DNA of 64,000 nucleotides from a virus. The translations under genes and the position numbers were made by a program. A model generated the notes under the pieces. It saw only the letters and a list, made by a program, of their open reading frames with translations. It did no database searches and was not told the DNA's origin. This document shows positions 1 through 64,000 of the stretch, piece by piece. Location of the stretch: positions 1-64,000 of IMG/VR virus record IMGVR_UViG_3300031215_000009. One strand, written 5' to 3'. Position 1 is the stretch's first letter. The number at the start of each line of letters is the position of its first letter.

Positions 1-1
1 T

Positions 2-3000
2 TCTAAATTCAAATTAGATAGTGAAGCGTTTTATGATAAGAAATATACTAATTTACCTCAAAATAAAGACATATCATCAAAATATGATGTAGATGTATTA
101 AGTGATTCTAATATCGCATTAGAGAACTCCAATGGAATAAAATTATTTGTTGATTATGAAAATGATTATAAACTTTTAAGTTCTGACATTAAAGGTGAAA
201 ACTTTTTACCTTATATTTATTCAACAGATGGTTTGTTTTATGATATTAACAACAATGTTGATTGGGAATCAAACGAAATTATATTAAAAGATACCTCAAT
301 AAACACACAAGATTTAAAAGGATATACAAAAGAAAGTTTAGGAATAATTCCGGCAACAAAAACAAATCAAGAAGGTAGGTCTTATTTTGAATTTACTATT
401 CAAGGTACTATGAATTCATTTGAATTACGTATAAGAGATGTAGATGAGGATTCAATCGACTTTGATATTAATAAAGTTTTTATTGGCGATTTTGGTATTC
501 CTGCAGGAACCTTTATCGGAAACAAGTTTTCTTTAGCTGGATTACCAGATGATATTTCAAATGCCGTTGTTGGTGCAATAAATGATTATTCAGAAAAGGA
601 TGAAGATTTTAATGTTTTAGCAATAACTAAATTCAACAAAGTTATAGTATTCACAAGGGGAACAAATGCTTATTGGAACAATTACGAATATTTGATGTTT
701 AGTGACGATGCTAATTTCGTAAATGTAATTAATGTTCCTTATAATACATTTATAAACACATCAGTTTATAATGCAGACCGTGCTGCAAATTTACCAATTG
801 AATTACCATCATTCAAAGACTATAATACTATTGTATCTGGTGCAACAAGTATGTTTGTAACACCTTCACAACATATATTAAGACAAAATTTCATAGGTGG
901 TAATGATAATGAAAAAAATAGAATAAGAATTTCAAAAGAATTTGTAAGTTATTTCAATAATAATTTGTTCTTAAAAACACAAGATTGGTATAGTCAAATA
1001 GTTTCAATTTGTGCTTATTTAGATGAACCAATTTTCCAAAATGGTAAAATTGTAAACTTTGATGATATAGATTCTTATATGACTATTAATAGTGATTCTA
1101 ATATTTGGGTATCCCCCGGAGCATATTGTGAATTATATGACGTAGAAACTAACAAAGTTGGATTAATGTCAATGTACCCAATCAAACAATTTGATGTGGA
1201 TCAATTTAGAAGTGATTATGGAAAAGACGGAGATGGATATATCCAAAAATTAAAAGATAATTATATTGCAAAAGGTGGTACAGCAAGTGGTGCAACTGCA
1301 AGTGGTATTCAAAATTCATTAAAATCATTCGAAGAACATGGATTTAAACGTCTTGGTGGAAAATTAGATGAAGCAACAGGTTCAATTAAACAAATTCAAA
1401 ATGAATATGATAGATTATTAGAAAATGAACTACCTCAATTATCAATTAAAGGTAGAATAATACCATACATTAATAAATGGGTATATGATGATGATGGATT
1501 AGATGTTAGAGAAAACAATTATAGATTGAATAGTAATAGTGCATTTAGTTACGATAACTTTGTACCATCTAATGTAAATGTATTACCTGATTTTAGGTTC
1601 TTTACACATGAATGGTATTACTTACAAGAATATCCACCATATTTGACAACAAAAGAAAAAATTGATTCCTTTTCTTACTTTGAAAATAAAATTATCATTG
1701 GAGCAACTGGATTAGCTGATGTTAATAATGATTACTTTACTAATTACTTTACACAATATAAAGTAGATGATAAATCATTTCCAAAAAAATCTAAATATTC
1801 AATAATTAGTGGTGGAAATGAAAATTCTTATGGGGAAACATTCTTTAGAGGTGCAAAAATTAAATTTAAAAGAAGAGTTGAAAATATTCAAGGACTTAAT
1901 TTCAATATCGAAAATATTGGAGTATATCCAAGTAGTGAATTTAATGATTATAAATTTAGTGCTGTTTTAACTAATGATACAAATAAAGCTATTGGATATA
2001 ATTTAATTGAAAATAAAAAATTCAAAACAATTACAATGTTCATTGAAGCTAATTTAGATGATTATTATTTATCAAGAGGTCCAATACCATCTGGGGCAAC
2101 TATGGGTGAATTATTTTTAGATAGAACCCTACTTTACACAATACAAGATAAATACAATTCAACAGGTAATTTTGCAGATATTTCAATATCCGGTGCAATA
2201 TCACCTTTTATTGAATTATCTAATGGATCACTTATTGCTAATTTCACTAAAATTCCAGCAGCAGTAGATGGTGGGACAAATTATGTAATAAATGGATTAT
2301 CAAATAGTGATACTGATTCATTACCTAATTTCGATAATGAAATTATTCCTGATGAAAATGGTACTTATAATAAAATAGAAATTGAAATTTCAACTACCGC
2401 TAAAATTGTAATAGATAATATTATTTCCGTTACTAAAAACACTATTACAGCAAAAACTTTTTTATTAATTACAGCAGGAACAACAAATGAAATTCAAGAA
2501 AATTATATAAACTTATACCCTACACCAACTCAATGTTTATCAAAAATGCCAATTTATTTATCTGGAGGATTTAATGCTTTTATAGGTATTTTACAAGATT
2601 TAAGTTTTGCCTCTATTTATGATAAAGTTAACAATGGTAGTCCTGATATATCATACACTACTATTAACGAAGATGGAAGTATTACTAAAGATACATTTAT
2701 AATAGAATTTGAATTATATTCAACAAATGCAAAATCTGATTATTTAAAAACTAAAGGTATTTTGTTTAATGGAGTAAAAAATAGTAACTTTAAACCAATT
2801 GGCCAAGAAACTACTGCATTAGAAAACACTTATGTTTCTACAATGTATAGATTTAATGGAAAATACAATCCAAAAGTTAAAGATGTTGTTTTATTTAAAG
2901 ATGTTTATGGTGCAACTGGAGATACTAAATTTACACCAGAAATTGTTGAAAAATTGAGATTTACAAATACTCAATTCTTTAGTACATATCCAGGGTTTGC

Positions 3001-3754
3001 ATTATATAAACAATTGTATATAAACAAAATTAATGAACAAAATCCATTCACAGTTTTAGACTTGAATATTGATAGTGCATTAAGACCAGAGTTTTGGAAA
3101 TTGGGTGAAATTTCACTTGATAAACAAGATTCTTATATTTTCAGAAGTTGTTGGGATAGTAATTATCATAGAAGATATGTTAGTAAAATAAACTATGAAA
3201 GATTACCCGGATATATAGAACCAAAAGAAGTTAGTAGTTTCTTAGCATCTACTATTATGAACATACCAGAAGAATTAAAATTAGAAATGTACACATTTAC
3301 TGACCAAATTCTAAATAGTAATTTTGATATTACGATAACAAGAAATTCTGGTAATACAATTTCAGGGGTTTTGAATAATACTAAAAAATTAGTAGATTCA
3401 ATTAGACCTAATTTAGTTGCATTATTTGAAAAATATGTAAATTATAAATTTAACTTTAATCAATTAGATACTCTAAATGATGATATTGATAGATACATAA
3501 AAACTAATATTTTACCTAGATATTTTGCAAACAATGTCTATGCTTATATAAAATATAGTAGTAAAGTATCAAACGAACCTTTAATTGTAAATAATTTGAC
3601 AGAACAACAATTGTTAATTGATGGATATATCAAATTAGAAAACATTAAATTTATAAAAGAAAGTTTTAATGAATTTGATTATAATTTTATTTTTTCAAAA
3701 CCATCAGATAAATCAGTAACTTTAGCATTCTTTACAAATATAAGTATAGTTTAG
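2..3754 (+). CDS. Large virion structural protein, 5' end outside window
   Basis: The reading frame is open from base 2, so the gene enters from the left edge; the TTG at 233 is internal and not a credible start. At least 1250 residues are present, rich in Asn, Tyr and Ile, with short GATG/SGAT-type stretches (SGATSMF, GGTASGATASG, SGATMGE) like those of neighbouring virion proteins. I recognise no enzyme motif and cannot assign a T4 homologue. Size, composition and its place before a tail-collar protein suggest a tail, baseplate or fibre component. A late-promoter-like box follows its stop codon. Confidence 0.75.
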   Translation, partial: SKFKLDSEAFYDKKYTNLPQNKDISSKYDVDVLSDSNIALENSNGIKLFVDYENDYKLLSSDIKGENFLPYIYSTDGLFYDINNNVDWESNEIILKDTSINTQDLKGYTKESLGIIPATKTNQEGRSYFEFTIQGTMNSFELRIRDVDEDSIDFDINKVFIGDFGIPAGTFIGNKFSLAGLPDDISNAVVGAINDYSEKDEDFNVLAITKFNKVIVFTRGTNAYWNNYEYLMFSDDANFVNVINVPYNTFINTSVYNADRAANLPIELPSFKDYNTIVSGATSMFVTPSQHILRQNFIGGNDNEKNRIRISKEFVSYFNNNLFLKTQDWYSQIVSICAYLDEPIFQNGKIVNFDDIDSYMTINSDSNIWVSPGAYCELYDVETNKVGLMSMYPIKQFDVDQFRSDYGKDGDGYIQKLKDNYIAKGGTASGATASGIQNSLKSFEEHGFKRLGGKLDEATGSIKQIQNEYDRLLENELPQLSIKGRIIPYINKWVYDDDGLDVRENNYRLNSNSAFSYDNFVPSNVNVLPDFRFFTHEWYYLQEYPPYLTTKEKIDSFSYFENKIIIGATGLADVNNDYFTNYFTQYKVDDKSFPKKSKYSIISGGNENSYGETFFRGAKIKFKRRVENIQGLNFNIENIGVYPSSEFNDYKFSAVLTNDTNKAIGYNLIENKKFKTITMFIEANLDDYYLSRGPIPSGATMGELFLDRTLLYTIQDKYNSTGNFADISISGAISPFIELSNGSLIANFTKIPAAVDGGTNYVINGLSNSDTDSLPNFDNEIIPDENGTYNKIEIEISTTAKIVIDNIISVTKNTITAKTFLLITAGTTNEIQENYINLYPTPTQCLSKMPIYLSGGFNAFIGILQDLSFASIYDKVNNGSPDISYTTINEDGSITKDTFIIEFELYSTNAKSDYLKTKGILFNGVKNSNFKPIGQETTALENTYVSTMYRFNGKYNPKVKDVVLFKDVYGATGDTKFTPEIVEKLRFTNTQFFSTYPGFALYKQLYINKINEQNPFTVLDLNIDSALRPEFWKLGEISLDKQDSYIFRSCWDSNYHRRYVSKINYERLPGYIEPKEVSSFLASTIMNIPEELKLEMYTFTDQILNSNFDITITRNSGNTISGVLNNTKKLVDSIRPNLVALFEKYVNYKFNFNQLDTLNDDIDRYIKTNILPRYFANNVYAYIKYSSKVSNEPLIVNNLTEQQLLIDGYIKLENIKFIKESFNEFDYNFIFSKPSDKSVTLAFFTNISIV

Positions 3755-3760
3755 AGTTGA

Positions 3761-3767
3761 TTAAATA
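3761..3767 (+). promoter_or_regulatory. Putative late promoter (TTAAATA)
   Basis: The box sits in GATTAAATATT, 44 bases before the start of the collar-like gene. It matches the recurrent TTAAATA element of this genome and resembles the T4 late box TATAAATA. Recognition by the gp55-like sigma encoded at 49436 is inferred. Confidence 0.45.
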
Positions 3768-3810
3768 TTCTATCACTGAGAGTTTACTCTTAAAAAATTA
3801 AGTTGACTAA

Positions 3811-6800
3811 ATGGCAAATATAAGCATAAAAGAACTATTCGGTTCAGATACAATTACAGCATTAACTGAAAAAATTAATTATAATTTTGACCAATTAATA
3901 TTGGCTGGAGGAGGACCAGAAGGACCAATTGGACCAACAGGTAACAATGGAGTTGCAGGACCAGATGGACTTAGAGGTTCACAATGGTTTGGAGAATCAG
4001 GTGCCACTGGTACTATAAATCAACCAACAGATGGTACTTTTAGAGAAAATGATTTTAAATTAAACACTAATGGAGATGTTGTATATTATAACAATAATAT
4101 ATGGAATTCTGCTGGAATTAATCTTACAGGGCCTGCAGGACCAACAGGTTCATCAGGAGATGGTTCTATTAAAATTTTAGCTGGTAAGAATGAATTCCAT
4201 CCTACTTGGAATAATCAATTTGTACCAGATTATCAACAATTACAAACTTATTTAGCAACAAACTTTTTAAACGACAAAGATGATTATGACAATAATGCAG
4301 TTGGGTTTAATAATGCTGGACTTGATTTTATTGGATTAGGTAGAGGAAATAATTCATTAGTTCTTGGTAGATATGCTTCAATGTTTAGAAACACATCAAC
4401 AGGAGCAGGAGGTACCTTTAGTCCCGCTTCTGGTAATAAAACAATGGCAAATTTACCATCAAGTGAATCTGATGTACCTATGTTATTTATTAGTCAAAAT
4501 GACTATAAAGACCCAACAGAAGCTAAAAGTTTTAGTAATGGTATTGCTATTGGACTTACGAAATCACAAAAATCTGAAGATTATACTGATGGGAAATTTG
4601 GAGTAGATGCCCCAATGGACTATAATGATTTTGCAAATATTAGTATTGAAAATAGGTGGATGGACTTTAAGATTGAAGTCCCTGCATTATTTAGATTAAA
4701 AGGTAAAAATTCACTTAGTGAATTTAGATTAGGAACACGTACAACGAGAGCTGGTCAATCTAATGTTCAAGATATTTCAACTAAATTAGAATCTCAAATA
4801 TATACAGAAGTAAACTTAAATGATTCCTTTGTTGTTACTTTATCTAGTAATGAATCAAATCATGATTTAGGTGTAATTCACAGAGGTGAATATAATTATA
4901 CAGAAAATAAAAGAATATATAATCCTACTGAGGATTTAAGAAAGAATGTAAGTAAATCATTTGTAACACCTGGTGATACAACATTTACTGATGGACAAGC
5001 TAATGAAATTGTATTAGTTAACAGAACAATACTTGAAACTATAACAACTGGCGGCACTGCAGATAAAGGTAAAGTTAATAATAATTATATTGATTCAAAT
5101 AATTTTAATTCTAATGATAGTAAACTACCATTTAGATTAGGACAAACATTCGTAAAAGTACCAGTAGTTTCTAATGGTGGACCTTTACCAATCTCACAAA
5201 GAAATATAAGTTTACATTATCAAGGATTTGGTTATGACCAATCTATTATTTCTTATTCTGGTAATGATGATGTATTTGGTGGTGAAACTCCAATCAACAC
5301 ATCAGGTAAACCGATTGATGCTTTGTTACCTAATGATAATACTTTAGAAAATTATTTAGGTTATGATATTAAATTACCAATTACTGACCAAGAAGGTTCA
5401 AGGTCAATGTCAAGAATGGGTTTATATCCTGGTTTATTTAGAAAAGAAAAAGTAGGTGGTGCTTATGATAATGATGGTGACCCATTAGGTGAAAATAGAA
5501 AAGATGATTTCTTTGATATTGCACATAAAATGTTACCAACAGGTTCTATGGATTTATACGGAACAGTTAGATTAAGACAACAAGGTGAAACAGATAATGG
5601 AGCACAAGATGGATGGATAGCAATTAATAAGAAAGATGGAATTGTAACTTTCGAAGAACCAAATAAAGTTAATACAACTCCTACTTATGCTATTATGTCT
5701 TTTCCAGAATTAGCATCTAATAAATTTAGTTTCTATGTAAATTCTAGAAAAGATATAGGTGTAACTGGTAATGCTTTTGACAACGCTCTTAATTTTAGAT
5801 TAGGTAGTACTGGAATAGGTATGGCGTTCCCTGGTAAAGGTTCTGATGAACTTAAAGATTATTATATTTGTAACGGGGCAGTTTTAGCAGACGAAAGAGA
5901 TATTTTAATAACAGGACCATATAGTAAAATGAAAGGTATGAATGTTCATGCTAATGTTGATGTTGAAAATGGGTTTGTAAATACAGGAGATTCGATGCTT
6001 TATACTTCTAATGATAAATTCGAGGGGTTACTTGGACAAACACATAGTACATTTGAATTGGATTTAGGTGGTACAATAACATCTTATGGTATTAGTTATG
6101 GTAATGCTGATTTTAGAAGAACTTATCCTATATGGGGATATAGTGTTTTAGCACCAAAAACTGCAGAGTCAGGGTTTAGAATCGTACTACCTAATTACTT
6201 TGGTAGAGTTCAAAAAATGATATTTCCAGATTCTGATACGATTATTAGAGCAGTTGCTGGTAATACCAGTTCAAGAAGCGATTATACTTTAGGATTCCGA
6301 ACTACAGGACAACATAGGGGTGATGGATTTCAATACTATACACCAGATAAATATTATAATAGTAGATGGATGATGAAAGGAGCGTTTGAATCTTTAGGAT
6401 TTCCTTATTTAATGAAACAACATTTCCCAGATACATATCATGCACATGTTCAAAGAGACTTATATACAGAAGTTTCTGATAAGTCATTGTTGGGAGGAAC
6501 TGGGGATTGGACTTTAGAACAGGGACCTCCTACAATTGCAGGTGGTGGCTTTCCAATAACAAGGTATCCTAAATTAACTGGAGAGGGTACTTTCTCAGTA
6601 TCAAATGAACATACACACCGGGAACAACAAGTTAATTCATATTTTGAGGATAGTTTCATGACGGAGAATAATTATCAATATTTGACTTATTATAGAGATA
6701 GTAAACCACTTCATCCAAATCCAGCAGTAGATTTAACACCTAACTTTAAAGATAAACCATACACAGATAAAAATCCTTTTGGGTTTGGACAAAAATTTAT

Positions 6801-7281
6801 AGAACCACCATTTAAAGGTACTTATATGGCGATTAATTTAAAAGGTGTAAGAAACCCATTAAGAAACAATACCTTAATTAATGATTTTCATTTTATTGCT
6901 GGTGTTCCACAATCTGGAATATCATCTCAAGATGATATGTCTTGGGGTTCTTATGTTTCATCATCATATAATAATATATATGAGGAATCGCAACATACAA
7001 TGACAGGTGCAATATACAATACTGATCCAAATGATATTACTCCATATCTTAATGATTATAACTTAAATGCAATTGAATATGGATTCAAAGCTATTCTTAG
7101 AAATGATAATACTATGCATCCTTATACATTTTACAATTCGAATGATTCATCAGGACAAAATAATAAAATGGTAAGACCATTAGATTTTACTGATCCATTA
7201 TTAAATAATTATGAAAGAAACACATTTGATGTTTATAAAACTAACATATCAAGAAATTCAATATATGACACAAGACCATGA
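3811..7281 (+). CDS. Tail collar / short tail fibre-like protein with collagen-like segment
   Basis: 1156 residues. The N-terminus (about residues 1-30, ending KINYNFDQL) resembles an attachment segment and is followed by collagen-like triplets near residues 34-60 (GPEGPIGPTG, GVAGPDGLRG) and again near 110-120. The C-terminal half carries tail-collar hallmarks: YYICNGAVL, then LPNYFGRVQ, then an HTH metal-binding-like motif in NEHTHREQQ. In T4 gp12 such a domain trimerises around a metal and binds host receptors. It lies between a large structural gene and a membrane protein whose ATG overlaps its stop. Probably a receptor-binding or baseplate-associated fibre; exact T4 equivalence is uncertain. 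Confidence 0.65.
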   Translation: MANISIKELFGSDTITALTEKINYNFDQLILAGGGPEGPIGPTGNNGVAGPDGLRGSQWFGESGATGTINQPTDGTFRENDFKLNTNGDVVYYNNNIWNSAGINLTGPAGPTGSSGDGSIKILAGKNEFHPTWNNQFVPDYQQLQTYLATNFLNDKDDYDNNAVGFNNAGLDFIGLGRGNNSLVLGRYASMFRNTSTGAGGTFSPASGNKTMANLPSSESDVPMLFISQNDYKDPTEAKSFSNGIAIGLTKSQKSEDYTDGKFGVDAPMDYNDFANISIENRWMDFKIEVPALFRLKGKNSLSEFRLGTRTTRAGQSNVQDISTKLESQIYTEVNLNDSFVVTLSSNESNHDLGVIHRGEYNYTENKRIYNPTEDLRKNVSKSFVTPGDTTFTDGQANEIVLVNRTILETITTGGTADKGKVNNNYIDSNNFNSNDSKLPFRLGQTFVKVPVVSNGGPLPISQRNISLHYQGFGYDQSIISYSGNDDVFGGETPINTSGKPIDALLPNDNTLENYLGYDIKLPITDQEGSRSMSRMGLYPGLFRKEKVGGAYDNDGDPLGENRKDDFFDIAHKMLPTGSMDLYGTVRLRQQGETDNGAQDGWIAINKKDGIVTFEEPNKVNTTPTYAIMSFPELASNKFSFYVNSRKDIGVTGNAFDNALNFRLGSTGIGMAFPGKGSDELKDYYICNGAVLADERDILITGPYSKMKGMNVHANVDVENGFVNTGDSMLYTSNDKFEGLLGQTHSTFELDLGGTITSYGISYGNADFRRTYPIWGYSVLAPKTAESGFRIVLPNYFGRVQKMIFPDSDTIIRAVAGNTSSRSDYTLGFRTTGQHRGDGFQYYTPDKYYNSRWMMKGAFESLGFPYLMKQHFPDTYHAHVQRDLYTEVSDKSLLGGTGDWTLEQGPPTIAGGGFPITRYPKLTGEGTFSVSNEHTHREQQVNSYFEDSFMTENNYQYLTYYRDSKPLHPNPAVDLTPNFKDKPYTDKNPFGFGQKFIEPPFKGTYMAINLKGVRNPLRNNTLINDFHFIAGVPQSGISSQDDMSWGSYVSSSYNNIYEESQHTMTGAIYNTDPNDITPYLNDYNLNAIEYGFKAILRNDNTMHPYTFYNSNDSSGQNNKMVRPLDFTDPLLNNYERNTFDVYKTNISRNSIYDTRP

Positions 7282-8069
7282 TAATTAACGGAAAAGAATA
7301 TAATATATCAAGTAAATTAATAATTACAGTGCTAATAGGGATAATACTCCTATTAGCTAAATGTAATAGTGATAAAATTTCTGAAATACAAGCACAATTT
7401 ATTACAAGTCAAAACAACATTTCAGTGTTGCAAGATTCTATAATTACTTATACAACTAAAAATGGTTCATTAATTAGTGAAAGAGGTATTTTGATTGCTG
7501 AAAAAGAAGAATTGAAAACTTTAAACGCTGGGTTATATGAAGTAGTTAATAATTTAGAAAAATCTATTCCTAATATGAAACCTATTGTTGTTGTTGAATA
7601 TATCACATCAATTGAAACAGATACAGTTTACTTAAAATCTGACTTAGTTGCAATTAACGATAGTACTTATAATGTAAAATTTGGAAAAGATACTATTTAT
7701 GATGAAAATAATTCTAGACAAATTACTGGTGAGGTAACTATTAATCTTAAAAGTGATTCTACGGAGTTTAATCAAGTTCAAGTAGGTAATGTATCATTAA
7801 CTAAAGATAAAGTCAATATAACAGCTTCTTTGGTCATTGGAGAAAGAGATGGAGATTTAAAAGTTTGGTTAGAAACAAAATATCCTGGATTTTCTACAGA
7901 TGAAATTGAAGCTGTTACTTTAGATCCAGATATACACCCAGAACTTAAAAAGTTGAAAAATACTAAAAAGTTTAGTGTTGGTCCTTATATTGGATTTGGA
8001 CTTGGTGAAAATTTCTCAATATCACCAAGTGTTGGTATTGGTGTTCAATACTCTATCTTCAAATTTTAA
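7278..8069 (+). CDS. Membrane-anchored coiled-coil protein with outer-membrane-like C-terminus (candidate spanin)
   Basis: 263 residues, start overlapping the previous stop (ATGA). Residues 14-28 form one hydrophobic helix, ending at Cys29. Residues 30-90 look coiled-coil (NNISVLQDSI, EKEELKTL). A beta-rich part follows, and the last 35 residues alternate like an outer-membrane hairpin (VGPYIGFGLG, SVGIGVQYSIFKF) and end in Phe, as beta-barrel proteins do. Inner-membrane anchor, periplasmic coil and outer-membrane-type end together suggest a spanin-like lysis role or an envelope-spanning protein. This is inference; no family was recognised. Confidence 0.6.
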   Translation: MIINGKEYNISSKLIITVLIGIILLLAKCNSDKISEIQAQFITSQNNISVLQDSIITYTTKNGSLISERGILIAEKEELKTLNAGLYEVVNNLEKSIPNMKPIVVVEYITSIETDTVYLKSDLVAINDSTYNVKFGKDTIYDENNSRQITGEVTINLKSDSTEFNQVQVGNVSLTKDKVNITASLVIGERDGDLKVWLETKYPGFSTDEIEAVTLDPDIHPELKKLKNTKKFSVGPYIGFGLGENFSISPSVGIGVQYSIFKF

Positions 8070-8103
8070 ACAATTCTTTCTTATAACTGTTATTTATCAG
8101 TGA

Positions 8104-8110
8104 TTAAATA
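8104..8110 (+). promoter_or_regulatory. Putative late promoter (TTAAATA)
   Basis: Box in TGATTAAATAC, 33 bases before the ATG at 8143, inside a 73-base intergenic stretch. Same element as at other virion genes here. Confidence 0.45.
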
Positions 8111-8142
8111 CATTAAGTAATTTAAAAAAGAAAGTACACTAT

Positions 8143-10374
8143 ATGAACGTTTTTCTAAACTTGGATAGTTCAGATTTCCTAATCGAATATAAATACTATG
8201 ATTCTGCAAGTCCAGAAATCATAACAACAACGGATGCCCCATTTTACTTTATGCAAAATGGTCACACTGATGTACCTTTGTTGATGAATGACGATGCTTC
8301 TGAAAATAAAACTAATAACACAAGAACACATTCAGTTGCACAAATTGAATCTCAATCTAAACAATTTGCATTATTAACACCTAATAAATTAGGTGCTGTA
8401 TATAATGACTATGATGCTAAATTAACAGATACTACAAGTTTACCATTAATTTTTGGAACACAAGAAGGAATAATTTACGATACTGTACGAATACATTTAA
8501 TTCAAGGATTTAGTTTTAATGACTATTTTTCTGGGATTAATTTAGATATTAAAGTTAAAGATAAATCTGGAGCTTCAATAAGTCTTTTAAGTGCTATTTA
8601 TAGAAAAGAAGATAATTTTGAAATAATGAATCCAAATCCTTTCCTTTATTCGGGAAGACAATATTCATCTTATATTGAATTTAAAGTACCATCATTAAAA
8701 TACTTAATTGACAGTTATATAGTGAAATATATACAAGGTTCAAATTCAGATATATTATCATATAAAATTTCTAATGGAAATGGATTTTATAGAAATACAC
8801 TAATTGAAATTACAGCAGGTAGATTTTCACAAACTACAAAACAAGACAACCAACTTTTCAATAAAAGACTTACTGGAGAATCAACATCTATTTCATCACA
8901 AGATGAATTTTCAGACGTTGGTGTTTTTATAAATGAAAGTTCTGAGGGTGACTATATTGAATTTTATGGAACATATCAAGGTTCAATTTTTGGTGATTAT
9001 ATGCAAAGATTGAATACAAGTGGAACAGGACAATATATAGCAATACATAAATTAATAATTACTGAACAAATACCTAATACAACAGGTCAATATCAAATTG
9101 TTGGTAATTACAATCCATTAACAAATGTACCAGATTTGAGTGACAATAGTTATTTATCAAATTTTGTTGATGGTAATTATTGGGTTGCAAAAGAAACCGG
9201 ATTTAATGTTGATATTAATCAAAATGTTAATAAAGGTAATTTTGTTGTTTATAATCCACTATTACCTGGTACTATTAAAGTTGAAGTTATTGATTCGCAA
9301 GATATTGAAAATTATAGTGACATTGCACAATTTATTAGATCTGGTGACCAAGAATTTATTCAAGATGATAAATTCGAAGAGGTTAATAATTTTAGACCAG
9401 TATTGAAATTTGGTGGTAGTGCATTATCATATAGAATAAATTATACATTACAAATTTTCAACACAAGTACAAATGCAACTATTGAAAAAATGGGTTCATT
9501 TGTAAGTTTTCAACCACAAAAATATGGTAAAGAATTGTTAAAATTAAACACAAGAGATAATATACAAATTTTTGATGTATTTAATAAGAAAATAACAAAT
9601 AATATTATAAATACTAATACACAATCAAAACCAAATGCTATTGAAAATACAAGTTTATATAGTAAAAACATAACATCATTTAAACAATCAAATTCAGTAT
9701 ATTCTGGTGTAACGGAAGTTAGTATCAATTCAAGTGGGGAAATAGTACCTAAAATAAACCCAGAATCTGTAATTAACATCAAAGGTCAAGGAACAGCAAC
9801 TGTTTATATTTCACCTTTTGATACATTTTTGCAATTTGGAATATACGAACAAATAGAAGATAAATCATTCAGAAGTATTGATTTAGATAAAGTTGGTCAA
9901 ATATTCTTAAACTTTACAAATAAGTCAGGCGAAATAATAAAAATTTCATCTACTAAGAATAAAAACGTAGATTCTTCTAAAGGTCAAGTATTATTTAGAA
10001 TCAAACCTGATTTATATAATCAAATTATAAATTCTGGAAATGATGTGTTTTATATAACATCTAAAGTAGGAATTAATAGTGCAGAAACTCCTCTATATAC
10101 TGGAAAATATAAAGATTATTCAAATATACCAGAAGATGAAACAGAAATATTAATTGGATCACAAAGACAGACTATTAATGATTTGAACGAGAGTGTTGCA
10201 GATTTAGAAAAAAGATTATTACTGAAACATACTATTGCAGGACCTACTGGGAAAGCAAAAGGAGGAACAGCAAATGATAAATCTATAAACAAAAATTCAA
10301 TGAATGTTAAAACAAGTACATTCAATCCATTTGGACCAACGAGTGGTTCTATTACAGGACCAACAAGTAATTAA
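8143..10374 (+). CDS. Structural protein, unknown function
   Basis: 743 residues, no recognised domain. It is beta-rich, Asn/Thr/Ser-rich and ends with a low-complexity tail containing GPTGKAKGG, NPFGPTSG and ITGPTSN, similar to the Gly-Pro-Thr patches of other virion proteins here. A short helical stretch near residue 680 (NDLNESVADLEKRLLL) may be a coiled coil. It follows a late-promoter-like box, and its stop overlaps the stop of the convergent endonuclease gene by a few bases. A tail or baseplate role is likely from position only. Confidence 0.65.
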   Translation: MNVFLNLDSSDFLIEYKYYDSASPEIITTTDAPFYFMQNGHTDVPLLMNDDASENKTNNTRTHSVAQIESQSKQFALLTPNKLGAVYNDYDAKLTDTTSLPLIFGTQEGIIYDTVRIHLIQGFSFNDYFSGINLDIKVKDKSGASISLLSAIYRKEDNFEIMNPNPFLYSGRQYSSYIEFKVPSLKYLIDSYIVKYIQGSNSDILSYKISNGNGFYRNTLIEITAGRFSQTTKQDNQLFNKRLTGESTSISSQDEFSDVGVFINESSEGDYIEFYGTYQGSIFGDYMQRLNTSGTGQYIAIHKLIITEQIPNTTGQYQIVGNYNPLTNVPDLSDNSYLSNFVDGNYWVAKETGFNVDINQNVNKGNFVVYNPLLPGTIKVEVIDSQDIENYSDIAQFIRSGDQEFIQDDKFEEVNNFRPVLKFGGSALSYRINYTLQIFNTSTNATIEKMGSFVSFQPQKYGKELLKLNTRDNIQIFDVFNKKITNNIINTNTQSKPNAIENTSLYSKNITSFKQSNSVYSGVTEVSINSSGEIVPKINPESVINIKGQGTATVYISPFDTFLQFGIYEQIEDKSFRSIDLDKVGQIFLNFTNKSGEIIKISSTKNKNVDSSKGQVLFRIKPDLYNQIINSGNDVFYITSKVGINSAETPLYTGKYKDYSNIPEDETEILIGSQRQTINDLNESVADLEKRLLLKHTIAGPTGKAKGGTANDKSINKNSMNVKTSTFNPFGPTSGSITGPTSN

Positions 10375-11480
10375 TATAATATGTCTGAAAGTCTTTTTGA
10401 TATTTCGGACTTATTATATAACCATATAAAACCATTAGATTGTTTATAATTCCCTAAACAAGATTGTGAAATACCACTACCAAATCCAGATTTATTCTTA
10501 GCATCTTGATATGAATTATATTCACACAAAAAGTCACCAGATAATGTAAACTGATAAACTGGTTTGTTTTTACCACTTAAATTATTTTTAGATATTTCAG
10601 TTACTCTATTTTTTAAATCATCTAAATTATTTTCATACAACCATATAAATCCACAGACGTGTCTATAATTAATATCACCTCTACAACATTTACCAATAGA
10701 ATTATTATTAAATTTATCAATAGCACTTTTCAACGTAGAGAAAATATTTATTAACTCACCATTTAAATCATATTGGTGAACCTTTCTGTTATAAATAGTT
10801 TTAGTGTTTTTTAGTTTTTCTATTCTTTTTTCTAAATCTGTTAAATTATCTTCATATAACCATATAAATCCACCAACGTGAGGATATTTATTACCTTTAG
10901 CACATTGTCCAATAATACTATTTGATAAATTTAATTTTTTAGAAGCTTCCTTGCAAGAATTGAATTTAGTTATGAAAATACCTTCCTTACTATATTGATA
11001 AACTTCCTTTCCATTGACAGAAACAAAATCATTTTTTAGTGAACTATAATCTTCACACTTGATAGTTCCTGATTTTCCCGTTTTTAAACAGCGAACCACC
11101 ATTGAACCACACCTATTCCAACCTAATTTAGGTATAGATATATTATACGTGTCTTTTCTTTTAATATATTGCTTATCAACTATTTCAATTTCTCTTAATT
11201 CTGCTTCTTTTCTACTTCCATGAAACGATAATATTTCAAATTTAATTTCCTTAGACATTATAATGTCTTGTTTATAAAATAAATGTAAAGATGAACCTAC
11301 ATACTTATCTTTAGTCCAATCAAAATGTGTTCTTACTCCAATATATTCCATATTAGTATATGGAATATTGATTTTATATATATAATGGAACTTGCCATCA
11401 TTACCTTTAAATATACTAGCATTAGTAAATAAATATTTTTTTATTGATTTACCTAGTAATTTCTTTTCGATTAAATACAT
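10371..11480 (-). CDS. GIY-YIG homing endonuclease with three NUMOD1-like repeats
   Basis: 369 residues on the strand opposite to the virion genes. An N-terminal GIY-YIG-type module is seen around residues 30-70 (FHYIYKINIP, YIGVRT, KYVGSS). Three repeats of about 50 residues follow, each of the form VYQY..G.F...FNS..EA and closing with GFIWLYE/GFIWLYN; these match NUMOD1-like DNA-binding repeats of free-standing homing endonucleases. A late-type box lies just upstream on the minus strand. It is inserted between two structural genes and is probably a selfish element rather than a virion gene. Confidence 0.8.
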   Translation of the reverse strand: MYLIEKKLLGKSIKKYLFTNASIFKGNDGKFHYIYKINIPYTNMEYIGVRTHFDWTKDKYVGSSLHLFYKQDIIMSKEIKFEILSFHGSRKEAELREIEIVDKQYIKRKDTYNISIPKLGWNRCGSMVVRCLKTGKSGTIKCEDYSSLKNDFVSVNGKEVYQYSKEGIFITKFNSCKEASKKLNLSNSIIGQCAKGNKYPHVGGFIWLYEDNLTDLEKRIEKLKNTKTIYNRKVHQYDLNGELINIFSTLKSAIDKFNNNSIGKCCRGDINYRHVCGFIWLYENNLDDLKNRVTEISKNNLSGKNKPVYQFTLSGDFLCEYNSYQDAKNKSGFGSGISQSCLGNYKQSNGFIWLYNKSEISKRLSDILY

Positions 11481-11500
11481 AAAATAGATTAAGTTTATAC

Positions 11501-11507
11501 TATTTAA
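11501..11507 (-). promoter_or_regulatory. Putative late promoter on minus strand
   Basis: On the minus strand this reads TTGATTAAATAGTATAAAC, about 20 bases before the endonuclease ATG, and matches the TTAAATA box of the virion genes. The homing endonuclease may therefore be expressed late. Confidence 0.4.
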
Positions 11508-11524
11508 TCAATACAAATTATATT

Positions 11525-12145
11525 ATGTTTCGAGGACTAGCAAGAAAGGATTTATTTTATGTAGAATTTACTAATAAGTTTATACCACAAGAGATTGAGG
11601 ATTTATATAAACCTTATGTTAAGAATATGCCACATCAGATTGATAGTCCAAGAACATTAGTAGAAAGTTCATTACAAGGTGTGACTGTTCCTTCTTATAG
11701 ATATGACGGAGTTAATCAAAGTCATGTAGATACATTTAATAAAAATGAAATTTCTACGAATTATAGAAGTACTATAAATGCACAAGAAAATACGGAAAAA
11801 AACCTATCACTAACATTCAAGTTATTAAATGGATATATTAACTATTGGATTCTTCTTGATACTTTTTTCTATCATTATGATATGAAAAATCCAAATCCAT
11901 TTATTGGAGATATTACATTAAGAATGTTAGATAATCAAGAAAATGTAATGTTTTCGAGAATATACAGAGATGTTATTTTTACAGGAATAAGTGATTTTGA
12001 ATTAAGTTATTCAGAGAATATACAAACATTTGAAACGTTTACTGTTGATTTACAATATAGTACAGCAGAAACTACTTTTGCAAACCCTGGAAACCCTAAT
12101 ACTTTTATTAGTAATCCAAGTAAATTCACAGGTAAAGTAAACTAA
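11525..12145 (+). CDS. Tail tube protein-like (gp19 family)
   Basis: 206 residues. The C-terminal part (ENIQTFETFTVDLQYST) closely resembles the end of T4 gp19 (NEIQTFEVTLALDYW), the characteristic last strand of the tube subunit, and the N-terminus (ARKDLFYVEF) fits the first strand. gp19 polymerises into the inner tube of a contractile tail; gp54 shares the fold but is longer. Size slightly above T4 gp19 (163). No signal peptide. Assigned from remembered sequence similarity only. Confidence 0.55.
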   Translation: MFRGLARKDLFYVEFTNKFIPQEIEDLYKPYVKNMPHQIDSPRTLVESSLQGVTVPSYRYDGVNQSHVDTFNKNEISTNYRSTINAQENTEKNLSLTFKLLNGYINYWILLDTFFYHYDMKNPNPFIGDITLRMLDNQENVMFSRIYRDVIFTGISDFELSYSENIQTFETFTVDLQYSTAETTFANPGNPNTFISNPSKFTGKVN

Positions 12146-12152
12146 TTAAATA
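12146..12152 (+). promoter_or_regulatory. Putative late promoter (TTAAATA)
   Basis: Box in CTAATTAAATATAAAAAT directly after the tube gene and 21 bases before the next ATG. Confidence 0.45.
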
Positions 12153-12172
12153 TAAAAATAACTAAGTTTAAA

Positions 12173-12892
12173 ATGAATAAATTCAAAGATATACACAATA
12201 AGAAATCAATTGATGAAAATTTTCCTATGGAAACAGTTAGTTCTGTAAATGGTATGGGAGATGTTTCATTACCTGGACTTGAAGGCGAAATTGGAAGTGG
12301 TGATGTTCCGGGTGCAACAGGAGAATATGAAGTTTTTATTCAAGAACCTGGAAAGGCAATAAATATGAAGAAATTCGAAGAAATTAAAGAAGATAGAGAA
12401 GTTAACGAAAAGGAAATTTATATTCCAATAACAGACCTTGCTGATCCAGCATCTTTAATTGCAATTTTATCAAAAGAATTATCTACAAAAAATAGAACAA
12501 AAGAAACTCAAATAGCAAGAGAATTATCAAAAATAGAAATTAGTTATAATGGTATTGTAAATGTTTTTTCTTTGGGTAAACTTTCTGACATATTAAACAA
12601 AGATATTGAAGATGTAAAAACAGAGGTTGATGATTTGATTGATAAAAATATAAACCTATTAGAAGCAATGCAACTTGATTTTATGACAAGGGTTATGTTA
12701 GACCCAAAATCAATTAATGAAGGGATTATAGGTAGAGCACTTGGTGGTGTTGCTGGTTATGCATTAGGTCCAAAGGTTGGTAAAATGATAGCTAAAGTAT
12801 TAGGAATTAAAAAAGGCCCTTTATATAACGTATTAACATCAAGAGTTGTTAGTGCTGCATTAGCACAAGAACTTACTAAAAACTTAATATAA
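12173..12892 (+). CDS. Virion-associated protein sharing an N-terminal motif with the major capsid protein
   Basis: 239 residues, no known domain. Residues 23-47 contain SVNGMGDVSLP followed by GSGDVPG, strikingly like SVNGMGAVQLP ... GSGDVP near the N-terminus of the gp23-like protein at 54953. A helical, acidic middle is followed by a Gly/Ala-rich C-terminus (GRALGGVAGYALGPKVG) that could be a small amphipathic or membrane-interacting segment. The stop codon overlaps the next ATG by one base. A head or tail-head structural role is possible. Confidence 0.6.
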   Translation: MNKFKDIHNKKSIDENFPMETVSSVNGMGDVSLPGLEGEIGSGDVPGATGEYEVFIQEPGKAINMKKFEEIKEDREVNEKEIYIPITDLADPASLIAILSKELSTKNRTKETQIARELSKIEISYNGIVNVFSLGKLSDILNKDIEDVKTEVDDLIDKNINLLEAMQLDFMTRVMLDPKSINEGIIGRALGGVAGYALGPKVGKMIAKVLGIKKGPLYNVLTSRVVSAALAQELTKNLI

Positions 12893-14094
12893 TGGCAAAA
12901 TATACAAAAGAATCGTGGATTTTAAAAGCAATAGATAAATATGGACAAGGTAAATTTTCATTTGAAAAAACCATTTATATAGATAGTTACAATAAAGTCA
13001 TTGTTACTTGTTTAGAACACAATATTGACTTTGAAGTAGACCCTATATCATTTATACGCGAATCTTCAAAGGGAGTATTTTGCAACAAATGTAAAAACAA
13101 TCTTAAAATAACACAAAAAGAATTTATTAATACTATAAGCACTAAACATCCAAATTTAATATTTGACAAAACTATTTACACTAATCAAAGAGAAAATGTC
13201 GTAGTTACTTGTCCTGAACATGGTGATTTTGAAATCAAAGCAAAGAATTTACTACACAACAAATATATATGTAAACAATGTAAAGATGATGAACACATAT
13301 CATTTGATTTAGTTACTAGATATACAAATAATGAAAAATTAGGTTCTGAAGATGGTGTTTTTTATAAAGTATTAGTTACACACAAACCATCAAATATTCA
13401 ATTTATAAAGATAGGAGTATCATCTTATTCAACTTACCAAAGATACAATAAGTCTAGTTATAAAGATTTCGATTTTGATTTAATAGAAGAAATAATAGAC
13501 ACTAATCTAAATACAGCTTTAATAGAAAAAGAATATAAATTAATTAATAAACAGAATCGGTTTTTTTTACCAAAAGAAGTTGATTTTGTTGGTAGAACTG
13601 AATGTTATACTATAAATGAAACATACCAACTAAAGTCTTCGCAAATTAAATTCATTAGAGATTCACTACTATTAAAGCAAAATAATATTTGCCCTATATG
13701 TAAAAGTAACATAAAAATGCCTACATTAGACCACTATCATTCTAAGATACAACACGGGAGTGGGTTAATTAGAGGAGTTGTTTGTAATACTTGTAACAGA
13801 ATGATAGGTGTTATTGAAAATAACATTTCAAGAAATGGATTAAATTATAGCGATGCCCCTGACATACTTAGAAATTTAGCAAATTACCTAAAAGATAATA
13901 GAGAACCTTATCTACACCCAAGTGAGGCACCTAGAAAACCTATATTAATGAAATCATGTTATAACAAATTACTAAAAGTTATAGATGGTAAACAGAAAGT
14001 TCCTGAGTATAAAGAAAAAAGAGGAAATTTAACAGCACCATTGAAAAAACTATTTGAAAAGTATGGAGTAGAACCTGAATTCAAAAAGACATAA
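12892..14094 (+). CDS. Recombination endonuclease VII (gp49-like) fused to a homing-endonuclease-like N-terminus
   Basis: 400 residues. The last 150 match T4 gp49: CPICKS, LDHYH, GLIRGVVCNTCN, then a SRNGL...LANYLK region, giving the treble-clef His-Me finger that resolves Holliday and branched DNA before packaging. T4 gp49 is only 157 residues. The extra N-terminus holds two Cys/His repeats (TCLEHNIDFEV...CNKC; TCPEHGDFEI...CKQC) and, near residues 155-215, a GIY-YIG/T5orf172-like stretch (GVFYKVLVTH, IKIGVS). Either gp49 acquired a homing-endonuclease module, or this is a homing endonuclease using an endo VII nuclease domain. A bidirectional terminator follows. Confidence 0.7.
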   Translation: MAKYTKESWILKAIDKYGQGKFSFEKTIYIDSYNKVIVTCLEHNIDFEVDPISFIRESSKGVFCNKCKNNLKITQKEFINTISTKHPNLIFDKTIYTNQRENVVVTCPEHGDFEIKAKNLLHNKYICKQCKDDEHISFDLVTRYTNNEKLGSEDGVFYKVLVTHKPSNIQFIKIGVSSYSTYQRYNKSSYKDFDFDLIEEIIDTNLNTALIEKEYKLINKQNRFFLPKEVDFVGRTECYTINETYQLKSSQIKFIRDSLLLKQNNICPICKSNIKMPTLDHYHSKIQHGSGLIRGVVCNTCNRMIGVIENNISRNGLNYSDAPDILRNLANYLKDNREPYLHPSEAPRKPILMKSCYNKLLKVIDGKQKVPEYKEKRGNLTAPLKKLFEKYGVEPEFKKT

Positions 14095-14123
14095 AAAAGG
14101 GAACTAAAAATAGTTCCCTTTTT
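14094..14123. terminator. Bidirectional terminator
   Basis: Perfect stem AAAAAGGGAACT / AGTTCCCTTTTT with a six-base loop, lying between convergent genes. Confidence 0.85.
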
Positions 14124-14126
14124 ACT

Positions 14127-14603
14127 TTAAAAGTTTGGGTCTGTTATCCTGAGATCATAATCTGTAAAATATTCAAATAATACTCTATCGGTTACTATTC
14201 GTCTTGTAACATCATCAACATCATTTCGATTACTTAATCGTTTACTTCTTATTCCTTCTTCAATGTCAATAAAAATAACAAATGAGGAATCTCTAATTTC
14301 TTTTGATAACTCTTTAATTGCTGGAGGTGTCATAATGAAAATATCTGATTTATTAAACTCCTCTTTAGTTGTACCATAAAACCAACCTCTAAATTCTTTA
14401 TATTCAAAGAAATTATTTGAATCTATTTTTTCTTGAAATTGTTCAAGAGAACAGAAATAATAATCTTCACCATATACTTCACCATTTCTTGGTGCTCTTG
14501 TTGTTATTGATACACTTGGTTTATATCCTTTTTCAATGAATCTATTTTTTAGTAAATCTTTACCAGAACCACCTTTTCCGACTATTATAATTCTTTTTTC
14601 CAT
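14127..14603 (-). CDS. Guanylate kinase-like P-loop kinase
   Basis: 158 residues. The P-loop is GKGGSGKD near residue 9; the guanylate-kinase signature follows as SITTRAPRNGEVYGEDYYF, then a GTTKEEF nucleotide-monophosphate-site segment and an Arg-rich lid (NRNDVDDVTRR). It should phosphorylate a (d)NMP, feeding nucleotide pools. Slightly shorter than cellular Gmk (about 200). It may form an operon with the 89-residue gene upstream, from which it is separated by no gap. Confidence 0.7.
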   Translation of the reverse strand: MEKRIIIVGKGGSGKDLLKNRFIEKGYKPSVSITTRAPRNGEVYGEDYYFCSLEQFQEKIDSNNFFEYKEFRGWFYGTTKEEFNKSDIFIMTPPAIKELSKEIRDSSFVIFIDIEEGIRSKRLSNRNDVDDVTRRIVTDRVLFEYFTDYDLRITDPNF

Positions 14604-14873
14604 TTATTTCCAATTTACAGACACATCTAAGTCTTTTAGTTTAAGTTCTATCATTAAAAGGGTTTTATTATCATCTACATAGTGACAATGTATTGATTCG
14701 AGTTTTACTCTATAAGGTACATCTACTATATCTTCTAATTTATTGTCTGATACGACTACTTTATAATCTGCTCTTAAATATACTTCTATTTCATCTAAGT
14801 TAAAATTATAAACATTGATTATTGACCGATAGCTATCATGCTTTTTGCTATAGCGAAAATTATTAAATTCCAT
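14604..14873 (-). CDS. Small hypothetical protein
   Basis: 89 residues, beta-rich and charged, no recognised domain, stop abutting the ATG of the kinase gene. Probably the first gene of a short leftward operon transcribed from the 408-base intergenic region. Confidence 0.5.
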   Translation of the reverse strand: MEFNNFRYSKKHDSYRSIINVYNFNLDEIEVYLRADYKVVVSDNKLEDIVDVPYRVKLESIHCHYVDDNKTLLMIELKLKDLDVSVNWK

Positions 14874-15281
14874 TTGCTTTTATTAATTGTATTTATATAT
14901 ATTAAAGCATTATTCTTTAATAAATCTTTTTAACTCTTTCGTTTTTTAACTTATAAGTTTATAGTTTTATTAATAATCTAGTATCTATGCTAATTACACA
15001 TAGTTATAATAGTATTAATATTACCCCTGGGAGAATTATACAATTATTATATGCATAGAATATAAGTTTTATTTTATTCAAAGTCACTTATTTTTTAAAA
15101 ACACTCTATTTATATTCATTCTAAATAACAAAAATATTAAAATAAATTGAAATTACTTACTTTTCTATAAAATATTTAGGTATTTATTTGACTTTAATAT
15201 ATAGTTATTACAAGTGTAGCTACAAAGTAAGACAGTAAACAAAAAGTAAAAAAAGTAAAAAAAGTAAAAAAAAGTAAAATT
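14874..15281. other. 408-bp divergent intergenic region
   Basis: No ORF of note. Very AT-rich spacer between the leftward kinase pair and the rightward gp32 block, so it should hold promoters for both. It contains a perfect palindrome TGTAGCTACA at 15215-15224, a GC patch ACCCCTGGG near 15024, and the A-tract leader before gp32. No individual promoter could be fixed with confidence. Confidence 0.5.
15238..15281 (+). promoter_or_regulatory. A-rich repeated leader of gp32, candidate autogenous translational operator
   Basis: Four successive units of 5-8 adenines followed by GT end just before the gp32 ATG. T4 gp32 represses its own translation by cooperative binding to an unstructured A/U-rich leader, so this tract is a good candidate operator. 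I did not identify an upstream pseudoknot. Confidence 0.45.
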
Positions 15282-16316
15282 ATGTCAGTAGATATTTTCA
15301 ATTTATCAGTAGATGATTTAGACAAAGGAACTAAAAAATCATTCGTAAATAATGAGTTCAAACCGAACCCTAAACAAACAAAGGATAACGTATATAGAGC
15401 GTTAATAAGACCAGTATATTGGTTAGAAAATCCAAAGAAGTCTTTTATTCCAAAAACAACCTTTTATTTTGGTAAGGATGATGGTAATGATACAGGAAAC
15501 AATTTTTTCGATTCGCCATTTTCAATAGAAGAAGACTGTTTAGCAATGAATACGTTCTTTGATTTAAAAAGAGAAGGTAAAACTGACGCTAGAGCAGAAC
15601 AATTGGCGAAAGAAATCAGACCAAAAAGTTCATTTTTCTACTTAGTATTAGTAGAATCTGATGCATCAACACCAGAAAATGAAGGTAAATTATTAGTTTA
15701 TAAAGCACCAATTCAAGTACATAAAATTATCCAAGCAGCTATTAACGTATCTGATGAAGATAAGAAAATGGGTATCAAACCTTGTAATATCTTTGATCCA
15801 TTCAAAGGAAAATCTTTAAGGTTATCTATTGATATGGTAGGTACAAACTGGAATTACAATGGTACTGTACAACTTGCTGATGCAGGTCCAGTACAATTTG
15901 AAGGGTCGGAATTGACAATCGAAAAGAAAGATGCATTCATTGAATTGTTAAAAACAGGTAATGAATTACTTGAAACATATAAGTACAAGAAAATGGATGA
16001 TAATAGAACAAAGTTACTATTATCCATAATTTCTGAGAAAACAGGGAAACAATTTGGTAACATTAAACCTATTAAGGTTAATGCTGACATCAACATCGAA
16101 GGATTAGATGCAAAACCAGAAGTAAAAGATGAAGCCTCTTTTGACATGGAAGATGCTCAAGCAGCAAATGACGCTAAAGAACCAACTGCAATGGAAGCAG
16201 CAAGGGGGAAAGAATCAAAAGCAGCAAGGGGGAAAGAATCAAAAGTACCAACAAAAAAAGTTGATGCAGTAGATGATGGAGTTTTTGATGATATTCTTGA
16301 AGGATTAGATGTATAA
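15282..16316 (+). CDS. 32: Single-stranded DNA-binding protein gp32-like
   Basis: 344 residues. The T4 gp32 layout is visible: short basic/polar N-terminus, a core with aromatic and basic residues (NVYRALIRPVYWL, SSFFYLVLV, KPCNIFDPFKGKSL), and an acidic C-terminus ending FDDILEGLDV, like the T4 tail used to contact replication proteins. Near residues 306-321 an eight-residue unit AARGKESK is tandemly duplicated. It sits directly before primase and UvsY, partners of gp32 in T4 replication and recombination. The zinc-binding Cys set of T4 gp32 is not evident. Confidence 0.8.
   Translation: MSVDIFNLSVDDLDKGTKKSFVNNEFKPNPKQTKDNVYRALIRPVYWLENPKKSFIPKTTFYFGKDDGNDTGNNFFDSPFSIEEDCLAMNTFFDLKREGKTDARAEQLAKEIRPKSSFFYLVLVESDASTPENEGKLLVYKAPIQVHKIIQAAINVSDEDKKMGIKPCNIFDPFKGKSLRLSIDMVGTNWNYNGTVQLADAGPVQFEGSELTIEKKDAFIELLKTGNELLETYKYKKMDDNRTKLLLSIISEKTGKQFGNIKPIKVNADINIEGLDAKPEVKDEASFDMEDAQAANDAKEPTAMEAARGKESKAARGKESKVPTKKVDAVDDGVFDDILEGLDV
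16197..16244 (+). repeat. 24-bp exact tandem duplication in gp32
   Basis: Two identical 24-base units encode AARGKESK twice, in the linker before the acidic tail. The unit carries a G-run (AAGGGGGAAAG) unusual for this AT-rich genome. Confidence 0.85.
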
Positions 16317-16334
16317 TATGTTATGAATTAAATT

Positions 16335-16367
16335 AAAGGGGATGGTTTTTACTTATCCCCTTTTTTT
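16335..16367 (+). terminator. Rho-independent terminator after gp32
   Basis: Stem AAAGGGGAT / ATCCCCTTT followed by a T-run, 12 bases before primase. Confidence 0.8.
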
Positions 16368-16379
16368 ATAAACTTTGAT

Positions 16380-17465
16380 ATGAGTGATTTAAGAAAAGAC
16401 ATTATAGAAATTGTTGATGATATATTAATAAGTTCTCATGGTGATGGTGAAAAAAGAAGATTAGTTAAAGATAAAGAAGGTCAACTTGAAATGGCTTGTC
16501 CTGTTTGTGGAGATTCAAAATCTAACCCAACAAAGAAAAGAGGTATATTATATCTTGATTCATTCAAATATTATTGTTGGAATGGAGAATGTAGTGCAAA
16601 GTATTGGTCAATATTTCAATTTTTTAAACAATTCGGAAGAAAATTAAAAAATTTAGACCAAATATCTGAGATCAGTAAAGTAATAGAAAAATCAAAAAGA
16701 CTTAGAAAACCAACAAAACTAATTGAATCTAGTGAATATTTTGAATTTTTGTATAATAATTCTGTTACAATATTAGATTTAGAAAAACATTATGGTCTGT
16801 TCACATCTTTCAGCTGTAAATGGGGTGAAGAATTTTTAAATAGTAGATTGTTACATAGATTTGAAGATAGAATACGTTTCAGAAAAAACAAGTTTGGTAA
16901 TAGGGAAGTTTGGGTTTTAAACAAAATAAATGAAAATGAAAAAGTAGTTGGATTACAAATAAAGAACTTAGATTTCGGGACTAAATATAGCACAAAAACA
17001 TTTCCTGTTATTCTTGAAGAAATGAAAAGAGATTTAGAATATCCTGAAGATGCGATGTTTAAAGAAAAATTGACATCACTTTCTATTATTTTTAATTTAT
17101 TCAATGTTGATATTGAAAAAGATATTACAGTATTTGAAGGACCATTTGATTCATTCTTTGTACCAAATTCAGTTGCAACAGCAGGTGCAAGTAAATTGAA
17201 AAACTTTTTTGATGGATTGGACAACATTAGATATTGGTATGATAATGATCCAACAGGAAAAAGTAGTGCAATTGATAAGATAAAAACTAAAAATAGATGT
17301 TTTCTTTGGAAAAGATTTTTCAAGAATTCATCATTTAAGAATAAGAGGATTAAAGATTTAAACGAATTAGTTGTGTATGTTTACAAGAATAGAGAATACA
17401 AACACACATTGAGTTATATTAAAGATTCTTTTAGTAAAAATAAATACGATATATATCATGTTTGA
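16380..17465 (+). CDS. 61: DNA primase gp61-like
   Basis: 361 residues, close to T4 gp61 (342). The N-terminal zinc ribbon is CPVCGD (about residue 40) and YYCWNGEC (about 62). The TOPRIM core follows: FEGPFDSFF (about 252) supplies the catalytic Glu, and YWYDNDPTGKSS (about 285) the DxD-type metal site. It makes RNA primers for lagging-strand synthesis with the gp41 helicase encoded at 40359 and 42919. The stop overlaps the next small gene. Confidence 0.85.
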   Translation: MSDLRKDIIEIVDDILISSHGDGEKRRLVKDKEGQLEMACPVCGDSKSNPTKKRGILYLDSFKYYCWNGECSAKYWSIFQFFKQFGRKLKNLDQISEISKVIEKSKRLRKPTKLIESSEYFEFLYNNSVTILDLEKHYGLFTSFSCKWGEEFLNSRLLHRFEDRIRFRKNKFGNREVWVLNKINENEKVVGLQIKNLDFGTKYSTKTFPVILEEMKRDLEYPEDAMFKEKLTSLSIIFNLFNVDIEKDITVFEGPFDSFFVPNSVATAGASKLKNFFDGLDNIRYWYDNDPTGKSSAIDKIKTKNRCFLWKRFFKNSSFKNKRIKDLNELVVYVYKNREYKHTLSYIKDSFSKNKYDIYHV

Positions 17466-17646
17466 AAACCCCAGAAAAAACCCTAATATTAAACAAGGTG
17501 ATAGATTATTAATTGATTTTGACCAAATCAAAGCACCTAAAACTAATAAAAATGATATTAATATAGAAAGAGAAAAACTAAAAGAGGATATTAAAAAACC
17601 TACGATTAGAATTAACCCACCTAAAAAAGGTAAAAGTTTATTTTAA
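17458..17646 (+). CDS. Small basic hypothetical protein
   Basis: 62 residues, Lys/Asn/Pro-rich, no recognised domain. It overlaps the end of primase by 8 bases and is followed directly by UvsY, so it is part of the same replication/recombination operon. Confidence 0.55.
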   Translation: MFENPRKNPNIKQGDRLLIDFDQIKAPKTNKNDINIEREKLKEDIKKPTIRINPPKKGKSLF

Positions 17647-18120
17647 ATGAATGAAGAAAACGAAGAACTAAAACAAACTGAATTATCAACGTCTGATAAA
17701 TTAGATGTTGCGTTTGAAAAAGAACGCAAAGAAATATCTGCATATATTAAAGAAAATATTACAGATAAAATGCATAGTATTGATGAAATAGCAAATCTTC
17801 AAGTTCATTTGTTATCTCAACGACAACGATTGGTTGATAAGACTAATAGTTTAAGAGCCTCTATTAGAAAGAAAAACAAAAGTATGGCAAGGATTAGGAA
17901 ACAAAAATTTCGTTTCTATAAACTCGACTATGACGTTAAATTAAATGATTATGAAATAACAAGACATATTGATGCAGATGTAGAGGATGTAGTAAATATG
18001 GTTAAAATATTAGAAAATCAAATATTATACTACAAAGATACAACCGACACGTTAGACAAATGTACTTATATGATTAAGTACTTAATAGACGTTAAAAAGT
18101 TTATGTCAGGTAGTTTTTAA
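17647..18120 (+). CDS. uvsY: Recombination mediator UvsY-like
   Basis: 157 residues, T4 UvsY 137. Helical and basic in the middle (RKKNKSMARIRKQKFRFY), then the pattern typical of UvsY: DYDVKLNDYEI, IDADVEDVVNMVKILENQI, and a final helix ending IDVKKFMSG, comparable to T4 MRAFEAG. UvsY loads UvsX onto gp32-coated DNA. It immediately precedes uvsW, as in T4. Family assignment is by remembered pattern. Confidence 0.65.
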   Translation: MNEENEELKQTELSTSDKLDVAFEKERKEISAYIKENITDKMHSIDEIANLQVHLLSQRQRLVDKTNSLRASIRKKNKSMARIRKQKFRFYKLDYDVKLNDYEITRHIDADVEDVVNMVKILENQILYYKDTTDTLDKCTYMIKYLIDVKKFMSGSF

Positions 18121-18125
18121 CACTA

Positions 18126-18161
18126 TTAAATACCTTATAAACACTATAAACACTATAAATA
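18126..18161 (+). promoter_or_regulatory. Promoter region of uvsW with TTAAATA and TATAAATA boxes
   Basis: TTAAATA at 18126 and a perfect T4-type late box TATAAATA at 18154-18161, within repeated CACTATAAA units, lie just before the uvsW ATG at 18171. Confidence 0.45.
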
Positions 18162-18170
18162 CAAGTACTC

Positions 18171-19190
18171 ATGAAATTCGAGACAACTCACTCGGGTAAA
18201 ATATTAACTTTAGTTGACGCTTCTGTTTTAGAAAGAAAGCAATTAAGTTTATCTTTAACCAAAAAATTAGAATATTACAATTTCTTACCTCCAGCAGTTA
18301 AGAAAAGATGGAATGGAATTGTATCTTATTTCCACAAGGATAGATTTGTCCCTGTTGGTTTGTGGCAAGAATTAAAGTACATTGCAGAAACTTTCAAATT
18401 CCCATTAGAAATAACAGGACTTGGAGAAGCAATATTCTACAAAGATGTAACAAGAGATGAATTTCAAGATTGGGTAGATGATAAGTTTTTCGGTGCCGTT
18501 AATTCTAAAGGTGATGATTTTATTCCAAGAAAATATCAAGTTGATACTGCATACGCAATCTTAACTAATAAAATATCAGTTAGTGAATTAACAACAGCTG
18601 CAGGGAAATCTTTGATTATCTTTATTTGTATTGTTTATTTTCAAGAAACTGGTTTAGGAAAGAAATTCTTAATGATTGTACCATCTATTGATTTAGTAAT
18701 ACAAGCTTATGAAGATTTTAATGAATATAATAGTTTTTTATTAGAAGATAATAGATTTCCATTGAATATCAAACAAATTCATGGGGGAGAAAAGAAAGAC
18801 TTTATTGCATCACAAAATATACATGTTAGTACGTTTCAATCACTTGCTAAATTTCAAAATCAATACTTCACTGTATTTGATACTGTTATTGTTGATGAGT
18901 GTTTACACCCAGACAGTTTAATCAAGATGGGAGATAATACAACAAAGAAAATATCAGATGTAGTAATAGGAGATGAAGTTTGGACTACTAATGATATTAC
19001 AGGAGATTTGGAAATTAATAAAGTAGATTATATTTATAAAAATCTTTCAAGTCACGAACACTTATATGAATTGGAATTAGAGGATGGTTCGATATTAGAA
19101 CTAACAGGAAATCACAAAGTAAAACTTTCTGATAAATCTTATAAGAGAGTTGATGAATTGACAGGAAGTGAAGATATAATAACTTATTAA
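18171..19190 (+). CDS. uvsW: UvsW helicase N-terminal part with N-intein
   Basis: 339 residues. Residues 1-243 are the N-extein: accessory domain, Q-type patch PRKYQVDTAYAIL, motif I TTAAGKS, and the start of motif II, VIVDE. At residue 244 the protein switches to a split-intein N-half of 96 residues: CLHPDSLIKMGD, GDEVW, then block B LTGNHKV, ending at a stop. UvsW is an SF2 helicase that unwinds R-loops and branched DNA. The missing His of DECH is supplied by the ORF at 19470 after trans-splicing. Confidence 0.85.
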   Translation: MKFETTHSGKILTLVDASVLERKQLSLSLTKKLEYYNFLPPAVKKRWNGIVSYFHKDRFVPVGLWQELKYIAETFKFPLEITGLGEAIFYKDVTRDEFQDWVDDKFFGAVNSKGDDFIPRKYQVDTAYAILTNKISVSELTTAAGKSLIIFICIVYFQETGLGKKFLMIVPSIDLVIQAYEDFNEYNSFLLEDNRFPLNIKQIHGGEKKDFIASQNIHVSTFQSLAKFQNQYFTVFDTVIVDECLHPDSLIKMGDNTTKKISDVVIGDEVWTTNDITGDLEINKVDYIYKNLSSHEHLYELELEDGSILELTGNHKVKLSDKSYKRVDELTGSEDIITY

Positions 19191-19586
19191 ATAACCTATA
19201 AAAAGTTTACAAGAAATTATAAATGAACAAACAGAAGCTATTCATCAAGATACTGGGATAGAAGAAGGACAACGCAAAGATGTTGATGAAAAAGTAGAAA
19301 AGAAGAATCAACAGAATATAGATAAGTTCAAAGGTTTAGAAGTTTACTTAAAAGAAAATGACTACAAATTCCATTTAATAGATGAAGACTATTTTAGTGT
19401 TCAAGATTATTCTTCTTTGGAAAACCAACCAAATAAAAAATTACTTAAAACCAGACTAAAAGCATTTATATGAAAATAAAGAAAATAACAAAAAAGAAAT
19501 ATAAAGGTGATGTTTATAATCTTAGAATAGATAGTGAAGATGGAAACAATCATAATTACTTTGCTAACGATATTAATGTATCGAAT
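18900..19586 (+). mobile_element. Split intein cassette in UvsW (DE|CH site)
   Basis: N-half 18900-19187 (96 residues, Cys1) and C-half 19470-19586 (39 residues, ending DINVSN). The following extein residue is Cys, so splicing restores VIVDECHRTKSN, the motif II box. The C-half has Ser instead of the usual His before the terminal Asn. The 280-base gap holds only an ORF lacking a start codon. Confidence 0.85.
19195..19473 (+). pseudogene. Start-less open frame between UvsW intein halves
   Basis: About 92 sense codons in a frame with no ATG, GTG or TTG near its beginning, charged and Gln/Glu/Lys-rich (GIEEGQRKDVDEKVEKKNQQ), whose TGA overlaps the ATG of the intein C-half. It occupies the place where a homing endonuclease gene is expected, so it may be the remnant of one. 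No domain recognised. Confidence 0.3.
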
Positions 19587-20273
19587 TGTCATAGAACTAA
19601 GTCAAACACTATTAGAGAATGTATTAGTAAGTGTGTAAATGTAGAAAGACGTTTCGGATTAACAGGAACAACTCCAAAACAAGGTACTTTAGATAGTTTA
19701 ACACTACAAGCATATCTTGGTCCCAAGGTAATAGAAGTTAAAGCAAAAGAATTACAAGACAAAGGAGATATTGCAGAAGTTGATATAGCAATTGTTGAAT
19801 TGATTTACCCTGAAGAAATTCAAAAACGATTTGATGATATTAAAAAGAGTATGACAGGTGAAGACAAAGGAAAACTTCTTAAAATAGAACAAGATTTTAT
19901 TATTAAGTACATTCCTAGAGTTGAATTAATTTCAAAAGTCATTTCTAAAGTTCAAAAAAACCAATTAGTGTTGTTTCACAGACAAGCTTATGGTAAACAA
20001 CTTAAAAAGTACTTAGAAGAAAATACAGATAAAGAAATATATTTTATTTATGGTGAAACTAAGAAAGATGATAGAGCTGAGATTAAAAGATTGATGGAAC
20101 ATGATGTTATTGAAAAGGAAATAGATGCTTTTCGATTTGATTCAGAAGGTAATAGTTATGAAATATCACACAATGAGTATATTAGATTAGTAAATGGTAA
20201 ATCTATAAAGGTGTCAAATTTAAGTGAAAATGATGATATTGATTTGAAAAGTATATCTAAATTTAAAGTTTGA
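19470..20273 (+). CDS. uvsW: UvsW helicase middle part with C-intein
   Basis: 267 residues. Residues 1-39 are the intein C-half (VYNLRIDSEDG, NYFANDINVSN). Extein resumes CHRTKSNTIRE, then motif III LTGTTPKQ and the second RecA lobe with VLFHRQAYGKQL and FIYGETKKDDRAEIKRLMEHDVI. After about residue 215 the similarity stops and a 50-residue Hint-like tail follows (DSEGNSYEISHNEY, NGKSIKV, SENDDIDL) before a stop. Helicase motifs V and VI are absent here and lie beyond the HNH gene at 21262-21604. Confidence 0.8.
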   Translation: MKIKKITKKKYKGDVYNLRIDSEDGNNHNYFANDINVSNCHRTKSNTIRECISKCVNVERRFGLTGTTPKQGTLDSLTLQAYLGPKVIEVKAKELQDKGDIAEVDIAIVELIYPEEIQKRFDDIKKSMTGEDKGKLLKIEQDFIIKYIPRVELISKVISKVQKNQLVLFHRQAYGKQLKKYLEENTDKEIYFIYGETKKDDRAEIKRLMEHDVIEKEIDAFRFDSEGNSYEISHNEYIRLVNGKSIKVSNLSENDDIDLKSISKFKV

Positions 20274-20318
20274 ATCACAACTGGAGTAAATATATAAAAT
20301 ATATAAAATAGATATATT

Positions 20319-21260
20319 ATGAAAAATGATTTACTTAAATGTTTCCAAGAAAAACATGGAACTCCAGATAATGTAAATAAATTAAATGAATATGTTGATT
20401 TCCTCCTGACATATAAGTTAAATGAAACTGAATATACTGAAAATCATCATATATTAGATAGGGCATCATTCCCAGAATTTGAAAAAGAAGAATGGAATAT
20501 TATAACATTAGACTATAAAGACCATATTAAAGTACATGAAATGTTGTTTGAAGATTATAATATTAGAAGATACCAAAGAACTCTTACTTTCAAAGGAGTG
20601 AAAAAAGATTATAAGTTACTTTCTAATGCAGCAAAGAAAGGATGGACTAAATTTAAAAACAACAAAGTAAAATATGATTTATTTTGTTTACGTAGAAGTG
20701 TAATAATGAAAACACTTTCGTCAGATGAACAATCAAGAAGGGGTAAATTATTTTGGGATAATTTATCAAGTGATGAATTAGAAAAATGGAAAATGAAATG
20801 TAATAAAGGTAGAACCAACGAATCAAAAATAAAACAAAAAGAATCAATTAATATTTATTATTCTAATCCTGATAATAGGGAAAAGAAATCTAAAGAAACA
20901 AAAGACTATTGGGATTCATTAAGTGAATCTAAAAGAAATGATTTTAGAAAAAACATGAAATCTATAAATTCTAATGAAGATAAAAGAAAAGATGCAAGTG
21001 TAAAAATAAAAAATAAATGGCAAGACCCTGTTTTTCAAGAAAAAATGTCAAATAGAAAAACTAAACCAAAAAACAAATATGAATTGATATTTGAAGATGG
21101 TAATAAAGAAATAATAATTGGGTTTTCTGAAATGATAGAAAAATATAACTTAAATGCTACACTAATTAGAAAATTCTTAAATACGAAAACCAAAGTAGAA
21201 TCTAAAAGTAAACGAGAACAAGCATTAAATACAATAGGATTAATAATAAACCAAATATAA
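20319..21260 (+). CDS. HNH homing endonuclease interrupting uvsW
   Basis: 313 residues. The N-terminal nuclease core shows ENHHILDRASFPEF followed by ITLDYKDHIKVHEML, the H-x-x-x-H spacing of phage HNH endonucleases. A long Lys/Ser-rich middle carries repeats of SKETKDYWDSLS type (NUMOD3-like), and the C-terminus has a NUMOD1/helix-turn-helix-like segment (GFSEMIEKYNLNATLIRKFL). It sits exactly between the second and third coding pieces of uvsW, as an intron- or gap-borne homing endonuclease would. Confidence 0.75.
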   Translation: MKNDLLKCFQEKHGTPDNVNKLNEYVDFLLTYKLNETEYTENHHILDRASFPEFEKEEWNIITLDYKDHIKVHEMLFEDYNIRRYQRTLTFKGVKKDYKLLSNAAKKGWTKFKNNKVKYDLFCLRRSVIMKTLSSDEQSRRGKLFWDNLSSDELEKWKMKCNKGRTNESKIKQKESINIYYSNPDNREKKSKETKDYWDSLSESKRNDFRKNMKSINSNEDKRKDASVKIKNKWQDPVFQEKMSNRKTKPKNKYELIFEDGNKEIIIGFSEMIEKYNLNATLIRKFLNTKTKVESKSKREQALNTIGLIINQI

Positions 21261-21261
21261 T

Positions 21262-21604
21262 ATGGCACAAATAACAAATTTAAAACACATAAAAAAGAAA
21301 GTAGAGGCTGCAAGAGTTCTTGTAGCCTCTTATTAGGTGCGGTACGTTATCGACAGGAATTAACATAAAAAATATCCATAATATTCACTTTACTGAATCG
21401 TTTAAATCAGATGTTATTGTAAGACAGTCTATTGGTAGAGGTTTAAGACAACATAAAGATAAAGATAAATTAAGAGTTTATGATTTTGTAGATTGTCTTA
21501 ATACTGGAAAAGATAACATGTTAATGAATCATTCAAGAGTTAGACGAACAATCTACAAAGAACAACAATTTGATTATATTATCAAGAAAGTACATTTAAT
21601 TTAA
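21262..21604 (+). pseudogene. uvsW: UvsW C-terminal piece (motifs V-VI) with frame disruption
   Basis: A 24-codon ORF at 21262-21336 ends RVLVASY then TAG. From 21341 another frame reads GTLSTGINIKNIH, FKSDVIVRQSIGRGLRQ (motif VI) and runs 87 codons to TAA at 21602-21604. T4 UvsW reads IVASYGVFSTGISVKN across this point, so the two frames are one domain split by 7 bases (21334-21340). There is no start codon for the second frame. Candidate explanations are real decay, recoding, RNA processing, or a sequence error. The hairpin GAGGCTGCAAGA / TCTTGTAGCCTC overlaps the first piece. Confidence 0.7.
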
Positions 21605-21608
21605 TAAT

Positions 21609-21646
21609 GGTCTCATAGAGTTAAATACTTTATGAGACCTTTTATT
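21609..21646 (+). terminator. Terminator after uvsW
   Basis: Stem GGTCTCATA / TATGAGACC followed by TTTTATTTTTT. Confidence 0.8.
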
Positions 21647-21668
21647 TTTTATAAAGTTTTTAATTACA

Positions 21669-21675
21669 TTAAATA
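21669..21675 (+). promoter_or_regulatory. Putative late promoter (TTAAATA)
   Basis: Box in CATTAAATAATT, 20 bases before the ATG at 21695. Confidence 0.45.
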
Positions 21676-21694
21676 ATTAAAAGAAATATAGTAA

Positions 21695-22042
21695 ATGAAG
21701 AGTTTAAATGAATTTTTAAAGGAAGAGGTATCTGATAAGTTAGAAGAAAGAACTGTTCAAGTTAAAAGAAAATATGGTATTCATGATTCTATCAAAGTTG
21801 GAGCAATTGCACCAGTTAGATTAAAAATATTAGGATTTATTGCAGAAAAAGGTCATTGTACTAAAGATGAATTAAAAGAATTTATAAATTCTAAAAATGA
21901 AGATTCAGGGACAAGAACTAATATGTCTTGGTTAAGAAAAAATGCAAAATATATTACAGAATTTGAAAAAGATGGTTGTAGTTGTTGTAAACTTTCTAAA
22001 CTTGGTAAAAGAGTTATAAACAAAACAAATATCAACGATTAA
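21695..22042 (+). CDS. Small protein with possible winged-helix fold
   Basis: 115 residues starting MKSLNEFLKEE. The centre (RLKILGFIAEKGHCTKDELKEFI, split here as RLKILGFIAEKG and CTKDELKEFI) has a helix-turn-helix/winged-helix look, and a C-terminal CSCCKLSKLGKRV follows. No family recognised. The N-terminus resembles that of the next protein (MKNLTGFINEA), a pattern seen in T4-type phages for proteins packaged into or processed in the prohead. Flanked by its own promoter and followed by another. Confidence 0.5.
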   Translation: MKSLNEFLKEEVSDKLEERTVQVKRKYGIHDSIKVGAIAPVRLKILGFIAEKGHCTKDELKEFINSKNEDSGTRTNMSWLRKNAKYITEFEKDGCSCCKLSKLGKRVINKTNIND

Positions 22043-22073
22043 TAGTTTAATTCGCAATTAAATCTAATTAGGA

Positions 22074-22080
22074 TTAAATA
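22074..22080 (+). promoter_or_regulatory. Putative late promoter (TTAAATA)
   Basis: Box in GGATTAAATATAG, 28 bases before the ATG at 22109. Confidence 0.45.
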
Positions 22081-22108
22081 TAGTAACTAAAAAATATAAA
22101 CATAAAAA

Positions 22109-22702
22109 ATGAAAAATTTAACAGGATTTATAAACGAGGCTCAAAAGTCTAAAAAACAAAAAGAATATCAAGATTTCTTTGATAAGAAATTAGAAAAATA
22201 TAATGTAAAATCACCTGCAGAACTTGATGATGCTGAAAAGAAAAAATTCTTTAATGAAATAGATAAAGAATGGACAGGTGAAGCTACAAACGAAAAGAAA
22301 GTAGAAGAAGATTTCGATTCTGAAGATGATGAAGATTCTGAAGACTTGAAAGATAAGAAAGATAAAGACGATAAGAAAGACAAAAAAGAAGAAGATGAGG
22401 ATGATGAAGAAGATGAGGATGATGAAGAAGATGAAGATGATGAAGAGGATGATGAAGAAGATGAAGATGAAGAAGAAGATGAGGAAAAAGTTGATGAAAG
22501 TTTAATAACAGAAAAAGAATCTAAATTTGCTAAAAAATTCAAAGGGTTAGTAGATAGTAAAGATATTGCAGGAATTAGAAACGGTGTAAAAAACGTTTTC
22601 GCTGATTTAGCAGAAGAAGGAGCAGCTAATGAAGATATTAGAGAATTTATTCAAATGTATGTTGATATTTCATTGGATCAAATCGAAGCATCTGTTGGAT
22701 AA
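22109..22702 (+). CDS. Acidic prohead core-like protein
   Basis: 197 residues. The N-terminus (MKNLTGFINEA) precedes a segment YNVKSPAELDDAEKKKFF and EIDKEWTG common in T4-type structural accessory proteins. Residues 66-130 are almost pure Asp/Glu with Lys patches (DEEDEDDEEDEDDEEDDEED-type), encoded by a GAT/GAA microsatellite-like tract. A compact helical C-terminus (FADLAEEGAANEDIREFIQMY) ends it. T4 small prohead core proteins gp67/gp68 are similarly acidic, so a scaffold or internal head role is plausible but unproven. Confidence 0.55.
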   Translation: MKNLTGFINEAQKSKKQKEYQDFFDKKLEKYNVKSPAELDDAEKKKFFNEIDKEWTGEATNEKKVEEDFDSEDDEDSEDLKDKKDKDDKKDKKEEDEDDEEDEDDEEDEDDEEDDEEDEDEEEDEEKVDESLITEKESKFAKKFKGLVDSKDIAGIRNGVKNVFADLAEEGAANEDIREFIQMYVDISLDQIEASVG

Positions 22703-22730
22703 GTATAATAAAACACAACAAAACACATTA

Positions 22731-22760
22731 AAAAAGGAATCTCAAAAGGATTCCTTTTTT
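22731..22760 (+). terminator. Rho-independent terminator
   Basis: Stem AAAAAGGAATC / GATTCCTTTTT with a seven-base loop and T-run. Confidence 0.85.
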
Positions 22761-22763
22761 TAT

Positions 22764-22791
22764 TGATTAAATATTAAAACTTAGAATTACT
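22764..22791 (+). promoter_or_regulatory. Promoter-leader repeat, copy A
   Basis: 28 bases containing GATTAAATATT and ACTTAGAATTACT, identical to 26487-26514. The ATG follows 4 bases later. It is a duplicated late promoter plus leader. Confidence 0.6.
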
Positions 22792-22795
22792 ATAC

Positions 22796-24073
22796 ATGGC
22801 AAATTGTAACATTATAACTTTAAAAGGAACATCTTCGATTTCAAATGATAGAATCATTATAAATGAAAATTTTAAAAACCTTATTGGGTGTTTAAAAGAA
22901 CTACAATCTTTAGTAGATTCTGGAAATATAGATATTAATAGTAATTCTGTTAGTAATGATTCGAATGTTCCTGGTAATACTGTTACCAATGCACTAAATA
23001 ATTTATTATCTTCAATGTCAACAAGTAATTCAGTTACTTTAGTTGATTTACTTGATGATTTACCATATATTGGTAGTAGTGGTGATTTATGTTTTGTTAG
23101 AGATATAACTGCAAAAACAACACCTATAAGTGCATTATATATTTATGATACAGAATGGAAACAATTAATTAGGGAAGATTCAAATACGTACATAACAGAT
23201 TTGAATGATGCTATCGAATCACCGGGTCTAAATATAATAGGAGCAACCGTCGCAGATATAAAAGGTAAAACATTCTCAGATTTCATTGATATTTACGTGT
23301 TTCCAACTGTAGCAGCATCAATATCAGCAAACGAATCTGCTAATATAGTTTATGCTGGTGCATCTTCAACTGTTGAAGTAGGTACCACACTAGATGTTAC
23401 ATTAACTGCAACATTTAATAGAGGTTCTATACAAAATGGTGATGGTAGTTCAGGTCCATTATTAGTAGGTTTACCAAATCAATATGAATTTTCTGGACCT
23501 GGTATTTCGGTTCCTGTTGTAATTACATCAACAAATTTATCTGAAATATTAACAACTGCAAATACTGGAATGTCAACAGTATTAGCGATTTTCGGTTCAC
23601 AAAATTGGGGAATTGATATTGATTATGATGCTGGAAGTGGTACTTATTTAGATTCTAAAGGAAATGTTGCTAATAATCTTGATGGTAGTAGAGTATCTGG
23701 AAATGATACAGATGATACACCAAATATTACAGGTAGATATTATGTATTTTATGATACTGGTTCAATAGTATCAAATTCAGCACAAGTTAGAAATTCATCA
23801 GGAAAAGTATTTTTATCTGCATCTAATACTGGTTCATTTACTATAAATATACCATTAAATACAGCAGAAGTATATTTTTCAGTTCCTACTGGAAAATCAG
23901 TACAAGTAAATTACGTACAAAGTTCAAATGCAGACGTAACAGGGTCATTTGCTAGTTCAACATTTAATGTTGATGATGCTAGTGGTTCTGCAGTATCTTA
24001 TGATACTTGGCGTTCTACTATTGGTGGTGGAGGTTATCCTGCAAATGCAACATATAACGTAGTAATAAGTTAA
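22796..24073 (+). CDS. Tail fibre / virion protein with Ig-like region
   Basis: 425 residues. The N-terminus (ISNDRIIINENFKNLIGCL) resembles the attachment segment of the collar-like protein at 3811. The central part contains SFSD/FIDIYVFPTVAASIS and VEVGTTLDVTLTATFNRGS, a beta-sandwich-like section typical of phage surface proteins, and the C-terminus is Gly/Ser/Thr-rich. It precedes a beta-helix fibre protein, so it is probably a fibre or adhesin component. Confidence 0.6.
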   Translation: MANCNIITLKGTSSISNDRIIINENFKNLIGCLKELQSLVDSGNIDINSNSVSNDSNVPGNTVTNALNNLLSSMSTSNSVTLVDLLDDLPYIGSSGDLCFVRDITAKTTPISALYIYDTEWKQLIREDSNTYITDLNDAIESPGLNIIGATVADIKGKTFSDFIDIYVFPTVAASISANESANIVYAGASSTVEVGTTLDVTLTATFNRGSIQNGDGSSGPLLVGLPNQYEFSGPGISVPVVITSTNLSEILTTANTGMSTVLAIFGSQNWGIDIDYDAGSGTYLDSKGNVANNLDGSRVSGNDTDDTPNITGRYYVFYDTGSIVSNSAQVRNSSGKVFLSASNTGSFTINIPLNTAEVYFSVPTGKSVQVNYVQSSNADVTGSFASSTFNVDDASGSAVSYDTWRSTIGGGGYPANATYNVVIS

Positions 24074-24087
24074 AAATAAAACAATAA

Positions 24088-25743
24088 ATGAGTTTTTTCA
24101 ATTTACCCTTTCCTATCAGAATTGCGGGTGCTGACCCAGTTGATGGAGAAAGATACTTAGCAGCAGATTTAACAGAAAGAAATGATTTAATAGGTTCAGG
24201 AAGAGAATATGATGGTTTACAAGTATTTGTAGAATCTGAAAAACTATTATATATTTTAGAAGATAAAACGATTCCAACTTGGACAGTTATCGGTTCAGGT
24301 GGTTCTATTGACTTACCTTTAAAGTATTATTGGATAGTTGACCCAATAAATGGTGATGATTCAACGGGAGAAAAAGGTAATATATTAAAACCACATGCTA
24401 CAATAGCAGGGGCGGAATTAGGAGCAACTTCTGGTGATACTATAAAAATAGTTTCTGATATTGTTGAAGCAAATTGTGGTAAAGATGGATTAACTTATAT
24501 ATTTGACGAAAATGTTCAAATGTATTGGCCAAGCACTAATGCTAACATTACAGGACAAAACTGGAATGCTCTTTTTACAGATTATGGTGCTACTGGAACA
24601 GAAGTTATGTCATATACTATAATAGGTGGTAAGTTTCTTGCAGGTAGTTATTGGTATGGTAATTGGCGAAGAAGTGTAGTACGATTAAATGCTGCATCTA
24701 GTGTGAAAATGATTGCAGCAGAAACTATTGGGATGGAACAAAATGATGGGTGGATATTTCACATGGTTGGTGACAATTCAAGAATTGATGTTACTTGTAG
24801 TGGAGATATAACAAATTCTTATGAAGTATTAAGAATTAATGGAAATAATGTTACTGCTAATATACATACACAATCTAGTATAGTGCCTATTGAAAATTCT
24901 GGAATTGTTATTGTTAGAACTAGTGCTGTATCTAATTATCATGTAGTGATTACCGCAGAAATAAATATGTCAACAAGAGGTCATGATATTGGTGTAGAAC
25001 GTAGACCATTTCATTTGCGTGGTTCTACTAATAGTACAAAAAAGAGTACAGTTGTTATAAACACTCCAGTATTTGATTATTATGATAATTATCCTAATAC
25101 TGCAGGTGACGAATACGGTTTAGTTACTTTAGTTGAAACTGGCGTTAATATATATGTAGCATTTAATGCAGATATAGTTAAAATTCATCATGACGTTTCA
25201 ATACCTGGAGGTTATTATCAAGGTGGTAGAGCAGGTTTATATAGTTCTTCAGGTGGTCAAAACTTTACATTCGCACATATAGATTTTAATATTAGACTAT
25301 TACTTTTAGGGATTAATCACAATCTAGATTATTGTAGAAATACAACAGCTGCTGCAAAACCTAAAACTCTCATTAATCTTATAGATTGTACTATTGTTTC
25401 ATATACTGATAACGCAGATACATATAATGATTGGAGAACTAATTCAAACAGAGATAACACTGTATTAATTCCTACTATGTACACAAATTACGTTTTTAAA
25501 GGTGACACTGTTGTTGTTATGAATCCAGTAGGTGCAACTGCAGGTAAAAAAGTAATAGGAAGTTACGATAATGTTAATGATGGTGCATTTATAATGGGTG
25601 AATTTGTATCTAATGCTGATATTAAAAATACAACTTTCGAGGATTTATATACTGGAACAGATTATGCAACTGGTATACCTAAAATGAAACTATTAAATAA
25701 CAATATATTAACAGACTACACAAATTATGAAAATATAATATAA
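24088..25743 (+). CDS. Tail fibre protein with predicted right-handed beta-helix
   Basis: 551 residues. An N-terminal domain of about 70 residues is followed by WIVDPINGDDST, KPHATIAGAELGA and SGDTIKIVSDIV, the usual opening of pectate-lyase-like parallel beta-helices of phage tailspikes, with regularly spaced short strands after it. It could bind or degrade surface glycans. No catalytic residues could be assigned. It forms a cluster with the preceding fibre protein and two small downstream genes. Confidence 0.6.
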   Translation: MSFFNLPFPIRIAGADPVDGERYLAADLTERNDLIGSGREYDGLQVFVESEKLLYILEDKTIPTWTVIGSGGSIDLPLKYYWIVDPINGDDSTGEKGNILKPHATIAGAELGATSGDTIKIVSDIVEANCGKDGLTYIFDENVQMYWPSTNANITGQNWNALFTDYGATGTEVMSYTIIGGKFLAGSYWYGNWRRSVVRLNAASSVKMIAAETIGMEQNDGWIFHMVGDNSRIDVTCSGDITNSYEVLRINGNNVTANIHTQSSIVPIENSGIVIVRTSAVSNYHVVITAEINMSTRGHDIGVERRPFHLRGSTNSTKKSTVVINTPVFDYYDNYPNTAGDEYGLVTLVETGVNIYVAFNADIVKIHHDVSIPGGYYQGGRAGLYSSSGGQNFTFAHIDFNIRLLLLGINHNLDYCRNTTAAAKPKTLINLIDCTIVSYTDNADTYNDWRTNSNRDNTVLIPTMYTNYVFKGDTVVVMNPVGATAGKKVIGSYDNVNDGAFIMGEFVSNADIKNTTFEDLYTGTDYATGIPKMKLLNNNILTDYTNYENII

Positions 25744-25748
25744 TAGAT

Positions 25749-25982
25749 ATGAAAACTTATAACACAAAGAAAATAAACTTATTTTTCACTTTTGATAGTG
25801 AAGGAAATGTAATAGAAGGTAGTAAATTTGTTGGTGTTACTTATCTTGATGAAGATGGACAAAGATTTGAACCAGAAGGTAAACGTTCTAGTTTAGCAGT
25901 TCAATATGAACAAATGACAATAGAACAAAAAGAAGCATTTGATACATTAATAGAATCTTATGTGAATCTTAAAGACCAATAA
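25749..25982 (+). CDS. Small hypothetical protein
   Basis: 77 residues, beta-rich N-terminus (INLFFTFDSEGNVIEGS) and helical end (MTIEQKEAFDTLIESY). It lies 5 bases after the beta-helix fibre gene; a fibre accessory or chaperone role is possible from position only. Confidence 0.5.
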   Translation: MKTYNTKKINLFFTFDSEGNVIEGSKFVGVTYLDEDGQRFEPEGKRSSLAVQYEQMTIEQKEAFDTLIESYVNLKDQ

Positions 25983-25996
25983 AAATATATAGCATT

Positions 25997-26473
25997 ATGC
26001 AAAATATTAATCAATTAAAAACATTATTTAAGGTAAAAGATTTATATTCTTTTACTTTATATCCTAATTTAAAAGAAGAGGTTATAATAAATGCTTTATT
26101 AAAAGATATTAAAGATTATGATTTACCAAAGGAAGTTTTTAATTTATTATTAGAAGCTTGGAATAGTAGATTTTGGGTAACTCATGGGTATGATGGAGCA
26201 ACTATAATAAAAAATAAGAAGCATCCAGCAATTGCAAATTTCTTGCATGATTATATGTGGAGATTTGGAATGGGTGGATATAAAAGTGATTTTATATATA
26301 AAAAATTATTACCAATAACAGGATATAAAAATACAACAGCTTTAAAAAGATTTTACATAATAAGATTAGCTTGGTTATTTCATTATAAATGGAAACATAT
26401 ATTTAAAGATAATAAATTACCTATTAGTATTAATGTTAATAATTTGTACATAAAATTAAAAGAACACATTTAG
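25997..26473 (+). CDS. DUF1353-like protein
   Basis: 158 residues. The segment VTHGYDGATIIKN, IANFLHDYMWRFG and YKSDFIYKKLL has the D-G-A ... H-D-Y layout of DUF1353 proteins found in phages, some near lysis genes. Basic and aromatic at the C-terminus (LAWLFHYKWKHIF). Its stop codon lies within the terminator hairpin. Biochemical function of the family is unclear to me. Confidence 0.45.
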   Translation: MQNINQLKTLFKVKDLYSFTLYPNLKEEVIINALLKDIKDYDLPKEVFNLLLEAWNSRFWVTHGYDGATIIKNKKHPAIANFLHDYMWRFGMGGYKSDFIYKKLLPITGYKNTTALKRFYIIRLAWLFHYKWKHIFKDNKLPISINVNNLYIKLKEHI

Positions 26474-26484
26474 TGTTCTTTTTT
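26458..26484 (+). terminator. Terminator overlapping the gene end
   Basis: Stem AAAAGAACAC / GTGTTCTTTT with a five-base loop containing the stop codon, then T-run. Confidence 0.8.
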
Positions 26485-26486
26485 TA

Positions 26487-26514
26487 TGATTAAATATTAA
26501 AACTTAGAATTACT
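26487..26514 (+). promoter_or_regulatory. Promoter-leader repeat, copy B
   Basis: Identical 28 bases to 22764-22791, including TTAAATA, placed directly before the ATG at 26518. Confidence 0.6.
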
Positions 26515-26517
26515 TTT

Positions 26518-27444
26518 ATGAACAAATTATATGAAGGTGGAAATGCCGTTAGTAACGTTATGCCAATTAGAGCAGAAGATACAATACCTACTCTTAAAGA
26601 TATAGACACTAAAATTTTATCAAGATTTTTAAAATTAAAGAAAAATGAATGGGCTGCGTTAGGTTCAACAGGTAAAAAGTTACCCGGACAATCAAGTGGC
26701 GATATTGATTTAGCAATTGATATTAATAAAATTGCAAAATCTTATAAAATACAAACTAATGAAGTTGGTCAAAAAATACTTGATTTATTAGATTCTGCAT
26801 ATCCTAAGATGGAAAAAAACTATATGAAAGGATTAGAAATTATTTCATTAGCTTATCCAATTAAAGGTTCTGGTGGAAATGTTCAAGTAGATTTGATGTT
26901 ACAAGACAATATTGATTTTGCAAAATGGATGTTTCATAGTCCTGATTTTACTAAACACGAGTCTGAATGGAAAGGTTTATATAGAACGGAATTACTAAAA
27001 GCAATTGGTAATGCTATTTCTATTCCAGAAATGACAGAATATTTTGAAGATGAATTTGAAGGAAAATATAAAGGAACTATAAAGAAATTAGCAAGAAATA
27101 TGTTAGATCCAAACAAAGGTTATAAGAAACAATTGAAATCATTTGTTGGTAAAAAAGGAACACCTGTAAAAACTGGGAAAAGTGAATATGAAGAACTTAT
27201 AAGTAAAGACCCAGAATTCATTACAAAAGCATTATTAGGTCAATCTGCAACTATCAAAGATACTAATTCATTCGAAACTGTATGGAAAGTAATGCAAAAC
27301 AAAGATTTCCCATGGAAAGACCAACTGAATAAAATTGTAGTTAAATTTGCAGAGGTTCTTAGAGGTAAAGGTTTACCTATGCCAAAAGAACTTGGTATTT
27401 CAGAGAATTCTCGAATGAAAAAGTTTTCAGATATTAGACAATAA
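26518..27444 (+). CDS. Pol-beta-type nucleotidyltransferase
   Basis: 308 residues. Residues 45-66 read AALGSTGKKLPG then SGDIDLAIDI, the GS ... DxD motif of the polymerase-beta nucleotidyltransferase fold; a third acidic residue appears in VQVDLM (about residue 123). The rest is helical and basic. Such phage enzymes may add nucleotides to RNA or small molecules; the substrate is unknown. It is directly followed by a split nucleic-acid ligase, suggesting a joint RNA/DNA repair role. The N-terminal leader is duplicated from the fibre gene cluster. Confidence 0.6.
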   Translation: MNKLYEGGNAVSNVMPIRAEDTIPTLKDIDTKILSRFLKLKKNEWAALGSTGKKLPGQSSGDIDLAIDINKIAKSYKIQTNEVGQKILDLLDSAYPKMEKNYMKGLEIISLAYPIKGSGGNVQVDLMLQDNIDFAKWMFHSPDFTKHESEWKGLYRTELLKAIGNAISIPEMTEYFEDEFEGKYKGTIKKLARNMLDPNKGYKKQLKSFVGKKGTPVKTGKSEYEELISKDPEFITKALLGQSATIKDTNSFETVWKVMQNKDFPWKDQLNKIVVKFAEVLRGKGLPMPKELGISENSRMKKFSDIRQ

Positions 27445-27479
27445 ATTTGTTTAACTTAAATAAAAATCGTATATTTACA
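27441..27479 (+). promoter_or_regulatory. Promoter region of ligase: TTAAATA box and Bacteroidota-like -33/-7
   Basis: TTAAATA at 27456-27462. In addition TTTG at 27447 and TATATTTAC about 20 bases downstream resemble the TTTG/TAnnTTTG host promoter of Bacteroidota. The ATG is at 27507. Confidence 0.35.
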
Positions 27480-27506
27480 TAATATACAAAACTAAATTAA
27501 TAAAAA

Positions 27507-27911
27507 ATGGCAGGACTACAACACTTATTCGATATTTATAGTAAACAAGGAAACGAGTTTATACAAGATATGTTTAGTAAACAATTAATTGTATCGGAAA
27601 AACCAGATGGTTGTCTAAAATATGATACTATTTTAGAAACCGAAGATGGATTAAAGACAATACAAGAAATATGCGAAACTCAATACAAAGGTAAAGTTAA
27701 ATCATATTGTATAGAAACTAATAGTATAGTTTGGGATTGTATAATAAATCATCTAATAAAGGAAGACCTTTCAAAAGTATGGTTTGAATTAGAATCTACC
27801 AATGGACAAATAATAACAGTAACTGGCAACCATAAAATATACTGTTCAGATTTAAAAATGTGGAAAAGAGTTGATGAATTAGATGGTACCGAATTGTTAT
27901 TGTTTAAATAA
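27507..27911 (+). CDS. Nucleic-acid ligase N-terminal piece with N-intein
   Basis: 134 residues. Only 35 are extein, ending IVSEKPDG, which contains the lysine and glycine of nucleotidyl-transfer motif I (KxDG). From Cys36 a 99-residue intein N-half follows: CLKYDTILETEDG, block B VTGNHKI, and WKRVDELDG, ending at a stop. The ligase is inactive as encoded because the adenylated lysine is separated from the rest of the active site. The partner ORF starts at 28270. Confidence 0.8.
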   Translation: MAGLQHLFDIYSKQGNEFIQDMFSKQLIVSEKPDGCLKYDTILETEDGLKTIQEICETQYKGKVKSYCIETNSIVWDCIINHLIKEDLSKVWFELESTNGQIITVTGNHKIYCSDLKMWKRVDELDGTELLLFK

Positions 27912-27985
27912 AGAAAGGGTATCATAGGAATTGTAGTTCCTCGCCCTTTCTTTAAAATAATTATTAACTAATGTATTTAACACAC
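27904..27985 (+). repeat. Structured leader repeat, copy 1 of 3
   Basis: Starts TTTAAATAAAG, outer stem AAAGAAAGGG / CCCTTTCTTT, inner hairpin AGGAA-TTGTAG-TTCCT, then AAAATAATTATTAACTAATG, closing at TATTTAACACAC. The ATG at 27971 opens only five codons (MYLTH). Shares layout and flanks with copies at 36064 and 43831. Confidence 0.75.
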
Positions 27986-28033
27986 TAAAAGAATGTCCAA
28001 TTTGCAAAAAGAAAATGAAATTTTTTGTAGGTA

Positions 28034-28189
28034 GACCGTGATGTAAATGCCGCTTGTAACATAAAATCTTTTACTTTAAAAAATATCTTGAGTACGGAAC
28101 ATACTCTTAAAAATCAAGGTAAGTTGCCAATATTAGTTGGAGCGTTAACCCTTGAAGCCCATCCCATCACCTCTGGCGTGGGTGGGTAG
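28034..28189 (+). pseudogene. TnpB (IS605/IS1341-type) C-terminal relic
   Basis: 51 codons reading DRDVNAACNIKSF, LKNILSTEHTLKNQG, KLPILVGALTLEAHPI and ending GVGG. DRDxNAAxN is the last RuvC motif of TnpB nucleases, and the LPxLVGALTxEAHP end recalls Bacteroidota TnpB C-termini. The frame is blocked by TAG just upstream; a nearby ECPICKKKMKFF in another frame (27993-28028) may be a zinc-knuckle remnant. Local GC rises well above the surrounding sequence, so the relic looks imported. It lies between the two ligase intein halves. Confidence 0.65.
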
Positions 28190-28214
28190 TTCACTAGTTC
28201 TTTGGGAAACATAT
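28140..28214 (+). ncRNA. Candidate omega-RNA 3' end and guide of TnpB relic
   Basis: TnpB guide RNAs overlap the 3' end of tnpB. Here the GC-rich end can fold (CCCATCC with GGGTGGG) and is followed by TAGTTCAC. The next 20 bases (28195-28214) would be the guide. No evidence of expression; boundaries are inferred. Confidence 0.3.
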
Positions 28215-28269
28215 ATAAATAATGCGAGTGATTCGGAATTATTAAATACAATAACTAAAATAATATCAA

Positions 28270-29493
28270 ATGGAAATAACGAAAATAAAATCTATAAAGA
28301 AATTAGACAATAAATTTACTTGTTATGACATAACAACGGAAAAAACCCATAATTTCTTTGCTAATGAAATATTAGTTCACAATTCGTCATTTTCAGCACA
28401 ACAAAGAGAAGATGGTGGTATGGATTTCTTTAAAAGAGATGATAGACAACCAATATCTAAATTAGACAGAACAATAATGTCTTTATATGAACCACCAATT
28501 GAATTCATCGAAAAACAAATAGGTGATAAAAAGATTCCATCAAATTTAAGATTTGGATTTGAATATTTTCAAAATACTAAACCAGTTGCAATATCTTATG
28601 ATGTATTACCTAAGAATGGACTTGTGTTAACACACATGAAAGAAATGAATGATAAAGGTAAAGTAACAAAATTTATTGATGATCCAAAAACTTTGAATAA
28701 ATGGGCGAAATACTTTAATGTAGAGAACCCTTTTATCATTTTTGATGGTAAGTTAAGTCAATTACAAAAAGAACAATTAGAAGAGTTCCTTAACACACCA
28801 TTCGAAGACTTAGTTGCTAAGTTTAAAACTTCATCGTTTACTAAATACATTGTTTCTATTTTAAATCCAAAATTAAAAAAAACAGCACTAAATAATACTC
28901 TTGATAAACCAATTGAAGGATTAGTGTTCAAATTTAATGATGGTGAGTATCTGGCAAAAGTAGTTGACCCAATGTTTACTCAAATGGCAAGAGATAAGGC
29001 AAATGCAAGACACGCTGAAAAAAAGAATAATAAACAAAGTTCTGATGAATTTGGATTAGTTCTTTATACTTTTATTAATTGGATAGAAGAAAATCAAATA
29101 TTTAAAGATTTCATTGCAGATGGTGATAATGAAGATGAAAAATATGTTGATTTAATGACAAGAATTGCAAAGCGTTTTATTGACGAAAATGCTATATTCT
29201 TAAAAGGATTGAATATCAAAAAACCAGATTTTGCTAAAGCACCAGAATTTGCATTGAATACTAAAATGATTAAAAATAAAGAAGTTGTAGATTTCATAAA
29301 TAAAAATAGAAACCAAGAAGAAATATTCAAAATTTTGTTATCTGGGTTTAGGAAACTTAGAAAACGAAAAACTAATATGATTGATGAAAATTTGATGAAA
29401 CAAATCAATTCAGTTGTAAATCAAATAAGAACAATTACAAAAAAAGTAAACGAAGAATTTCTTTCATTTTCAGATTGGAAGAAAACATTGTAA
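28270..29493 (+). CDS. Nucleic-acid ligase main part with C-intein
   Basis: 407 residues: intein C-half 1-38 (FTCYDITTEKTHNFFANE, ending VHN), then extein SSFSAQQREDGG. Ligase motifs downstream: a FGFEYFQN patch, EGLVFKFNDG (motif IV-like, about residue 218) and AKVVDP (motif V-like). The spliced product is about 404 residues. Covalent nucleotidyltransferase fold, ATP-dependent nucleic-acid ligase; DNA versus RNA substrate cannot be decided, though the neighbouring nucleotidyltransferase would suit RNA end repair. The C-terminal 100 residues are helical and basic. Confidence 0.75.
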   Translation: MEITKIKSIKKLDNKFTCYDITTEKTHNFFANEILVHNSSFSAQQREDGGMDFFKRDDRQPISKLDRTIMSLYEPPIEFIEKQIGDKKIPSNLRFGFEYFQNTKPVAISYDVLPKNGLVLTHMKEMNDKGKVTKFIDDPKTLNKWAKYFNVENPFIIFDGKLSQLQKEQLEEFLNTPFEDLVAKFKTSSFTKYIVSILNPKLKKTALNNTLDKPIEGLVFKFNDGEYLAKVVDPMFTQMARDKANARHAEKKNNKQSSDEFGLVLYTFINWIEENQIFKDFIADGDNEDEKYVDLMTRIAKRFIDENAIFLKGLNIKKPDFAKAPEFALNTKMIKNKEVVDFINKNRNQEEIFKILLSGFRKLRKRKTNMIDENLMKQINSVVNQIRTITKKVNEEFLSFSDWKKTL

Positions 29494-29500
29494 TTAAATA
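29494..29500 (+). promoter_or_regulatory. Putative late promoter (TTAAATA)
   Basis: Box overlapping the ligase stop region, 20 bases before the ATG at 29520. Confidence 0.4.
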
Positions 29501-29519
29501 CTAAAAATAACATAATATT

Positions 29520-29900
29520 ATGGCTAAGAAAAAAGAAGTGATTAACAAAGAAGTAACAAAAGTTGTTGATGAAGTGACAATTGAAGAAACTTCGGTAACT
29601 GAAGAAAAAGTTGAAGAAAAAGTTGAAGAAAAAGTTGAAGAAAAAGTTGAGGAAAAAGTTGAAGAAAAAGTTGAAGAAAAAGTTGAAGAAAAAGTTGAAG
29701 AAATAGATGTAGATATTACTATCGAAAACCCGGTTAAAGAAATAATTGTAAATGCTGTTATTGAAAATCCAAATTCTAAAAAAGTTGAAGGTAAAGGTAA
29801 AATTGTTAAATTATCACATAGAGTTGCAGTTTACGAAGATGGTACAGAACTAAAAATCACAAGTAAAAAACAACACGCTGAATTAAGAAAGCAAAGATAA
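29520..29900 (+). CDS. Repeat-containing acidic/basic protein
   Basis: 126 residues. A Lys-rich start is followed by eight consecutive KVEE units (residues about 30-61), predicted as a long charged helix, and a small C-terminal beta domain (GKIVKLSHRVAVYEDGTEL) ending in basic residues. No family recognised. It has its own late-type promoter and terminator, so it is probably well expressed late, perhaps as a virion or DNA-packaging accessory protein. Confidence 0.5.
   Translation: MAKKKEVINKEVTKVVDEVTIEETSVTEEKVEEKVEEKVEEKVEEKVEEKVEEKVEEKVEEIDVDITIENPVKEIIVNAVIENPNSKKVEGKGKIVKLSHRVAVYEDGTELKITSKKQHAELRKQR
29607..29702 (+). repeat. Eight-copy 12-bp tandem repeat
   Basis: Unit AAAGTTGAAGAA repeated eight times with one G substitution, encoding KVEE each time. 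Copy number could vary between isolates. Confidence 0.9.
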
Positions 29901-29943
29901 ATAACTACTACCATGTATGTAAAAGCCCTGTATGTAGTTTAAT

Positions 29944-29972
29944 AAAAGGTCTAGTTAATTCTAGACCTTTTT
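29944..29972 (+). terminator. Rho-independent terminator
   Basis: Stem AAAAGGTCTAG / CTAGACCTTTT with a six-base loop and T-run. Confidence 0.85.
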
Positions 29973-29980
29973 TGTTTGTA

Positions 29981-29987
29981 TTAAATA
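29981..29987 (+). promoter_or_regulatory. Putative late promoter (TTAAATA)
   Basis: Box in GTATTAAATAAG, 19 bases before the ATG at 30007. Confidence 0.45.
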
Positions 29988-30006
29988 AGAAAACAAATAT
30001 TATCAA

Positions 30007-32493
30007 ATGGCAAACGAAGATGTTATCAAAAAAGATATGATTAGTGAACTAAAGGATATGGAATCTGAAAACGACCAACGTCATTTAGAACCTGTAAACG
30101 TAGTAGTTGGAAGATTTCAACCCTATACGATTGGTCATTTAAGTATGGCAAAAGAATTAGAAAAAATCAATGGTTTACCATCGGTTTATATTTATATAAG
30201 AAGTAAAAGTGGTAAAAATGCAAAATTTACAGATAAGTTGACTATCAACTACATGGAAGATGTTGTTCAAGGTCAACCATTAGTAAGAGATGCCTGGGCA
30301 ATGGAATCTGCATTTATTCCTGTTATTATACTTGAATCGCAAAGAAGAGGATATAATCCAGTACTTATTGGTGCAGGGGAAGATAGAGCAAAGTCATATA
30401 AAGGTATGGCAAAGAGAATGAAAGATGTTGTAACACACCCAGATTTCGAAATAAAAGAACTTAAAGGAAGAATAACATCAGCAACAGAAGTTAGACAAGC
30501 TATTTTAGATGATGACAAGAAAAAATTTAATAAACTTGTTCCCAAACAAGTACAACCATATTATACACAACTTAAAGCAGAATTAGAAGCAAGTTTAGTT
30601 GAATCTATTAATGTTTCTGATATTGTAAACAACTTTGATGTTGATATTGATGAGATGGAATCTATACTTTATAAATATGATGAAGATTTCTTTTCTGATG
30701 TATTGATTATTGAAAGTATTTTAGAATATGAACTAACACAAAAAACAATTAAAACTATGAATGAAGATACTATGTCCCCAGCAGTAAAAAAAGAAATGAT
30801 TTCAGTAATTACTACCTATACAGGAGCAAGAAATTCTTTTATTGAAAAAAAGATAGAAAATAATCCTAATTGGGATTGGAATAAAATTACATCTGCATTA
30901 ACTTCTAAAGATAAAAAAGAAAAAAAGAAAGTAGTTGATGTTATTATGGGATGGGGTTCAGAAATAGATAAAAAATATATTAATGAATCTATTAATGAGG
31001 CTGCAATGTCTAAAGATACTAAGAAATTCCTTAAAGGGATGAAAAAGATTAAAATAAATGAATTAGGTGGATGGATGCCTGGTCATAAATATATTTATTT
31101 TGATAGTAATGATTCTAAATATTACTTTGTTGACTTTGAAGGAGATCACATGGAATTAAAAAACGAAGGCACACTAAAAGAATTAGAAAAATTCTTGAAA
31201 AAGAATGAATCTAATCATATTGAATTAGTACATGTTTACGATGAAGATGGTTCATTATTCGGAACAGGTGAATTAATTAAAACTAAAGGAGATAAATCAT
31301 TAGTTAGTTTTGATGCAAATACAGAAAAATGGGTTAAATCTAAATTAGTTAAACTTGTCGAATCTAAAGTGAATGAGAAACTTAAACTAAACAGTAACTA
31401 TCCTGTATATCATCACACATTTGGTTCAGCATTAGATGCTATTTCAGCATACGCAGAATCAGGTGGATATAATATCGACCAACAAGAATTCTTCACTGCA
31501 TTTGGAGATGCCTTCTTTAAACCAAAGAAAGGTAAAACTTTAAGTAAATCAGTTGAATTGCAAGATAAAAACGGAAACGTAGTTGGTGTATTACATTCTT
31601 CAATATACAATAGAGGTGTTGATGGTAAAACATACGAATTGACTATGTATTCTGACCAAACTAAAAAAGGATTGAGAGAATCAGTAAACGAAAGTAAAGG
31701 TAACTTTAAGGATGCTTTAAAAGTTATGAACTTTAAAGATGCTTCTAAAGAAGATGTACATAGTATGATTACAGATTTCTTTGGTGAAGATGGTGTTCCT
31801 GTATTAGAACACATGACATCTAAACATGGTGAATCAATAAACAAAGCACACACAAGATTCTTCGAAAGAGTTATTGCATTCAAAAAAGGTGAATTAACTT
31901 TAGAATCTTTAGATAGTATAAAAGAAAGAGAATCAATTCCTTACTTATCTAAAATTACAGAATCTAAATTGGAATCATTTAAAGATGCACTTACAGAAAT
32001 GGTAGGTTCTAATGAATATGAAGCTAAACTTGATGCCGCAATTTGTATGTTAGTTAAATCTAACAGACCTGTTGTCTGGGAAGATTTCAAATCTCAAATG
32101 TTAAGTTGTGATTTCTTTAAGAAAGATTTTAAACCATTCTTAATGATGCAAGGTTTAAATGATTATCAGATTGATAAATTCATTGAAAATATACTTAGAG
32201 TAAAGTATCAACATTATACAAATTATTTCACTGGATCAATTCCATTGCAATATGTAAAGGAATCTGAACAAATTCTAGAAGCAACCGTCGAAGATGGACT
32301 AGCAGGAATTATTGCAAGATATACAGGAGCAAGAGCTACACACATTCTAAAAGTAATGGCAGAACAACCAGAAATTGATTGGACTAAAGTTGCAAAGGAT
32401 ATTTCAACTACTGATAAACATGGATTACGAAGATCATTCATGTTCCCATCAAAAAAGGAAACAGAAAACTTTAATAAAGTATATTTAAAGTAA
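30007..32493 (+). CDS. Multidomain protein with NadM-like adenylyltransferase head
   Basis: 828 residues. Residues 30-195 are a nucleotidyltransferase of the NadM/cytidylyltransferase kind: VVVGRFQPYTIGH (the HxGH-like motif is TIGH) and ITSATEVRQAI. NadM makes NAD from NMN, so a role in NAD supply is possible. The rest is unassigned but contains a duplicated module: TYTGARNSF ... WDWNKITSAL near residue 270 and RYTGARATH ... IDWTKVAKDI near 780. Several ES/NE-rich linkers (ESINVSD, ESKVNEKL, RESVNESKGNF) separate segments, so the protein could be processed. Flanked by promoter and terminator. Confidence 0.6.
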   Translation: MANEDVIKKDMISELKDMESENDQRHLEPVNVVVGRFQPYTIGHLSMAKELEKINGLPSVYIYIRSKSGKNAKFTDKLTINYMEDVVQGQPLVRDAWAMESAFIPVIILESQRRGYNPVLIGAGEDRAKSYKGMAKRMKDVVTHPDFEIKELKGRITSATEVRQAILDDDKKKFNKLVPKQVQPYYTQLKAELEASLVESINVSDIVNNFDVDIDEMESILYKYDEDFFSDVLIIESILEYELTQKTIKTMNEDTMSPAVKKEMISVITTYTGARNSFIEKKIENNPNWDWNKITSALTSKDKKEKKKVVDVIMGWGSEIDKKYINESINEAAMSKDTKKFLKGMKKIKINELGGWMPGHKYIYFDSNDSKYYFVDFEGDHMELKNEGTLKELEKFLKKNESNHIELVHVYDEDGSLFGTGELIKTKGDKSLVSFDANTEKWVKSKLVKLVESKVNEKLKLNSNYPVYHHTFGSALDAISAYAESGGYNIDQQEFFTAFGDAFFKPKKGKTLSKSVELQDKNGNVVGVLHSSIYNRGVDGKTYELTMYSDQTKKGLRESVNESKGNFKDALKVMNFKDASKEDVHSMITDFFGEDGVPVLEHMTSKHGESINKAHTRFFERVIAFKKGELTLESLDSIKERESIPYLSKITESKLESFKDALTEMVGSNEYEAKLDAAICMLVKSNRPVVWEDFKSQMLSCDFFKKDFKPFLMMQGLNDYQIDKFIENILRVKYQHYTNYFTGSIPLQYVKESEQILEATVEDGLAGIIARYTGARATHILKVMAEQPEIDWTKVAKDISTTDKHGLRRSFMFPSKKETENFNKVYLK

Positions 32494-32495
32494 AC

Positions 32496-32526
32496 AAAAA
32501 GGGAATCGTAATTGATTCCCTTTTTT
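32496..32526. terminator. Terminator between convergent genes
   Basis: Stem AAAAAGGGAATC / GATTCCCTTTTTT with a six-base loop; placed to serve the NadM-like gene and the leftward glycosyltransferase. Confidence 0.85.
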
Positions 32527-32553
32527 AATATGAATAAATGTGATTAATATCAT

Positions 32554-33378
32554 TTAATACCACGATTTACCCTGTGCTTTTAGTTTTTCTTTTAATTCCT
32601 TTGTTGGTCGTCCCCAATTATCATCATTAACCATTTCCCTGACAATATCTCTAAAAGTATCTCCAGCTCCATAAGTTACTTTATGATGTTCTTCTTTAGA
32701 CATTCCAGATTCTTTTGTTGTAGTTCCTTCTGTTTCGTTATGATGTTCTACAAATGATGTTCCTACAAATATATGTGGAATTTGATGATGTTGCAATGCA
32801 ACACTATACCAATTGTCACAAAACCAAAACTTTACACGTTCTTCGAGTTTACCTATTTTATCAAATACGTTTCTTGATTGAAATAAACACCAACCTGCAA
32901 TATGTTGTCTCACACCATATCCAACTTCAATATTGTTTAATTTCCTTTTATGCCACATTTCTCGTGGATTACAAGGAGATGCTGAAACAAATTCCCATTG
33001 TGCCGGATTTCCTTTTCTTTGTGCATTTATTAAACCTATTATTTCAGACGCCCAACCTGGTTTAAATACTAAATCGTTGTTACATAAACAAGTCCATTCT
33101 GCAGACCCATGTTCTAATCCTACATTTAAGTATGTGTGATACCCAAATTCTTTATCTGTATAAACAGTTTTAATAGAATGTCCTTTACCCTCAATATCAT
33201 CATACGATGTGTCTTTGTTGGATTCTACTACTATTATATTAAATTTTATATTGCTGGATTCTTCACTATCTATAAGTGTTTCTATTGTTGTAAGTGATTC
33301 TTTGTGTAATTTTTTACTTTTCGCCCAGGATATGATAACCATATCAACCTCAGTGTGTTTCAAATTAATTTGTGACAT
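32554..33378 (-). CDS. Family 2-like glycosyltransferase
   Basis: 274 residues. GT-A layout: VDMVIISWAKSKKL opening strand, FNIIVVESNKD, LNVGLEHGSAEWTCLCNNDL (split as LNVGLEHGSA and CLCNNDLVF) with the acidic metal-site motif NND, and an HIAGWCLFQ plus FWFCDNWYSV acceptor region. It probably transfers a sugar to phage DNA or a virion or host surface component; the acceptor cannot be told. Transcribed leftward, alone, from a region with a minus-strand TTAAATA box. Confidence 0.65.
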   Translation of the reverse strand: MSQINLKHTEVDMVIISWAKSKKLHKESLTTIETLIDSEESSNIKFNIIVVESNKDTSYDDIEGKGHSIKTVYTDKEFGYHTYLNVGLEHGSAEWTCLCNNDLVFKPGWASEIIGLINAQRKGNPAQWEFVSASPCNPREMWHKRKLNNIEVGYGVRQHIAGWCLFQSRNVFDKIGKLEERVKFWFCDNWYSVALQHHQIPHIFVGTSFVEHHNETEGTTTKESGMSKEEHHKVTYGAGDTFRDIVREMVNDDNWGRPTKELKEKLKAQGKSWY

Positions 33379-33414
33379 TGATGTGTTTGTTTAAAATAAA
33401 TGATTCTTATTTGT

Positions 33415-33421
33415 TATTTAA
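33415..33421 (-). promoter_or_regulatory. Putative late promoter on minus strand
   Basis: Minus strand reads CTTATTAAATAAC, 37 bases before the glycosyltransferase ATG. The plus strand of the same bases, ATTTAATAAGTATAA, also occurs before the gene at 43333 and may be a rightward promoter. Confidence 0.35.
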
Positions 33422-33444
33422 TAAGTATAAAAACACACTATTCT

Positions 33445-33693
33445 ATGGAAATACACATAAACAATATATTAGACTTGAGTTTAGTTAATGAAGATGTTAC
33501 TCATTTTGTTAATTTATTTGGGTTACTTAAAGATACAATTAATTCATCTGAAAAATCAGTAGGGTTTAAAAAGAAAGGAAAAATAACAGTCGAATTGACA
33601 GAAGAATCTATTGAATTTATAATGAAAATGTGCGAATCTGCAGGTATAATAACAGAAGATGAAATAGAAAATCAAAACCAAGAACAAGAATAA
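33445..33693 (+). CDS. Small hypothetical protein upstream of gp43A
   Basis: 82 residues from ATG 33445; a longer frame from 33400 is open but lacks the upstream promoter spacing. Acidic, helical, ends NQNQEQE. It lies two bases before DNA polymerase and is probably co-transcribed. Function unknown. Confidence 0.5.
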   Translation: MEIHINNILDLSLVNEDVTHFVNLFGLLKDTINSSEKSVGFKKKGKITVELTEESIEFIMKMCESAGIITEDEIENQNQEQE

Positions 33694-33695
33694 AT

Positions 33696-35204
33696 ATGAT
33701 ATTAGATATTGAACAAACAAAATACACCAATTCGGTAAAAATTTCTTATATTGATGCAAACAGGAATAGACAAATTCTTGACATTCCTAAAAGAGATTTT
33801 TGGAAATGGAAGTATAATGAAGGTGCAAATGCAGATTCTACTTTTAAATCTTGGGATAACAAAGGAGTTGTTAGGTGTTCATATAAAGATTCTGATAATA
33901 TAGACAAGAAAAGTATATGGGAATGGATCAATGCACAACCAGAATACAAAGACTTGTTATATCAATTCAATATACCAAAGATTCTTTTTTGTGATATTGA
34001 AACAGATATTCATGATGGATTTCCAGATGTAACTTTAGCAAAAGAAAAAATTACTTGTATTACCGTTTGTTATAAAGATGATAAAGGTGTTGTACAAGTA
34101 ATAATTTTAGGTGAAAAGGAAAACTTTGATTACGACAAACAAAAGAAAATGAATGATTTCATTGCTGATTATTTTTCAAAAATATCAGATTTGAAATTTG
34201 TATTGAAATATGTATTTATTCCAGATGAAAAGAAATTATTAGAATCATTTGTTAAGATTTGTTCTAAGTTTCACGTTTTAACTGGTTGGAACTTTATTAA
34301 TACCTTCCGTTCAAAGTGGTTTAATGACAGTGGATTTGATTGGCCTTTCTTATCAAAGAGAATGGAAAACTTAGGAGTTGATTACAGATCAATTTCACCA
34401 ACAAGAAACATTGCAAAGAAAAAAGATGTTGGTAATGTACCAAGTCACTTTGCAGTTGTTGATTATATGTATTACTTTGATGCATTTGATAGAAGTATTA
34501 AAGTAAAAGAATCTAAATCATTAGACTTTGTTTCTGGGGAAGTTCTTAAAGTTAAGAAATTAAAATATGGAAACTATCCAGTAATGGATGGTGATGTTCT
34601 TAAAGAAATGTATGATAAAGATTATTATACTTATTGTTTATATTGTGCCGTAGATACTATTTTAGTTCTATTAATACACGAAAAAAGACAACCATTCTCA
34701 GCAATCTTAGCACAAGGTAATGATTCCGGTAATCATATCGACAAAGCAGATTCTGCTGTAAATGTTACAGAAGGATTTATGTCTAAGGCTTACTATAAGG
34801 ACAACAAAGTAATGCCAATGATTGATATGACTAAAAGGAAAAAAGAATGGTATGAAGGTGCCTTTGTGAAGGCCCCTTTAGCAGGTTTACACGAATTAAC
34901 ATGTTGTTATGACTTTAGTTCACTATATCCATCAATATCAAGATTCTTAGAATTAGGATTTGAAAACTTTGATAGAAAATTAACAGATGATTTGAAAAAG
35001 TATGTAAACTATAAACCAGTTTCACTTAAATTAGAAAGACCAAAGAATGATGAGATTGTAAGTGTTACCGGTTGTGTATTCAAAAAAGGTGAATCAACAT
35101 TAAAAAAAGTTTATGATGAATTGTACGCTGCAAGGAAAAATAATCAATACCGAGCAAAATTATGTGCAAAAATCGCTCATGAATTAAAAGAAAAAAGTAA
35201 ATAA
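33696..35204 (+). CDS. 43: DNA polymerase gp43, N-terminal subunit (exonuclease + palm motif A)
   Basis: 502 residues. Exo I ILFCDIET (about 95), Exo II-like DSGFDWPFLSKRM (about 212), Exo III-like CAVDTILVLL (about 317), and polymerase motif A YDFSSLYPS (about 405) are present. The ORF stops after LYAARKNNQYRAK, before the fingers-helix motif B, and ends KEKSK. The remainder of the polymerase is in the ORFs at 36222 and 37173. No intein signature is seen at this break, so the parts probably assemble non-covalently, like the bipartite gp43A/gp43B of some T4-type phages. Confidence 0.85.
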   Translation: MILDIEQTKYTNSVKISYIDANRNRQILDIPKRDFWKWKYNEGANADSTFKSWDNKGVVRCSYKDSDNIDKKSIWEWINAQPEYKDLLYQFNIPKILFCDIETDIHDGFPDVTLAKEKITCITVCYKDDKGVVQVIILGEKENFDYDKQKKMNDFIADYFSKISDLKFVLKYVFIPDEKKLLESFVKICSKFHVLTGWNFINTFRSKWFNDSGFDWPFLSKRMENLGVDYRSISPTRNIAKKKDVGNVPSHFAVVDYMYYFDAFDRSIKVKESKSLDFVSGEVLKVKKLKYGNYPVMDGDVLKEMYDKDYYTYCLYCAVDTILVLLIHEKRQPFSAILAQGNDSGNHIDKADSAVNVTEGFMSKAYYKDNKVMPMIDMTKRKKEWYEGAFVKAPLAGLHELTCCYDFSSLYPSISRFLELGFENFDRKLTDDLKKYVNYKPVSLKLERPKNDEIVSVTGCVFKKGESTLKKVYDELYAARKNNQYRAKLCAKIAHELKEKSK

Positions 35205-35249
35205 ATGCATTTAATAATAAACAAGTAACAAATAGTAAATTTAAAATTA

Positions 35250-36038
35250 ATGAAAAAAGTAGTATTAAAAACAGTAGACTTAGTAAAGTTCAATAGCTTT
35301 ATAGATTCTTTAATCCCACTTAGTGAATCGGGAACAATATATTTCAAGATTGATTCAGAAGGATTAAGTACAGATTCACACAATAGTAGTGGAACTATTA
35401 TTAAAAGTTTGAGAACAAGTATAGGTGAAATTTGTGGTGAAAGCAACTTAGATAAAGTTGAAGGACCAATTAAATTTTGTTTCTATGATGGTAAAAAAGT
35501 AAAAAAAGCATTTTCATTCCTAAGTGGTAGTGATATTAAATGTGAAATTACATTTCAAAAATTAGATTCAACAGGTGAATTGTTTGCAGAATCTATGAGA
35601 GTTTCAAGTCCTAAAATATCATTTACCTTAGATGCAGCAGACCCTGATTTATTCGAATTTGCAAATGTACCAGCAGAATCTATTGCAGAGGTAAAAGATG
35701 TAACAAATGCTGATTGTAACTTTAGAATGACAGCAAATGAAATTTTACAAGTTCAAAAGTTTTTTGACTTTGATACAAATGAAGAAGTTGAATTTCAAGT
35801 TAATGGTGAAGTAAGAGTTGTTTCTGAAGGTGCATATAATATTGCAATATCAGATGATTTTGAAGGTTTATCAGGTGGTGGAACAAATTCTTATAAAGTT
35901 TCAAAAGACTTGTTTAAATTGTTAGATTTCAACACTTATATAGTTTATCCATTGATAGATGAATGTAAAATCATTTTCGAAGCAGAAGATAAAACATCAG
36001 AAGTAGTACTTACCTTACACGAAGATTTAGAATTGTAA
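35250..36038 (+). CDS. 45: Sliding clamp gp45-like
   Basis: 262 residues, T4 gp45 228. Two-domain beta-rich layout: LVKFNSFIDSLIPLSESGTI at the start, an ADPDLFEFANVPAE linker-like section, and a C-terminus with YKVSKDLFKLLDFNTYIV and IIFEAEDKTSEVVLTL. This fits a processivity clamp that tethers gp43. It sits between the two halves of the DNA polymerase it serves. Assignment rests on pattern and context, not on a catalytic motif. Confidence 0.65.
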   Translation: MKKVVLKTVDLVKFNSFIDSLIPLSESGTIYFKIDSEGLSTDSHNSSGTIIKSLRTSIGEICGESNLDKVEGPIKFCFYDGKKVKKAFSFLSGSDIKCEITFQKLDSTGELFAESMRVSSPKISFTLDAADPDLFEFANVPAESIAEVKDVTNADCNFRMTANEILQVQKFFDFDTNEEVEFQVNGEVRVVSEGAYNIAISDDFEGLSGGGTNSYKVSKDLFKLLDFNTYIVYPLIDECKIIFEAEDKTSEVVLTLHEDLEL

Positions 36039-36063
36039 AATTTGGGAATATAAAAGTATTTGA

Positions 36064-36147
36064 TTAAATAAAGAAAGGAACTATAATAGGACTCGAATCC
36101 TAAGTTCCTTTCTTTAAAATAATTAAACTTAATGTATTTAACACACA
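36064..36147 (+). repeat. Structured leader repeat, copy 2 of 3
   Basis: Starts TTAAATAAAG; outer stem AAAGAAAGGAACT / AGTTCCTTTCTTT (13 pairs); inner hairpin TAGGA-CTCGAA-TCCTA; then AAAATAATTAAACTTAATG. Inner-stem bases covary with copy 3 (GGA/TCC versus GAA/TTC). Confidence 0.75.
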
Positions 36148-36221
36148 CCCAAATAATCCCAAATTCTGGAGGATTGTATCAAATAAGAAATAAAAATTTC
36201 AATAATTATAAATACATTTGA
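36132..36221 (+). pseudogene. Truncated GIY-YIG-like endonuclease start
   Basis: 29-codon ORF from the ATG of leader copy 2: MYLTHTQIIPNSG, then GLYQIRNKNFNNYKYI and TGA, abutting the gp43B ATG. SGGLYQIRN ... YKYI resembles the beginning of a GIY-YIG domain (GIYQIxN ... YIG). Probably the stub of a homing endonuclease that once filled the gp43A/gp43B gap. Confidence 0.4.
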
Positions 36222-36962
36222 ATGATTAAAATAAGAGATATGACAACTGATGAAATAGAGAACTTTGATTATAGTTCTCTATCAGAATCTGAGAAAGCCA
36301 ATATCATTAGGGAACTAACTGACGAAGCAGCAATCAAAGGTACACTTGAACAATCTAATAAATTAGTTCTTAACTCTATTTATGGTTCGATGGCATCTAT
36401 ATTTTTCTATTTTTATAATAAGAGTTTAGCGGAAACAATAACAGGACAAGGACAAGATGCTATTCGATATGCTGAAAGGGCAGTTGATTCTTATTTTCAA
36501 AACATTTTACACAAAGATAAATTTATTCTTAATAAATTAAAAGAAATTTGTCCAGATGTGAATGTAACCCCCGAACCTTGTGTTAAACCAACAGTTGTTT
36601 ATATTGACACAGATAGTGTTGATAAAGATACTATTATTAGTACAAATAAAGGAAATATTAGAATAGAAGATTTGTATAACGAAAATTCTATTAATGCAGG
36701 GGGAACCAAAAGTGGGCACGAATCTGTTGAAACTAACAGAACAGTATTGAATTGGTCAGAAACTAATGGACTTTATCAAGCACCAGTAAAAAGAATTATT
36801 AGACACAAAGTATCTAAAGCAAAATGGAAACTTAAAACTAAATCTGGAAAAGAAGTAACTGTAACTAACGACCACTCTATGATTGTATTTAGAAATGGGG
36901 TTAAGATAGAAGTTAAACCATCTGAAATATTAAAAACCGATAAAATATTGTCAATTAGGTAA
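36222..36962 (+). CDS. 43: DNA polymerase gp43, middle piece with N-intein
   Basis: 246 residues. Extein 1-131 starts with a short helical lead-in, then motif B NKLVLNSIYGSM (about 47-58) and most of motif C, VVYIDTD, where it breaks. From Ser132 a 115-residue intein N-half follows (SVDKDTIISTNKG, block B VTNDHSM, ending KTDKILSIR). DTD|S is a known insertion point of inteins in family B polymerases, and a Ser start is usual there. Trans-splicing with the ORF at 37173 should yield a 405-residue gp43B. Confidence 0.85.
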   Translation: MIKIRDMTTDEIENFDYSSLSESEKANIIRELTDEAAIKGTLEQSNKLVLNSIYGSMASIFFYFYNKSLAETITGQGQDAIRYAERAVDSYFQNILHKDKFILNKLKEICPDVNVTPEPCVKPTVVYIDTDSVDKDTIISTNKGNIRIEDLYNENSINAGGTKSGHESVETNRTVLNWSETNGLYQAPVKRIIRHKVSKAKWKLKTKSGKEVTVTNDHSMIVFRNGVKIEVKPSEILKTDKILSIR

Positions 36963-37301
36963 CTTTGTAGTTTATATAGATTAAATTTAGAAAGTCTATA
37001 TAAAATATGAATTTAAAAGAACAAATAAAAGGATTTAGAAATAGAGAGATAAATTACATAGTGCGAATATGTGATATATTAGAATTTGATAGTTGCATAG
37101 TAACGGGAGAATCTATAATATATCCAAATACTAAAATTAGACAACACAAAGACGGTGAAATTTACTTAGAAAATGAAATACGAAATAGAAGAAATAGAAT
37201 ACATTGAGTGTATAGGAGAATTTGATGATGAATATGTTTATGATATAGAAGTTGATGATGATACCCATACATTTATTGCAAATGATATATTGGTTCATAA
37301 T
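36615..37301 (+). mobile_element. Split intein cassette in gp43 (DTD|S site)
   Basis: N-half 36615-36959 (115 residues, Ser1); C-half 37173-37301 (43 residues, ending ANDILVHN) followed by Ser. Splicing gives YIDTDSAYVTFEE, a complete motif C. The 213-base gap contains a 66-codon ORF. Confidence 0.85.
37007..37207 (+). CDS. Possible small protein between gp43 intein halves
   Basis: 66 codons, basic (IKGFRNREINYIV, ENEIRNRRNRIH), overlapping the start of the intein C-half ORF in another frame. No domain. It may be a remnant of an inserted endonuclease or a chance frame. Confidence 0.3.
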   Translation: MNLKEQIKGFRNREINYIVRICDILEFDSCIVTGESIIYPNTKIRQHKDGEIYLENEIRNRRNRIH

Positions 37302-38126
37302 TCTGCTTATGTGACTTTTGAAGAAGTTGCAAAGAAAATCAATTGGACAGGTTCAGCAACGGATTTAGTACTTACTATCAATAAACACAGACTAGAATCT
37401 TATTTAAAGAAAGTGTTTGAAAAGTATGCTGAATCTTATAATACTGAAAATTATTTAGATTTTGAATTAGAAACAATCAGTAAATCGGGTATTTGGGTAA
37501 AGAAAAAGAAATATACACAAGACATTGTGTGGGCTGATGGTAAGTTCTATGATAGTGGTAGTTACACAAAAACAACAGGATTGGAGATCATTAGATTAAC
37601 TACACCTCCATTTTGTAGACCAGAATTAGTTAAATTAGTTCAATGGATATTCGATAAAGGTAAACAATTTACACAAAGAGATATTACAATTGAATTGTTG
37701 AAATTAAAGAAAAGATTTGCAATTGTTGACATTGAAGATATTAGTATTACAACAGGAATAGGTGATTATGAAAAATATATTCTTAGTGACACTAATGGGT
37801 TAAAAGTTGCAAGTGGTTGTGGAACTCACATTAGAGGAGCAGGGATTTATAATATGTACCTTAATAACAATCCAGATTATGAAAATAAGTATGAAAGATT
37901 AAAAACAGGTGACAAAGTTAAGTGGTATTATGCAAAATCACACAAAGAAGAATTAAATGTTTTTAGTTACAAACGTGGTTCACACCCTAAAGAGTTTGCA
38001 CCAGAAATAGACATTGATTTGATGTTTGAAAAAACAGTGATAAACCCACTAAATAATATTCTTCAAGCAATGCCAGGGATTAATGCATTATCTGGTTCAT
38101 TGAAGATCAAAAAAAGATTATTTTAA
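37173..38126 (+). CDS. 43: DNA polymerase gp43, C-terminal piece with C-intein
   Basis: 317 residues. Residues 1-43 are the intein C-half (VYDIEVDDDTHTFIAND, ending VHN). Extein 44-317 resumes SAYVTFEE and carries the KKKYTQDI palm strand (KKKY motif) and a thumb domain ending ALSGSLKIKKRLF, like the clamp-binding C-terminal tail of T4-type polymerases. With gp43A (502) and the middle piece (131) the total is 907 residues, very near T4 gp43 (898). Confidence 0.85.
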   Translation: MKYEIEEIEYIECIGEFDDEYVYDIEVDDDTHTFIANDILVHNSAYVTFEEVAKKINWTGSATDLVLTINKHRLESYLKKVFEKYAESYNTENYLDFELETISKSGIWVKKKKYTQDIVWADGKFYDSGSYTKTTGLEIIRLTTPPFCRPELVKLVQWIFDKGKQFTQRDITIELLKLKKRFAIVDIEDISITTGIGDYEKYILSDTNGLKVASGCGTHIRGAGIYNMYLNNNPDYENKYERLKTGDKVKWYYAKSHKEELNVFSYKRGSHPKEFAPEIDIDLMFEKTVINPLNNILQAMPGINALSGSLKIKKRLF

Positions 38127-38143
38127 AAAAACAATTAATATAT

Positions 38144-38452
38144 ATGGCAAAAACAAGTAAAAAACATAGTTCCGTTGATGATATATTCAAAGAACTTAAC
38201 GAAGTTAATCCTTTTGGTAGTAGTAGTTTCGGTACCTCAGAGATTTATAAAAACAACAACTGGATTGATTCTGGTAATTGGATTCTTAATGCAGCATTAA
38301 GTGGTTCAATTAAAAAAGGGTTTCCAAGTACTAAACAAACATCATTAGTAGGAGAATCTGGTTGTTTACCGAAAGAAGAAGTTGTTCGATTATATATACT
38401 AAAGAGTATAGATAATTATGATAGAGAAATTATTAACGAGGAACATATCTAA
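38144..38452 (+). CDS. uvsX: UvsX recombinase N-terminal piece with very short N-intein
   Basis: 102 residues. Extein 1-73 ends TSLVGESG, the first half of a Walker A box. Residues 74-102 (CLPKEEVVRLYILKSID... ending NEEHI) are a 29-residue intein N-part containing block A only. Typical split inteins break about 90-110 residues in; this resembles the atypically split class with 25-30 residue N-inteins. Adjacent to gp43 and gp41 in a replication cluster. Confidence 0.85.
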   Translation: MAKTSKKHSSVDDIFKELNEVNPFGSSSFGTSEIYKNNNWIDSGNWILNAALSGSIKKGFPSTKQTSLVGESGCLPKEEVVRLYILKSIDNYDREIINEEHI

Positions 38453-38961
38453 CACTAAATCTTTATTTTGTGTTAAGGACGAAAACAAAAAATATGAAAA
38501 TAGAAATTATTAAAAAAGAGTTAACTCATTGTGGATATGACATCGACAAGTTAACTGATGGGGAATTAACTAAGTTATTCAATACTCATTGCGAAGAACA
38601 TTCTGAATTAGTTAAAGTACAAGATTTAATTGAAAATAAACTATCTAACTTTATAGTTATAGATACACCAGATGGATTTCAAGAAATTAGTACTATTTAT
38701 AATAAAAAGGAAAGACCTATATATGAAATAGTATTGACTAATGGATTTAAAGGACTATCTTCTAATGACCACTTATATGAAACACCAACTGGATGGGTTA
38801 AAGCCGAAGTACTTAAAAAATCTGATTTAGTATTGACTAAAGATGGAGTTTACGAGGTATCTACTATAAATAAAAAAGACAAAGAATTAGTATATGATTG
38901 GACAGTAGAACACGAAAACCATAGATACTGGTCTGGTGTTGGAGGTATTAGTTCCCATAAT
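38363..38961 (+). mobile_element. Atypically split intein in UvsX (Walker A G|SGKT site)
   Basis: N-part 38363-38449 (29 residues, Cys1); C-part 38494-38961 (156 residues) containing block B-like LSSNDHLYETPTGW and end WSGVGGISSHN, followed by Ser. Splicing gives GESGSGKTF. Only about 41 bases separate the ORFs and no endonuclease lies between. Confidence 0.85.
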
Positions 38962-39966
38962 AGCGGTAAAACATTCTTAACACTTAACGCTGTAAGGAAT
39001 GCACAATTAGCTGGTTACACACCAATTTATTACGATACAGAAGGTGCTGTTGACCCTGATAGTTGTTTGAATTTCGGTATTGATTTAAAAAACTTTAGAC
39101 ACGAACCAGTTTCGGAGATTGAAAAGTTGAAAACAATGTATGCTATTTTCATCAAGAACTTAACCGCATTGAAAATCAAAGGACAAGAAATTCCTAAATT
39201 TATTCTGATTCTTGATTCAATCGGAATGGTTGCATCATCAAAAGAAATAGAAGATGCAAGAACTGGAAATAGTGCCGCAGATATGACAAGAGCAAAACAA
39301 ATACGTTCGTTCTTTAGAATTATCACATCAGATTTGAATTCATTAGGAATTCCAATGATATTCACAAACCATACAATGGTAAACATTGGTGGTTATGGAG
39401 ACCCAGTTGTTCAAGGTGGTGGAGGTGGTGTTGTTTATTCCCCAAGTATCACATTATACTTATCAAAAGCAAAATTGAAAGATGATAAGAATGATGATAA
39501 AAGACAAACAGGTGTAATTGTAACAGCCAAGACCGGAAAGAATAGATTTGCACAACCTAAAACTATTAAGTTTCCTATATTCTTTGATAGACCATTCAAC
39601 AGATATATGGGTGTTCAAGATTATCTAAGTTGGGATAATGTAGGAATTGCAAAAGGAAATCTATTAACAAAATCTGAATATAATAAACTTAAAGGACAAG
39701 CAAAAGAAAAGATAAAAGTTTTTACACCAGACAACTCAGATGAAATAATGTATTTCGCACCAAAAGAAACAGCGAGAAAATATGTTGTTGAACATTTAGG
39801 CGAAGCAATCGACACGAGACAATTATTTTCTGAAAGAGTTATGAAACCATTAGAAGATAGATTTGATGCTGTAATTAGAAAAGATTTCGAATTTAGTTCA
39901 CAAGAAACCGATGAAGAAATTGAAGAAATACTTCACAATGATGATGAAGAACTAAACGAAGATTAA
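38494..39966 (+). CDS. uvsX: UvsX recombinase main part with long C-intein
   Basis: 490 residues from ATG 38494 (an in-frame GTG lies at 38470). Intein part 1-156, extein 157-490 starting SGKTFLTLNAV, then YYDTEGAVD, Walker B-like FILILDSIGMV, a TFTNH-like FTNHTMVNIGG loop for DNA contact and an acidic C-terminus (DEEIEEILHNDDEELNED). UvsX is the RecA-family strand-exchange protein acting with UvsY and gp32. The spliced product is about 407 residues, T4 UvsX 391. Confidence 0.85.
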   Translation: MKIEIIKKELTHCGYDIDKLTDGELTKLFNTHCEEHSELVKVQDLIENKLSNFIVIDTPDGFQEISTIYNKKERPIYEIVLTNGFKGLSSNDHLYETPTGWVKAEVLKKSDLVLTKDGVYEVSTINKKDKELVYDWTVEHENHRYWSGVGGISSHNSGKTFLTLNAVRNAQLAGYTPIYYDTEGAVDPDSCLNFGIDLKNFRHEPVSEIEKLKTMYAIFIKNLTALKIKGQEIPKFILILDSIGMVASSKEIEDARTGNSAADMTRAKQIRSFFRIITSDLNSLGIPMIFTNHTMVNIGGYGDPVVQGGGGGVVYSPSITLYLSKAKLKDDKNDDKRQTGVIVTAKTGKNRFAQPKTIKFPIFFDRPFNRYMGVQDYLSWDNVGIAKGNLLTKSEYNKLKGQAKEKIKVFTPDNSDEIMYFAPKETARKYVVEHLGEAIDTRQLFSERVMKPLEDRFDAVIRKDFEFSSQETDEEIEEILHNDDEELNED

Positions 39967-39982
39967 AATAAATTCTAAATTA

Positions 39983-40015
39983 AATCCCACATTTCTTTGA
40001 TTTGTGGGATTTTTT
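39983..40015 (+). terminator. Terminator after uvsX
   Basis: Stem AAATCCCACA / TGTGGGATTT with TTTTTT after it. Confidence 0.8.
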
Positions 40016-40037
40016 GTTATCTTACATTTTCTAAAAA

Positions 40038-40044
40038 TTAAATA
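40038..40044 (+). promoter_or_regulatory. Putative promoter (TTAAATA)
   Basis: Box in AAATTAAATAAAC, 22 bases before the ATG at 40067. TTTG (40001) and TACATTTT (about 40024) also resemble a Bacteroidota host promoter. Confidence 0.35.
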
Positions 40045-40066
40045 AACTATAAAAATAATTAACAAA

Positions 40067-40279
40067 ATGAACGATTTATTAAAATATATTAATAAAGAAG
40101 AAATTAATGAAGCAATGGTACAAATTGCAGGAAGTAAAAAACCATCAGGTGCAAAAGTTTTAGCAAAGATTACTGTTGAAATGTTAGTTGATAAAGGTTA
40201 TTTTACAAAACTACCTAAAGATTTTATACCGTATGCAAAAGAAGATATTGAAGAAGTTATTATAAATAGTACATTTTAA
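40067..40279 (+). CDS. Small hypothetical protein
   Basis: 70 residues, helical N-terminus (LLKYINKEEINEAM) and a Lys-rich centre (GSKKPSGAKVLAK). No domain recognised. Isolated between two terminators with its own promoter, between uvsX and gp41. Confidence 0.5.
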   Translation: MNDLLKYINKEEINEAMVQIAGSKKPSGAKVLAKITVEMLVDKGYFTKLPKDFIPYAKEDIEEVIINSTF

Positions 40280-40303
40280 TATTATAATCATAATTTAATT
40301 ACG

Positions 40304-40331
40304 AAGGACTAAAATTATTTAGTCCTTTTTT
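40304..40331 (+). terminator. Rho-independent terminator
   Basis: Stem AAGGACTAAA / TTTAGTCCTT and T-run, just before gp41. Confidence 0.8.
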
Positions 40332-40358
40332 GTGTTTAATACACAAAGAAAGATATAT

Positions 40359-41681
40359 ATGATAAACACTAATGAATTTGAGAAGATATTTTTACTGTAC
40401 GCATTGCAAACACCTGTCTATTTAGAACCAGTTGAACAAGGGTTCTTTTCCGTACCAGAAATAGATTTACTTGCTACCCTATCAAAAAGGTATTACAAGA
40501 AATATAAAATTGCACCTACAAAAGATAACTTGTGGATGCTTATTTCAACAGGAGAATTAGAACAACGATGTCCTAAAGTATTTTTTGATGAAATATTTAA
40601 GAAAAAAATAGAATCTTATGATATTGCTTGGGTAGAAGAAACAGCTCAATCGTGGATCAAATGGAAACATTTAGACTCATCTATCATTGATACAGTTGAA
40701 TATATCAATACTGTAAAGGTTACACCTGAAAATGTTAGTTCTATTGTTGATGATGTTAAAAATATGATTAATGGTAGAAACAATATTACTTTTGATGATG
40801 ATTTAGGTTCAGATTTCTTTGATACAAAATCTCACGTTCGTGACCCACAAGATTTATTAAGTTCTAATTATGATTTCTTAGACAAAAACCTTGGTGGGCA
40901 CTCTAAAGGAACATTAAATGTTTATGTTGCACCACCAAACACAGGAAAATCGTTATTCTTAGCACAAGATGCTGCTAATTATATGAAAGCAGGTAAAAAT
41001 GTATTGTTTATCTCATTAGAAATGGGAGGACAAAAGGTTCATAAAAGAATTGGTTCAGATATTTTCAATATTGCTATGAGTGATTATGATAACAAAGCAG
41101 ATGATACTGATTTCATGCATCGCAAAATTTCTGAATTCAAAGCACATAGTATAATTGAACCAGGTGCATTAACAGTAAAGAATTACGAAACAAGTAATGC
41201 AACTGCCGATGATATTGATAATTTTATTGGTAAAGTTCAAGATATTACAGGATTAGTTTATGATGTTGTAATAGTGGATTATATTAATATCATGAAAGAT
41301 ATTAGAAATCCTAATTCAGAATCAACATACATCAAGATTAAAAACATTTGTGAAGATTTAAGAGCAGTTGCTCAAAGAAGACATGTAGTTCTTTTAAGTG
41401 CAACACAAACTAACAGATGTTTAAGTTTAGATACTAAAGTACAAACTAAAGAGGGAGAAATGGAAATATCTAAAATAAAAGAAGGTGACTTTATTATGGG
41501 AACAGAAGATTGGGTTAAAGTTACTAAAGTTTACCCAATAGAAACACTACCTAAAGTATTGAAACTTAAAACCAAATCAGGAAAAGAAATTGTTTGTGGT
41601 CATAATCACTTATTCCCAATAGGAGATAAATTAGTAAAAGCATCCGACTTAGTAATTGGAGACAAATTAACAAGTAAATAG
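40359..41681 (+). CDS. 41: Replicative helicase gp41 N-terminal part with N-intein
   Basis: 440 residues from ATG 40359 (an in-frame GTG at 40332 lies in the terminator). Extein 1-353: N-terminal helical domain, Walker A PPNTGKSLFLAQ, LFISLEMGG, Walker B VVIVDYINIM and SATQTNR, where it breaks. IntN of 87 residues follows: CLSLDTKVQT, KEGDFIMG, block B CGHNHLF. This closely follows the gp41-1 class of split inteins found in phage gp41 genes. It unwinds DNA ahead of gp43 and recruits primase gp61. Confidence 0.9.
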   Translation: MINTNEFEKIFLLYALQTPVYLEPVEQGFFSVPEIDLLATLSKRYYKKYKIAPTKDNLWMLISTGELEQRCPKVFFDEIFKKKIESYDIAWVEETAQSWIKWKHLDSSIIDTVEYINTVKVTPENVSSIVDDVKNMINGRNNITFDDDLGSDFFDTKSHVRDPQDLLSSNYDFLDKNLGGHSKGTLNVYVAPPNTGKSLFLAQDAANYMKAGKNVLFISLEMGGQKVHKRIGSDIFNIAMSDYDNKADDTDFMHRKISEFKAHSIIEPGALTVKNYETSNATADDIDNFIGKVQDITGLVYDVVIVDYINIMKDIRNPNSESTYIKIKNICEDLRAVAQRRHVVLLSATQTNRCLSLDTKVQTKEGEMEISKIKEGDFIMGTEDWVKVTKVYPIETLPKVLKLKTKSGKEIVCGHNHLFPIGDKLVKASDLVIGDKLTSK

Positions 41682-43032
41682 GTGTTTGTGTTGCAGATAA
41701 TAGTTTTTGAGTAAATAGTATTGTATAAATGTCATATATTATGAAATCAAAAACTATTAAAAATAACATACAAAAAATCATAGAGCAAGACAATTATAAT
41801 AAATCAAATGTCGAAATTAATTTTCGTAGATTGTTAGTATTCTTTAGATTCTTTGAAAAAAATATTAGATTCGTCCAGATATATCAAACAACAAAGAAAC
41901 TTCAATTATTAAAAAAACTATATTATATGTTTCAATACAATATAGAAATAGAAACATCTACAAATTTAGATGAAAAATGGACAAATTTATTGTCTTTGTC
42001 ATCTAAAGATAGTTCATCTATTGAATATCATACTATCATATATGGACAAAAATTAGGTAAGGTTATACAAGAAAACAAATCAAAGAAAACTGCAATTACT
42101 GTTAATAATTTTATTAACAAGGTAGGTACTCTTTATAAAAATATCGAAGAAGCCAAAGTAGCATATAGAAATAGTAGAAATGGAACAAGTGATGTAAAGT
42201 TTAAAGAAAAATTTGGAACGAACTGGAAGGAACACAAACAAGAGTATTTAGACAGGAAACGACATAAACAATCAGTAGAGTATTTAGGGGAAGATGAATA
42301 CAATAAAAGAAAAGAATATCACAAATACTATAATACGAAAGACGGATATATCAAAAAGCATGGATTTGTAAAGGGATATGGTTTATGGAAAAGTAAAAAT
42401 AATAATATTAGAAAGTCTAATAAATTATTAACACACAACCGAGATAATAATAGTTTACCTGCACATATTCAAAGATATGGTATATTCAAAGGTAACCAAA
42501 TATATAAAAATCTTTGTTCAAAACAAAGACAAATATCAATAGTAAATGAATCGTATAAATATTTTGGTAAAAATAATGGTGCTATTAGTAAAATATCAAT
42601 GGTATTATATGATATGTTAATTCCATTTATTGATAATATAGAATGTGAGTTTAAAATAAATAGATATTATTTTGACTTTAAGATAGGTAAGACTATTATA
42701 GAGTTTAATGGTGACTATTGGCACTGCAATCCTATGATTTATGAACATGACCAATTAGTAAAATTTCCAAATAGAACAATACCCGCTAATACTAAATGGG
42801 AAGAAGATAAAAAGAAAATTAAAGTTGCTAAAGATAATGGATATGATGTTATTGTTATTTGGGAAAAAGATTTTAGAAATAATAAACAAAAAGTATTACA
42901 ACAATTAAAAAGAATATTATGTATTTAGATGAAATAATAGAAATAGAAACAATAGACAATATAGATACCGTAGATATTGAAGTATCAGGTAAAGATAGAT
43001 TATTTTATGCTAATAATATTTTAACTCACAAT
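41418..43032 (+). mobile_element. Split intein plus homing endonuclease cassette in gp41
   Basis: N-half 41418-41678 (87 residues), endonuclease ORF 41729-42928, C-half 42919-43032 (38 residues, ending NNILTHN) followed by Ser. Splicing gives QTNRSGFESSN. The endonuclease ORF and C-half ORF overlap by 10 bases. This is the complete fractured-gene arrangement. Confidence 0.9.
41729..42928 (+). CDS. Vsr-like (EDxHD-type) homing endonuclease
   Basis: 399 residues. The N-terminal 270 are basic and helical (DNA-binding), with EYLDRKRHKQSVEYL and YHKYYNTKDGYIKKHG. The C-terminal domain is a very-short-patch-repair-type nuclease: RYYFDFKIGKTIIEFNGDYW then HCNP, TKWEEDKKK and YDVIVIWEKDF, as in the endonuclease family associated with fractured phage genes. 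It lies between the two gp41 intein halves and should cleave intein-less gp41 alleles, spreading the insertion. Confidence 0.85.
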   Translation: MSYIMKSKTIKNNIQKIIEQDNYNKSNVEINFRRLLVFFRFFEKNIRFVQIYQTTKKLQLLKKLYYMFQYNIEIETSTNLDEKWTNLLSLSSKDSSSIEYHTIIYGQKLGKVIQENKSKKTAITVNNFINKVGTLYKNIEEAKVAYRNSRNGTSDVKFKEKFGTNWKEHKQEYLDRKRHKQSVEYLGEDEYNKRKEYHKYYNTKDGYIKKHGFVKGYGLWKSKNNNIRKSNKLLTHNRDNNSLPAHIQRYGIFKGNQIYKNLCSKQRQISIVNESYKYFGKNNGAISKISMVLYDMLIPFIDNIECEFKINRYYFDFKIGKTIIEFNGDYWHCNPMIYEHDQLVKFPNRTIPANTKWEEDKKKIKVAKDNGYDVIVIWEKDFRNNKQKVLQQLKRILCI

Positions 43033-43284
43033 AGTGGTTTTGAGAGTTCAAATATTAATATGGGAATGATTGCAGAATCAGCTGGTTTAGCAGCAACTTG
43101 TGATACTATCATGGCAATTATTCAAACACCTGATATGAACCTAGAAGGATTCTATTGGTTGAAACTATTAAAAGTTAGAGATGGTTCCGGTAAAGGAATA
43201 AAGTGTAAAATTGATATAGATTATGAATACATGAGATTGCACGAAACCAACACGGTATTGTTTGACGATGGTAGTGGTGAATAA
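42919..43284 (+). CDS. 41: Replicative helicase gp41 C-terminal part with C-intein
   Basis: 121 residues: intein C-half 1-38 (VDIEVSGKDRLFYANNILTH plus N), extein 39-121 starting SGFESSNINMGMI and including ESAGLAATCDTIMAI and LLKVRDGSGKG, the last DnaB-type motifs with the arginine of motif H4. Joined to the first part it gives a 436-residue helicase, near T4 gp41 (475). Confidence 0.85.
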   Translation: MYLDEIIEIETIDNIDTVDIEVSGKDRLFYANNILTHNSGFESSNINMGMIAESAGLAATCDTIMAIIQTPDMNLEGFYWLKLLKVRDGSGKGIKCKIDIDYEYMRLHETNTVLFDDGSGE

Positions 43285-43332
43285 AATATTTCAACTAAAA
43301 AACACATTTAATAAGTATAATTAACCAACAAT

Positions 43333-43812
43333 ATGGCAGAAGATAAAAAACCAACAACAAAACAATCCAACTATTACTTACAAAGTAGGTATGATAATGG
43401 AGAACTTAATATAGAACCGATTTCATTTGAACCAGATACTGGTAGTAGAATGTATTCCGACAATTCACAAGAATCTGTAAATAAAAAAGAAGACTTAGAA
43501 GAATTAGATTTACAAATTTCAAACAATTCTATGATTAAAAAATTAATTGATGATATTCCATTAGAAAGAACAATTAATTTACCAATAGAAAGTGTTAATA
43601 AGATATATGCATTTTGTATGTTGTTATTGAAAAACAATAAACGATTATCGAGATTGACAAAAACAGATATGTTTGCATTAATAACAGACTATATCAATCT
43701 TAATGAAAAAGAAGAACGTTATTTCTATAAAAATTTATCAATTAAGTTTAAAGGTGAATTATTAGATGAATTGAAAAAAGCTAATTTATACAAATCAAAT
43801 AAATTATTTTAA
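43333..43812 (+). CDS. Hypothetical protein downstream of gp41
   Basis: 159 residues. Disordered N-terminal 65 residues, then helical (MIKKLIDDIPLERTINLP, YINLNEKEERYFYKNL). Position after gp41 suggests a replication accessory role such as helicase loading, but no similarity to T4 gp59 is visible. Upstream ATTTAATAAGTATAA is shared with the region before 33445. Confidence 0.5.
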   Translation: MAEDKKPTTKQSNYYLQSRYDNGELNIEPISFEPDTGSRMYSDNSQESVNKKEDLEELDLQISNNSMIKKLIDDIPLERTINLPIESVNKIYAFCMLLLKNNKRLSRLTKTDMFALITDYINLNEKEERYFYKNLSIKFKGELLDELKKANLYKSNKLF

Positions 43813-43830
43813 TATGTCAAAAGTATTTTG

Positions 43831-43915
43831 AATAAATAAAGAAAGGAACTATTATAGAACTGCAAATTCTAAGTTCCTTTCTTTAAAAATAATTAACTTA
43901 ATGTATTTAATCTCA
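43831..43915 (+). repeat. Structured leader repeat, copy 3 of 3
   Basis: AATAAATAAAG start; outer stem AAAGAAAGGAACT / AGTTCCTTTCTTT; inner hairpin TAGAA-CTGCAAA-TTCTA; then AAAAATAATTAACTTAATG and TATTTAA. The ATG at 43901 opens a GIY-YIG-like ORF. Confidence 0.75.
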
Positions 43916-44246
43916 CGAGAATGGAGTATCAGAACTCCATATTATTTCTACAAAACAACAAATCTTATTAGCAATAAATTCTACTACGGTAGTGGAACGG
44001 ATAAAGAAAACTACATTAGTTAAAGACAAAAAAGGAAACAAATTTCATATCAGTCCAGATGATACTCGATATATAAGTGGTGAATTATTCGGACACACTA
44101 AAGGTGATTGGGTTTGGAATAATAGAATACAAATAAACAATATGATAAAAATAGCGAAAGAGTGGAAAGATTTTTATAGTTTAGTAAAATTATCTGAACT
44201 AAAATCACATTTAATAAGTAACAATATTAAATTTGAAAAATTATGA
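43901..44246 (+). pseudogene. Decayed GIY-YIG homing endonuclease
   Basis: From ATG 43901 a 40-codon frame reads MYLISREWSIRTPYYFYKTT, continuing NLISNKFYYGSGTDKENYIS, then TAA: the opening of a GIY-YIG domain. From GTG 43992 in another frame an 84-codon ORF continues with VKDKKGNKFHISPDDTRYIS and GELFGHTKG, a DNA-binding repeat of such endonucleases. The two overlap, suggesting an internal deletion that removed most of the nuclease domain. The second frame could still be translated from GTG. Its stop overlaps the gp47 ATG. Confidence 0.6.
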
Positions 44247-45295
44247 GTAAGGTTTTCGTGTGGTCTGACACTCATTTAGGTGCAAGGTCAAACTCAACAG
44301 AGTGGATGGATATAATGGAAGAAGCACATTTCAAATTCATTATTCCAACAATAAAAAAACATTTCAAAAAAGGAGACATCATCGTAAATTGCGGTGATGT
44401 TTTTGACAATAGAACCTCCGTTAACATTAAATCATTAGACTTAGGAATAAGGATTTATGAAGAATTAGGTAAAATTGGACCAGTTCACATCATTGCAGGG
44501 AATCATGACCTCTATTATAAAACTAATACAGAAGTAACCAGTTTAGATTCGTTGAAATACATTCCAAATGTAACTGTACACAAAGATGTAAATGTAATAG
44601 AACATGACAATCAAAAAATATTAATGATGCCTTGGAGGCGAGATATTAAAGAAGAAGCAGAAACCTTACAAGATTATCAAATTAATAACAATTGTGACTA
44701 TGCATTTATGCATGGTACTTTTTCGTTAATCAAATACAACAAATATGTGAACATACACGAAGACGAAGGAGCTAATCCAAAAAGTGCTGATGGTTACAAA
44801 AGAGTTTACACAGGACATATTCATTGGTCACAACAAAAAGGAAATATCAATGTTGTAGGTACACCTTATCAAATCACTAGAGGAGACTCAGGGAACAATA
44901 AAGGGATGTTTATATTAGACCTTGCCACAGGTAAAGATACGTTCTATGAGAACACTATATCACCTAAATTTATACAGTTTACAATAAATAATATAGATAA
45001 AGACCAACTAATGGAAATACACGCATTAAGTAAAAACAACTTTGTTGATATTAACATTAAAGAAAAGTTATTATCATCAAGTTCATCTAAACTTACAAAA
45101 GTATTTCATAAGATTGGAGAACAAACTAGAGTATTAAATATTTTCCCAATTGAAGAAGATTATGGGGAAATAGACGAAGACTCATCTACATTAGATGCAA
45201 AAGAACTTATTAATAAAGAAATTAACAATAGGTTTCAGGGTGAAGATAACAAAAAAGCAAGAAAGATTTTTGAAGACTTGTTTAAAGGAATATAA
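44243..45295 (+). CDS. 47: Recombination nuclease subunit gp47 (Mre11/SbcD-like)
   Basis: 350 residues, T4 gp47 339. All calcineurin-like phosphoesterase motifs are present in order: SDTHLGARS, CGDVFDNR, AGNHDLYY, MHGTFS, TGHIHWS. With gp46 it processes DNA ends for recombination-dependent replication and host DNA degradation. The gene is followed 5 bases later by gp46, as in T4. Confidence 0.92.
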   Translation: MSKVFVWSDTHLGARSNSTEWMDIMEEAHFKFIIPTIKKHFKKGDIIVNCGDVFDNRTSVNIKSLDLGIRIYEELGKIGPVHIIAGNHDLYYKTNTEVTSLDSLKYIPNVTVHKDVNVIEHDNQKILMMPWRRDIKEEAETLQDYQINNNCDYAFMHGTFSLIKYNKYVNIHEDEGANPKSADGYKRVYTGHIHWSQQKGNINVVGTPYQITRGDSGNNKGMFILDLATGKDTFYENTISPKFIQFTINNIDKDQLMEIHALSKNNFVDINIKEKLLSSSSSKLTKVFHKIGEQTRVLNIFPIEEDYGEIDEDSSTLDAKELINKEINNRFQGEDNKKARKIFEDLFKGI

Positions 45296-45300
45296 CAATT

Positions 45301-46959
45301 ATGAAATTACTTAAATTAGAATATAAAAACTTTAATTCATACGGGAACAAAGTAACTCGAGTTGAATTTAATGATAAAGGTGAAATGATAATGCTTATCG
45401 GTCAATCTGGCCATGGTAAATCTACAATTAGAGAAGTTATTTCATATTTGATTTATGGTAAAGTTCAAGAAAAGAAACTTGGGGATCTCCCCAACAGAGT
45501 TAACAAATCTCTTTGGGGAAAAATCACTTTAGGGGCAAAGGGTTCAATTATAACTATTGAACGTGGTATTGCACCAAAAGTGTTTAATGTATGGATTGAC
45601 AATGTAGAACAAGAAGTTGCTGGAAATAGTAACATACAGGGTATAATCGAAGATGATTATATGAAAATTCCACAATCTACATTTGACAATGTTATATCAA
45701 TTTCTGTTGATAAATTCAAGTCATTCTTGACAATGAAACCATCAGACAAAAGAAAAATCTTAGACCAAATCTTTGGTATAATATTCTTTAATAAAATTCA
45801 CGATTCTTTAAAAGAAAATGTTAAACAATTCAACATTGAAATAAAAAACTTAGATGGACAAGCAAGAGTATTACTTGACAATAAGAAATCAATTCAAGAT
45901 AAGTTGGAAAAGATTGACAAAGATAAATCAAAAGATATTACAGATAAATTAGAAGAGGTTGTTTCACAAATAGAAGAATTAAGTACATCTTTAACAGATT
46001 TAAACAATAAGTCTGAATTAGTATCTGAAAAGTCTAATTTAGCCTTTGAAAAAATGACAAAATTGACAAAGACTAAAAATGATTATGCATATAAAATAAA
46101 GGATTGTACAGAAAAACTAAAACTTTATGATAATGAAGAATGTCCAACTTGTGGATCAGATTTAACCGGGGAAATACATAAGAAATATCAAGAAAAGGTA
46201 AAAGAAGATAAGATTGCATTTGAAGCTGAGATTGAAACGACTAAAGATGCAATAACTAAAGTAAAACTAGTTACAATCTTGATTGACAATAAGAAACGAG
46301 AATTAAATGATTCTATTTTTGACATTAGATTAGGATTAGATAAATTACACACAACACAAAACACTTTATTAAAACCTAAAGAAGAAAAAAGTGAATTTGA
46401 TTCTGTATTACAGAACACTATTAAAAAAATTGATGAAATTCTATTAAACATAGAAGAAAATAAAAAGAATGAATTTTTATACACTGAATTAGGTAAAATA
46501 TTTGGTGATGATGGGGTTAAGTTACAAATTACAAGAAACTTTTTACCAAGTTTTAACAAGTCTATCAATGAGATTAGTAAGAAATTACATTTCCCATATA
46601 AAATTGAAATAGATGAAAAGTTTAATAGTAAGTTGTTATATATTGGGGAAGAAATTAATACAAAGACATTAAGTACAGGGGAACGTAAAAAAGCAGATTT
46701 TGCTGTGTTAATTTCTTTGATTCATATTATGAAAAGAAACTATCCAAATATCAATTTATTATTCTTAGATGAAATATTAGCGTCACTTGATGCTAATTCT
46801 ATACACGAAGTATTGTCATTGATAAGAACAATTGTAGATGAATTGGATTTGAATGTATTTGTTATTAATCATTCAACTCTACCCAAGGAAATGTTTGATT
46901 CAGTTTATTCTGTAAATAAAGTAGCAGGATTTAGTGAATTAGAGATAAATCCTTGTTAG
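45301..46959 (+). CDS. 46: Recombination nuclease subunit gp46 (Rad50/SbcC-like)
   Basis: 552 residues, T4 gp46 560. Walker A IGQSGHGKST (about 33-42), long coiled coils on both sides of a zinc hook CPTCGSDL (about 281), ABC signature LSTGERKKADF (about 457) and Walker B LLFLDEILASLD (about 486). It drives gp47 nuclease activity. The coiled-coil arms are short, as in phage versions. Confidence 0.92.
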   Translation: MKLLKLEYKNFNSYGNKVTRVEFNDKGEMIMLIGQSGHGKSTIREVISYLIYGKVQEKKLGDLPNRVNKSLWGKITLGAKGSIITIERGIAPKVFNVWIDNVEQEVAGNSNIQGIIEDDYMKIPQSTFDNVISISVDKFKSFLTMKPSDKRKILDQIFGIIFFNKIHDSLKENVKQFNIEIKNLDGQARVLLDNKKSIQDKLEKIDKDKSKDITDKLEEVVSQIEELSTSLTDLNNKSELVSEKSNLAFEKMTKLTKTKNDYAYKIKDCTEKLKLYDNEECPTCGSDLTGEIHKKYQEKVKEDKIAFEAEIETTKDAITKVKLVTILIDNKKRELNDSIFDIRLGLDKLHTTQNTLLKPKEEKSEFDSVLQNTIKKIDEILLNIEENKKNEFLYTELGKIFGDDGVKLQITRNFLPSFNKSINEISKKLHFPYKIEIDEKFNSKLLYIGEEINTKTLSTGERKKADFAVLISLIHIMKRNYPNINLLFLDEILASLDANSIHEVLSLIRTIVDELDLNVFVINHSTLPKEMFDSVYSVNKVAGFSELEINPC

Positions 46960-46970
46960 TTAAATAGACT

Positions 46971-47771
46971 ATGAGCGAAACTTATAACAATTATCAAAAC
47001 AAGGATGATGTATTATTCCGTAATTTGATAATCGGAACATTAAATGCAATTGATGATAGAATATTCTGGAATAATGTTATTGATAACAAAAAGACCAAAG
47101 TAGAAGTACCAGTAAATTTTACTGTTGCTGGATCAGAAAGGTTTATGAGTGATATATTTCTAAATTCAGATGAATTAAAATCAGAAGGAAAAGCAACAGG
47201 TCTTTATGAAAAGTTTCCAAGAGCGACATTGAGTTTGCAAGGTATAGGATTACAAGAAGAATATTTAGCGAATAAGTTCAAACGAGCAAATTTCATTAAA
47301 CAAGAAGGTAATGAAGTCAGAGAATTCAATGCAGAATTTATGGAAGCCCCTTTTAAAATGGACTTTGAAATTACTATTCACGTAGATTCCATAGTAGATA
47401 TTTTTAAATGTATAAATTCGATATTTTCAAACATGTATAAAAATGTATATTTCTATGTCGATGTGTTTAGTGTGAAGGTACCATGTTATTTTGCAATCCC
47501 ACCAGATATAAATAAGGAAAGGTTAGTTAACTTTGGTCTATCGGATAAAAAAGAAATAAAAATAACATTTCCAATAGAAGTACAAGCAAGTTATCCATTA
47601 TTCAAAGATAAAACAGAAATTTTTGCAGGAAATAGAATGGAGAATATAATTGCTAATATTTATACAATTTCCGAAAAACCTAAAGATACTGATTCTGCAG
47701 GTCGAAATATCGTAGTTACAAAAGATGTGTGGCCAACTGGAAATAATTCTGGTTCAACCTACAATGATTAA
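46971..47771 (+). CDS. Tail sheath stabiliser gp15-like
   Basis: 266 residues, T4 gp15 272. The pattern fits gp15: LFRNLIIGTLNAIDD, KTKVEVPVNFTVAGSERFM, FPRATLSLQGI, APFKMDFEITIHVDSIVDIF and CINSIFSNMY. gp15 caps the tail terminus and joins it to the head. A TTAAATA box at 46960 is only four bases before the ATG, so it is doubtful as promoter. Identification is by remembered pattern. Confidence 0.5.
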   Translation: MSETYNNYQNKDDVLFRNLIIGTLNAIDDRIFWNNVIDNKKTKVEVPVNFTVAGSERFMSDIFLNSDELKSEGKATGLYEKFPRATLSLQGIGLQEEYLANKFKRANFIKQEGNEVREFNAEFMEAPFKMDFEITIHVDSIVDIFKCINSIFSNMYKNVYFYVDVFSVKVPCYFAIPPDINKERLVNFGLSDKKEIKITFPIEVQASYPLFKDKTEIFAGNRMENIIANIYTISEKPKDTDSAGRNIVVTKDVWPTGNNSGSTYND

Positions 47772-47774
47772 ATA
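47768..47774 (+). promoter_or_regulatory. Putative late promoter (TTAAATA)
   Basis: Box in ATGATTAAATAAG, 29 bases before the ATG at 47804. Confidence 0.45.
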
Positions 47775-47803
47775 AGTAAATAAGAAAAATAAAATACAAT
47801 AAA

Positions 47804-49345
47804 ATGAGAATTAACGTTATTGAAAAATTAGGACTATATGAAAAACTAAAAGGGTTATCTGCAAGTCTTAACGAACACGAAGTATCTCAAACGATTTGCA
47901 ACAAAGCAATACACGATTTGAAAAGTGGGTTTACCGCAAGTAAATTTAACTTATACTTAGAACAATTAAAAGAATATGATTGGATTACAGATGTTGAAAG
48001 TTTCCTTGAATCAGTTGACACATTTATAAACGAAAACAAATACGGGTTAGAACTTGAAAGAATAATGAACAAATTGGATGGTATTAACACATACGTACCA
48101 GTTGTTGAATCAATCAAAAGTTTAGTAGCTCTTGAAGAATCAGAAATTAAAAACAGTCTTCCATCATTATCAAAATTCAAATTCGAACCAAATGTTAAGA
48201 GATTAATAGAAGGTTTCGAAAGAGAAGAGTTTAATGTACAAACTACGGCAAAAGCAGAAATTACAAGTTCACCTGTGTCACCTGTTATGCAATTAGAAGA
48301 AGGATTTGTATTCACTTCTAAAAGCGGTAACTATATGGTAGCAAATGACCTTACTAAAGTTGAAAAATTTACAGGTAAAGTTAGTGCTGAATTTGCAAAA
48401 GCAAACCAAGCTTTGAATATGTTTACTTACAAAGGTAACAACACATTTGAAGCAGTATTACCAAAAGCAACGTTTAAGATTGTTACAAGTGAAAAAGGTA
48501 ATACAATGACTATCAATGAAAGTGTAATTGAAAACAAAGAACAATTATCTAAAGTATTGAAAAACGCAGGATTTATTGATTATACTAATACTAAAGTGAG
48601 ATCACTTGTTGAATTCATGTATGAAAAAGCAAACGATTTTATAGAAATTGATTTTGTTAAATCGGTTGAAACTATCAAAGAAAACTTTGAAGTATTCAAA
48701 ATGGCAAACAATGAAGTATCTATTTCTAAATTCGATAAAGTTTCAAGAGGGTTTGTATTAGAATCATTAGACATTGAAGATGTTGAAGAGTTAAGTGAAT
48801 CATTAAAGAAAAATTATGATTTAGATTTCAATCATGTTCTTGAAGGATTACACATCAATGTTGATTCTTTAGAGTTTAAAGGATTAGTAGAAGGAATTGA
48901 TATAACTAAACTTGTTGATATGACTAAAACTGATGAAATTTACGCTAAGATTGACGAAGCAGTTGCAAAGTACAACGAATTAAATGTTGAAAATAGAGCA
49001 AATGTTGAAGCTGAATTCAAAACTTTATCAGAAATGGAAGACACATTAAAGAGTGATGAAGTTCAATTTATCGTTGAAACAAAGAAAGTCTTAGTTGAAA
49101 AACTAGATGAAGGTGAGGAGTTAGAGAAGTCTATCGCTATGTTAAACGAAGAATTAACTACTTTGTTAATAGAAAAGAAAAAGGTTTCCCCAAAGGAAGC
49201 AAAAAAAAGATTAGAAGAAATTAGAAAATCTTTAAAAGCGGAAAACATTAGTTATGGTGAAATTGCAGAACTTGAAGCACTTTCAGCATATATTGAAGAT
49301 GATGATATAGAACTTAGACAAGCAGCTGGATTACCAGAAAATTAG
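47804..49345 (+). CDS. Predicted helical structural protein
   Basis: 513 residues, mostly helical and Glu/Lys-rich, with a central beta domain (about 155-235: GFVFTSKSGNYMVAND, TFKIVTSEKGNTMTI). The C-terminus is a long charged helix with EELEKSIAMLNEELTTLL. No known family. Position between tail completion and head genes, and a late-type promoter, point to an abundant virion or internal head protein. Confidence 0.55.
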   Translation: MRINVIEKLGLYEKLKGLSASLNEHEVSQTICNKAIHDLKSGFTASKFNLYLEQLKEYDWITDVESFLESVDTFINENKYGLELERIMNKLDGINTYVPVVESIKSLVALEESEIKNSLPSLSKFKFEPNVKRLIEGFEREEFNVQTTAKAEITSSPVSPVMQLEEGFVFTSKSGNYMVANDLTKVEKFTGKVSAEFAKANQALNMFTYKGNNTFEAVLPKATFKIVTSEKGNTMTINESVIENKEQLSKVLKNAGFIDYTNTKVRSLVEFMYEKANDFIEIDFVKSVETIKENFEVFKMANNEVSISKFDKVSRGFVLESLDIEDVEELSESLKKNYDLDFNHVLEGLHINVDSLEFKGLVEGIDITKLVDMTKTDEIYAKIDEAVAKYNELNVENRANVEAEFKTLSEMEDTLKSDEVQFIVETKKVLVEKLDEGEELEKSIAMLNEELTTLLIEKKKVSPKEAKKRLEEIRKSLKAENISYGEIAELEALSAYIEDDDIELRQAAGLPEN

Positions 49346-49390
49346 TATAAATAAAATAAATTACATAAAAAACGTATTTAATATATACAT

Positions 49391-49420
49391 AAAGGGGAAA
49401 CAATTATGTTTCCCCTTTTT
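49391..49420 (+). terminator. Rho-independent terminator
   Basis: Stem AAAGGGGAAAC / GTTTCCCCTTT. An in-frame ATG at 49406 lies inside the hairpin, which argues for the later ATG 49436 as the gp55 start. Confidence 0.85.
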
Positions 49421-49435
49421 AAATTTAAGAAATAT

Positions 49436-50182
49436 ATGTCAAAAACTAAAAATTATCTAAATAAAAAAGATTTGTTAGAAGAAATCTACAAATCAAGAGC
49501 ACAAGACGAACTTACAACAAAATGTGTAGAAATGTTAATGTTACTTGCAAAAAAGACTATTCGAAAACTTTATTACAAATGTGAAGATGATAAAGAACAT
49601 GCACTATCAGAAGCATATTACGATTTGGCAAAGAATTGGCGAGGATTTGATCCAGATTACGCAAAGTTTCATGGTTATGCAGATTTAAAACCAGGTGATG
49701 AAATTAGAGTTTATCCAGAAAAAGGTTCAGATAGGACAGCAGCCGCAATTGTAGTAGAAAACTATCCAGTAGAAACTCTTATAGAAGAAGAAAAAAAACG
49801 TTTAGTTAGTTTAGGTAAAAGAGAAATAACATTTGAACATATTAAAGAAGATGAAATTGTTATTTTTAGATTCTTAAAAAAAGGGGTTAGAAAATCTAAA
49901 TCTAATCCAGAAGAAGATTATACAACATCAATGGTAGATGTTACAGGTTCAGATACTATCAAATTAAATTATATCGTTAAGAAAAACCTTAGAGATATTG
50001 ATATATTTGAAAAAGAACAAATAATTATCAAAGACCCAAATCCATTTTCCTTTTTTACATCAGCATGTATCAATGGTTATGCAAAAGGATGGAAAAGATT
50101 ATATCCAAAGAAATCGAAAGGATTGTTACTTAGTATAGATTCTGGATATAATACAGACGGCGATGGTATGCATTCAATATAA
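49436..50182 (+). CDS. 55: Late transcription sigma factor gp55-like, with internal insertion
   Basis: 248 residues from ATG 49436. The N-terminal 83 residues (NYLNKKDLLEEI, HALSEAYYDLAKNWRGFDPD) and C-terminal 50 (PNPFSFFTSACINGYAKGWK) resemble T4 gp55 (185 residues), whose sequence reads NYVNNKELLQAI and FDETKYKNPHAYITQACF. About 115 residues (84-200) of basic, beta-type sequence separate the two parts. gp55 directs host RNA polymerase to late promoters when coupled to the sliding clamp. The recurrent TTAAATA box is the presumed target. Confidence 0.7.
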   Translation: MSKTKNYLNKKDLLEEIYKSRAQDELTTKCVEMLMLLAKKTIRKLYYKCEDDKEHALSEAYYDLAKNWRGFDPDYAKFHGYADLKPGDEIRVYPEKGSDRTAAAIVVENYPVETLIEEEKKRLVSLGKREITFEHIKEDEIVIFRFLKKGVRKSKSNPEEDYTTSMVDVTGSDTIKLNYIVKKNLRDIDIFEKEQIIIKDPNPFSFFTSACINGYAKGWKRLYPKKSKGLLLSIDSGYNTDGDGMHSI

Positions 50183-50208
50183 TATCCCATCAAATTAATT
50201 TAAACCTT

Positions 50209-50238
50209 AAACCTCTATCATTTGATAGGGGTTTTTTT
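50209..50238 (+). terminator. Rho-independent terminator
   Basis: Stem AAACCTCTATC / GATAGGGGTTT (one G-T pair) and a seven-T run. Confidence 0.85.
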
Positions 50239-50256
50239 GTGTCTATTAAATAATAT

Positions 50257-50736
50257 ATGAATATTAAGAACTTGAAACCAACAATGAATGGAAGAACAAA
50301 ACAAGGATATTTTAACATATCTGAATCCGTTAAATATATTGGAGCAGTAAAGAAAGTAATTTATAGGTCCTCGTGGGAACAACGTTTTTGTATTTGGTGT
50401 GAAAGAAGTCCAGTAGTAGAAAAATGGTCTTCAGAATCAATAGTAGTGAAATATCATTGTCCAATAGACAATAGAGTTAAGAATTACTATCCAGACTTTT
50501 TAGTTAAAATGTCAGATGGTAAAACTTGGTTAGTTGAAGTAAAGCCCGCACAGGAATATAAAAATCCACCATCAAAACCTAAAAGAAAAACAAAGAAATC
50601 ATTGAAAACTTATGAATATCTGATGAAAAATTATATAGTAAATACCTCGAAGTTTAAGTCTGCAATTGCATTTTGTGATTCAAAGGGGTGGACTTTCTTT
50701 GTTGCAGATGAAAATTGGTTCAAAACTAAGAAATGA
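50257..50736 (+). CDS. 4: Head completion protein gp4-like
   Basis: 159 residues, T4 gp4 (gp50) 150. Clear correspondence: VIYRSSWEQRFCIWCERSP, VEKWSSESIVVKYHCP, YYPDFLVKMSDGKTWLVEVK and YIVNTSKFKSA. The layout (D ... EVK) is that of a PD-(D/E)XK nuclease fold. It finishes filled heads before tail joining. Its stop overlaps the next gene's ATG. Confidence 0.85.
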   Translation: MNIKNLKPTMNGRTKQGYFNISESVKYIGAVKKVIYRSSWEQRFCIWCERSPVVEKWSSESIVVKYHCPIDNRVKNYYPDFLVKMSDGKTWLVEVKPAQEYKNPPSKPKRKTKKSLKTYEYLMKNYIVNTSKFKSAIAFCDSKGWTFFVADENWFKTKK

Positions 50737-51341
50737 TACTAAAAGAAATAAATCAAGAAGTTAGGTCTAAGGGAGTTAAAATTGCAGAAAAAGAAGCTGA
50801 TAATTGGTTATCATCTGCAAAAAATAACCCAAGAGACTCAACTGTTGTGTTTTGTGAAAATCAAATGATGCAAGTTGGTAAAATAAACCAATTTAGTTAT
50901 AATCCCAAAGGTAAAGACACTTTAGATTATTATGACAAAAAACCTTTAGTTCTTAGTTTAGGTGTTGTGCATAAGAAAAAAATGAGATATGAATTAGGAA
51001 TAAACTTAAATTTTATTCCCGCTCCATATAAATGGTTCATATTAGATAAAGTTCAAAGAACATATAGTGGTTTCTTTAATAGACAAAAAGATGGTAGAGC
51101 ATCAAACGATGCATTAAAACAACCACAAATAATGTACAAATATAGAGCAATAAAGGCAATGTTATCTCAATATGGATTTGAATTTGCAATTAGAATGTAC
51201 ATCCCAAGTAGAAAATCAAGAGTTTATTGTATTAATTATAATAGTTGGGTAAACGCCTCCTTTTTAAAGAAAGAAAACTTTTCTGGTATCACATATAGTG
51301 AAATGATAAAAGAGTTTCAAAAAGCGAAAAATTCGAGGTAG
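50733..51341 (+). CDS. Conserved phage structural-type protein
   Basis: 202 residues. The segment INQFSYNPKGKDTLDYYDKK followed by PLVLSLGV and LGINLNFIPAP recalls a motif widespread in T4-type myoviruses (F-x-Y-x-PK ... YYD ... PLV ... GLN), but I cannot name its T4 counterpart. In T4 the gene after gp4 is gp53 (baseplate wedge); similarity to gp53 was not seen. Overlaps gp4 by four bases, so translationally coupled. Confidence 0.5.
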   Translation: MILKEINQEVRSKGVKIAEKEADNWLSSAKNNPRDSTVVFCENQMMQVGKINQFSYNPKGKDTLDYYDKKPLVLSLGVVHKKKMRYELGINLNFIPAPYKWFILDKVQRTYSGFFNRQKDGRASNDALKQPQIMYKYRAIKAMLSQYGFEFAIRMYIPSRKSRVYCINYNSWVNASFLKKENFSGITYSEMIKEFQKAKNSR

Positions 51342-51348
51342 TTAAATA
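51342..51348 (+). promoter_or_regulatory. Putative late promoter (TTAAATA)
   Basis: Box in AGTTAAATAATAT, 24 bases before the portal ATG. Confidence 0.45.
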
Positions 51349-51372
51349 ATATAATAAAAAGATAATTAAAAT

Positions 51373-52983
51373 ATGGCATCTATATTCAATAGAAGTGGGG
51401 CAAATAGCAATAATCCCAATGTAAATAATAAATCATTCAGAAACACTTCTTTAAGAAAGTTATCTGGAAGAGGATATGATTTCAAGGATAGTGTAATATC
51501 AAATTCAGAAGCAATTGGTTCTATTGAGAATCAAATTGGTTGGGAAGATAACAATAACCTGTTACGTTATGGTTATGACACTAATAATATGGATCAATTA
51601 TATGATTTTTCATATTCTGATGTATATTCAAAGAAAAACATTCCCTTTTTTGACCAAAACTATCCTGAAAAGATAAAACAACTTAGAAGTTATGCATTAC
51701 AAGATGAAATTGAAATGATTCTCGATACATTGACAGATGAAGTAGTTGTTTACAATACAGATAGATATTTTGCAGATATTTCTTGGGAATCAGACCCAAA
51801 TATGAAAGACGAGTTTTCTCAAATCATAAAAGAAAACTTAAATGATAATTTCAAAAAGATATATAATCTATTTGGATTTAAAAATGAGAACACAGCTTGG
51901 CACTTTGTAAAGAAGTTTTTAGTTGATGGTTATTTATCATACGAAATCATTTGGGATAATTCAAAAACAAACATTATTGGTTTCAAAGAATTAGATCCAG
52001 TTTCATTAACACCAAAAATTTATGAAGATGGTACTCGTGGATGGGTTCAATATCCAATGGACCAAGTTAAGAAACGTGAATTAACGGACGCCCAGGTTAT
52101 TTTCTTATCTTATTCAGCAATCAACAACGAAAATAGAGTATCGTACACTGAGAGACTTGTAAGGTCGTTTAATCTATTGAGAATCATGGAACAAACAAGA
52201 ATTATTTGGTCTGTTGTGAATAGTTCATACAAAACTAAATTTATTATTCCAGTTGGTGGAAAGTCTAAACAAATGGCAAAACAAACATTAGGTTCATTAA
52301 TGCAGTCTTATAGAGAGAATGTAGATTTTGATAATGAATCAGGAGAATTAAAAATCAATGGTAAATCAATGATGCCTTTCTCTAAAGAATATTGGATCCC
52401 AGAAGGGGAACAAGGAACACCATCAATTGAAAATATTGGGAATGATGGACCAGATTTATCAGATACAGACAAATTAAAATATTTTGTTGATAAATTAATT
52501 CAAGTTTCTAAAATTCCAAGAAATAGATTTATGAAAGAAGAATCTCCAAGATGGGAATCTTCAGCTGAAGGATATACAAGAGAAGAAATATATTTCAGTA
52601 GGTTTATTGACAGATTAAGAGGTAAAATTCAAGAAGTTTTATTAAGACCTGTAATTTTACAAACTAAAAGAGATATTAAAGAATTAGCAGAGGATCCGAT
52701 GTTTGATTCAAAAGTTAATCTAAACTGGACAAGATATGATGTTTTTGAAAAAATAAAGGAAACTGAATTACTACAAAGAGAATTAGATTTAATTAGTTCA
52801 GCAAAAGACTCATTAATTGACTATGATGCAGAAGGTAACGAAATTAGATTTTTTGCATCCGAGTTTTTAGTGCGAAAATACTTGACATCATTGACAGAAA
52901 CTGATTTAAAGTTGAACAGAAAACTGAAAGCACAAGAAGATAAAGCTATGAAAGATAACCTACCAGATGAACAAGAATTTTAA
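51373..52983 (+). CDS. 20: Portal protein gp20-like
   Basis: 536 residues, T4 gp20 524. Features of the family: LRSYALQDEIEMILDTLTDE, AWHFVKKFLVDGYLSYEIIW, the GFKELDPVSL strand, and a C-terminal stem/wing part with IPRNRFMKEESPRWESS and FIDRLRGKIQEVLLRPV. It forms the dodecameric DNA channel and nucleates prohead assembly. Followed by the protease-scaffold fusion and gp23, the canonical T4 head order. Confidence 0.88.
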   Translation: MASIFNRSGANSNNPNVNNKSFRNTSLRKLSGRGYDFKDSVISNSEAIGSIENQIGWEDNNNLLRYGYDTNNMDQLYDFSYSDVYSKKNIPFFDQNYPEKIKQLRSYALQDEIEMILDTLTDEVVVYNTDRYFADISWESDPNMKDEFSQIIKENLNDNFKKIYNLFGFKNENTAWHFVKKFLVDGYLSYEIIWDNSKTNIIGFKELDPVSLTPKIYEDGTRGWVQYPMDQVKKRELTDAQVIFLSYSAINNENRVSYTERLVRSFNLLRIMEQTRIIWSVVNSSYKTKFIIPVGGKSKQMAKQTLGSLMQSYRENVDFDNESGELKINGKSMMPFSKEYWIPEGEQGTPSIENIGNDGPDLSDTDKLKYFVDKLIQVSKIPRNRFMKEESPRWESSAEGYTREEIYFSRFIDRLRGKIQEVLLRPVILQTKRDIKELAEDPMFDSKVNLNWTRYDVFEKIKETELLQRELDLISSAKDSLIDYDAEGNEIRFFASEFLVRKYLTSLTETDLKLNRKLKAQEDKAMKDNLPDEQEF

Positions 52984-53000
52984 GGTTAAATTCAAAAGGA

Positions 53001-53007
53001 TTAAATA
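53001..53007 (+). promoter_or_regulatory. Putative late promoter (TTAAATA)
   Basis: Box in GGATTAAATATTAT, 31 bases before the protease ATG. Confidence 0.45.
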
Positions 53008-53038
53008 TTATAAATTAAGACAAAATTAATTAATACAA

Positions 53039-54919
53039 ATGAAAGATTATTTATTAATAGAAAAATCAAAGTTTAAAGTAAAATCTACAGACGAAAGTGA
53101 TAAATATACTTTAGAAGGTGTTTTTACAGAATTCGATAATGAAAATAGAAATGGTAGAATTTATACCAGAAAAGAATTTCAACCACATTTTGATGTCTTG
53201 AAAAAGACAGTATTAGAAGGGACTTCTGTTGGGGAATTGGATCATCCAAAACAATTTGAAACAACATTGAAAAATGTTTCACATAAGATTGAAGATATTT
53301 GGATAGACGAATCAACTAACTGTGTAATGGGGAAAATTAAGTTACTAAACACAGAAGCAGGAAAAAATGCAAAAGCATTAGTTGATGCTGGTGTTCCTTT
53401 ACATATTTCTTCAAGAGCAGCTGGAACTGTTACAGAAAACAAATCTGTTAAAATTCATAAACTTTTTACTTATGATTTAGTAGATACTCCAGGTTTCGCA
53501 AATGCCCGTTTGAATAGTTTAACAGAATCTTTTGGGTTCTTAAATGAAAACGAAGAACTTGATGAATTTAGTAATTTTGCTATATATGAAGTTCAAAAGC
53601 AAATCAAAGCGGATATGGTTGAGTTAAATAATAAAAATAAAGAAACTAAACCAATGGACAAAATCGAATACCTTAAAGAAAACGAATTCAACAAATACAC
53701 AGAAGAACAGTCTAAAGCAACTAAAAAAGCTATTAATTCTGTTAAATCTGAAATTGCTGAAATGAAAGAAATTCAAGAAAGTATAATTGAACAAAATGAT
53801 TCAATTGTTGATGAATATAGTAATGCAGATTTCAAAAAGAAAATTGCAGATTTAGAAGAAAAATTAGTTGCAATCGACAAATGGTCTGAGCACGTTAAAG
53901 ACGAATTTAATGGTCTTAAAGAAGCTAATGATGGTGGAAAACTTGGTAAAGAAGATGAAACTATCGAATATCACGTAGGGGATGAAGTAGAAGGAAAAAT
54001 TGTTAGAGCAATCGAAAAAACAGATGATGGTAAAACAACAATCTATTTTGAAGGTGAAGACGAACCAATGATTATGGAAGCACAAGCAGAACTTGCTAAA
54101 GCAGACCCATTACAAGTTGGTGCAAAATATAAAGGTGGTGTTATTACACAAGTAGAAGTTCAAGATGATGGAAGTACTAAAGTATATCTTGATTCAACTG
54201 ATGAACCTATTATTGTAGGTAAAACTAAAGTTGATAATTTAATTGACGATACTACAATGCAAGAAAAGTACGATGCTCTTGAAGCAAAGTTTGAAGCAAT
54301 GATTAAGTGGTCAGAAGAAGTAACAGAAACTGTTACAGCATTAGAAAAATGGTCAGATCATTCAACTGACACTGTTTCAGCAATGGAAAAGTGGACAGAC
54401 CACGTTACAGAAAGTGTTACAACTATTGAAAAATGGTCAGAACATGTAACAGAATCAGTAACTCTTTTAGAAGAAAGTGCTGTAAATAAAAGTGATATAA
54501 ACGCTGAAAAAATTAACGAAAATAAAATTTCCGATTTTAAAGCGAGTATATATAATAAGTTAGAGAGTATTTTAGAAAATGCTAAGGAGCAAAAAGCAAC
54601 AGACAAAACACCTCTAAACGAATCTAAATCTGATTTAGAAAAGAAAAACGAGTCTCCATTATGGTTACAAATGATTCCAACTAAATACAAGGAAACTTGG
54701 GAAGGATTAGAAGAAAGCGAAAAAGTTAGAATCTCAAAGAGAGCTGATTTATTCGATTTCAAAACAGAATCAGTAATTAAATCTTTTTGGAACAACGAGT
54801 TGACTAAAGAGAATGTAATTAAAGAGGAAAAAGTTGAAATTACTCCTGAAGCTAAACAAACTATGCTTAACGAAAGAAGAGCAGCCGCAGTTAAAGGTTA
54901 TAGAGCAAATTTCGGTTAA
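53039..54919 (+). CDS. 21: Prohead protease gp21 fused to scaffold (gp22-like)
   Basis: 626 residues. Residues 1-185 are the prohead protease: FTEFDNENRNGRIY, GELDHPK (His69), LHISSRAAG (catalytic Ser near 125) and YDLVDTPGFANARL. T4 gp21 stops at 212, but here the ORF continues for 430 acidic, helical residues with coiled coils, short beta insertions, and a run of KWS(E/D)HVT repeats (about 420-480). No separate gp22 scaffold gene lies between this and gp23, so the tail probably serves as scaffold and is digested on maturation. Confidence 0.8.
   Translation: MKDYLLIEKSKFKVKSTDESDKYTLEGVFTEFDNENRNGRIYTRKEFQPHFDVLKKTVLEGTSVGELDHPKQFETTLKNVSHKIEDIWIDESTNCVMGKIKLLNTEAGKNAKALVDAGVPLHISSRAAGTVTENKSVKIHKLFTYDLVDTPGFANARLNSLTESFGFLNENEELDEFSNFAIYEVQKQIKADMVELNNKNKETKPMDKIEYLKENEFNKYTEEQSKATKKAINSVKSEIAEMKEIQESIIEQNDSIVDEYSNADFKKKIADLEEKLVAIDKWSEHVKDEFNGLKEANDGGKLGKEDETIEYHVGDEVEGKIVRAIEKTDDGKTTIYFEGEDEPMIMEAQAELAKADPLQVGAKYKGGVITQVEVQDDGSTKVYLDSTDEPIIVGKTKVDNLIDDTTMQEKYDALEAKFEAMIKWSEEVTETVTALEKWSDHSTDTVSAMEKWTDHVTESVTTIEKWSEHVTESVTLLEESAVNKSDINAEKINENKISDFKASIYNKLESILENAKEQKATDKTPLNESKSDLEKKNESPLWLQMIPTKYKETWEGLEESEKVRISKRADLFDFKTESVIKSFWNNELTKENVIKEEKVEITPEAKQTMLNERRAAAVKGYRANFG
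54299..54475 (+). repeat. Heptad-like KWS-x-HVT peptide repeats in scaffold
   Basis: Four consecutive units of about 14-15 residues: IKWSEEVTETVTAL, EKWSDHSTDTVSAM, EKWTDHVTESVTTI, EKWSEHVTESVTLL; an isolated DKWSEHVKDEF lies earlier near residue 280. Regular hydrophobic spacing suggests a coiled-coil scaffold rod. Confidence 0.85.
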
Positions 54920-54952
54920 AATTAAGAAAATTAAAAAAAATAAGTTGTTAAA

Positions 54953-56611
54953 ATGAACAAACATCAATTATTAGAAAGTTGGACACCAACTATCGAACAA
55001 ACAATTGGTAAAGATGTAGATGCTACTAAAAAACATTTAGTTGCAACAATCTGTCAATTACAAGAAACCTATGAATCCAAACTACAAGGTATGGGTGGAT
55101 TAATGGAAAACAATGCTTACGCAACTTTAGGTTCTGTAAACGGTATGGGTGCAGTACAATTACCTACAACAAATGGAAACGGTTGGTCAACTGGAGCAGC
55201 AGGTTCTGGAGATGTTCCTTATTCTCTATTACCATTAGCTATTCAAGTTGCAGCACAAACTATTGGATTGGAATTAGTTCCTACTATCCCAATGAACTCT
55301 CCAGTTGGAATGTTATCTTACATGGATTTCGTTTATTCTGGTGGTAAAAATGGTTATGCACCATTGAATGATTTATATGCAAAAGGAACAAGTGGATTCG
55401 GTGCAAACTCACCTATCTATATTAAAGTACCTTTGGATGATTACACATTAGCTGTTAAAGGAGCAACTGCAACTTTAGATACTACTGCTGTAACTGTATT
55501 AGGTCAATCAAGAATTGATGGTTACGCTATCTTAAAATTACCAAGAGAATTAGGTGCTGCAGTTTCTGTTGCTACTTTAGTTCCAGCGGCAACTCCAGGA
55601 ACTAATGCATTGACATTTGCTGGTGGTACTGCAGGTATTACTGCAAAAGCAGAATTAGTAAAAGCGTTAGAAGATCACATTATTGATTTCTCTACAAACC
55701 AAGGTGCTGACACATTCAACCAAGTTGATAAAATGTCAAGATTACAAGGTGAAACTACACCAGCAAACGTTGGAAACCTACAATTATTCTCTAAAGCAAT
55801 CGAGGCTAAGACTGTACAAGCAGCAGCAGCGGTAACAAGAGAGCAATTAATGGACTTGAAACAATTCGGTATTGATGCGGTTGCACAAGCAAACCAATTC
55901 TTAGCGAATGAAATGACGCAAGTTATTAACAAGGACATTTTAGGTGAAATCTTTGAGTTAGGATTAACTAACCACAAGAACATCGAAACTGTTTCTGGAA
56001 AAAACTATCACTTAGTTTTAGACCAAAACAACACTGCTAATTCTATTGCAACTTTGGCAGCAGCAAATCCTTTCTGGGGATATTTCACAGGAATGGGAAG
56101 TGTAACATCAGTAGATGCTGCAAACTTAGGTGCTGAGAACTTAGCAACAAGACAAAGAAGATTAATGTCAAGAATGTTAGCTTCAAGTAACATCATTTCT
56201 GTAAGAGGAAGAAGAGGACCAGCAACTTTCGCTGTATGTTCTGGAGGTGTTGCAAGTGGATTCCAAGATTGTGCAGGTTTCGTACCTTACCCAATCGCTA
56301 ACACTATTAACCAAGTTCCTGGTGCTTTATATCCAATCGGAACATTGGCAGGAGTAGCAGTATACGTTGACCCTAACATGACTTGGGAAGATGGTAGAAT
56401 TGCATTAGGAAGAAAAGGAGACGGTAACACACCAGGTCTTGTATTCATGCCTTACGTAATGGCTGATACTGTTGAAACAATCGCAGAAGGAACAATGGCT
56501 CCTAAACTTCAAATGAAGTCTAGATATGCATTGGTTCACGCTGGACATCACCCTGAAACTATGTACTTGACTATCGGTACAGAGAACATTGTTGATAACG
56601 GTTGGGCATAA
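54953..56611 (+). CDS. 23: Major capsid protein gp23-like
   Basis: 552 residues, T4 gp23 521. Family signatures: SVNGMGAVQLP, GSGDVPYSLLPLAIQVAAQT followed by IGLELVPTIPM, SPVGMLSYMDFVYSGGK, and VRGRRGPATFAVCSG with FQDCAGFVPY in the C-terminal half. Residues before SVNGMG probably form the propeptide cleaved by gp21 (T4 cleaves after a similar N-terminal helix). Uses more C-ending codons (AAC, TTC, TAC) than neighbours, as expected for a very highly expressed gene. A strong terminator follows. Confidence 0.92.
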   Translation: MNKHQLLESWTPTIEQTIGKDVDATKKHLVATICQLQETYESKLQGMGGLMENNAYATLGSVNGMGAVQLPTTNGNGWSTGAAGSGDVPYSLLPLAIQVAAQTIGLELVPTIPMNSPVGMLSYMDFVYSGGKNGYAPLNDLYAKGTSGFGANSPIYIKVPLDDYTLAVKGATATLDTTAVTVLGQSRIDGYAILKLPRELGAAVSVATLVPAATPGTNALTFAGGTAGITAKAELVKALEDHIIDFSTNQGADTFNQVDKMSRLQGETTPANVGNLQLFSKAIEAKTVQAAAAVTREQLMDLKQFGIDAVAQANQFLANEMTQVINKDILGEIFELGLTNHKNIETVSGKNYHLVLDQNNTANSIATLAAANPFWGYFTGMGSVTSVDAANLGAENLATRQRRLMSRMLASSNIISVRGRRGPATFAVCSGGVASGFQDCAGFVPYPIANTINQVPGALYPIGTLAGVAVYVDPNMTWEDGRIALGRKGDGNTPGLVFMPYVMADTVETIAEGTMAPKLQMKSRYALVHAGHHPETMYLTIGTENIVDNGWA

Positions 56612-56631
56612 TAACTTAAACACAATAAACC

Positions 56632-56665
56632 AAAAGGGTAACATTTATTTGTTACCCTTTTTTTT
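56632..56665 (+). terminator. Strong terminator after gp23
   Basis: Stem AAAAGGGTAACA / TGTTACCCTTTT and an eight-T run. Confidence 0.9.
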
Positions 56666-56667
56666 GA

Positions 56668-56674
56668 TTAAATA
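56668..56674 (+). promoter_or_regulatory. Putative late promoter (TTAAATA)
   Basis: Box in TTGATTAAATAAC, 21 bases before the ATG at 56696. Confidence 0.45.
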
Positions 56675-56695
56675 ACTAAAATACCAACTTAAAAT

Positions 56696-57757
56696 ATGAT
56701 TAAGAATTTAAACGATTATAGTCAATATATTTCAAATAAAGAAAACCTTTCTTTAACAGAAGAAGATTTAGGATTTTTAAAATCTTATATGGACACACAA
56801 GAAAAACTAAAAGCATTTTTAGCAACATATATGTATATTTTATCTCCCGGAACTGGAGATGGTATAATGGAATCAAATAGGTTAGAATCTATTGATATTA
56901 AAAAAGTATTAGAAGATAATAATGAACTTAATGAAAATGTTCTTGGTAATGTTATGGCATTCTTAAAAGGAAAAACTGGAATTAGCAAATATTATAAAGG
57001 ATTGGATTCAGCAGCGAAAAACTATATTAAAGCATCTAAACAAATTGATAAATTGGATTTAGATAAAAGAACAGATTCAAGAGAAAAAGCATTAGATGTT
57101 TATACAAAACAAGTTAAGTCATTAGATTCTATTAAAAGTGATGTTGATAAACTTAAAAAAGATTCTAAGATATTAACTAAATATGACCAATTTGCATTAA
57201 ACAAATATAAAATTAATTTATTTTTATCAGGAAAGAAATCTGGAGTTAGTTTAGCAAAACTGAAAGGTTATGAAGATAAAATTGATAAAATCAAAGCAGA
57301 CCAAGTAAAGTATGCTCAAGAAATTAAAGATAACGAACAAAAAACCAAAAAAGAACAAGAAAAGGCAAAAGAAAAGGTGGCAGAAGAGGGTGATAAGAAA
57401 GATGATAAAGATGAAAAGACAGAAGTAGAAAAAACACAATCTGAAACTGCTAAAATCAAGGCTGATGTTGATAAAGAAAACCCAAATCAAGACACTAAAG
57501 ATGTTAAGAATGAAAAGATTCAAAAACAATTAGATGATTTAAAAGCAAAAAAGAATAGAATCAAAATAGAATCTATTAAAAAACCAAAGAAAGGTAAAGA
57601 TTACGAAAAAGAAATTGATGACCTTTCTAATAAAGTAGCAAATCTTGAAAAGAAACTTAAAGAAAATTCTACACTATCATTATCATTCTTTTATGAACTG
57701 AGTAATATTAACGAAAAACTTACATGCTTAGAAAACTCAATCGGAGAAAATCTGTAA
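56696..57757 (+). CDS. Coiled-coil Lys/Asp-rich protein, possible internal head protein
   Basis: 353 residues. N-terminus MIKNLNDYSQYISNKE is followed by helical segments; residues 185-310 are highly charged (KEQEKAKEKVAEEGDKKDD) with predicted coiled coil, and a last helix (LSNKVANLEKKLKE) precedes a conserved-looking end. No family recognised. The late promoter and position right after the major capsid gene suggest a head-associated protein. Overlaps the next gene by 34 bases. Confidence 0.5.
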   Translation: MIKNLNDYSQYISNKENLSLTEEDLGFLKSYMDTQEKLKAFLATYMYILSPGTGDGIMESNRLESIDIKKVLEDNNELNENVLGNVMAFLKGKTGISKYYKGLDSAAKNYIKASKQIDKLDLDKRTDSREKALDVYTKQVKSLDSIKSDVDKLKKDSKILTKYDQFALNKYKINLFLSGKKSGVSLAKLKGYEDKIDKIKADQVKYAQEIKDNEQKTKKEQEKAKEKVAEEGDKKDDKDEKTEVEKTQSETAKIKADVDKENPNQDTKDVKNEKIQKQLDDLKAKKNRIKIESIKKPKKGKDYEKEIDDLSNKVANLEKKLKENSTLSLSFFYELSNINEKLTCLENSIGENL

Positions 57758-58365
57758 GAAAAAACTTTCATACAGATATAATATATCAAAGATTATTATT
57801 AGATAAAGCAAATCAACAAGAAAAACGCGTGTTTACCTCCAACAAGGTAGCACGTAATTTCTTTGATGATGATTTATTTTGTAATATGTTGATCCAAAAG
57901 GATAAGTTTATAATGAATAAACTTACAGGAACATTAGCAAAAAGATTATTTCCATTTTATCCAAGTTATATTCCATTAGTAGATTCAAATATTATTCTAT
58001 CTAAAGATGAATATTATTGGACTGCAAACACTATACATTATCCATGTTTAAGATGTGGTGAAAATACAACATCATTTTTAGGTGATTTTGGATTAAAGAA
58101 TGTATTGTGTGGTACTTGCATTGAAGATAATTACATTAACAAGAAAGGAATATTTGATAAAAGACTACACGACCACGAATATTCAAAATTTCATCAAAAT
58201 TTCTACGTAATTAACAAAGAACATCAAAGTATGATATTCAGTAAGTTGATTAAACGAGAGAAATCTTTTTATTCTAATGACAAATCTATAAGAAAAGGAT
58301 TGAAACGTAGTTATACTGAAAAATTAAAGAGCATTGAAAAGGTTTTTAATTCTTTGACAAATTGA
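57724..58365 (+). CDS. Zinc-ribbon-containing hypothetical protein
   Basis: 213 residues, basic. A zinc-binding pair CLRCGE (about 109) and CGTCIE (about 130) stands in the middle; N-terminal 20 residues are strongly basic (LRKLNRRKSVRKNF). Could bind nucleic acid. Starts inside the preceding gene and ends overlapping the convergent gene by 20 bases. Confidence 0.5.
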   Translation: MLRKLNRRKSVRKNFHTDIIYQRLLLDKANQQEKRVFTSNKVARNFFDDDLFCNMLIQKDKFIMNKLTGTLAKRLFPFYPSYIPLVDSNIILSKDEYYWTANTIHYPCLRCGENTTSFLGDFGLKNVLCGTCIEDNYINKKGIFDKRLHDHEYSKFHQNFYVINKEHQSMIFSKLIKREKSFYSNDKSIRKGLKRSYTEKLKSIEKVFNSLTN

Positions 58366-59014
58366 TTTTAAGTAAATACGGTATAATTACACCTTTACTA
58401 TTCAATGCAATAGAAGTTTTAACTTCTAGAAGGTTATTTTCTTCATCTTCAACAAACTTAGTTGTACTACGAAACGAACCTAAGAAATCAATTTTACCTT
58501 TTTTAGATACAGTATAGTGTTCTATAATATCACAATTACACATTTCAATGTATATGTGTATATTTTTTCTACGGTCACGTATTTCTTTACGAACAATTGA
58601 AATGTTATTCTTCAAAAATGTTATTGCTAAACTTAATTCTAAAAATTTTTGTTTAAGTTTTTTTACACTTCTTTTTGCAATCTCATCAATTTCTTTAAAT
58701 TCTAACTCAGCACTTGGTAATTCATAGATGTAATTGAAAAGTTCTTCACTTTCTTTATCTTTGTTTACAATTTCATACGTTGATACAAAAGATTCTAAAT
58801 CCTTGTATCGTTTTTCTAAAGTTTCAAATTCTTTAAACAAATAACCTTTTTTAATATTATCATCAACTCTTTGTAAATATGCAAGTAATTTCCAATGTTT
58901 GTGTTCTATATCTATTGGTTTTTGGACAAACCACGTATTAGGAAATTCATTTACAATATAATTTTTATCTGTAAATGAAACTTTTTCTGTATCTATAAAA
59001 TATTCTGTATTCAT
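58346..59014 (-). CDS. Hypothetical protein on minus strand
   Basis: 222 residues, charged, helical in the middle (KRSVKKLKQKFLELSLAI) with a beta-rich C-terminus (HYTVSKKGKIDFLGSF). Unknown function. It converges on the zinc-ribbon gene and diverges from gp44; the gene does not carry the TTAAATA box. Confidence 0.5.
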   Translation of the reverse strand: MNTEYFIDTEKVSFTDKNYIVNEFPNTWFVQKPIDIEHKHWKLLAYLQRVDDNIKKGYLFKEFETLEKRYKDLESFVSTYEIVNKDKESEELFNYIYELPSAELEFKEIDEIAKRSVKKLKQKFLELSLAITFLKNNISIVRKEIRDRRKNIHIYIEMCNCDIIEHYTVSKKGKIDFLGSFRSTTKFVEDEENNLLEVKTSIALNSKGVIIPYLLKINLSKN

Positions 59015-59058
59015 ATTGTCTTTAATAAGTGTAATTAACAGTCTTAATAATATTTACT

Positions 59059-60012
59059 ATGAGTTTAAAAAATAACATTTGGGTCGAAAAATATAGACCA
59101 CAAACACTTGATGATTTAATTATCCCAGAAAGAGTATATAACAAGTTCCAAGGTGGAAAGTTAAACAACCACGTATTACTTTATGGAAGTCCCGGATTAG
59201 GGAAAACGAGTTTAGGGAAGATTATCGCAAAAGATATGGTTTCTTTAGAAATCAACTGTTCACTTGATACAAGTGTTGACAATGTTAGGACTAAAATTAC
59301 TGAATTCTGTTCAAATATTTCTATTTTAAATGGAAAGAAAGCACAAAAGGTTGTGTTATTAGATGAGTTTGATGGAGTATCTGATGCTTATTTAAAAGCA
59401 ATGAGGGGGGTTATTGAAAAATTTGCAGCAACTACAAGGTTTATTGCAACGTGTAACTACATTCAAAAGATTCCTGATAATGTTCAATCCAGATTTGATT
59501 GTATTAACTTTGATTTTCCTAAAGAAGAAGAAAGAGATTTGATGAAGAAATACTTAATGAGATTTCATCATATTTGTAAAGCAGAGGGAATGACAGTTGA
59601 TCCAAAAGTTATGGGACAAATTGTAAAAAAACATTTTCCAGATTTACGTTCTACTATTACTTTTTTACAAGGTATGTTCGAAGAAGGTAAAACAGAGATT
59701 ACTTTAGAAGATTTAAACTCATTTGCTGGTGAAAATAAACAATTGTTTGACCATTTAATGGATAAACAATTGGATTTCATTGAATTATATTCGTATGCTT
59801 ATAAAAACTATGTGAATAATGAAGACAATGTACTTAGTTCATTAGGAAAAGAATTTGTCGAATACTTAATTAAGAATGATACATCTTCAAATAAAATAGG
59901 TAACGTAATTGTAGAGGTTGCCGACTACACTTACAAATCACAATTCGTGATTGATAAATTTGTTACATTATCGGCTTGTTTACAAAAAATCAAATTAATA
60001 TTAAATGCGTAA
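59059..60012 (+). CDS. 44: Clamp loader large subunit gp44-like
   Basis: 317 residues, T4 gp44 319. AAA+ motifs: WVEKYRPQTLDDLI at the start, Walker A YGSPGLGKTS (about 42-51), Walker B VVLLDEFDG (about 98-106), sensor 1 FIATCNY, and SRFDCI (the SRC-type arginine finger). With gp62 it loads the gp45 clamp. Ends overlapping the RNase H gene by 8 bases. Confidence 0.9.
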   Translation: MSLKNNIWVEKYRPQTLDDLIIPERVYNKFQGGKLNNHVLLYGSPGLGKTSLGKIIAKDMVSLEINCSLDTSVDNVRTKITEFCSNISILNGKKAQKVVLLDEFDGVSDAYLKAMRGVIEKFAATTRFIATCNYIQKIPDNVQSRFDCINFDFPKEEERDLMKKYLMRFHHICKAEGMTVDPKVMGQIVKKHFPDLRSTITFLQGMFEEGKTEITLEDLNSFAGENKQLFDHLMDKQLDFIELYSYAYKNYVNNEDNVLSSLGKEFVEYLIKNDTSSNKIGNVIVEVADYTYKSQFVIDKFVTLSACLQKIKLILNA

Positions 60013-61195
60013 ATTTACATTAATCATTGATGGTAATTACTTATTGTATTCAACTTTAAGTGTTCTTCAATTGTTTTCACCAAAGAATCAAATGTTCTTA
60101 AAGACAAATGATGAAGAAATTCTAAGAAAAGATACTAATTTCTTGCTGGAAAAACTGGCACAGGTATATGCTAAGGATATTAGAAGTATGAGTCCAATTT
60201 TGGAAGATGTTATCATTACGATTGATGATGCTCATTCTTGGAGAAAAGATTTATGTCTTACTAAGAATTACAAAGGAATCGAAAAGGAATTACTTTATAA
60301 AGGTAATAGAAAAAAAGATGATAGTTTAGATTTTACAGCTATCTTTAATGTTTTTGATTCTTTTGTAAAGGGTATTGCTATTAGTTCTGGTACTAAATTC
60401 AAATCCATTACAGGTTGTGAGGGAGATGATTTAATTTTTGTTCATTCAAGTTATTTGAATAGTCAAGGAAAAAGTACTATCATTTATTCCGGGGATGGTG
60501 ATTTAAAACAATGTGTAGGGTTTGATAAATCTAAAAACACATTTACAATTCAATATCAAAAGCAAAATAAGAAACTTTGGATTGACAGAGAGACTGCATT
60601 ATACATTAAAGAACATCAAAAAGAATATTTTGTTGATTGCTTACGTTCTGTTATTGCAAATACTTCTTCAAAGTTAGCAGTAGTTGATCCATTTGAGGTC
60701 GTTCTAAGTAAAGTTATCGGTGGTGATATAAGTGACAACATATTTTCAATTATAAGCGAACAGAGACAGCGTAAGACAGGTAAAAACATAGGAGAGTGGT
60801 ATGAGACTAGAGTAACACCAACAATTGTTGCAAAGGTAAGTAAAGAAATTGACATTAACAAATATAATGTAGAAGATTTATTTAGACTAGATTTTCAAAA
60901 AAAGTTAGCAAGTTCAACATTAAGAAACTTTAAAACACAAAATAGATATACTATTGATGACTTGCAAAATAATGTTGATGTGAATACTACATTAGTATTA
61001 TTACACAAGGACACTATACCATCTTATTTGTATGCTGATATTTTAGATTGGTCTGAAAAGGTTGCAACTAAACCTAAGTGTGAACTTAAAAAACAATTCA
61101 ATTACAAAGAACTACTAATGTCTATGAAATTATACGATAAAAAATTACAAGACGATTCAAGTAGTGCATCAATATTTAAAGAATTAGGATTATAA
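60005..61195 (+). CDS. rnh: RNase H / 5'-3' exonuclease (FEN-like)
   Basis: 396 residues, T4 RNase H 305. FEN/PIN motifs: LIIDGNYLLY (first Asp), W-R-K-D and YKGNRKK basic patch, GCEGDDLIFV, YSGDGDLKQC and IGGDISDNIFS. It removes RNA primers from Okazaki fragments. About 90 residues longer than T4, mainly at the C-terminus, which ends with SASIFKELGL, a possible clamp- or SSB-binding peptide. Confidence 0.85.
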   Translation: MRKFTLIIDGNYLLYSTLSVLQLFSPKNQMFLKTNDEEILRKDTNFLLEKLAQVYAKDIRSMSPILEDVIITIDDAHSWRKDLCLTKNYKGIEKELLYKGNRKKDDSLDFTAIFNVFDSFVKGIAISSGTKFKSITGCEGDDLIFVHSSYLNSQGKSTIIYSGDGDLKQCVGFDKSKNTFTIQYQKQNKKLWIDRETALYIKEHQKEYFVDCLRSVIANTSSKLAVVDPFEVVLSKVIGGDISDNIFSIISEQRQRKTGKNIGEWYETRVTPTIVAKVSKEIDINKYNVEDLFRLDFQKKLASSTLRNFKTQNRYTIDDLQNNVDVNTTLVLLHKDTIPSYLYADILDWSEKVATKPKCELKKQFNYKELLMSMKLYDKKLQDDSSSASIFKELGL

Positions 61196-61359
61196 TGGAA
61201 GAATTAACAAATAAAACAAACCCGAAAATAGACGCTTCTAAAATAGAAACGTTAGAAGATGATAAGTTAATATTCAAATTGATGAATTTAACTGTTAATA
61301 AAGAAAACGTATCAGATAGTGATTATGAATCTTTAAAACATTTATTACATGATAATTAA
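61195..61359 (+). CDS. Very small acidic protein
   Basis: 54 codons (MEELTNKTNPKIDAS...), start overlapping the rnh stop by one base and end overlapping the next gene's start by 11. Tight coupling on both sides supports a real gene. Helical, acidic, no family recognised. Confidence 0.5.
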   Translation: MEELTNKTNPKIDASKIETLEDDKLIFKLMNLTVNKENVSDSDYESLKHLLHDN

Positions 61360-61789
61360 ATCACCATTTGATATTTTAAATCAATTAGGAAAATCTGCAT
61401 TTGATGATATTTCTAATATGGATAAGAAAAGACACGCATTCATTATAAATAGAATGTTATCAAGAGCATTACCAGAAGTTTCATTGAATATGAATCACAT
61501 GAGAGTTGCTCCAGAAAGTACCGTAGATTTTTGGAATCAAGCATTTAAAGATATGATGGCATCCCAAAGAGGAAGGAACATGTTAAATCACATTAGAAGT
61601 GTATATAGAGTTTCAATGGCAGGTGCTAAGAAAAAAACAAAGAAAAATATTGACAAAGATTTAGCAAAACAATATATGCAGATCAGTAAAATTGGAAAAA
61701 AAGAGTTTAAAGTTTTAGAAGATTATCACGAAAAAGACTTGGTTACATATTTAAAGAAGTTTTCTAAAATGTTAGAAACTACTAAATAA
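61349..61789 (+). CDS. 62: Clamp loader small subunit gp62-like
   Basis: 146 residues, T4 gp62 187. The pattern SPFDILNQLGKSAFDDI, FIINRMLSRALPEVSLNMNH and a DFWNQAF ... RGRNML helix fits the gp62 family as found in T4-type phages of varied hosts (F-I-N-x-L ... N-R-x-LS ... N). It lies in the clamp-loader block with gp44 and RNase H. Confidence 0.55.
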   Translation: MIIKSPFDILNQLGKSAFDDISNMDKKRHAFIINRMLSRALPEVSLNMNHMRVAPESTVDFWNQAFKDMMASQRGRNMLNHIRSVYRVSMAGAKKKTKKNIDKDLAKQYMQISKIGKKEFKVLEDYHEKDLVTYLKKFSKMLETTK

Positions 61790-61798
61790 ATTTTAAGT

Positions 61799-62590
61799 AT
61801 GAAAATAAAAGAAAAGTTTTGGGTTGGGACATTTATTTCCCTATGGTTATTAGTAAGTACAGTAAGTACATTTCACGCAGTTGAATTTTTTGAATTGTCT
61901 AATAATCAATTTTTATCATGGGTATTAGCATTCGCATTTGAATTAGGTGCTATGGCATCATTAGGTGGAATGGTAATAGGTAAAGGAAATAAATCTATTA
62001 TATGGATAATGTTCATTCTTTTAACGGCTTTTCAAATACATGGTAATATGTTTTATGCATGGACACACTCAGGTGATTTAACTAATTGGACAAACCTATT
62101 TGATTTAGGTGACGAAGATGTTAATTTCACCAAGCGTGTGTTTTCGTTTATAAGTGGTGGTATTCTACCGTTAATTTCATTAGGGTTCGTTAAATCGTTA
62201 ATGGATTACTTGAAACCACAAGAAGATGTTATAAGTGAAGGAATAACTGAGGAAGTAATTGAGGGAATACCTGATGAAAAAAATAATAAACAATCATCAT
62301 TTACTAAGGAAGAAATAGAGAATAACGAAAAACTGCGACACGAAGAAATATCAGAAATTGAATTTGAAGAAGTAAAAGATGATGTAAAAATTGATAATAC
62401 AACAGGGAAAGTAAACATTTCTGACGAACCTTTAGAAATGAAAAAGGAATTTTGGTTAGGTCAAACAGATGAATCGCCTATTATTGAAGAAGTAAAAGAT
62501 AGTGAGTTAAATACTAAGAGTGACCCTATTAACTTAGGTGATATTATTGATAAAGCGGAAAATACTGTGAATTCAATAGGTGAAAAATAA
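61799..62590 (+). CDS. Integral membrane protein with acidic cytoplasmic-type tail
   Basis: 263 residues. About four transmembrane segments in residues 8-135 (FISLWLLVSTVSTFHAV, FLSWVLAFAFELGAMASL, SIIWIMFILLTAFQI, VFSFISGGILPLISLGFV), then 120 acidic, Glu-rich disordered residues. No family recognised; a role in membrane remodelling, superinfection or lysis control is possible but unsupported. Confidence 0.6.
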   Translation: MKIKEKFWVGTFISLWLLVSTVSTFHAVEFFELSNNQFLSWVLAFAFELGAMASLGGMVIGKGNKSIIWIMFILLTAFQIHGNMFYAWTHSGDLTNWTNLFDLGDEDVNFTKRVFSFISGGILPLISLGFVKSLMDYLKPQEDVISEGITEEVIEGIPDEKNNKQSSFTKEEIENNEKLRHEEISEIEFEEVKDDVKIDNTTGKVNISDEPLEMKKEFWLGQTDESPIIEEVKDSELNTKSDPINLGDIIDKAENTVNSIGEK

Positions 62591-62600
62591 TTAACAATAA

Positions 62601-63674
62601 ATGTCAAGTACTACTAAATGTGTAATAAGAATAGATGAAAATGGACCAAGAGTTGAATCCAACAGTAACGTTATTGCAAGTGATTTAAAATTAACCCTAA
62701 AAGATTATATTCCAGAAGTAACCAATTGGACTACGTGGAATGGTATATTAAATGAAGGTGAAACGATAAGTATTTCGACACCATATAAATTCATTGCTCT
62801 AAGAGCAAGAAATGCTGGTAATAGTGTTGGTAGTACATTAAACCCACCAACAGGAGCAATTGATTTAACAAGTGCCTGTTTACCAGCAAATAATTCATTA
62901 GCAAGTAATTGTGGGTGTTCTGATGATTCTTCATCTTCAAATGAGGTATTACTTGATTTTAAAATGGATCAATATACAACCTATGAATTAGATAACAAAA
63001 CAATTTATTCAACAAACCCTTATATTTTCGATTGTACAAATGGTGCAACCGCTTCTGGTGTAACTGGATGGTCAGGTTGTGTGATTAATAGTACAGACCC
63101 TTGTGGTGTTACAGGAGCAACAGGAGCAACAGGTGCAGTTGGAATCACTGGTGGTATAGGAGGAACTTGTATAATAGGAGCTACAACGGTAGCTGCACCA
63201 GCAAAAGGTGTTTATGAATATGCATTTGTTGGATTACTTAAAGATAATAATTTAGTAATCAAAACAGATGAAGCAGAATGTGACTATAAATGTAAGTTAG
63301 ATTATTATGCTTATACAAAAACAGACAACGAATATATATTGTTTATTTGGGATGACACTGCCGGAAAATGGGTAATTGTTAGACTTGATGAAAAAATAAG
63401 TGATATTGTAACAAATAAAATATCATTTAATATCATTGAATTAATAGAGTGGTCTGAATCAGTATACTCTTATAAAAATAGTAATATAACAATGCCTGGT
63501 GTTACAGGAGCAACAGGTACAAATAGTTATGAAGGTTCTGTAACGGAATTAGATATTGATATGCCAGTCGAATTCAAGTTGAATAGTCTGTTTATAATGG
63601 AATCTAAAACCTTTACAGGGATAATTACATCGAGGTTAAATAACTTAGATGTTAATATAATGTTAGCAGTTTAA
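62601..63674 (+). CDS. Virion protein with collagen-like Gly-x-y segment
   Basis: 357 residues. N-terminal beta domain, a Cys-containing linker (SACLPANNSLASNCGCSDDS), and a Gly-rich run GVTGATGATGAVGITGG near residues 172-188, echoed by PGVTGATGT near 300. Similar GATG patches occur in the structural proteins of the first 10 kb. Probably a fibre or head-decoration protein. Confidence 0.55.
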   Translation: MSSTTKCVIRIDENGPRVESNSNVIASDLKLTLKDYIPEVTNWTTWNGILNEGETISISTPYKFIALRARNAGNSVGSTLNPPTGAIDLTSACLPANNSLASNCGCSDDSSSSNEVLLDFKMDQYTTYELDNKTIYSTNPYIFDCTNGATASGVTGWSGCVINSTDPCGVTGATGATGAVGITGGIGGTCIIGATTVAAPAKGVYEYAFVGLLKDNNLVIKTDEAECDYKCKLDYYAYTKTDNEYILFIWDDTAGKWVIVRLDEKISDIVTNKISFNIIELIEWSESVYSYKNSNITMPGVTGATGTNSYEGSVTELDIDMPVEFKLNSLFIMESKTFTGIITSRLNNLDVNIMLAV

Positions 63675-63692
63675 TTTTAAATTTATATAAAG

Positions 63693-64000
63693 ATGAGTAA
63701 AGAAGTGAAAAAAGAAAACACAAATCAAGCAGGTGCAAAAACAGTAACACAAAACGTTCCTGAAGGGCCACAACAAGTAACAAATTTCCACCAAGCAATT
63801 TCTGTATTGTTACAAGCCGCAGAAATAGGAAGAAAAGCGGCAATTTATGATTGGGAAGATAGTATTTTAATTGGACAAGCCGTTATTTTATTAACAGATG
63901 CTCAACAACAAGCACAAGAACAAGCAGTTGCTCAACAACAAAAACAGGAAACTCCTGTCCCAGAAACTAAAGAAGTTAATTTAGAACCTATTAAAGACTA
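63693..64000 (+). CDS. Gln/Ala-rich protein, reaches window edge
   Basis: 102 codons visible from ATG 63693; the last two bases TA could begin a stop codon just beyond the window. A helical core (FHQAISVLLQAAEIGRKAAI) is flanked by a Lys-rich start and a Gln-rich end (AQQQAQEQAVAQQQ). Possibly a small virion or scaffold-associated protein. Confidence 0.5.
   Translation, partial: MSKEVKKENTNQAGAKTVTQNVPEGPQQVTNFHQAISVLLQAAEIGRKAAIYDWEDSILIGQAVILLTDAQQQAQEQAVAQQQKQETPVPETKEVNLEPIKD

What the first reader, a model, noticed from the sequence alone, without database searches (positions are those of the whole stretch)
18171..43284. Five core replication/recombination enzymes encoded as trans-spliced, fractured genes
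UvsW, a nucleic-acid ligase, DNA polymerase gp43, UvsX and helicase gp41 each exist as two separate ORFs, the first ending in an intein N-half and the second starting with the matching C-half. Four splice points lie within catalytic motifs (DE|CH, KPDG|S, DTD|S, G|SGKT) and gp41 is joined at QTNR|SGF. Single fractured genes are known from phage metagenomes (gp41-1, gp41-8, NrdJ-1); five in about 25 kb would make the whole replisome depend on parallel trans-splicing. The five inteins differ from each other, which would limit cross-splicing.
Basis: partly seen in the sequence, partly recalled or inferred. Interest (0 to 1): 0.92.

Follow-up and report, generated by a model that had tools for sequence, protein, structure and literature searches.

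The report
Split-intein phage genes, plus ribosome-hop candidate
Five DNA-replication genes of an uncultured phage are each cut in two by recently invading split inteins that should stitch the halves together after translation, and one of them (UvsW) has a second cut that looks like a new family of short ribosome-hop cassettes linked to a homing-endonuclease gene, similar in design to the famous T4 gene 60.

Summary
The five fractured genes are real. UvsW, a KxDG ligase-like protein, DNA polymerase, UvsX and gp41 each end and restart in matching intein halves. In close relatives the same proteins are continuous, and the extein pieces abut with a gap of exactly 0 nt at every predicted splice point. 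The inteins are mobile: against contig L007 their DNA is 96-99.7% identical while the surrounding exteins differ by 20-25%, and the switch falls on the intein borders.

This is a known kind (fractured genes; gp41-1, VidaL, Aes123 PolB). Multi-fractured phages are not unique: contig G009 has five, with a partly different gene set.

Polymerase is in three ORFs. UvsW has a second break that is no intein: an HNH gene, then a separate C-terminal subunit interrupted by a stop codon and a 7-nt gap. Twelve other distinct alleles share this layout, with gaps of 4, 6, 7 or 11 nt, a covarying hairpin abutting the last codon, and strong purifying selection beyond the stop. Uninterrupted versions lack the hairpin. 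I read it as a candidate translational-bypass cassette (p about 0.6). Nothing was tested at the bench.

The parts
18171..19190 (+). UvsW part 1: N-extein (to VDE) + IntN (18900-19187)
   Evidence: ResIII/DEAD and Hint/Intein_splicing Pfam hits; junction from 0-nt gap in relatives
19470..20273 (+). UvsW part 2: IntC (19470-19586) + middle extein (from CHRTKS) to about LME (20099), then about 55-aa C-terminal extension
   Evidence: extension shared by 11 alleles, resembles intein block-B region (hhalign 93.8%, E 1.8e-7)
20319..21260 (+). HNH homing-endonuclease-like ORF inside UvsW
   Evidence: phrog_12434 HNH E 3e-15; relatives in UvsW of many phages
21262..21336 (+). Start of UvsW C-terminal subunit: ATG ... 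VEAARVLVASY, then stop TAG (21334-21336)
   Evidence: sequence; same start and layout as the uninterrupted subunit of L109 and LIMEstone1
21303..21330 (+). 12-bp RNA hairpin abutting the TAT codon before the stop
   Evidence: -19.9 kcal/mol, z -6.2; covariation over 12 alleles
21334..21340 (+). 7-nt gap TAGGTGC between VASY and GTLSTG (candidate bypassed gap)
   Evidence: 13 alleles with 4/6/7/11-nt gaps, empty alleles 0
21341..21604 (+). UvsW C-terminal part (GTLSTGINI..., helicase motif VI)
   Evidence: 85% aa to relative L014, pN/pS 0.19
27507..27911 (+). Ligase-like N-extein (to KPDG) + IntN (from 27612)
   Evidence: Pfam Intein_splicing; NrdJ-1 match
28270..29493 (+). Ligase-like IntC (28270-28383) + C-extein
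33696..35204 (+). DNA polymerase subunit A (exonuclease and first part), intein-less break
   Evidence: phrog_2062/262; same split in L008-L012
36222..36962 (+). DNA polymerase B, first piece (to DTD) + IntN (from 36615)
37173..38126 (+). Pol IntC (37173-37301) + C-extein (SAYVTFEE...)
38144..38452 (+). UvsX N-extein (to GESG) + short IntN (29 aa, from 38363)
   Evidence: phrog_97
38470..39966 (+). UvsX long IntC (ATG 38494, to 38961) + C-extein (SGKT...)
   Evidence: RecA/phrog_97; VidaL E 6e-8
40332..41681 (+). gp41 N-extein (to QTNR) + IntN (from 41418)
   Evidence: DnaB_C; gp41-1 E 9e-21
41729..42928 (+). Free-standing endonuclease-like ORF between gp41 halves
   Evidence: phrog_22677 E 1.5e-19, phrog_13076 endonuclease; remnant in L007 with 69 aa 98.6% identical
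42919..43284 (+). gp41 IntC (42919-43032) + C-extein (SGFESS...)

Best explanation
Five separate mobile split inteins have homed into five replication/recombination genes of a T4-related phage. Shown here: each gene is interrupted between two ORFs; each pair of halves carries the full set of splicing residues; joining the exteins at the predicted points gives the protein layout that close relatives encode in one piece; the intein DNA moved between phages recently and independently of the exteins. Inferred: the halves associate after translation and trans-splice, restoring the enzyme. An endonuclease made from the spacer between the halves cuts empty alleles during co-infection, so the insert is copied in. 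Endonucleases then decay: intact at gp41 here, a remnant at UvsX and gp41 in L007, gone at UvsX, pol and UvsW here. Once fractured, a gene cannot revert except by exact loss, so insertions pile up. UvsW has a further, non-intein break: an HNH gene splits off a C-terminal subunit. In this phage a stop plus 7-nt gap interrupts that subunit, and I think ribosomes hop the gap, helped by the hairpin just before it (inferred, p about 0.6; not part of the confidence given here).
For: Gap 0 nt at all five junctions in relatives. Homing: nucleotide differences to L007 are 1/375 in the gp41 intein against 261/1299 in its exteins; 4/555 against 306/1206 (UvsX); 19/474 against 264/1212 (pol). The switch sits on the intein borders. 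Pol intein halves under purifying selection against L022 (pN/pS 0.23 for IntN, 0.07 for IntC). gp41 empty alleles have Ala at +1 where fractured alleles have the needed Ser. Endonuclease-sized ORFs between halves in most relatives; cis forms at the same pol site in L028, L043, L044. Nearest solved sequences are inteins, several of them naturally split. UvsW second break.
Against: No splicing, proteomics or expression data. UvsW IntC ends SN, not HN, though all fractured UvsW relatives do too. The record is one metagenomic assembly of 81 kb. Spacers of UvsW, pol, UvsX and ligase hold no intact endonuclease here.
Confidence: 0.9

Rival explanations
1. The halves do not splice; the enzymes work as non-covalent two-subunit proteins (as with split NrdA of Aeh1 or 43A/43B), with intein remnants as dead tails.
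For: Pol has an older intein-less split into two ORFs, as in relatives; 43A/43B of phage 25 co-purify and polymerise (PMC2988022).
Against: All splicing residues kept; four breaks lie inside catalytic motifs (DECH box, KxDG, DTD, Walker A), where an intein-tailed break should kill activity; pol intein halves under purifying selection.
Confidence: 0.06
2. UvsW second break is simply a dead gene or an assembly error.
For: Stop codon and frame change within the gene; single assembly for the window.
Against: 13 distinct alleles share the layout, stop position and hairpin; pN/pS beyond the stop 0.14-0.22 between carrier alleles; 0 of 20000 shuffles reach the arm pairing.
Confidence: 0.1
3. The UvsW C-terminal part is made by a simple frameshift, stop readthrough, or re-initiation at the stop rather than by bypassing.
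For: ATT or GTG overlaps the stop in many alleles (e.g. ATTGA, GTGA), which could allow coupled re-initiation; 4- and 7-nt gaps fit a +1 shift. L122-L124 look like a plain 1-nt shift variant.
Against: Gap lengths 4, 6, 7, 11 cover all three frames; L101 has two stops in a row (TAGTAA); L088 and L091 have no start codon at the stop; uninterrupted subunits (L109, LIMEstone1, D506) start at the upstream MKP.. codon.
Confidence: 0.25
4. UvsW second break is a self-splicing intron, as the LIMEstone1 authors suggested for the homologous I-LimI.
For: An HNH gene sits within a conserved gene; PMC3296691 lists I-LimI as intron-encoded.
Against: No Rfam group I/II match in the window, L070 or nine other carriers; VASY lies on the 3' side of the insert, so excision would have to remove only 4-11 nt there; little non-coding room.
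Confidence: 0.05

Closest known systems
Fractured genes with split inteins and a Vsr-like endonuclease between halves (Dassa et al. 2009; gp41-1, gp41-8, NrdJ-1; full text not held, known from citations and memory)
   Same: Two-ORF host gene, IntN/IntC at the break, endonuclease ORF between (gp41)
   Different: Five in one 25-kb stretch, most spacers now without endonuclease; direct recent-homing evidence
Tenacibaculum phage PTm1 / Pseudomonas phage MIJ3 split polymerase
   Same: Split intein in the polymerase; in PTm1 at the same DTD|S site, with pol in three ORFs and a VSR endonuclease between intein halves; MIJ3 has an HNH ORF (PMC6892783)
   Different: Reported for the polymerase only; here also UvsW, ligase, UvsX, gp41
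Aes123 PolB1 cysteine-less split intein (PMC11923092)
   Same: T4-like phage PolB host gene; Ser1 and no nucleophilic Cys; splicing shown for Aes123
   Different: About 32% identity over the piece
VidaL atypically split intein (6vgv)
   Same: Short IntN, long IntC (VidaL IntN size from memory); sequence match E 6e-8
   Different: IntN 29 aa here; placed at the Walker A motif of UvsX
T4 gene 60 bypass with mobA (PMC5009743, PMC11194080; mobA named from memory and PMC2988022)
   Same: Homing-endonuclease gene splits the host gene; stop right after take-off codon; stem-loop upstream; frame-indifferent gap
   Different: UvsW not topoisomerase; gap 4-11 nt not 50; take-off/landing codons match only in L106 and L115; leader only about 18-26 aa
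LIMEstone1 UvsW / I-LimI / UvsW C-part (cultured, PMC3296691)
   Same: Same N-part extension, HNH and separate C-subunit
   Different: C-subunit uninterrupted, no stop or gap

Membership tests
Fractured genes / naturally split inteins | Host protein in two ORFs, first ends in IntN, second starts with IntC | tested here: met
Fractured genes / naturally split inteins | Extein junction equals uninterrupted homologue | tested here: met
   gap 0 at all five
Fractured genes / naturally split inteins | Catalytic residues of blocks A, B, G and +1 | tested here: met
   sequence of all five pairs; UvsW has SN in place of HN
Fractured genes / naturally split inteins | Endonuclease ORF between halves | tested here: inconclusive
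   intact only at gp41; remnant at UvsX in L007; absent at UvsW and pol; weak TnpB-like scrap at ligase
Fractured genes / naturally split inteins | Trans-splicing activity | not testable with these tools
   needs expression
Atypically split inteins (VidaL type) | Short IntN, long IntC carrying block B | tested here: met
   UvsX IntN 29 aa; VidaL match
Gene 60-type bypass cassette | Endonuclease gene splits host gene upstream of gap | tested here: met
Gene 60-type bypass cassette | Stop codon directly after take-off codon | tested here: met
   all 13 gapped alleles; but L102/L116 have a gap with no in-frame stop
Gene 60-type bypass cassette | 5' stem-loop near take-off site | tested here: met
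[quoted passage not shown]
   window TAT vs TGC; perfect match (TCG/TCG) only in L106 and L115. So: works like gene 60, not filed as a member
Gene 60-type bypass cassette | Fused protein product | not testable with these tools
   needs reporter or mass spectrometry
Group I/II intron | Ribozyme core | tested here: not met
   no Rfam match

The most novel reading that the evidence does not exclude
UvsW genes of many phages, this one included, carry a family of homing-endonuclease cassettes whose downstream subunit is read through a stop-containing gap of 4-11 nt by hairpin-driven ribosome bypassing, a short-range natural counterpart of T4 gene 60. In this phage UvsW would need both protein trans-splicing and ribosome bypassing to be made.
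Probability: 0.58. Interest if true: 0.88.

Novelty: new variant of a known kind. Interest (0 to 1): 0.7.

Why it matters
The fractured genes, with empty, cis, endonuclease-bearing and endonuclease-less alleles in relatives, give a rare view of the whole homing cycle of split inteins, and five diverged split-intein pairs for protein chemistry. The UvsW element matters more. A 2016 review says counterparts of gene 60 bypassing have long been presumed to exist, perhaps over shorter distances (PMC5009743). Here are 13 natural gap variants plus uninterrupted controls, which make that question directly testable with small reporters.

Tried and rejected
Group I/II introns: no Rfam match in the window, L070 or nine other carriers. 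UvsW second break as another split intein: the 55-aa extension does resemble an intein block-B segment, but there is no block A and no IntC before the C-part, so rejected. +1 frameshift as sole mechanism: gap lengths cover all frames. Ligase identity: no Pfam, PHROG or PDB match at a useful E-value; it rests on the KPDG motif and an EGLVFK segment only. Ligase-intein relatives in IMG/VR: none found. HNH relatives in GTDB genomes: none. MAFFT alignment of the hairpin misplaced loops, so pairing was counted by register in a script. Dassa 2009 full text not held.
Full report
Setting. The window is bases 1-64000 of an 81,441-base virus record that encodes a T4-like replication module: SSB, primase, UvsW, DNA polymerase, UvsX, gp41 and gp47/gp46 homologues, and clamp and clamp-loader genes by sequence inspection.

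The five fractured genes. I cut each gene at the point predicted by the intein ends and used the extein pieces as queries. Close relatives (about 70-92% aa) are L008-L012 for pol and UvsX, L008 and L010-L012 for gp41, L013-L018 for UvsW, and L008, L011 and L014-L018 for ligase; some of these loci come from the same contig. In all of them the two pieces abut with a gap of 0 nt (sequences). This confirms each junction to the residue without assuming that splicing works. The nearest solved sequences are split or mini-inteins: gp41-1, a polymerase intein (9hth), NrdJ-1, DnaB and VidaL. The UvsX pair is atypically split: 29 aa in IntN, about 160 in IntC.

They are mobile and recent. L007 shares three of the five insertions (pol, UvsX, gp41). 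Along each gene the DNA identity jumps at the intein borders. gp41: 1 difference in 375 intein nt, 261 in 1299 extein nt. UvsX: 4/555 against 306/1206. Pol: 19/474 against 264/1212. L022 has only pol fractured. The spacer between halves shows the decay series. A full 399-aa endonuclease-like ORF sits in gp41 here; an internally deleted copy, 98.6% identical over the 69 aa left, sits in L007; an endonuclease scrap remains at UvsX in L007 and nothing here. At the pol site other phages have a full endonuclease-sized ORF or a contiguous cis intein. In gp41 the empty alleles carry Ala at +1, whereas fractured alleles carry Ser, the nucleophile splicing needs.

How unusual. The pol and UvsW split inteins are common in IMG/VR phages and the pol case is present in cultured PTm1 and MIJ3 (PMC6892783). 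G009 has intein breaks in a ligase-like gene, ribonucleotide reductase, pol, UvsX at a different site, and gp46 (N-half of gp46 not traced), within about 31 kb. LR756500 has breaks in two topoisomerase-like genes, clamp loader, pol and ribonucleotide reductase (these gene names are my reading of the sequences). So the finding is a rich example of a known kind, not a unique one. Pol has an additional, intein-less break shared by relatives, like 43A/43B of Aeromonas phages (PMC2988022).

The second UvsW break. UvsW does not end with its intein-borne second ORF. After about LME the ORF runs into a 55-aa extension and stops. An HNH ORF follows, then an ATG starts a short frame ending VEAARVLVASY-TAG. 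Four nt after that stop, in another frame, come GTLSTGINI and the rest of the helicase. Searching with the HNH proteins gave 60 loci. Thirteen distinct alleles (window included) have a stop immediately after VASY (VASS in two) and a gap of TGAC, TAGTGC, TAGTAA, TAGGTGC, TGAGNNC or an 11-nt sequence before GT(F/L)(S/A)TG; empty alleles have 0. Gap lengths mod 3 take all values.

In every gapped allele a hairpin of 10 or more bp abuts the codon before the stop. Folding z-scores are -4.2 to -7.0 in the eight alleles tested, against -0.9 to -2.9 in four empty alleles. Across 12 alleles 106 of 108 register positions pair; shuffling arms gives a mean of 91 and never reaches 106 in 20,000 trials; four positions show three or more pair types. 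Because the 3' arm encodes VASY, its silent codon changes are matched in the 5' arm. Related sequences make the shuffle only a guide, but double changes at several positions are hard to get otherwise. Beyond the stop, pN/pS is 0.14-0.22 between carrier alleles with near-saturated pS, so the segment is most likely translated and selected.

Natural controls. L109/L111 and cultured LIMEstone1 and Vibrio D506 have the same extension and a C-subunit beginning MKP.., uninterrupted (107-135 aa); L109 and LIMEstone1 show no comparable hairpin. D506 has no HNH gene there. The two-polypeptide UvsW is therefore a stable state, and the gapped alleles should yield the same protein by some recoding. A length-indifferent hop fits all 13; frameshift, readthrough and re-initiation each fail on at least two alleles. 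T4 gene 60 offers the model: an endonuclease split gene 39, a stop follows the take-off codon, and a 5' stem-loop pulls the mRNA (PMC5009743, PMC11194080). Weak points: take-off and landing codons match only in the two 11-nt alleles; the leader peptide is short; L102/L116 have hairpin and gap but no in-frame stop, and L122-L124 look like a plain 1-nt shift. No held paper describes this element as bypassed.

Verdict. Observation confirmed; interpretation partly supported; the UvsW cassette is the more novel result. Known-kind split inteins 0.9; UvsW bypass about 0.58.

Noticed in passing
window 20100-21604; L056, L070, L072, L088, L089, L091, L095, L098, L101, L106, L110, L115: UvsW HNH cassette with hairpin, stop and 4-11-nt gap (candidate translational bypass); described in the report.
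   Followed up: yes
L102-L105, L116 and L122-L124: Variants of the same UvsW cassette: L102/L116 have hairpin and 7-nt gap without an in-frame stop; L122-L124 have a 1-nt insertion at GTF|STG.
   Followed up: partly
L079/L080 (contig G009): Another phage contig with five intein-broken genes: ligase-like, ribonucleotide reductase, pol, UvsX at a different site, gp46.
   Followed up: partly
window 27988-28189: Frame-broken scrap resembling a TnpB/Cas12f zinc finger and DRDVNAA motif between the ligase intein halves (Pfam TNB E 0.007 on a joined piece).
   Followed up: no
window 27911-27990, 36067-36150, 43819-43981: Similar intergenic repeat with a terminator-like hairpin (AAAGAAAGG...CCTTTCTTT) followed by a shared AT-rich stretch; also in L007.
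   Followed up: no
L063 UvsW insert (4771 bp): Extra genes, including a 693-aa ORF, sit between the UvsW intein halves.
   Followed up: no
L081, L082 (LR756500): Intein breaks in two topoisomerase-like genes and a clamp-loader gene, with endonuclease-like ORFs between halves.
   Followed up: no
L149 (Vibrio phage D506) 1777-3539: Cultured phage with two-part UvsW, keeping the 55-aa extension but with no HNH gene: the extension may have a role in the split protein.
   Followed up: partly
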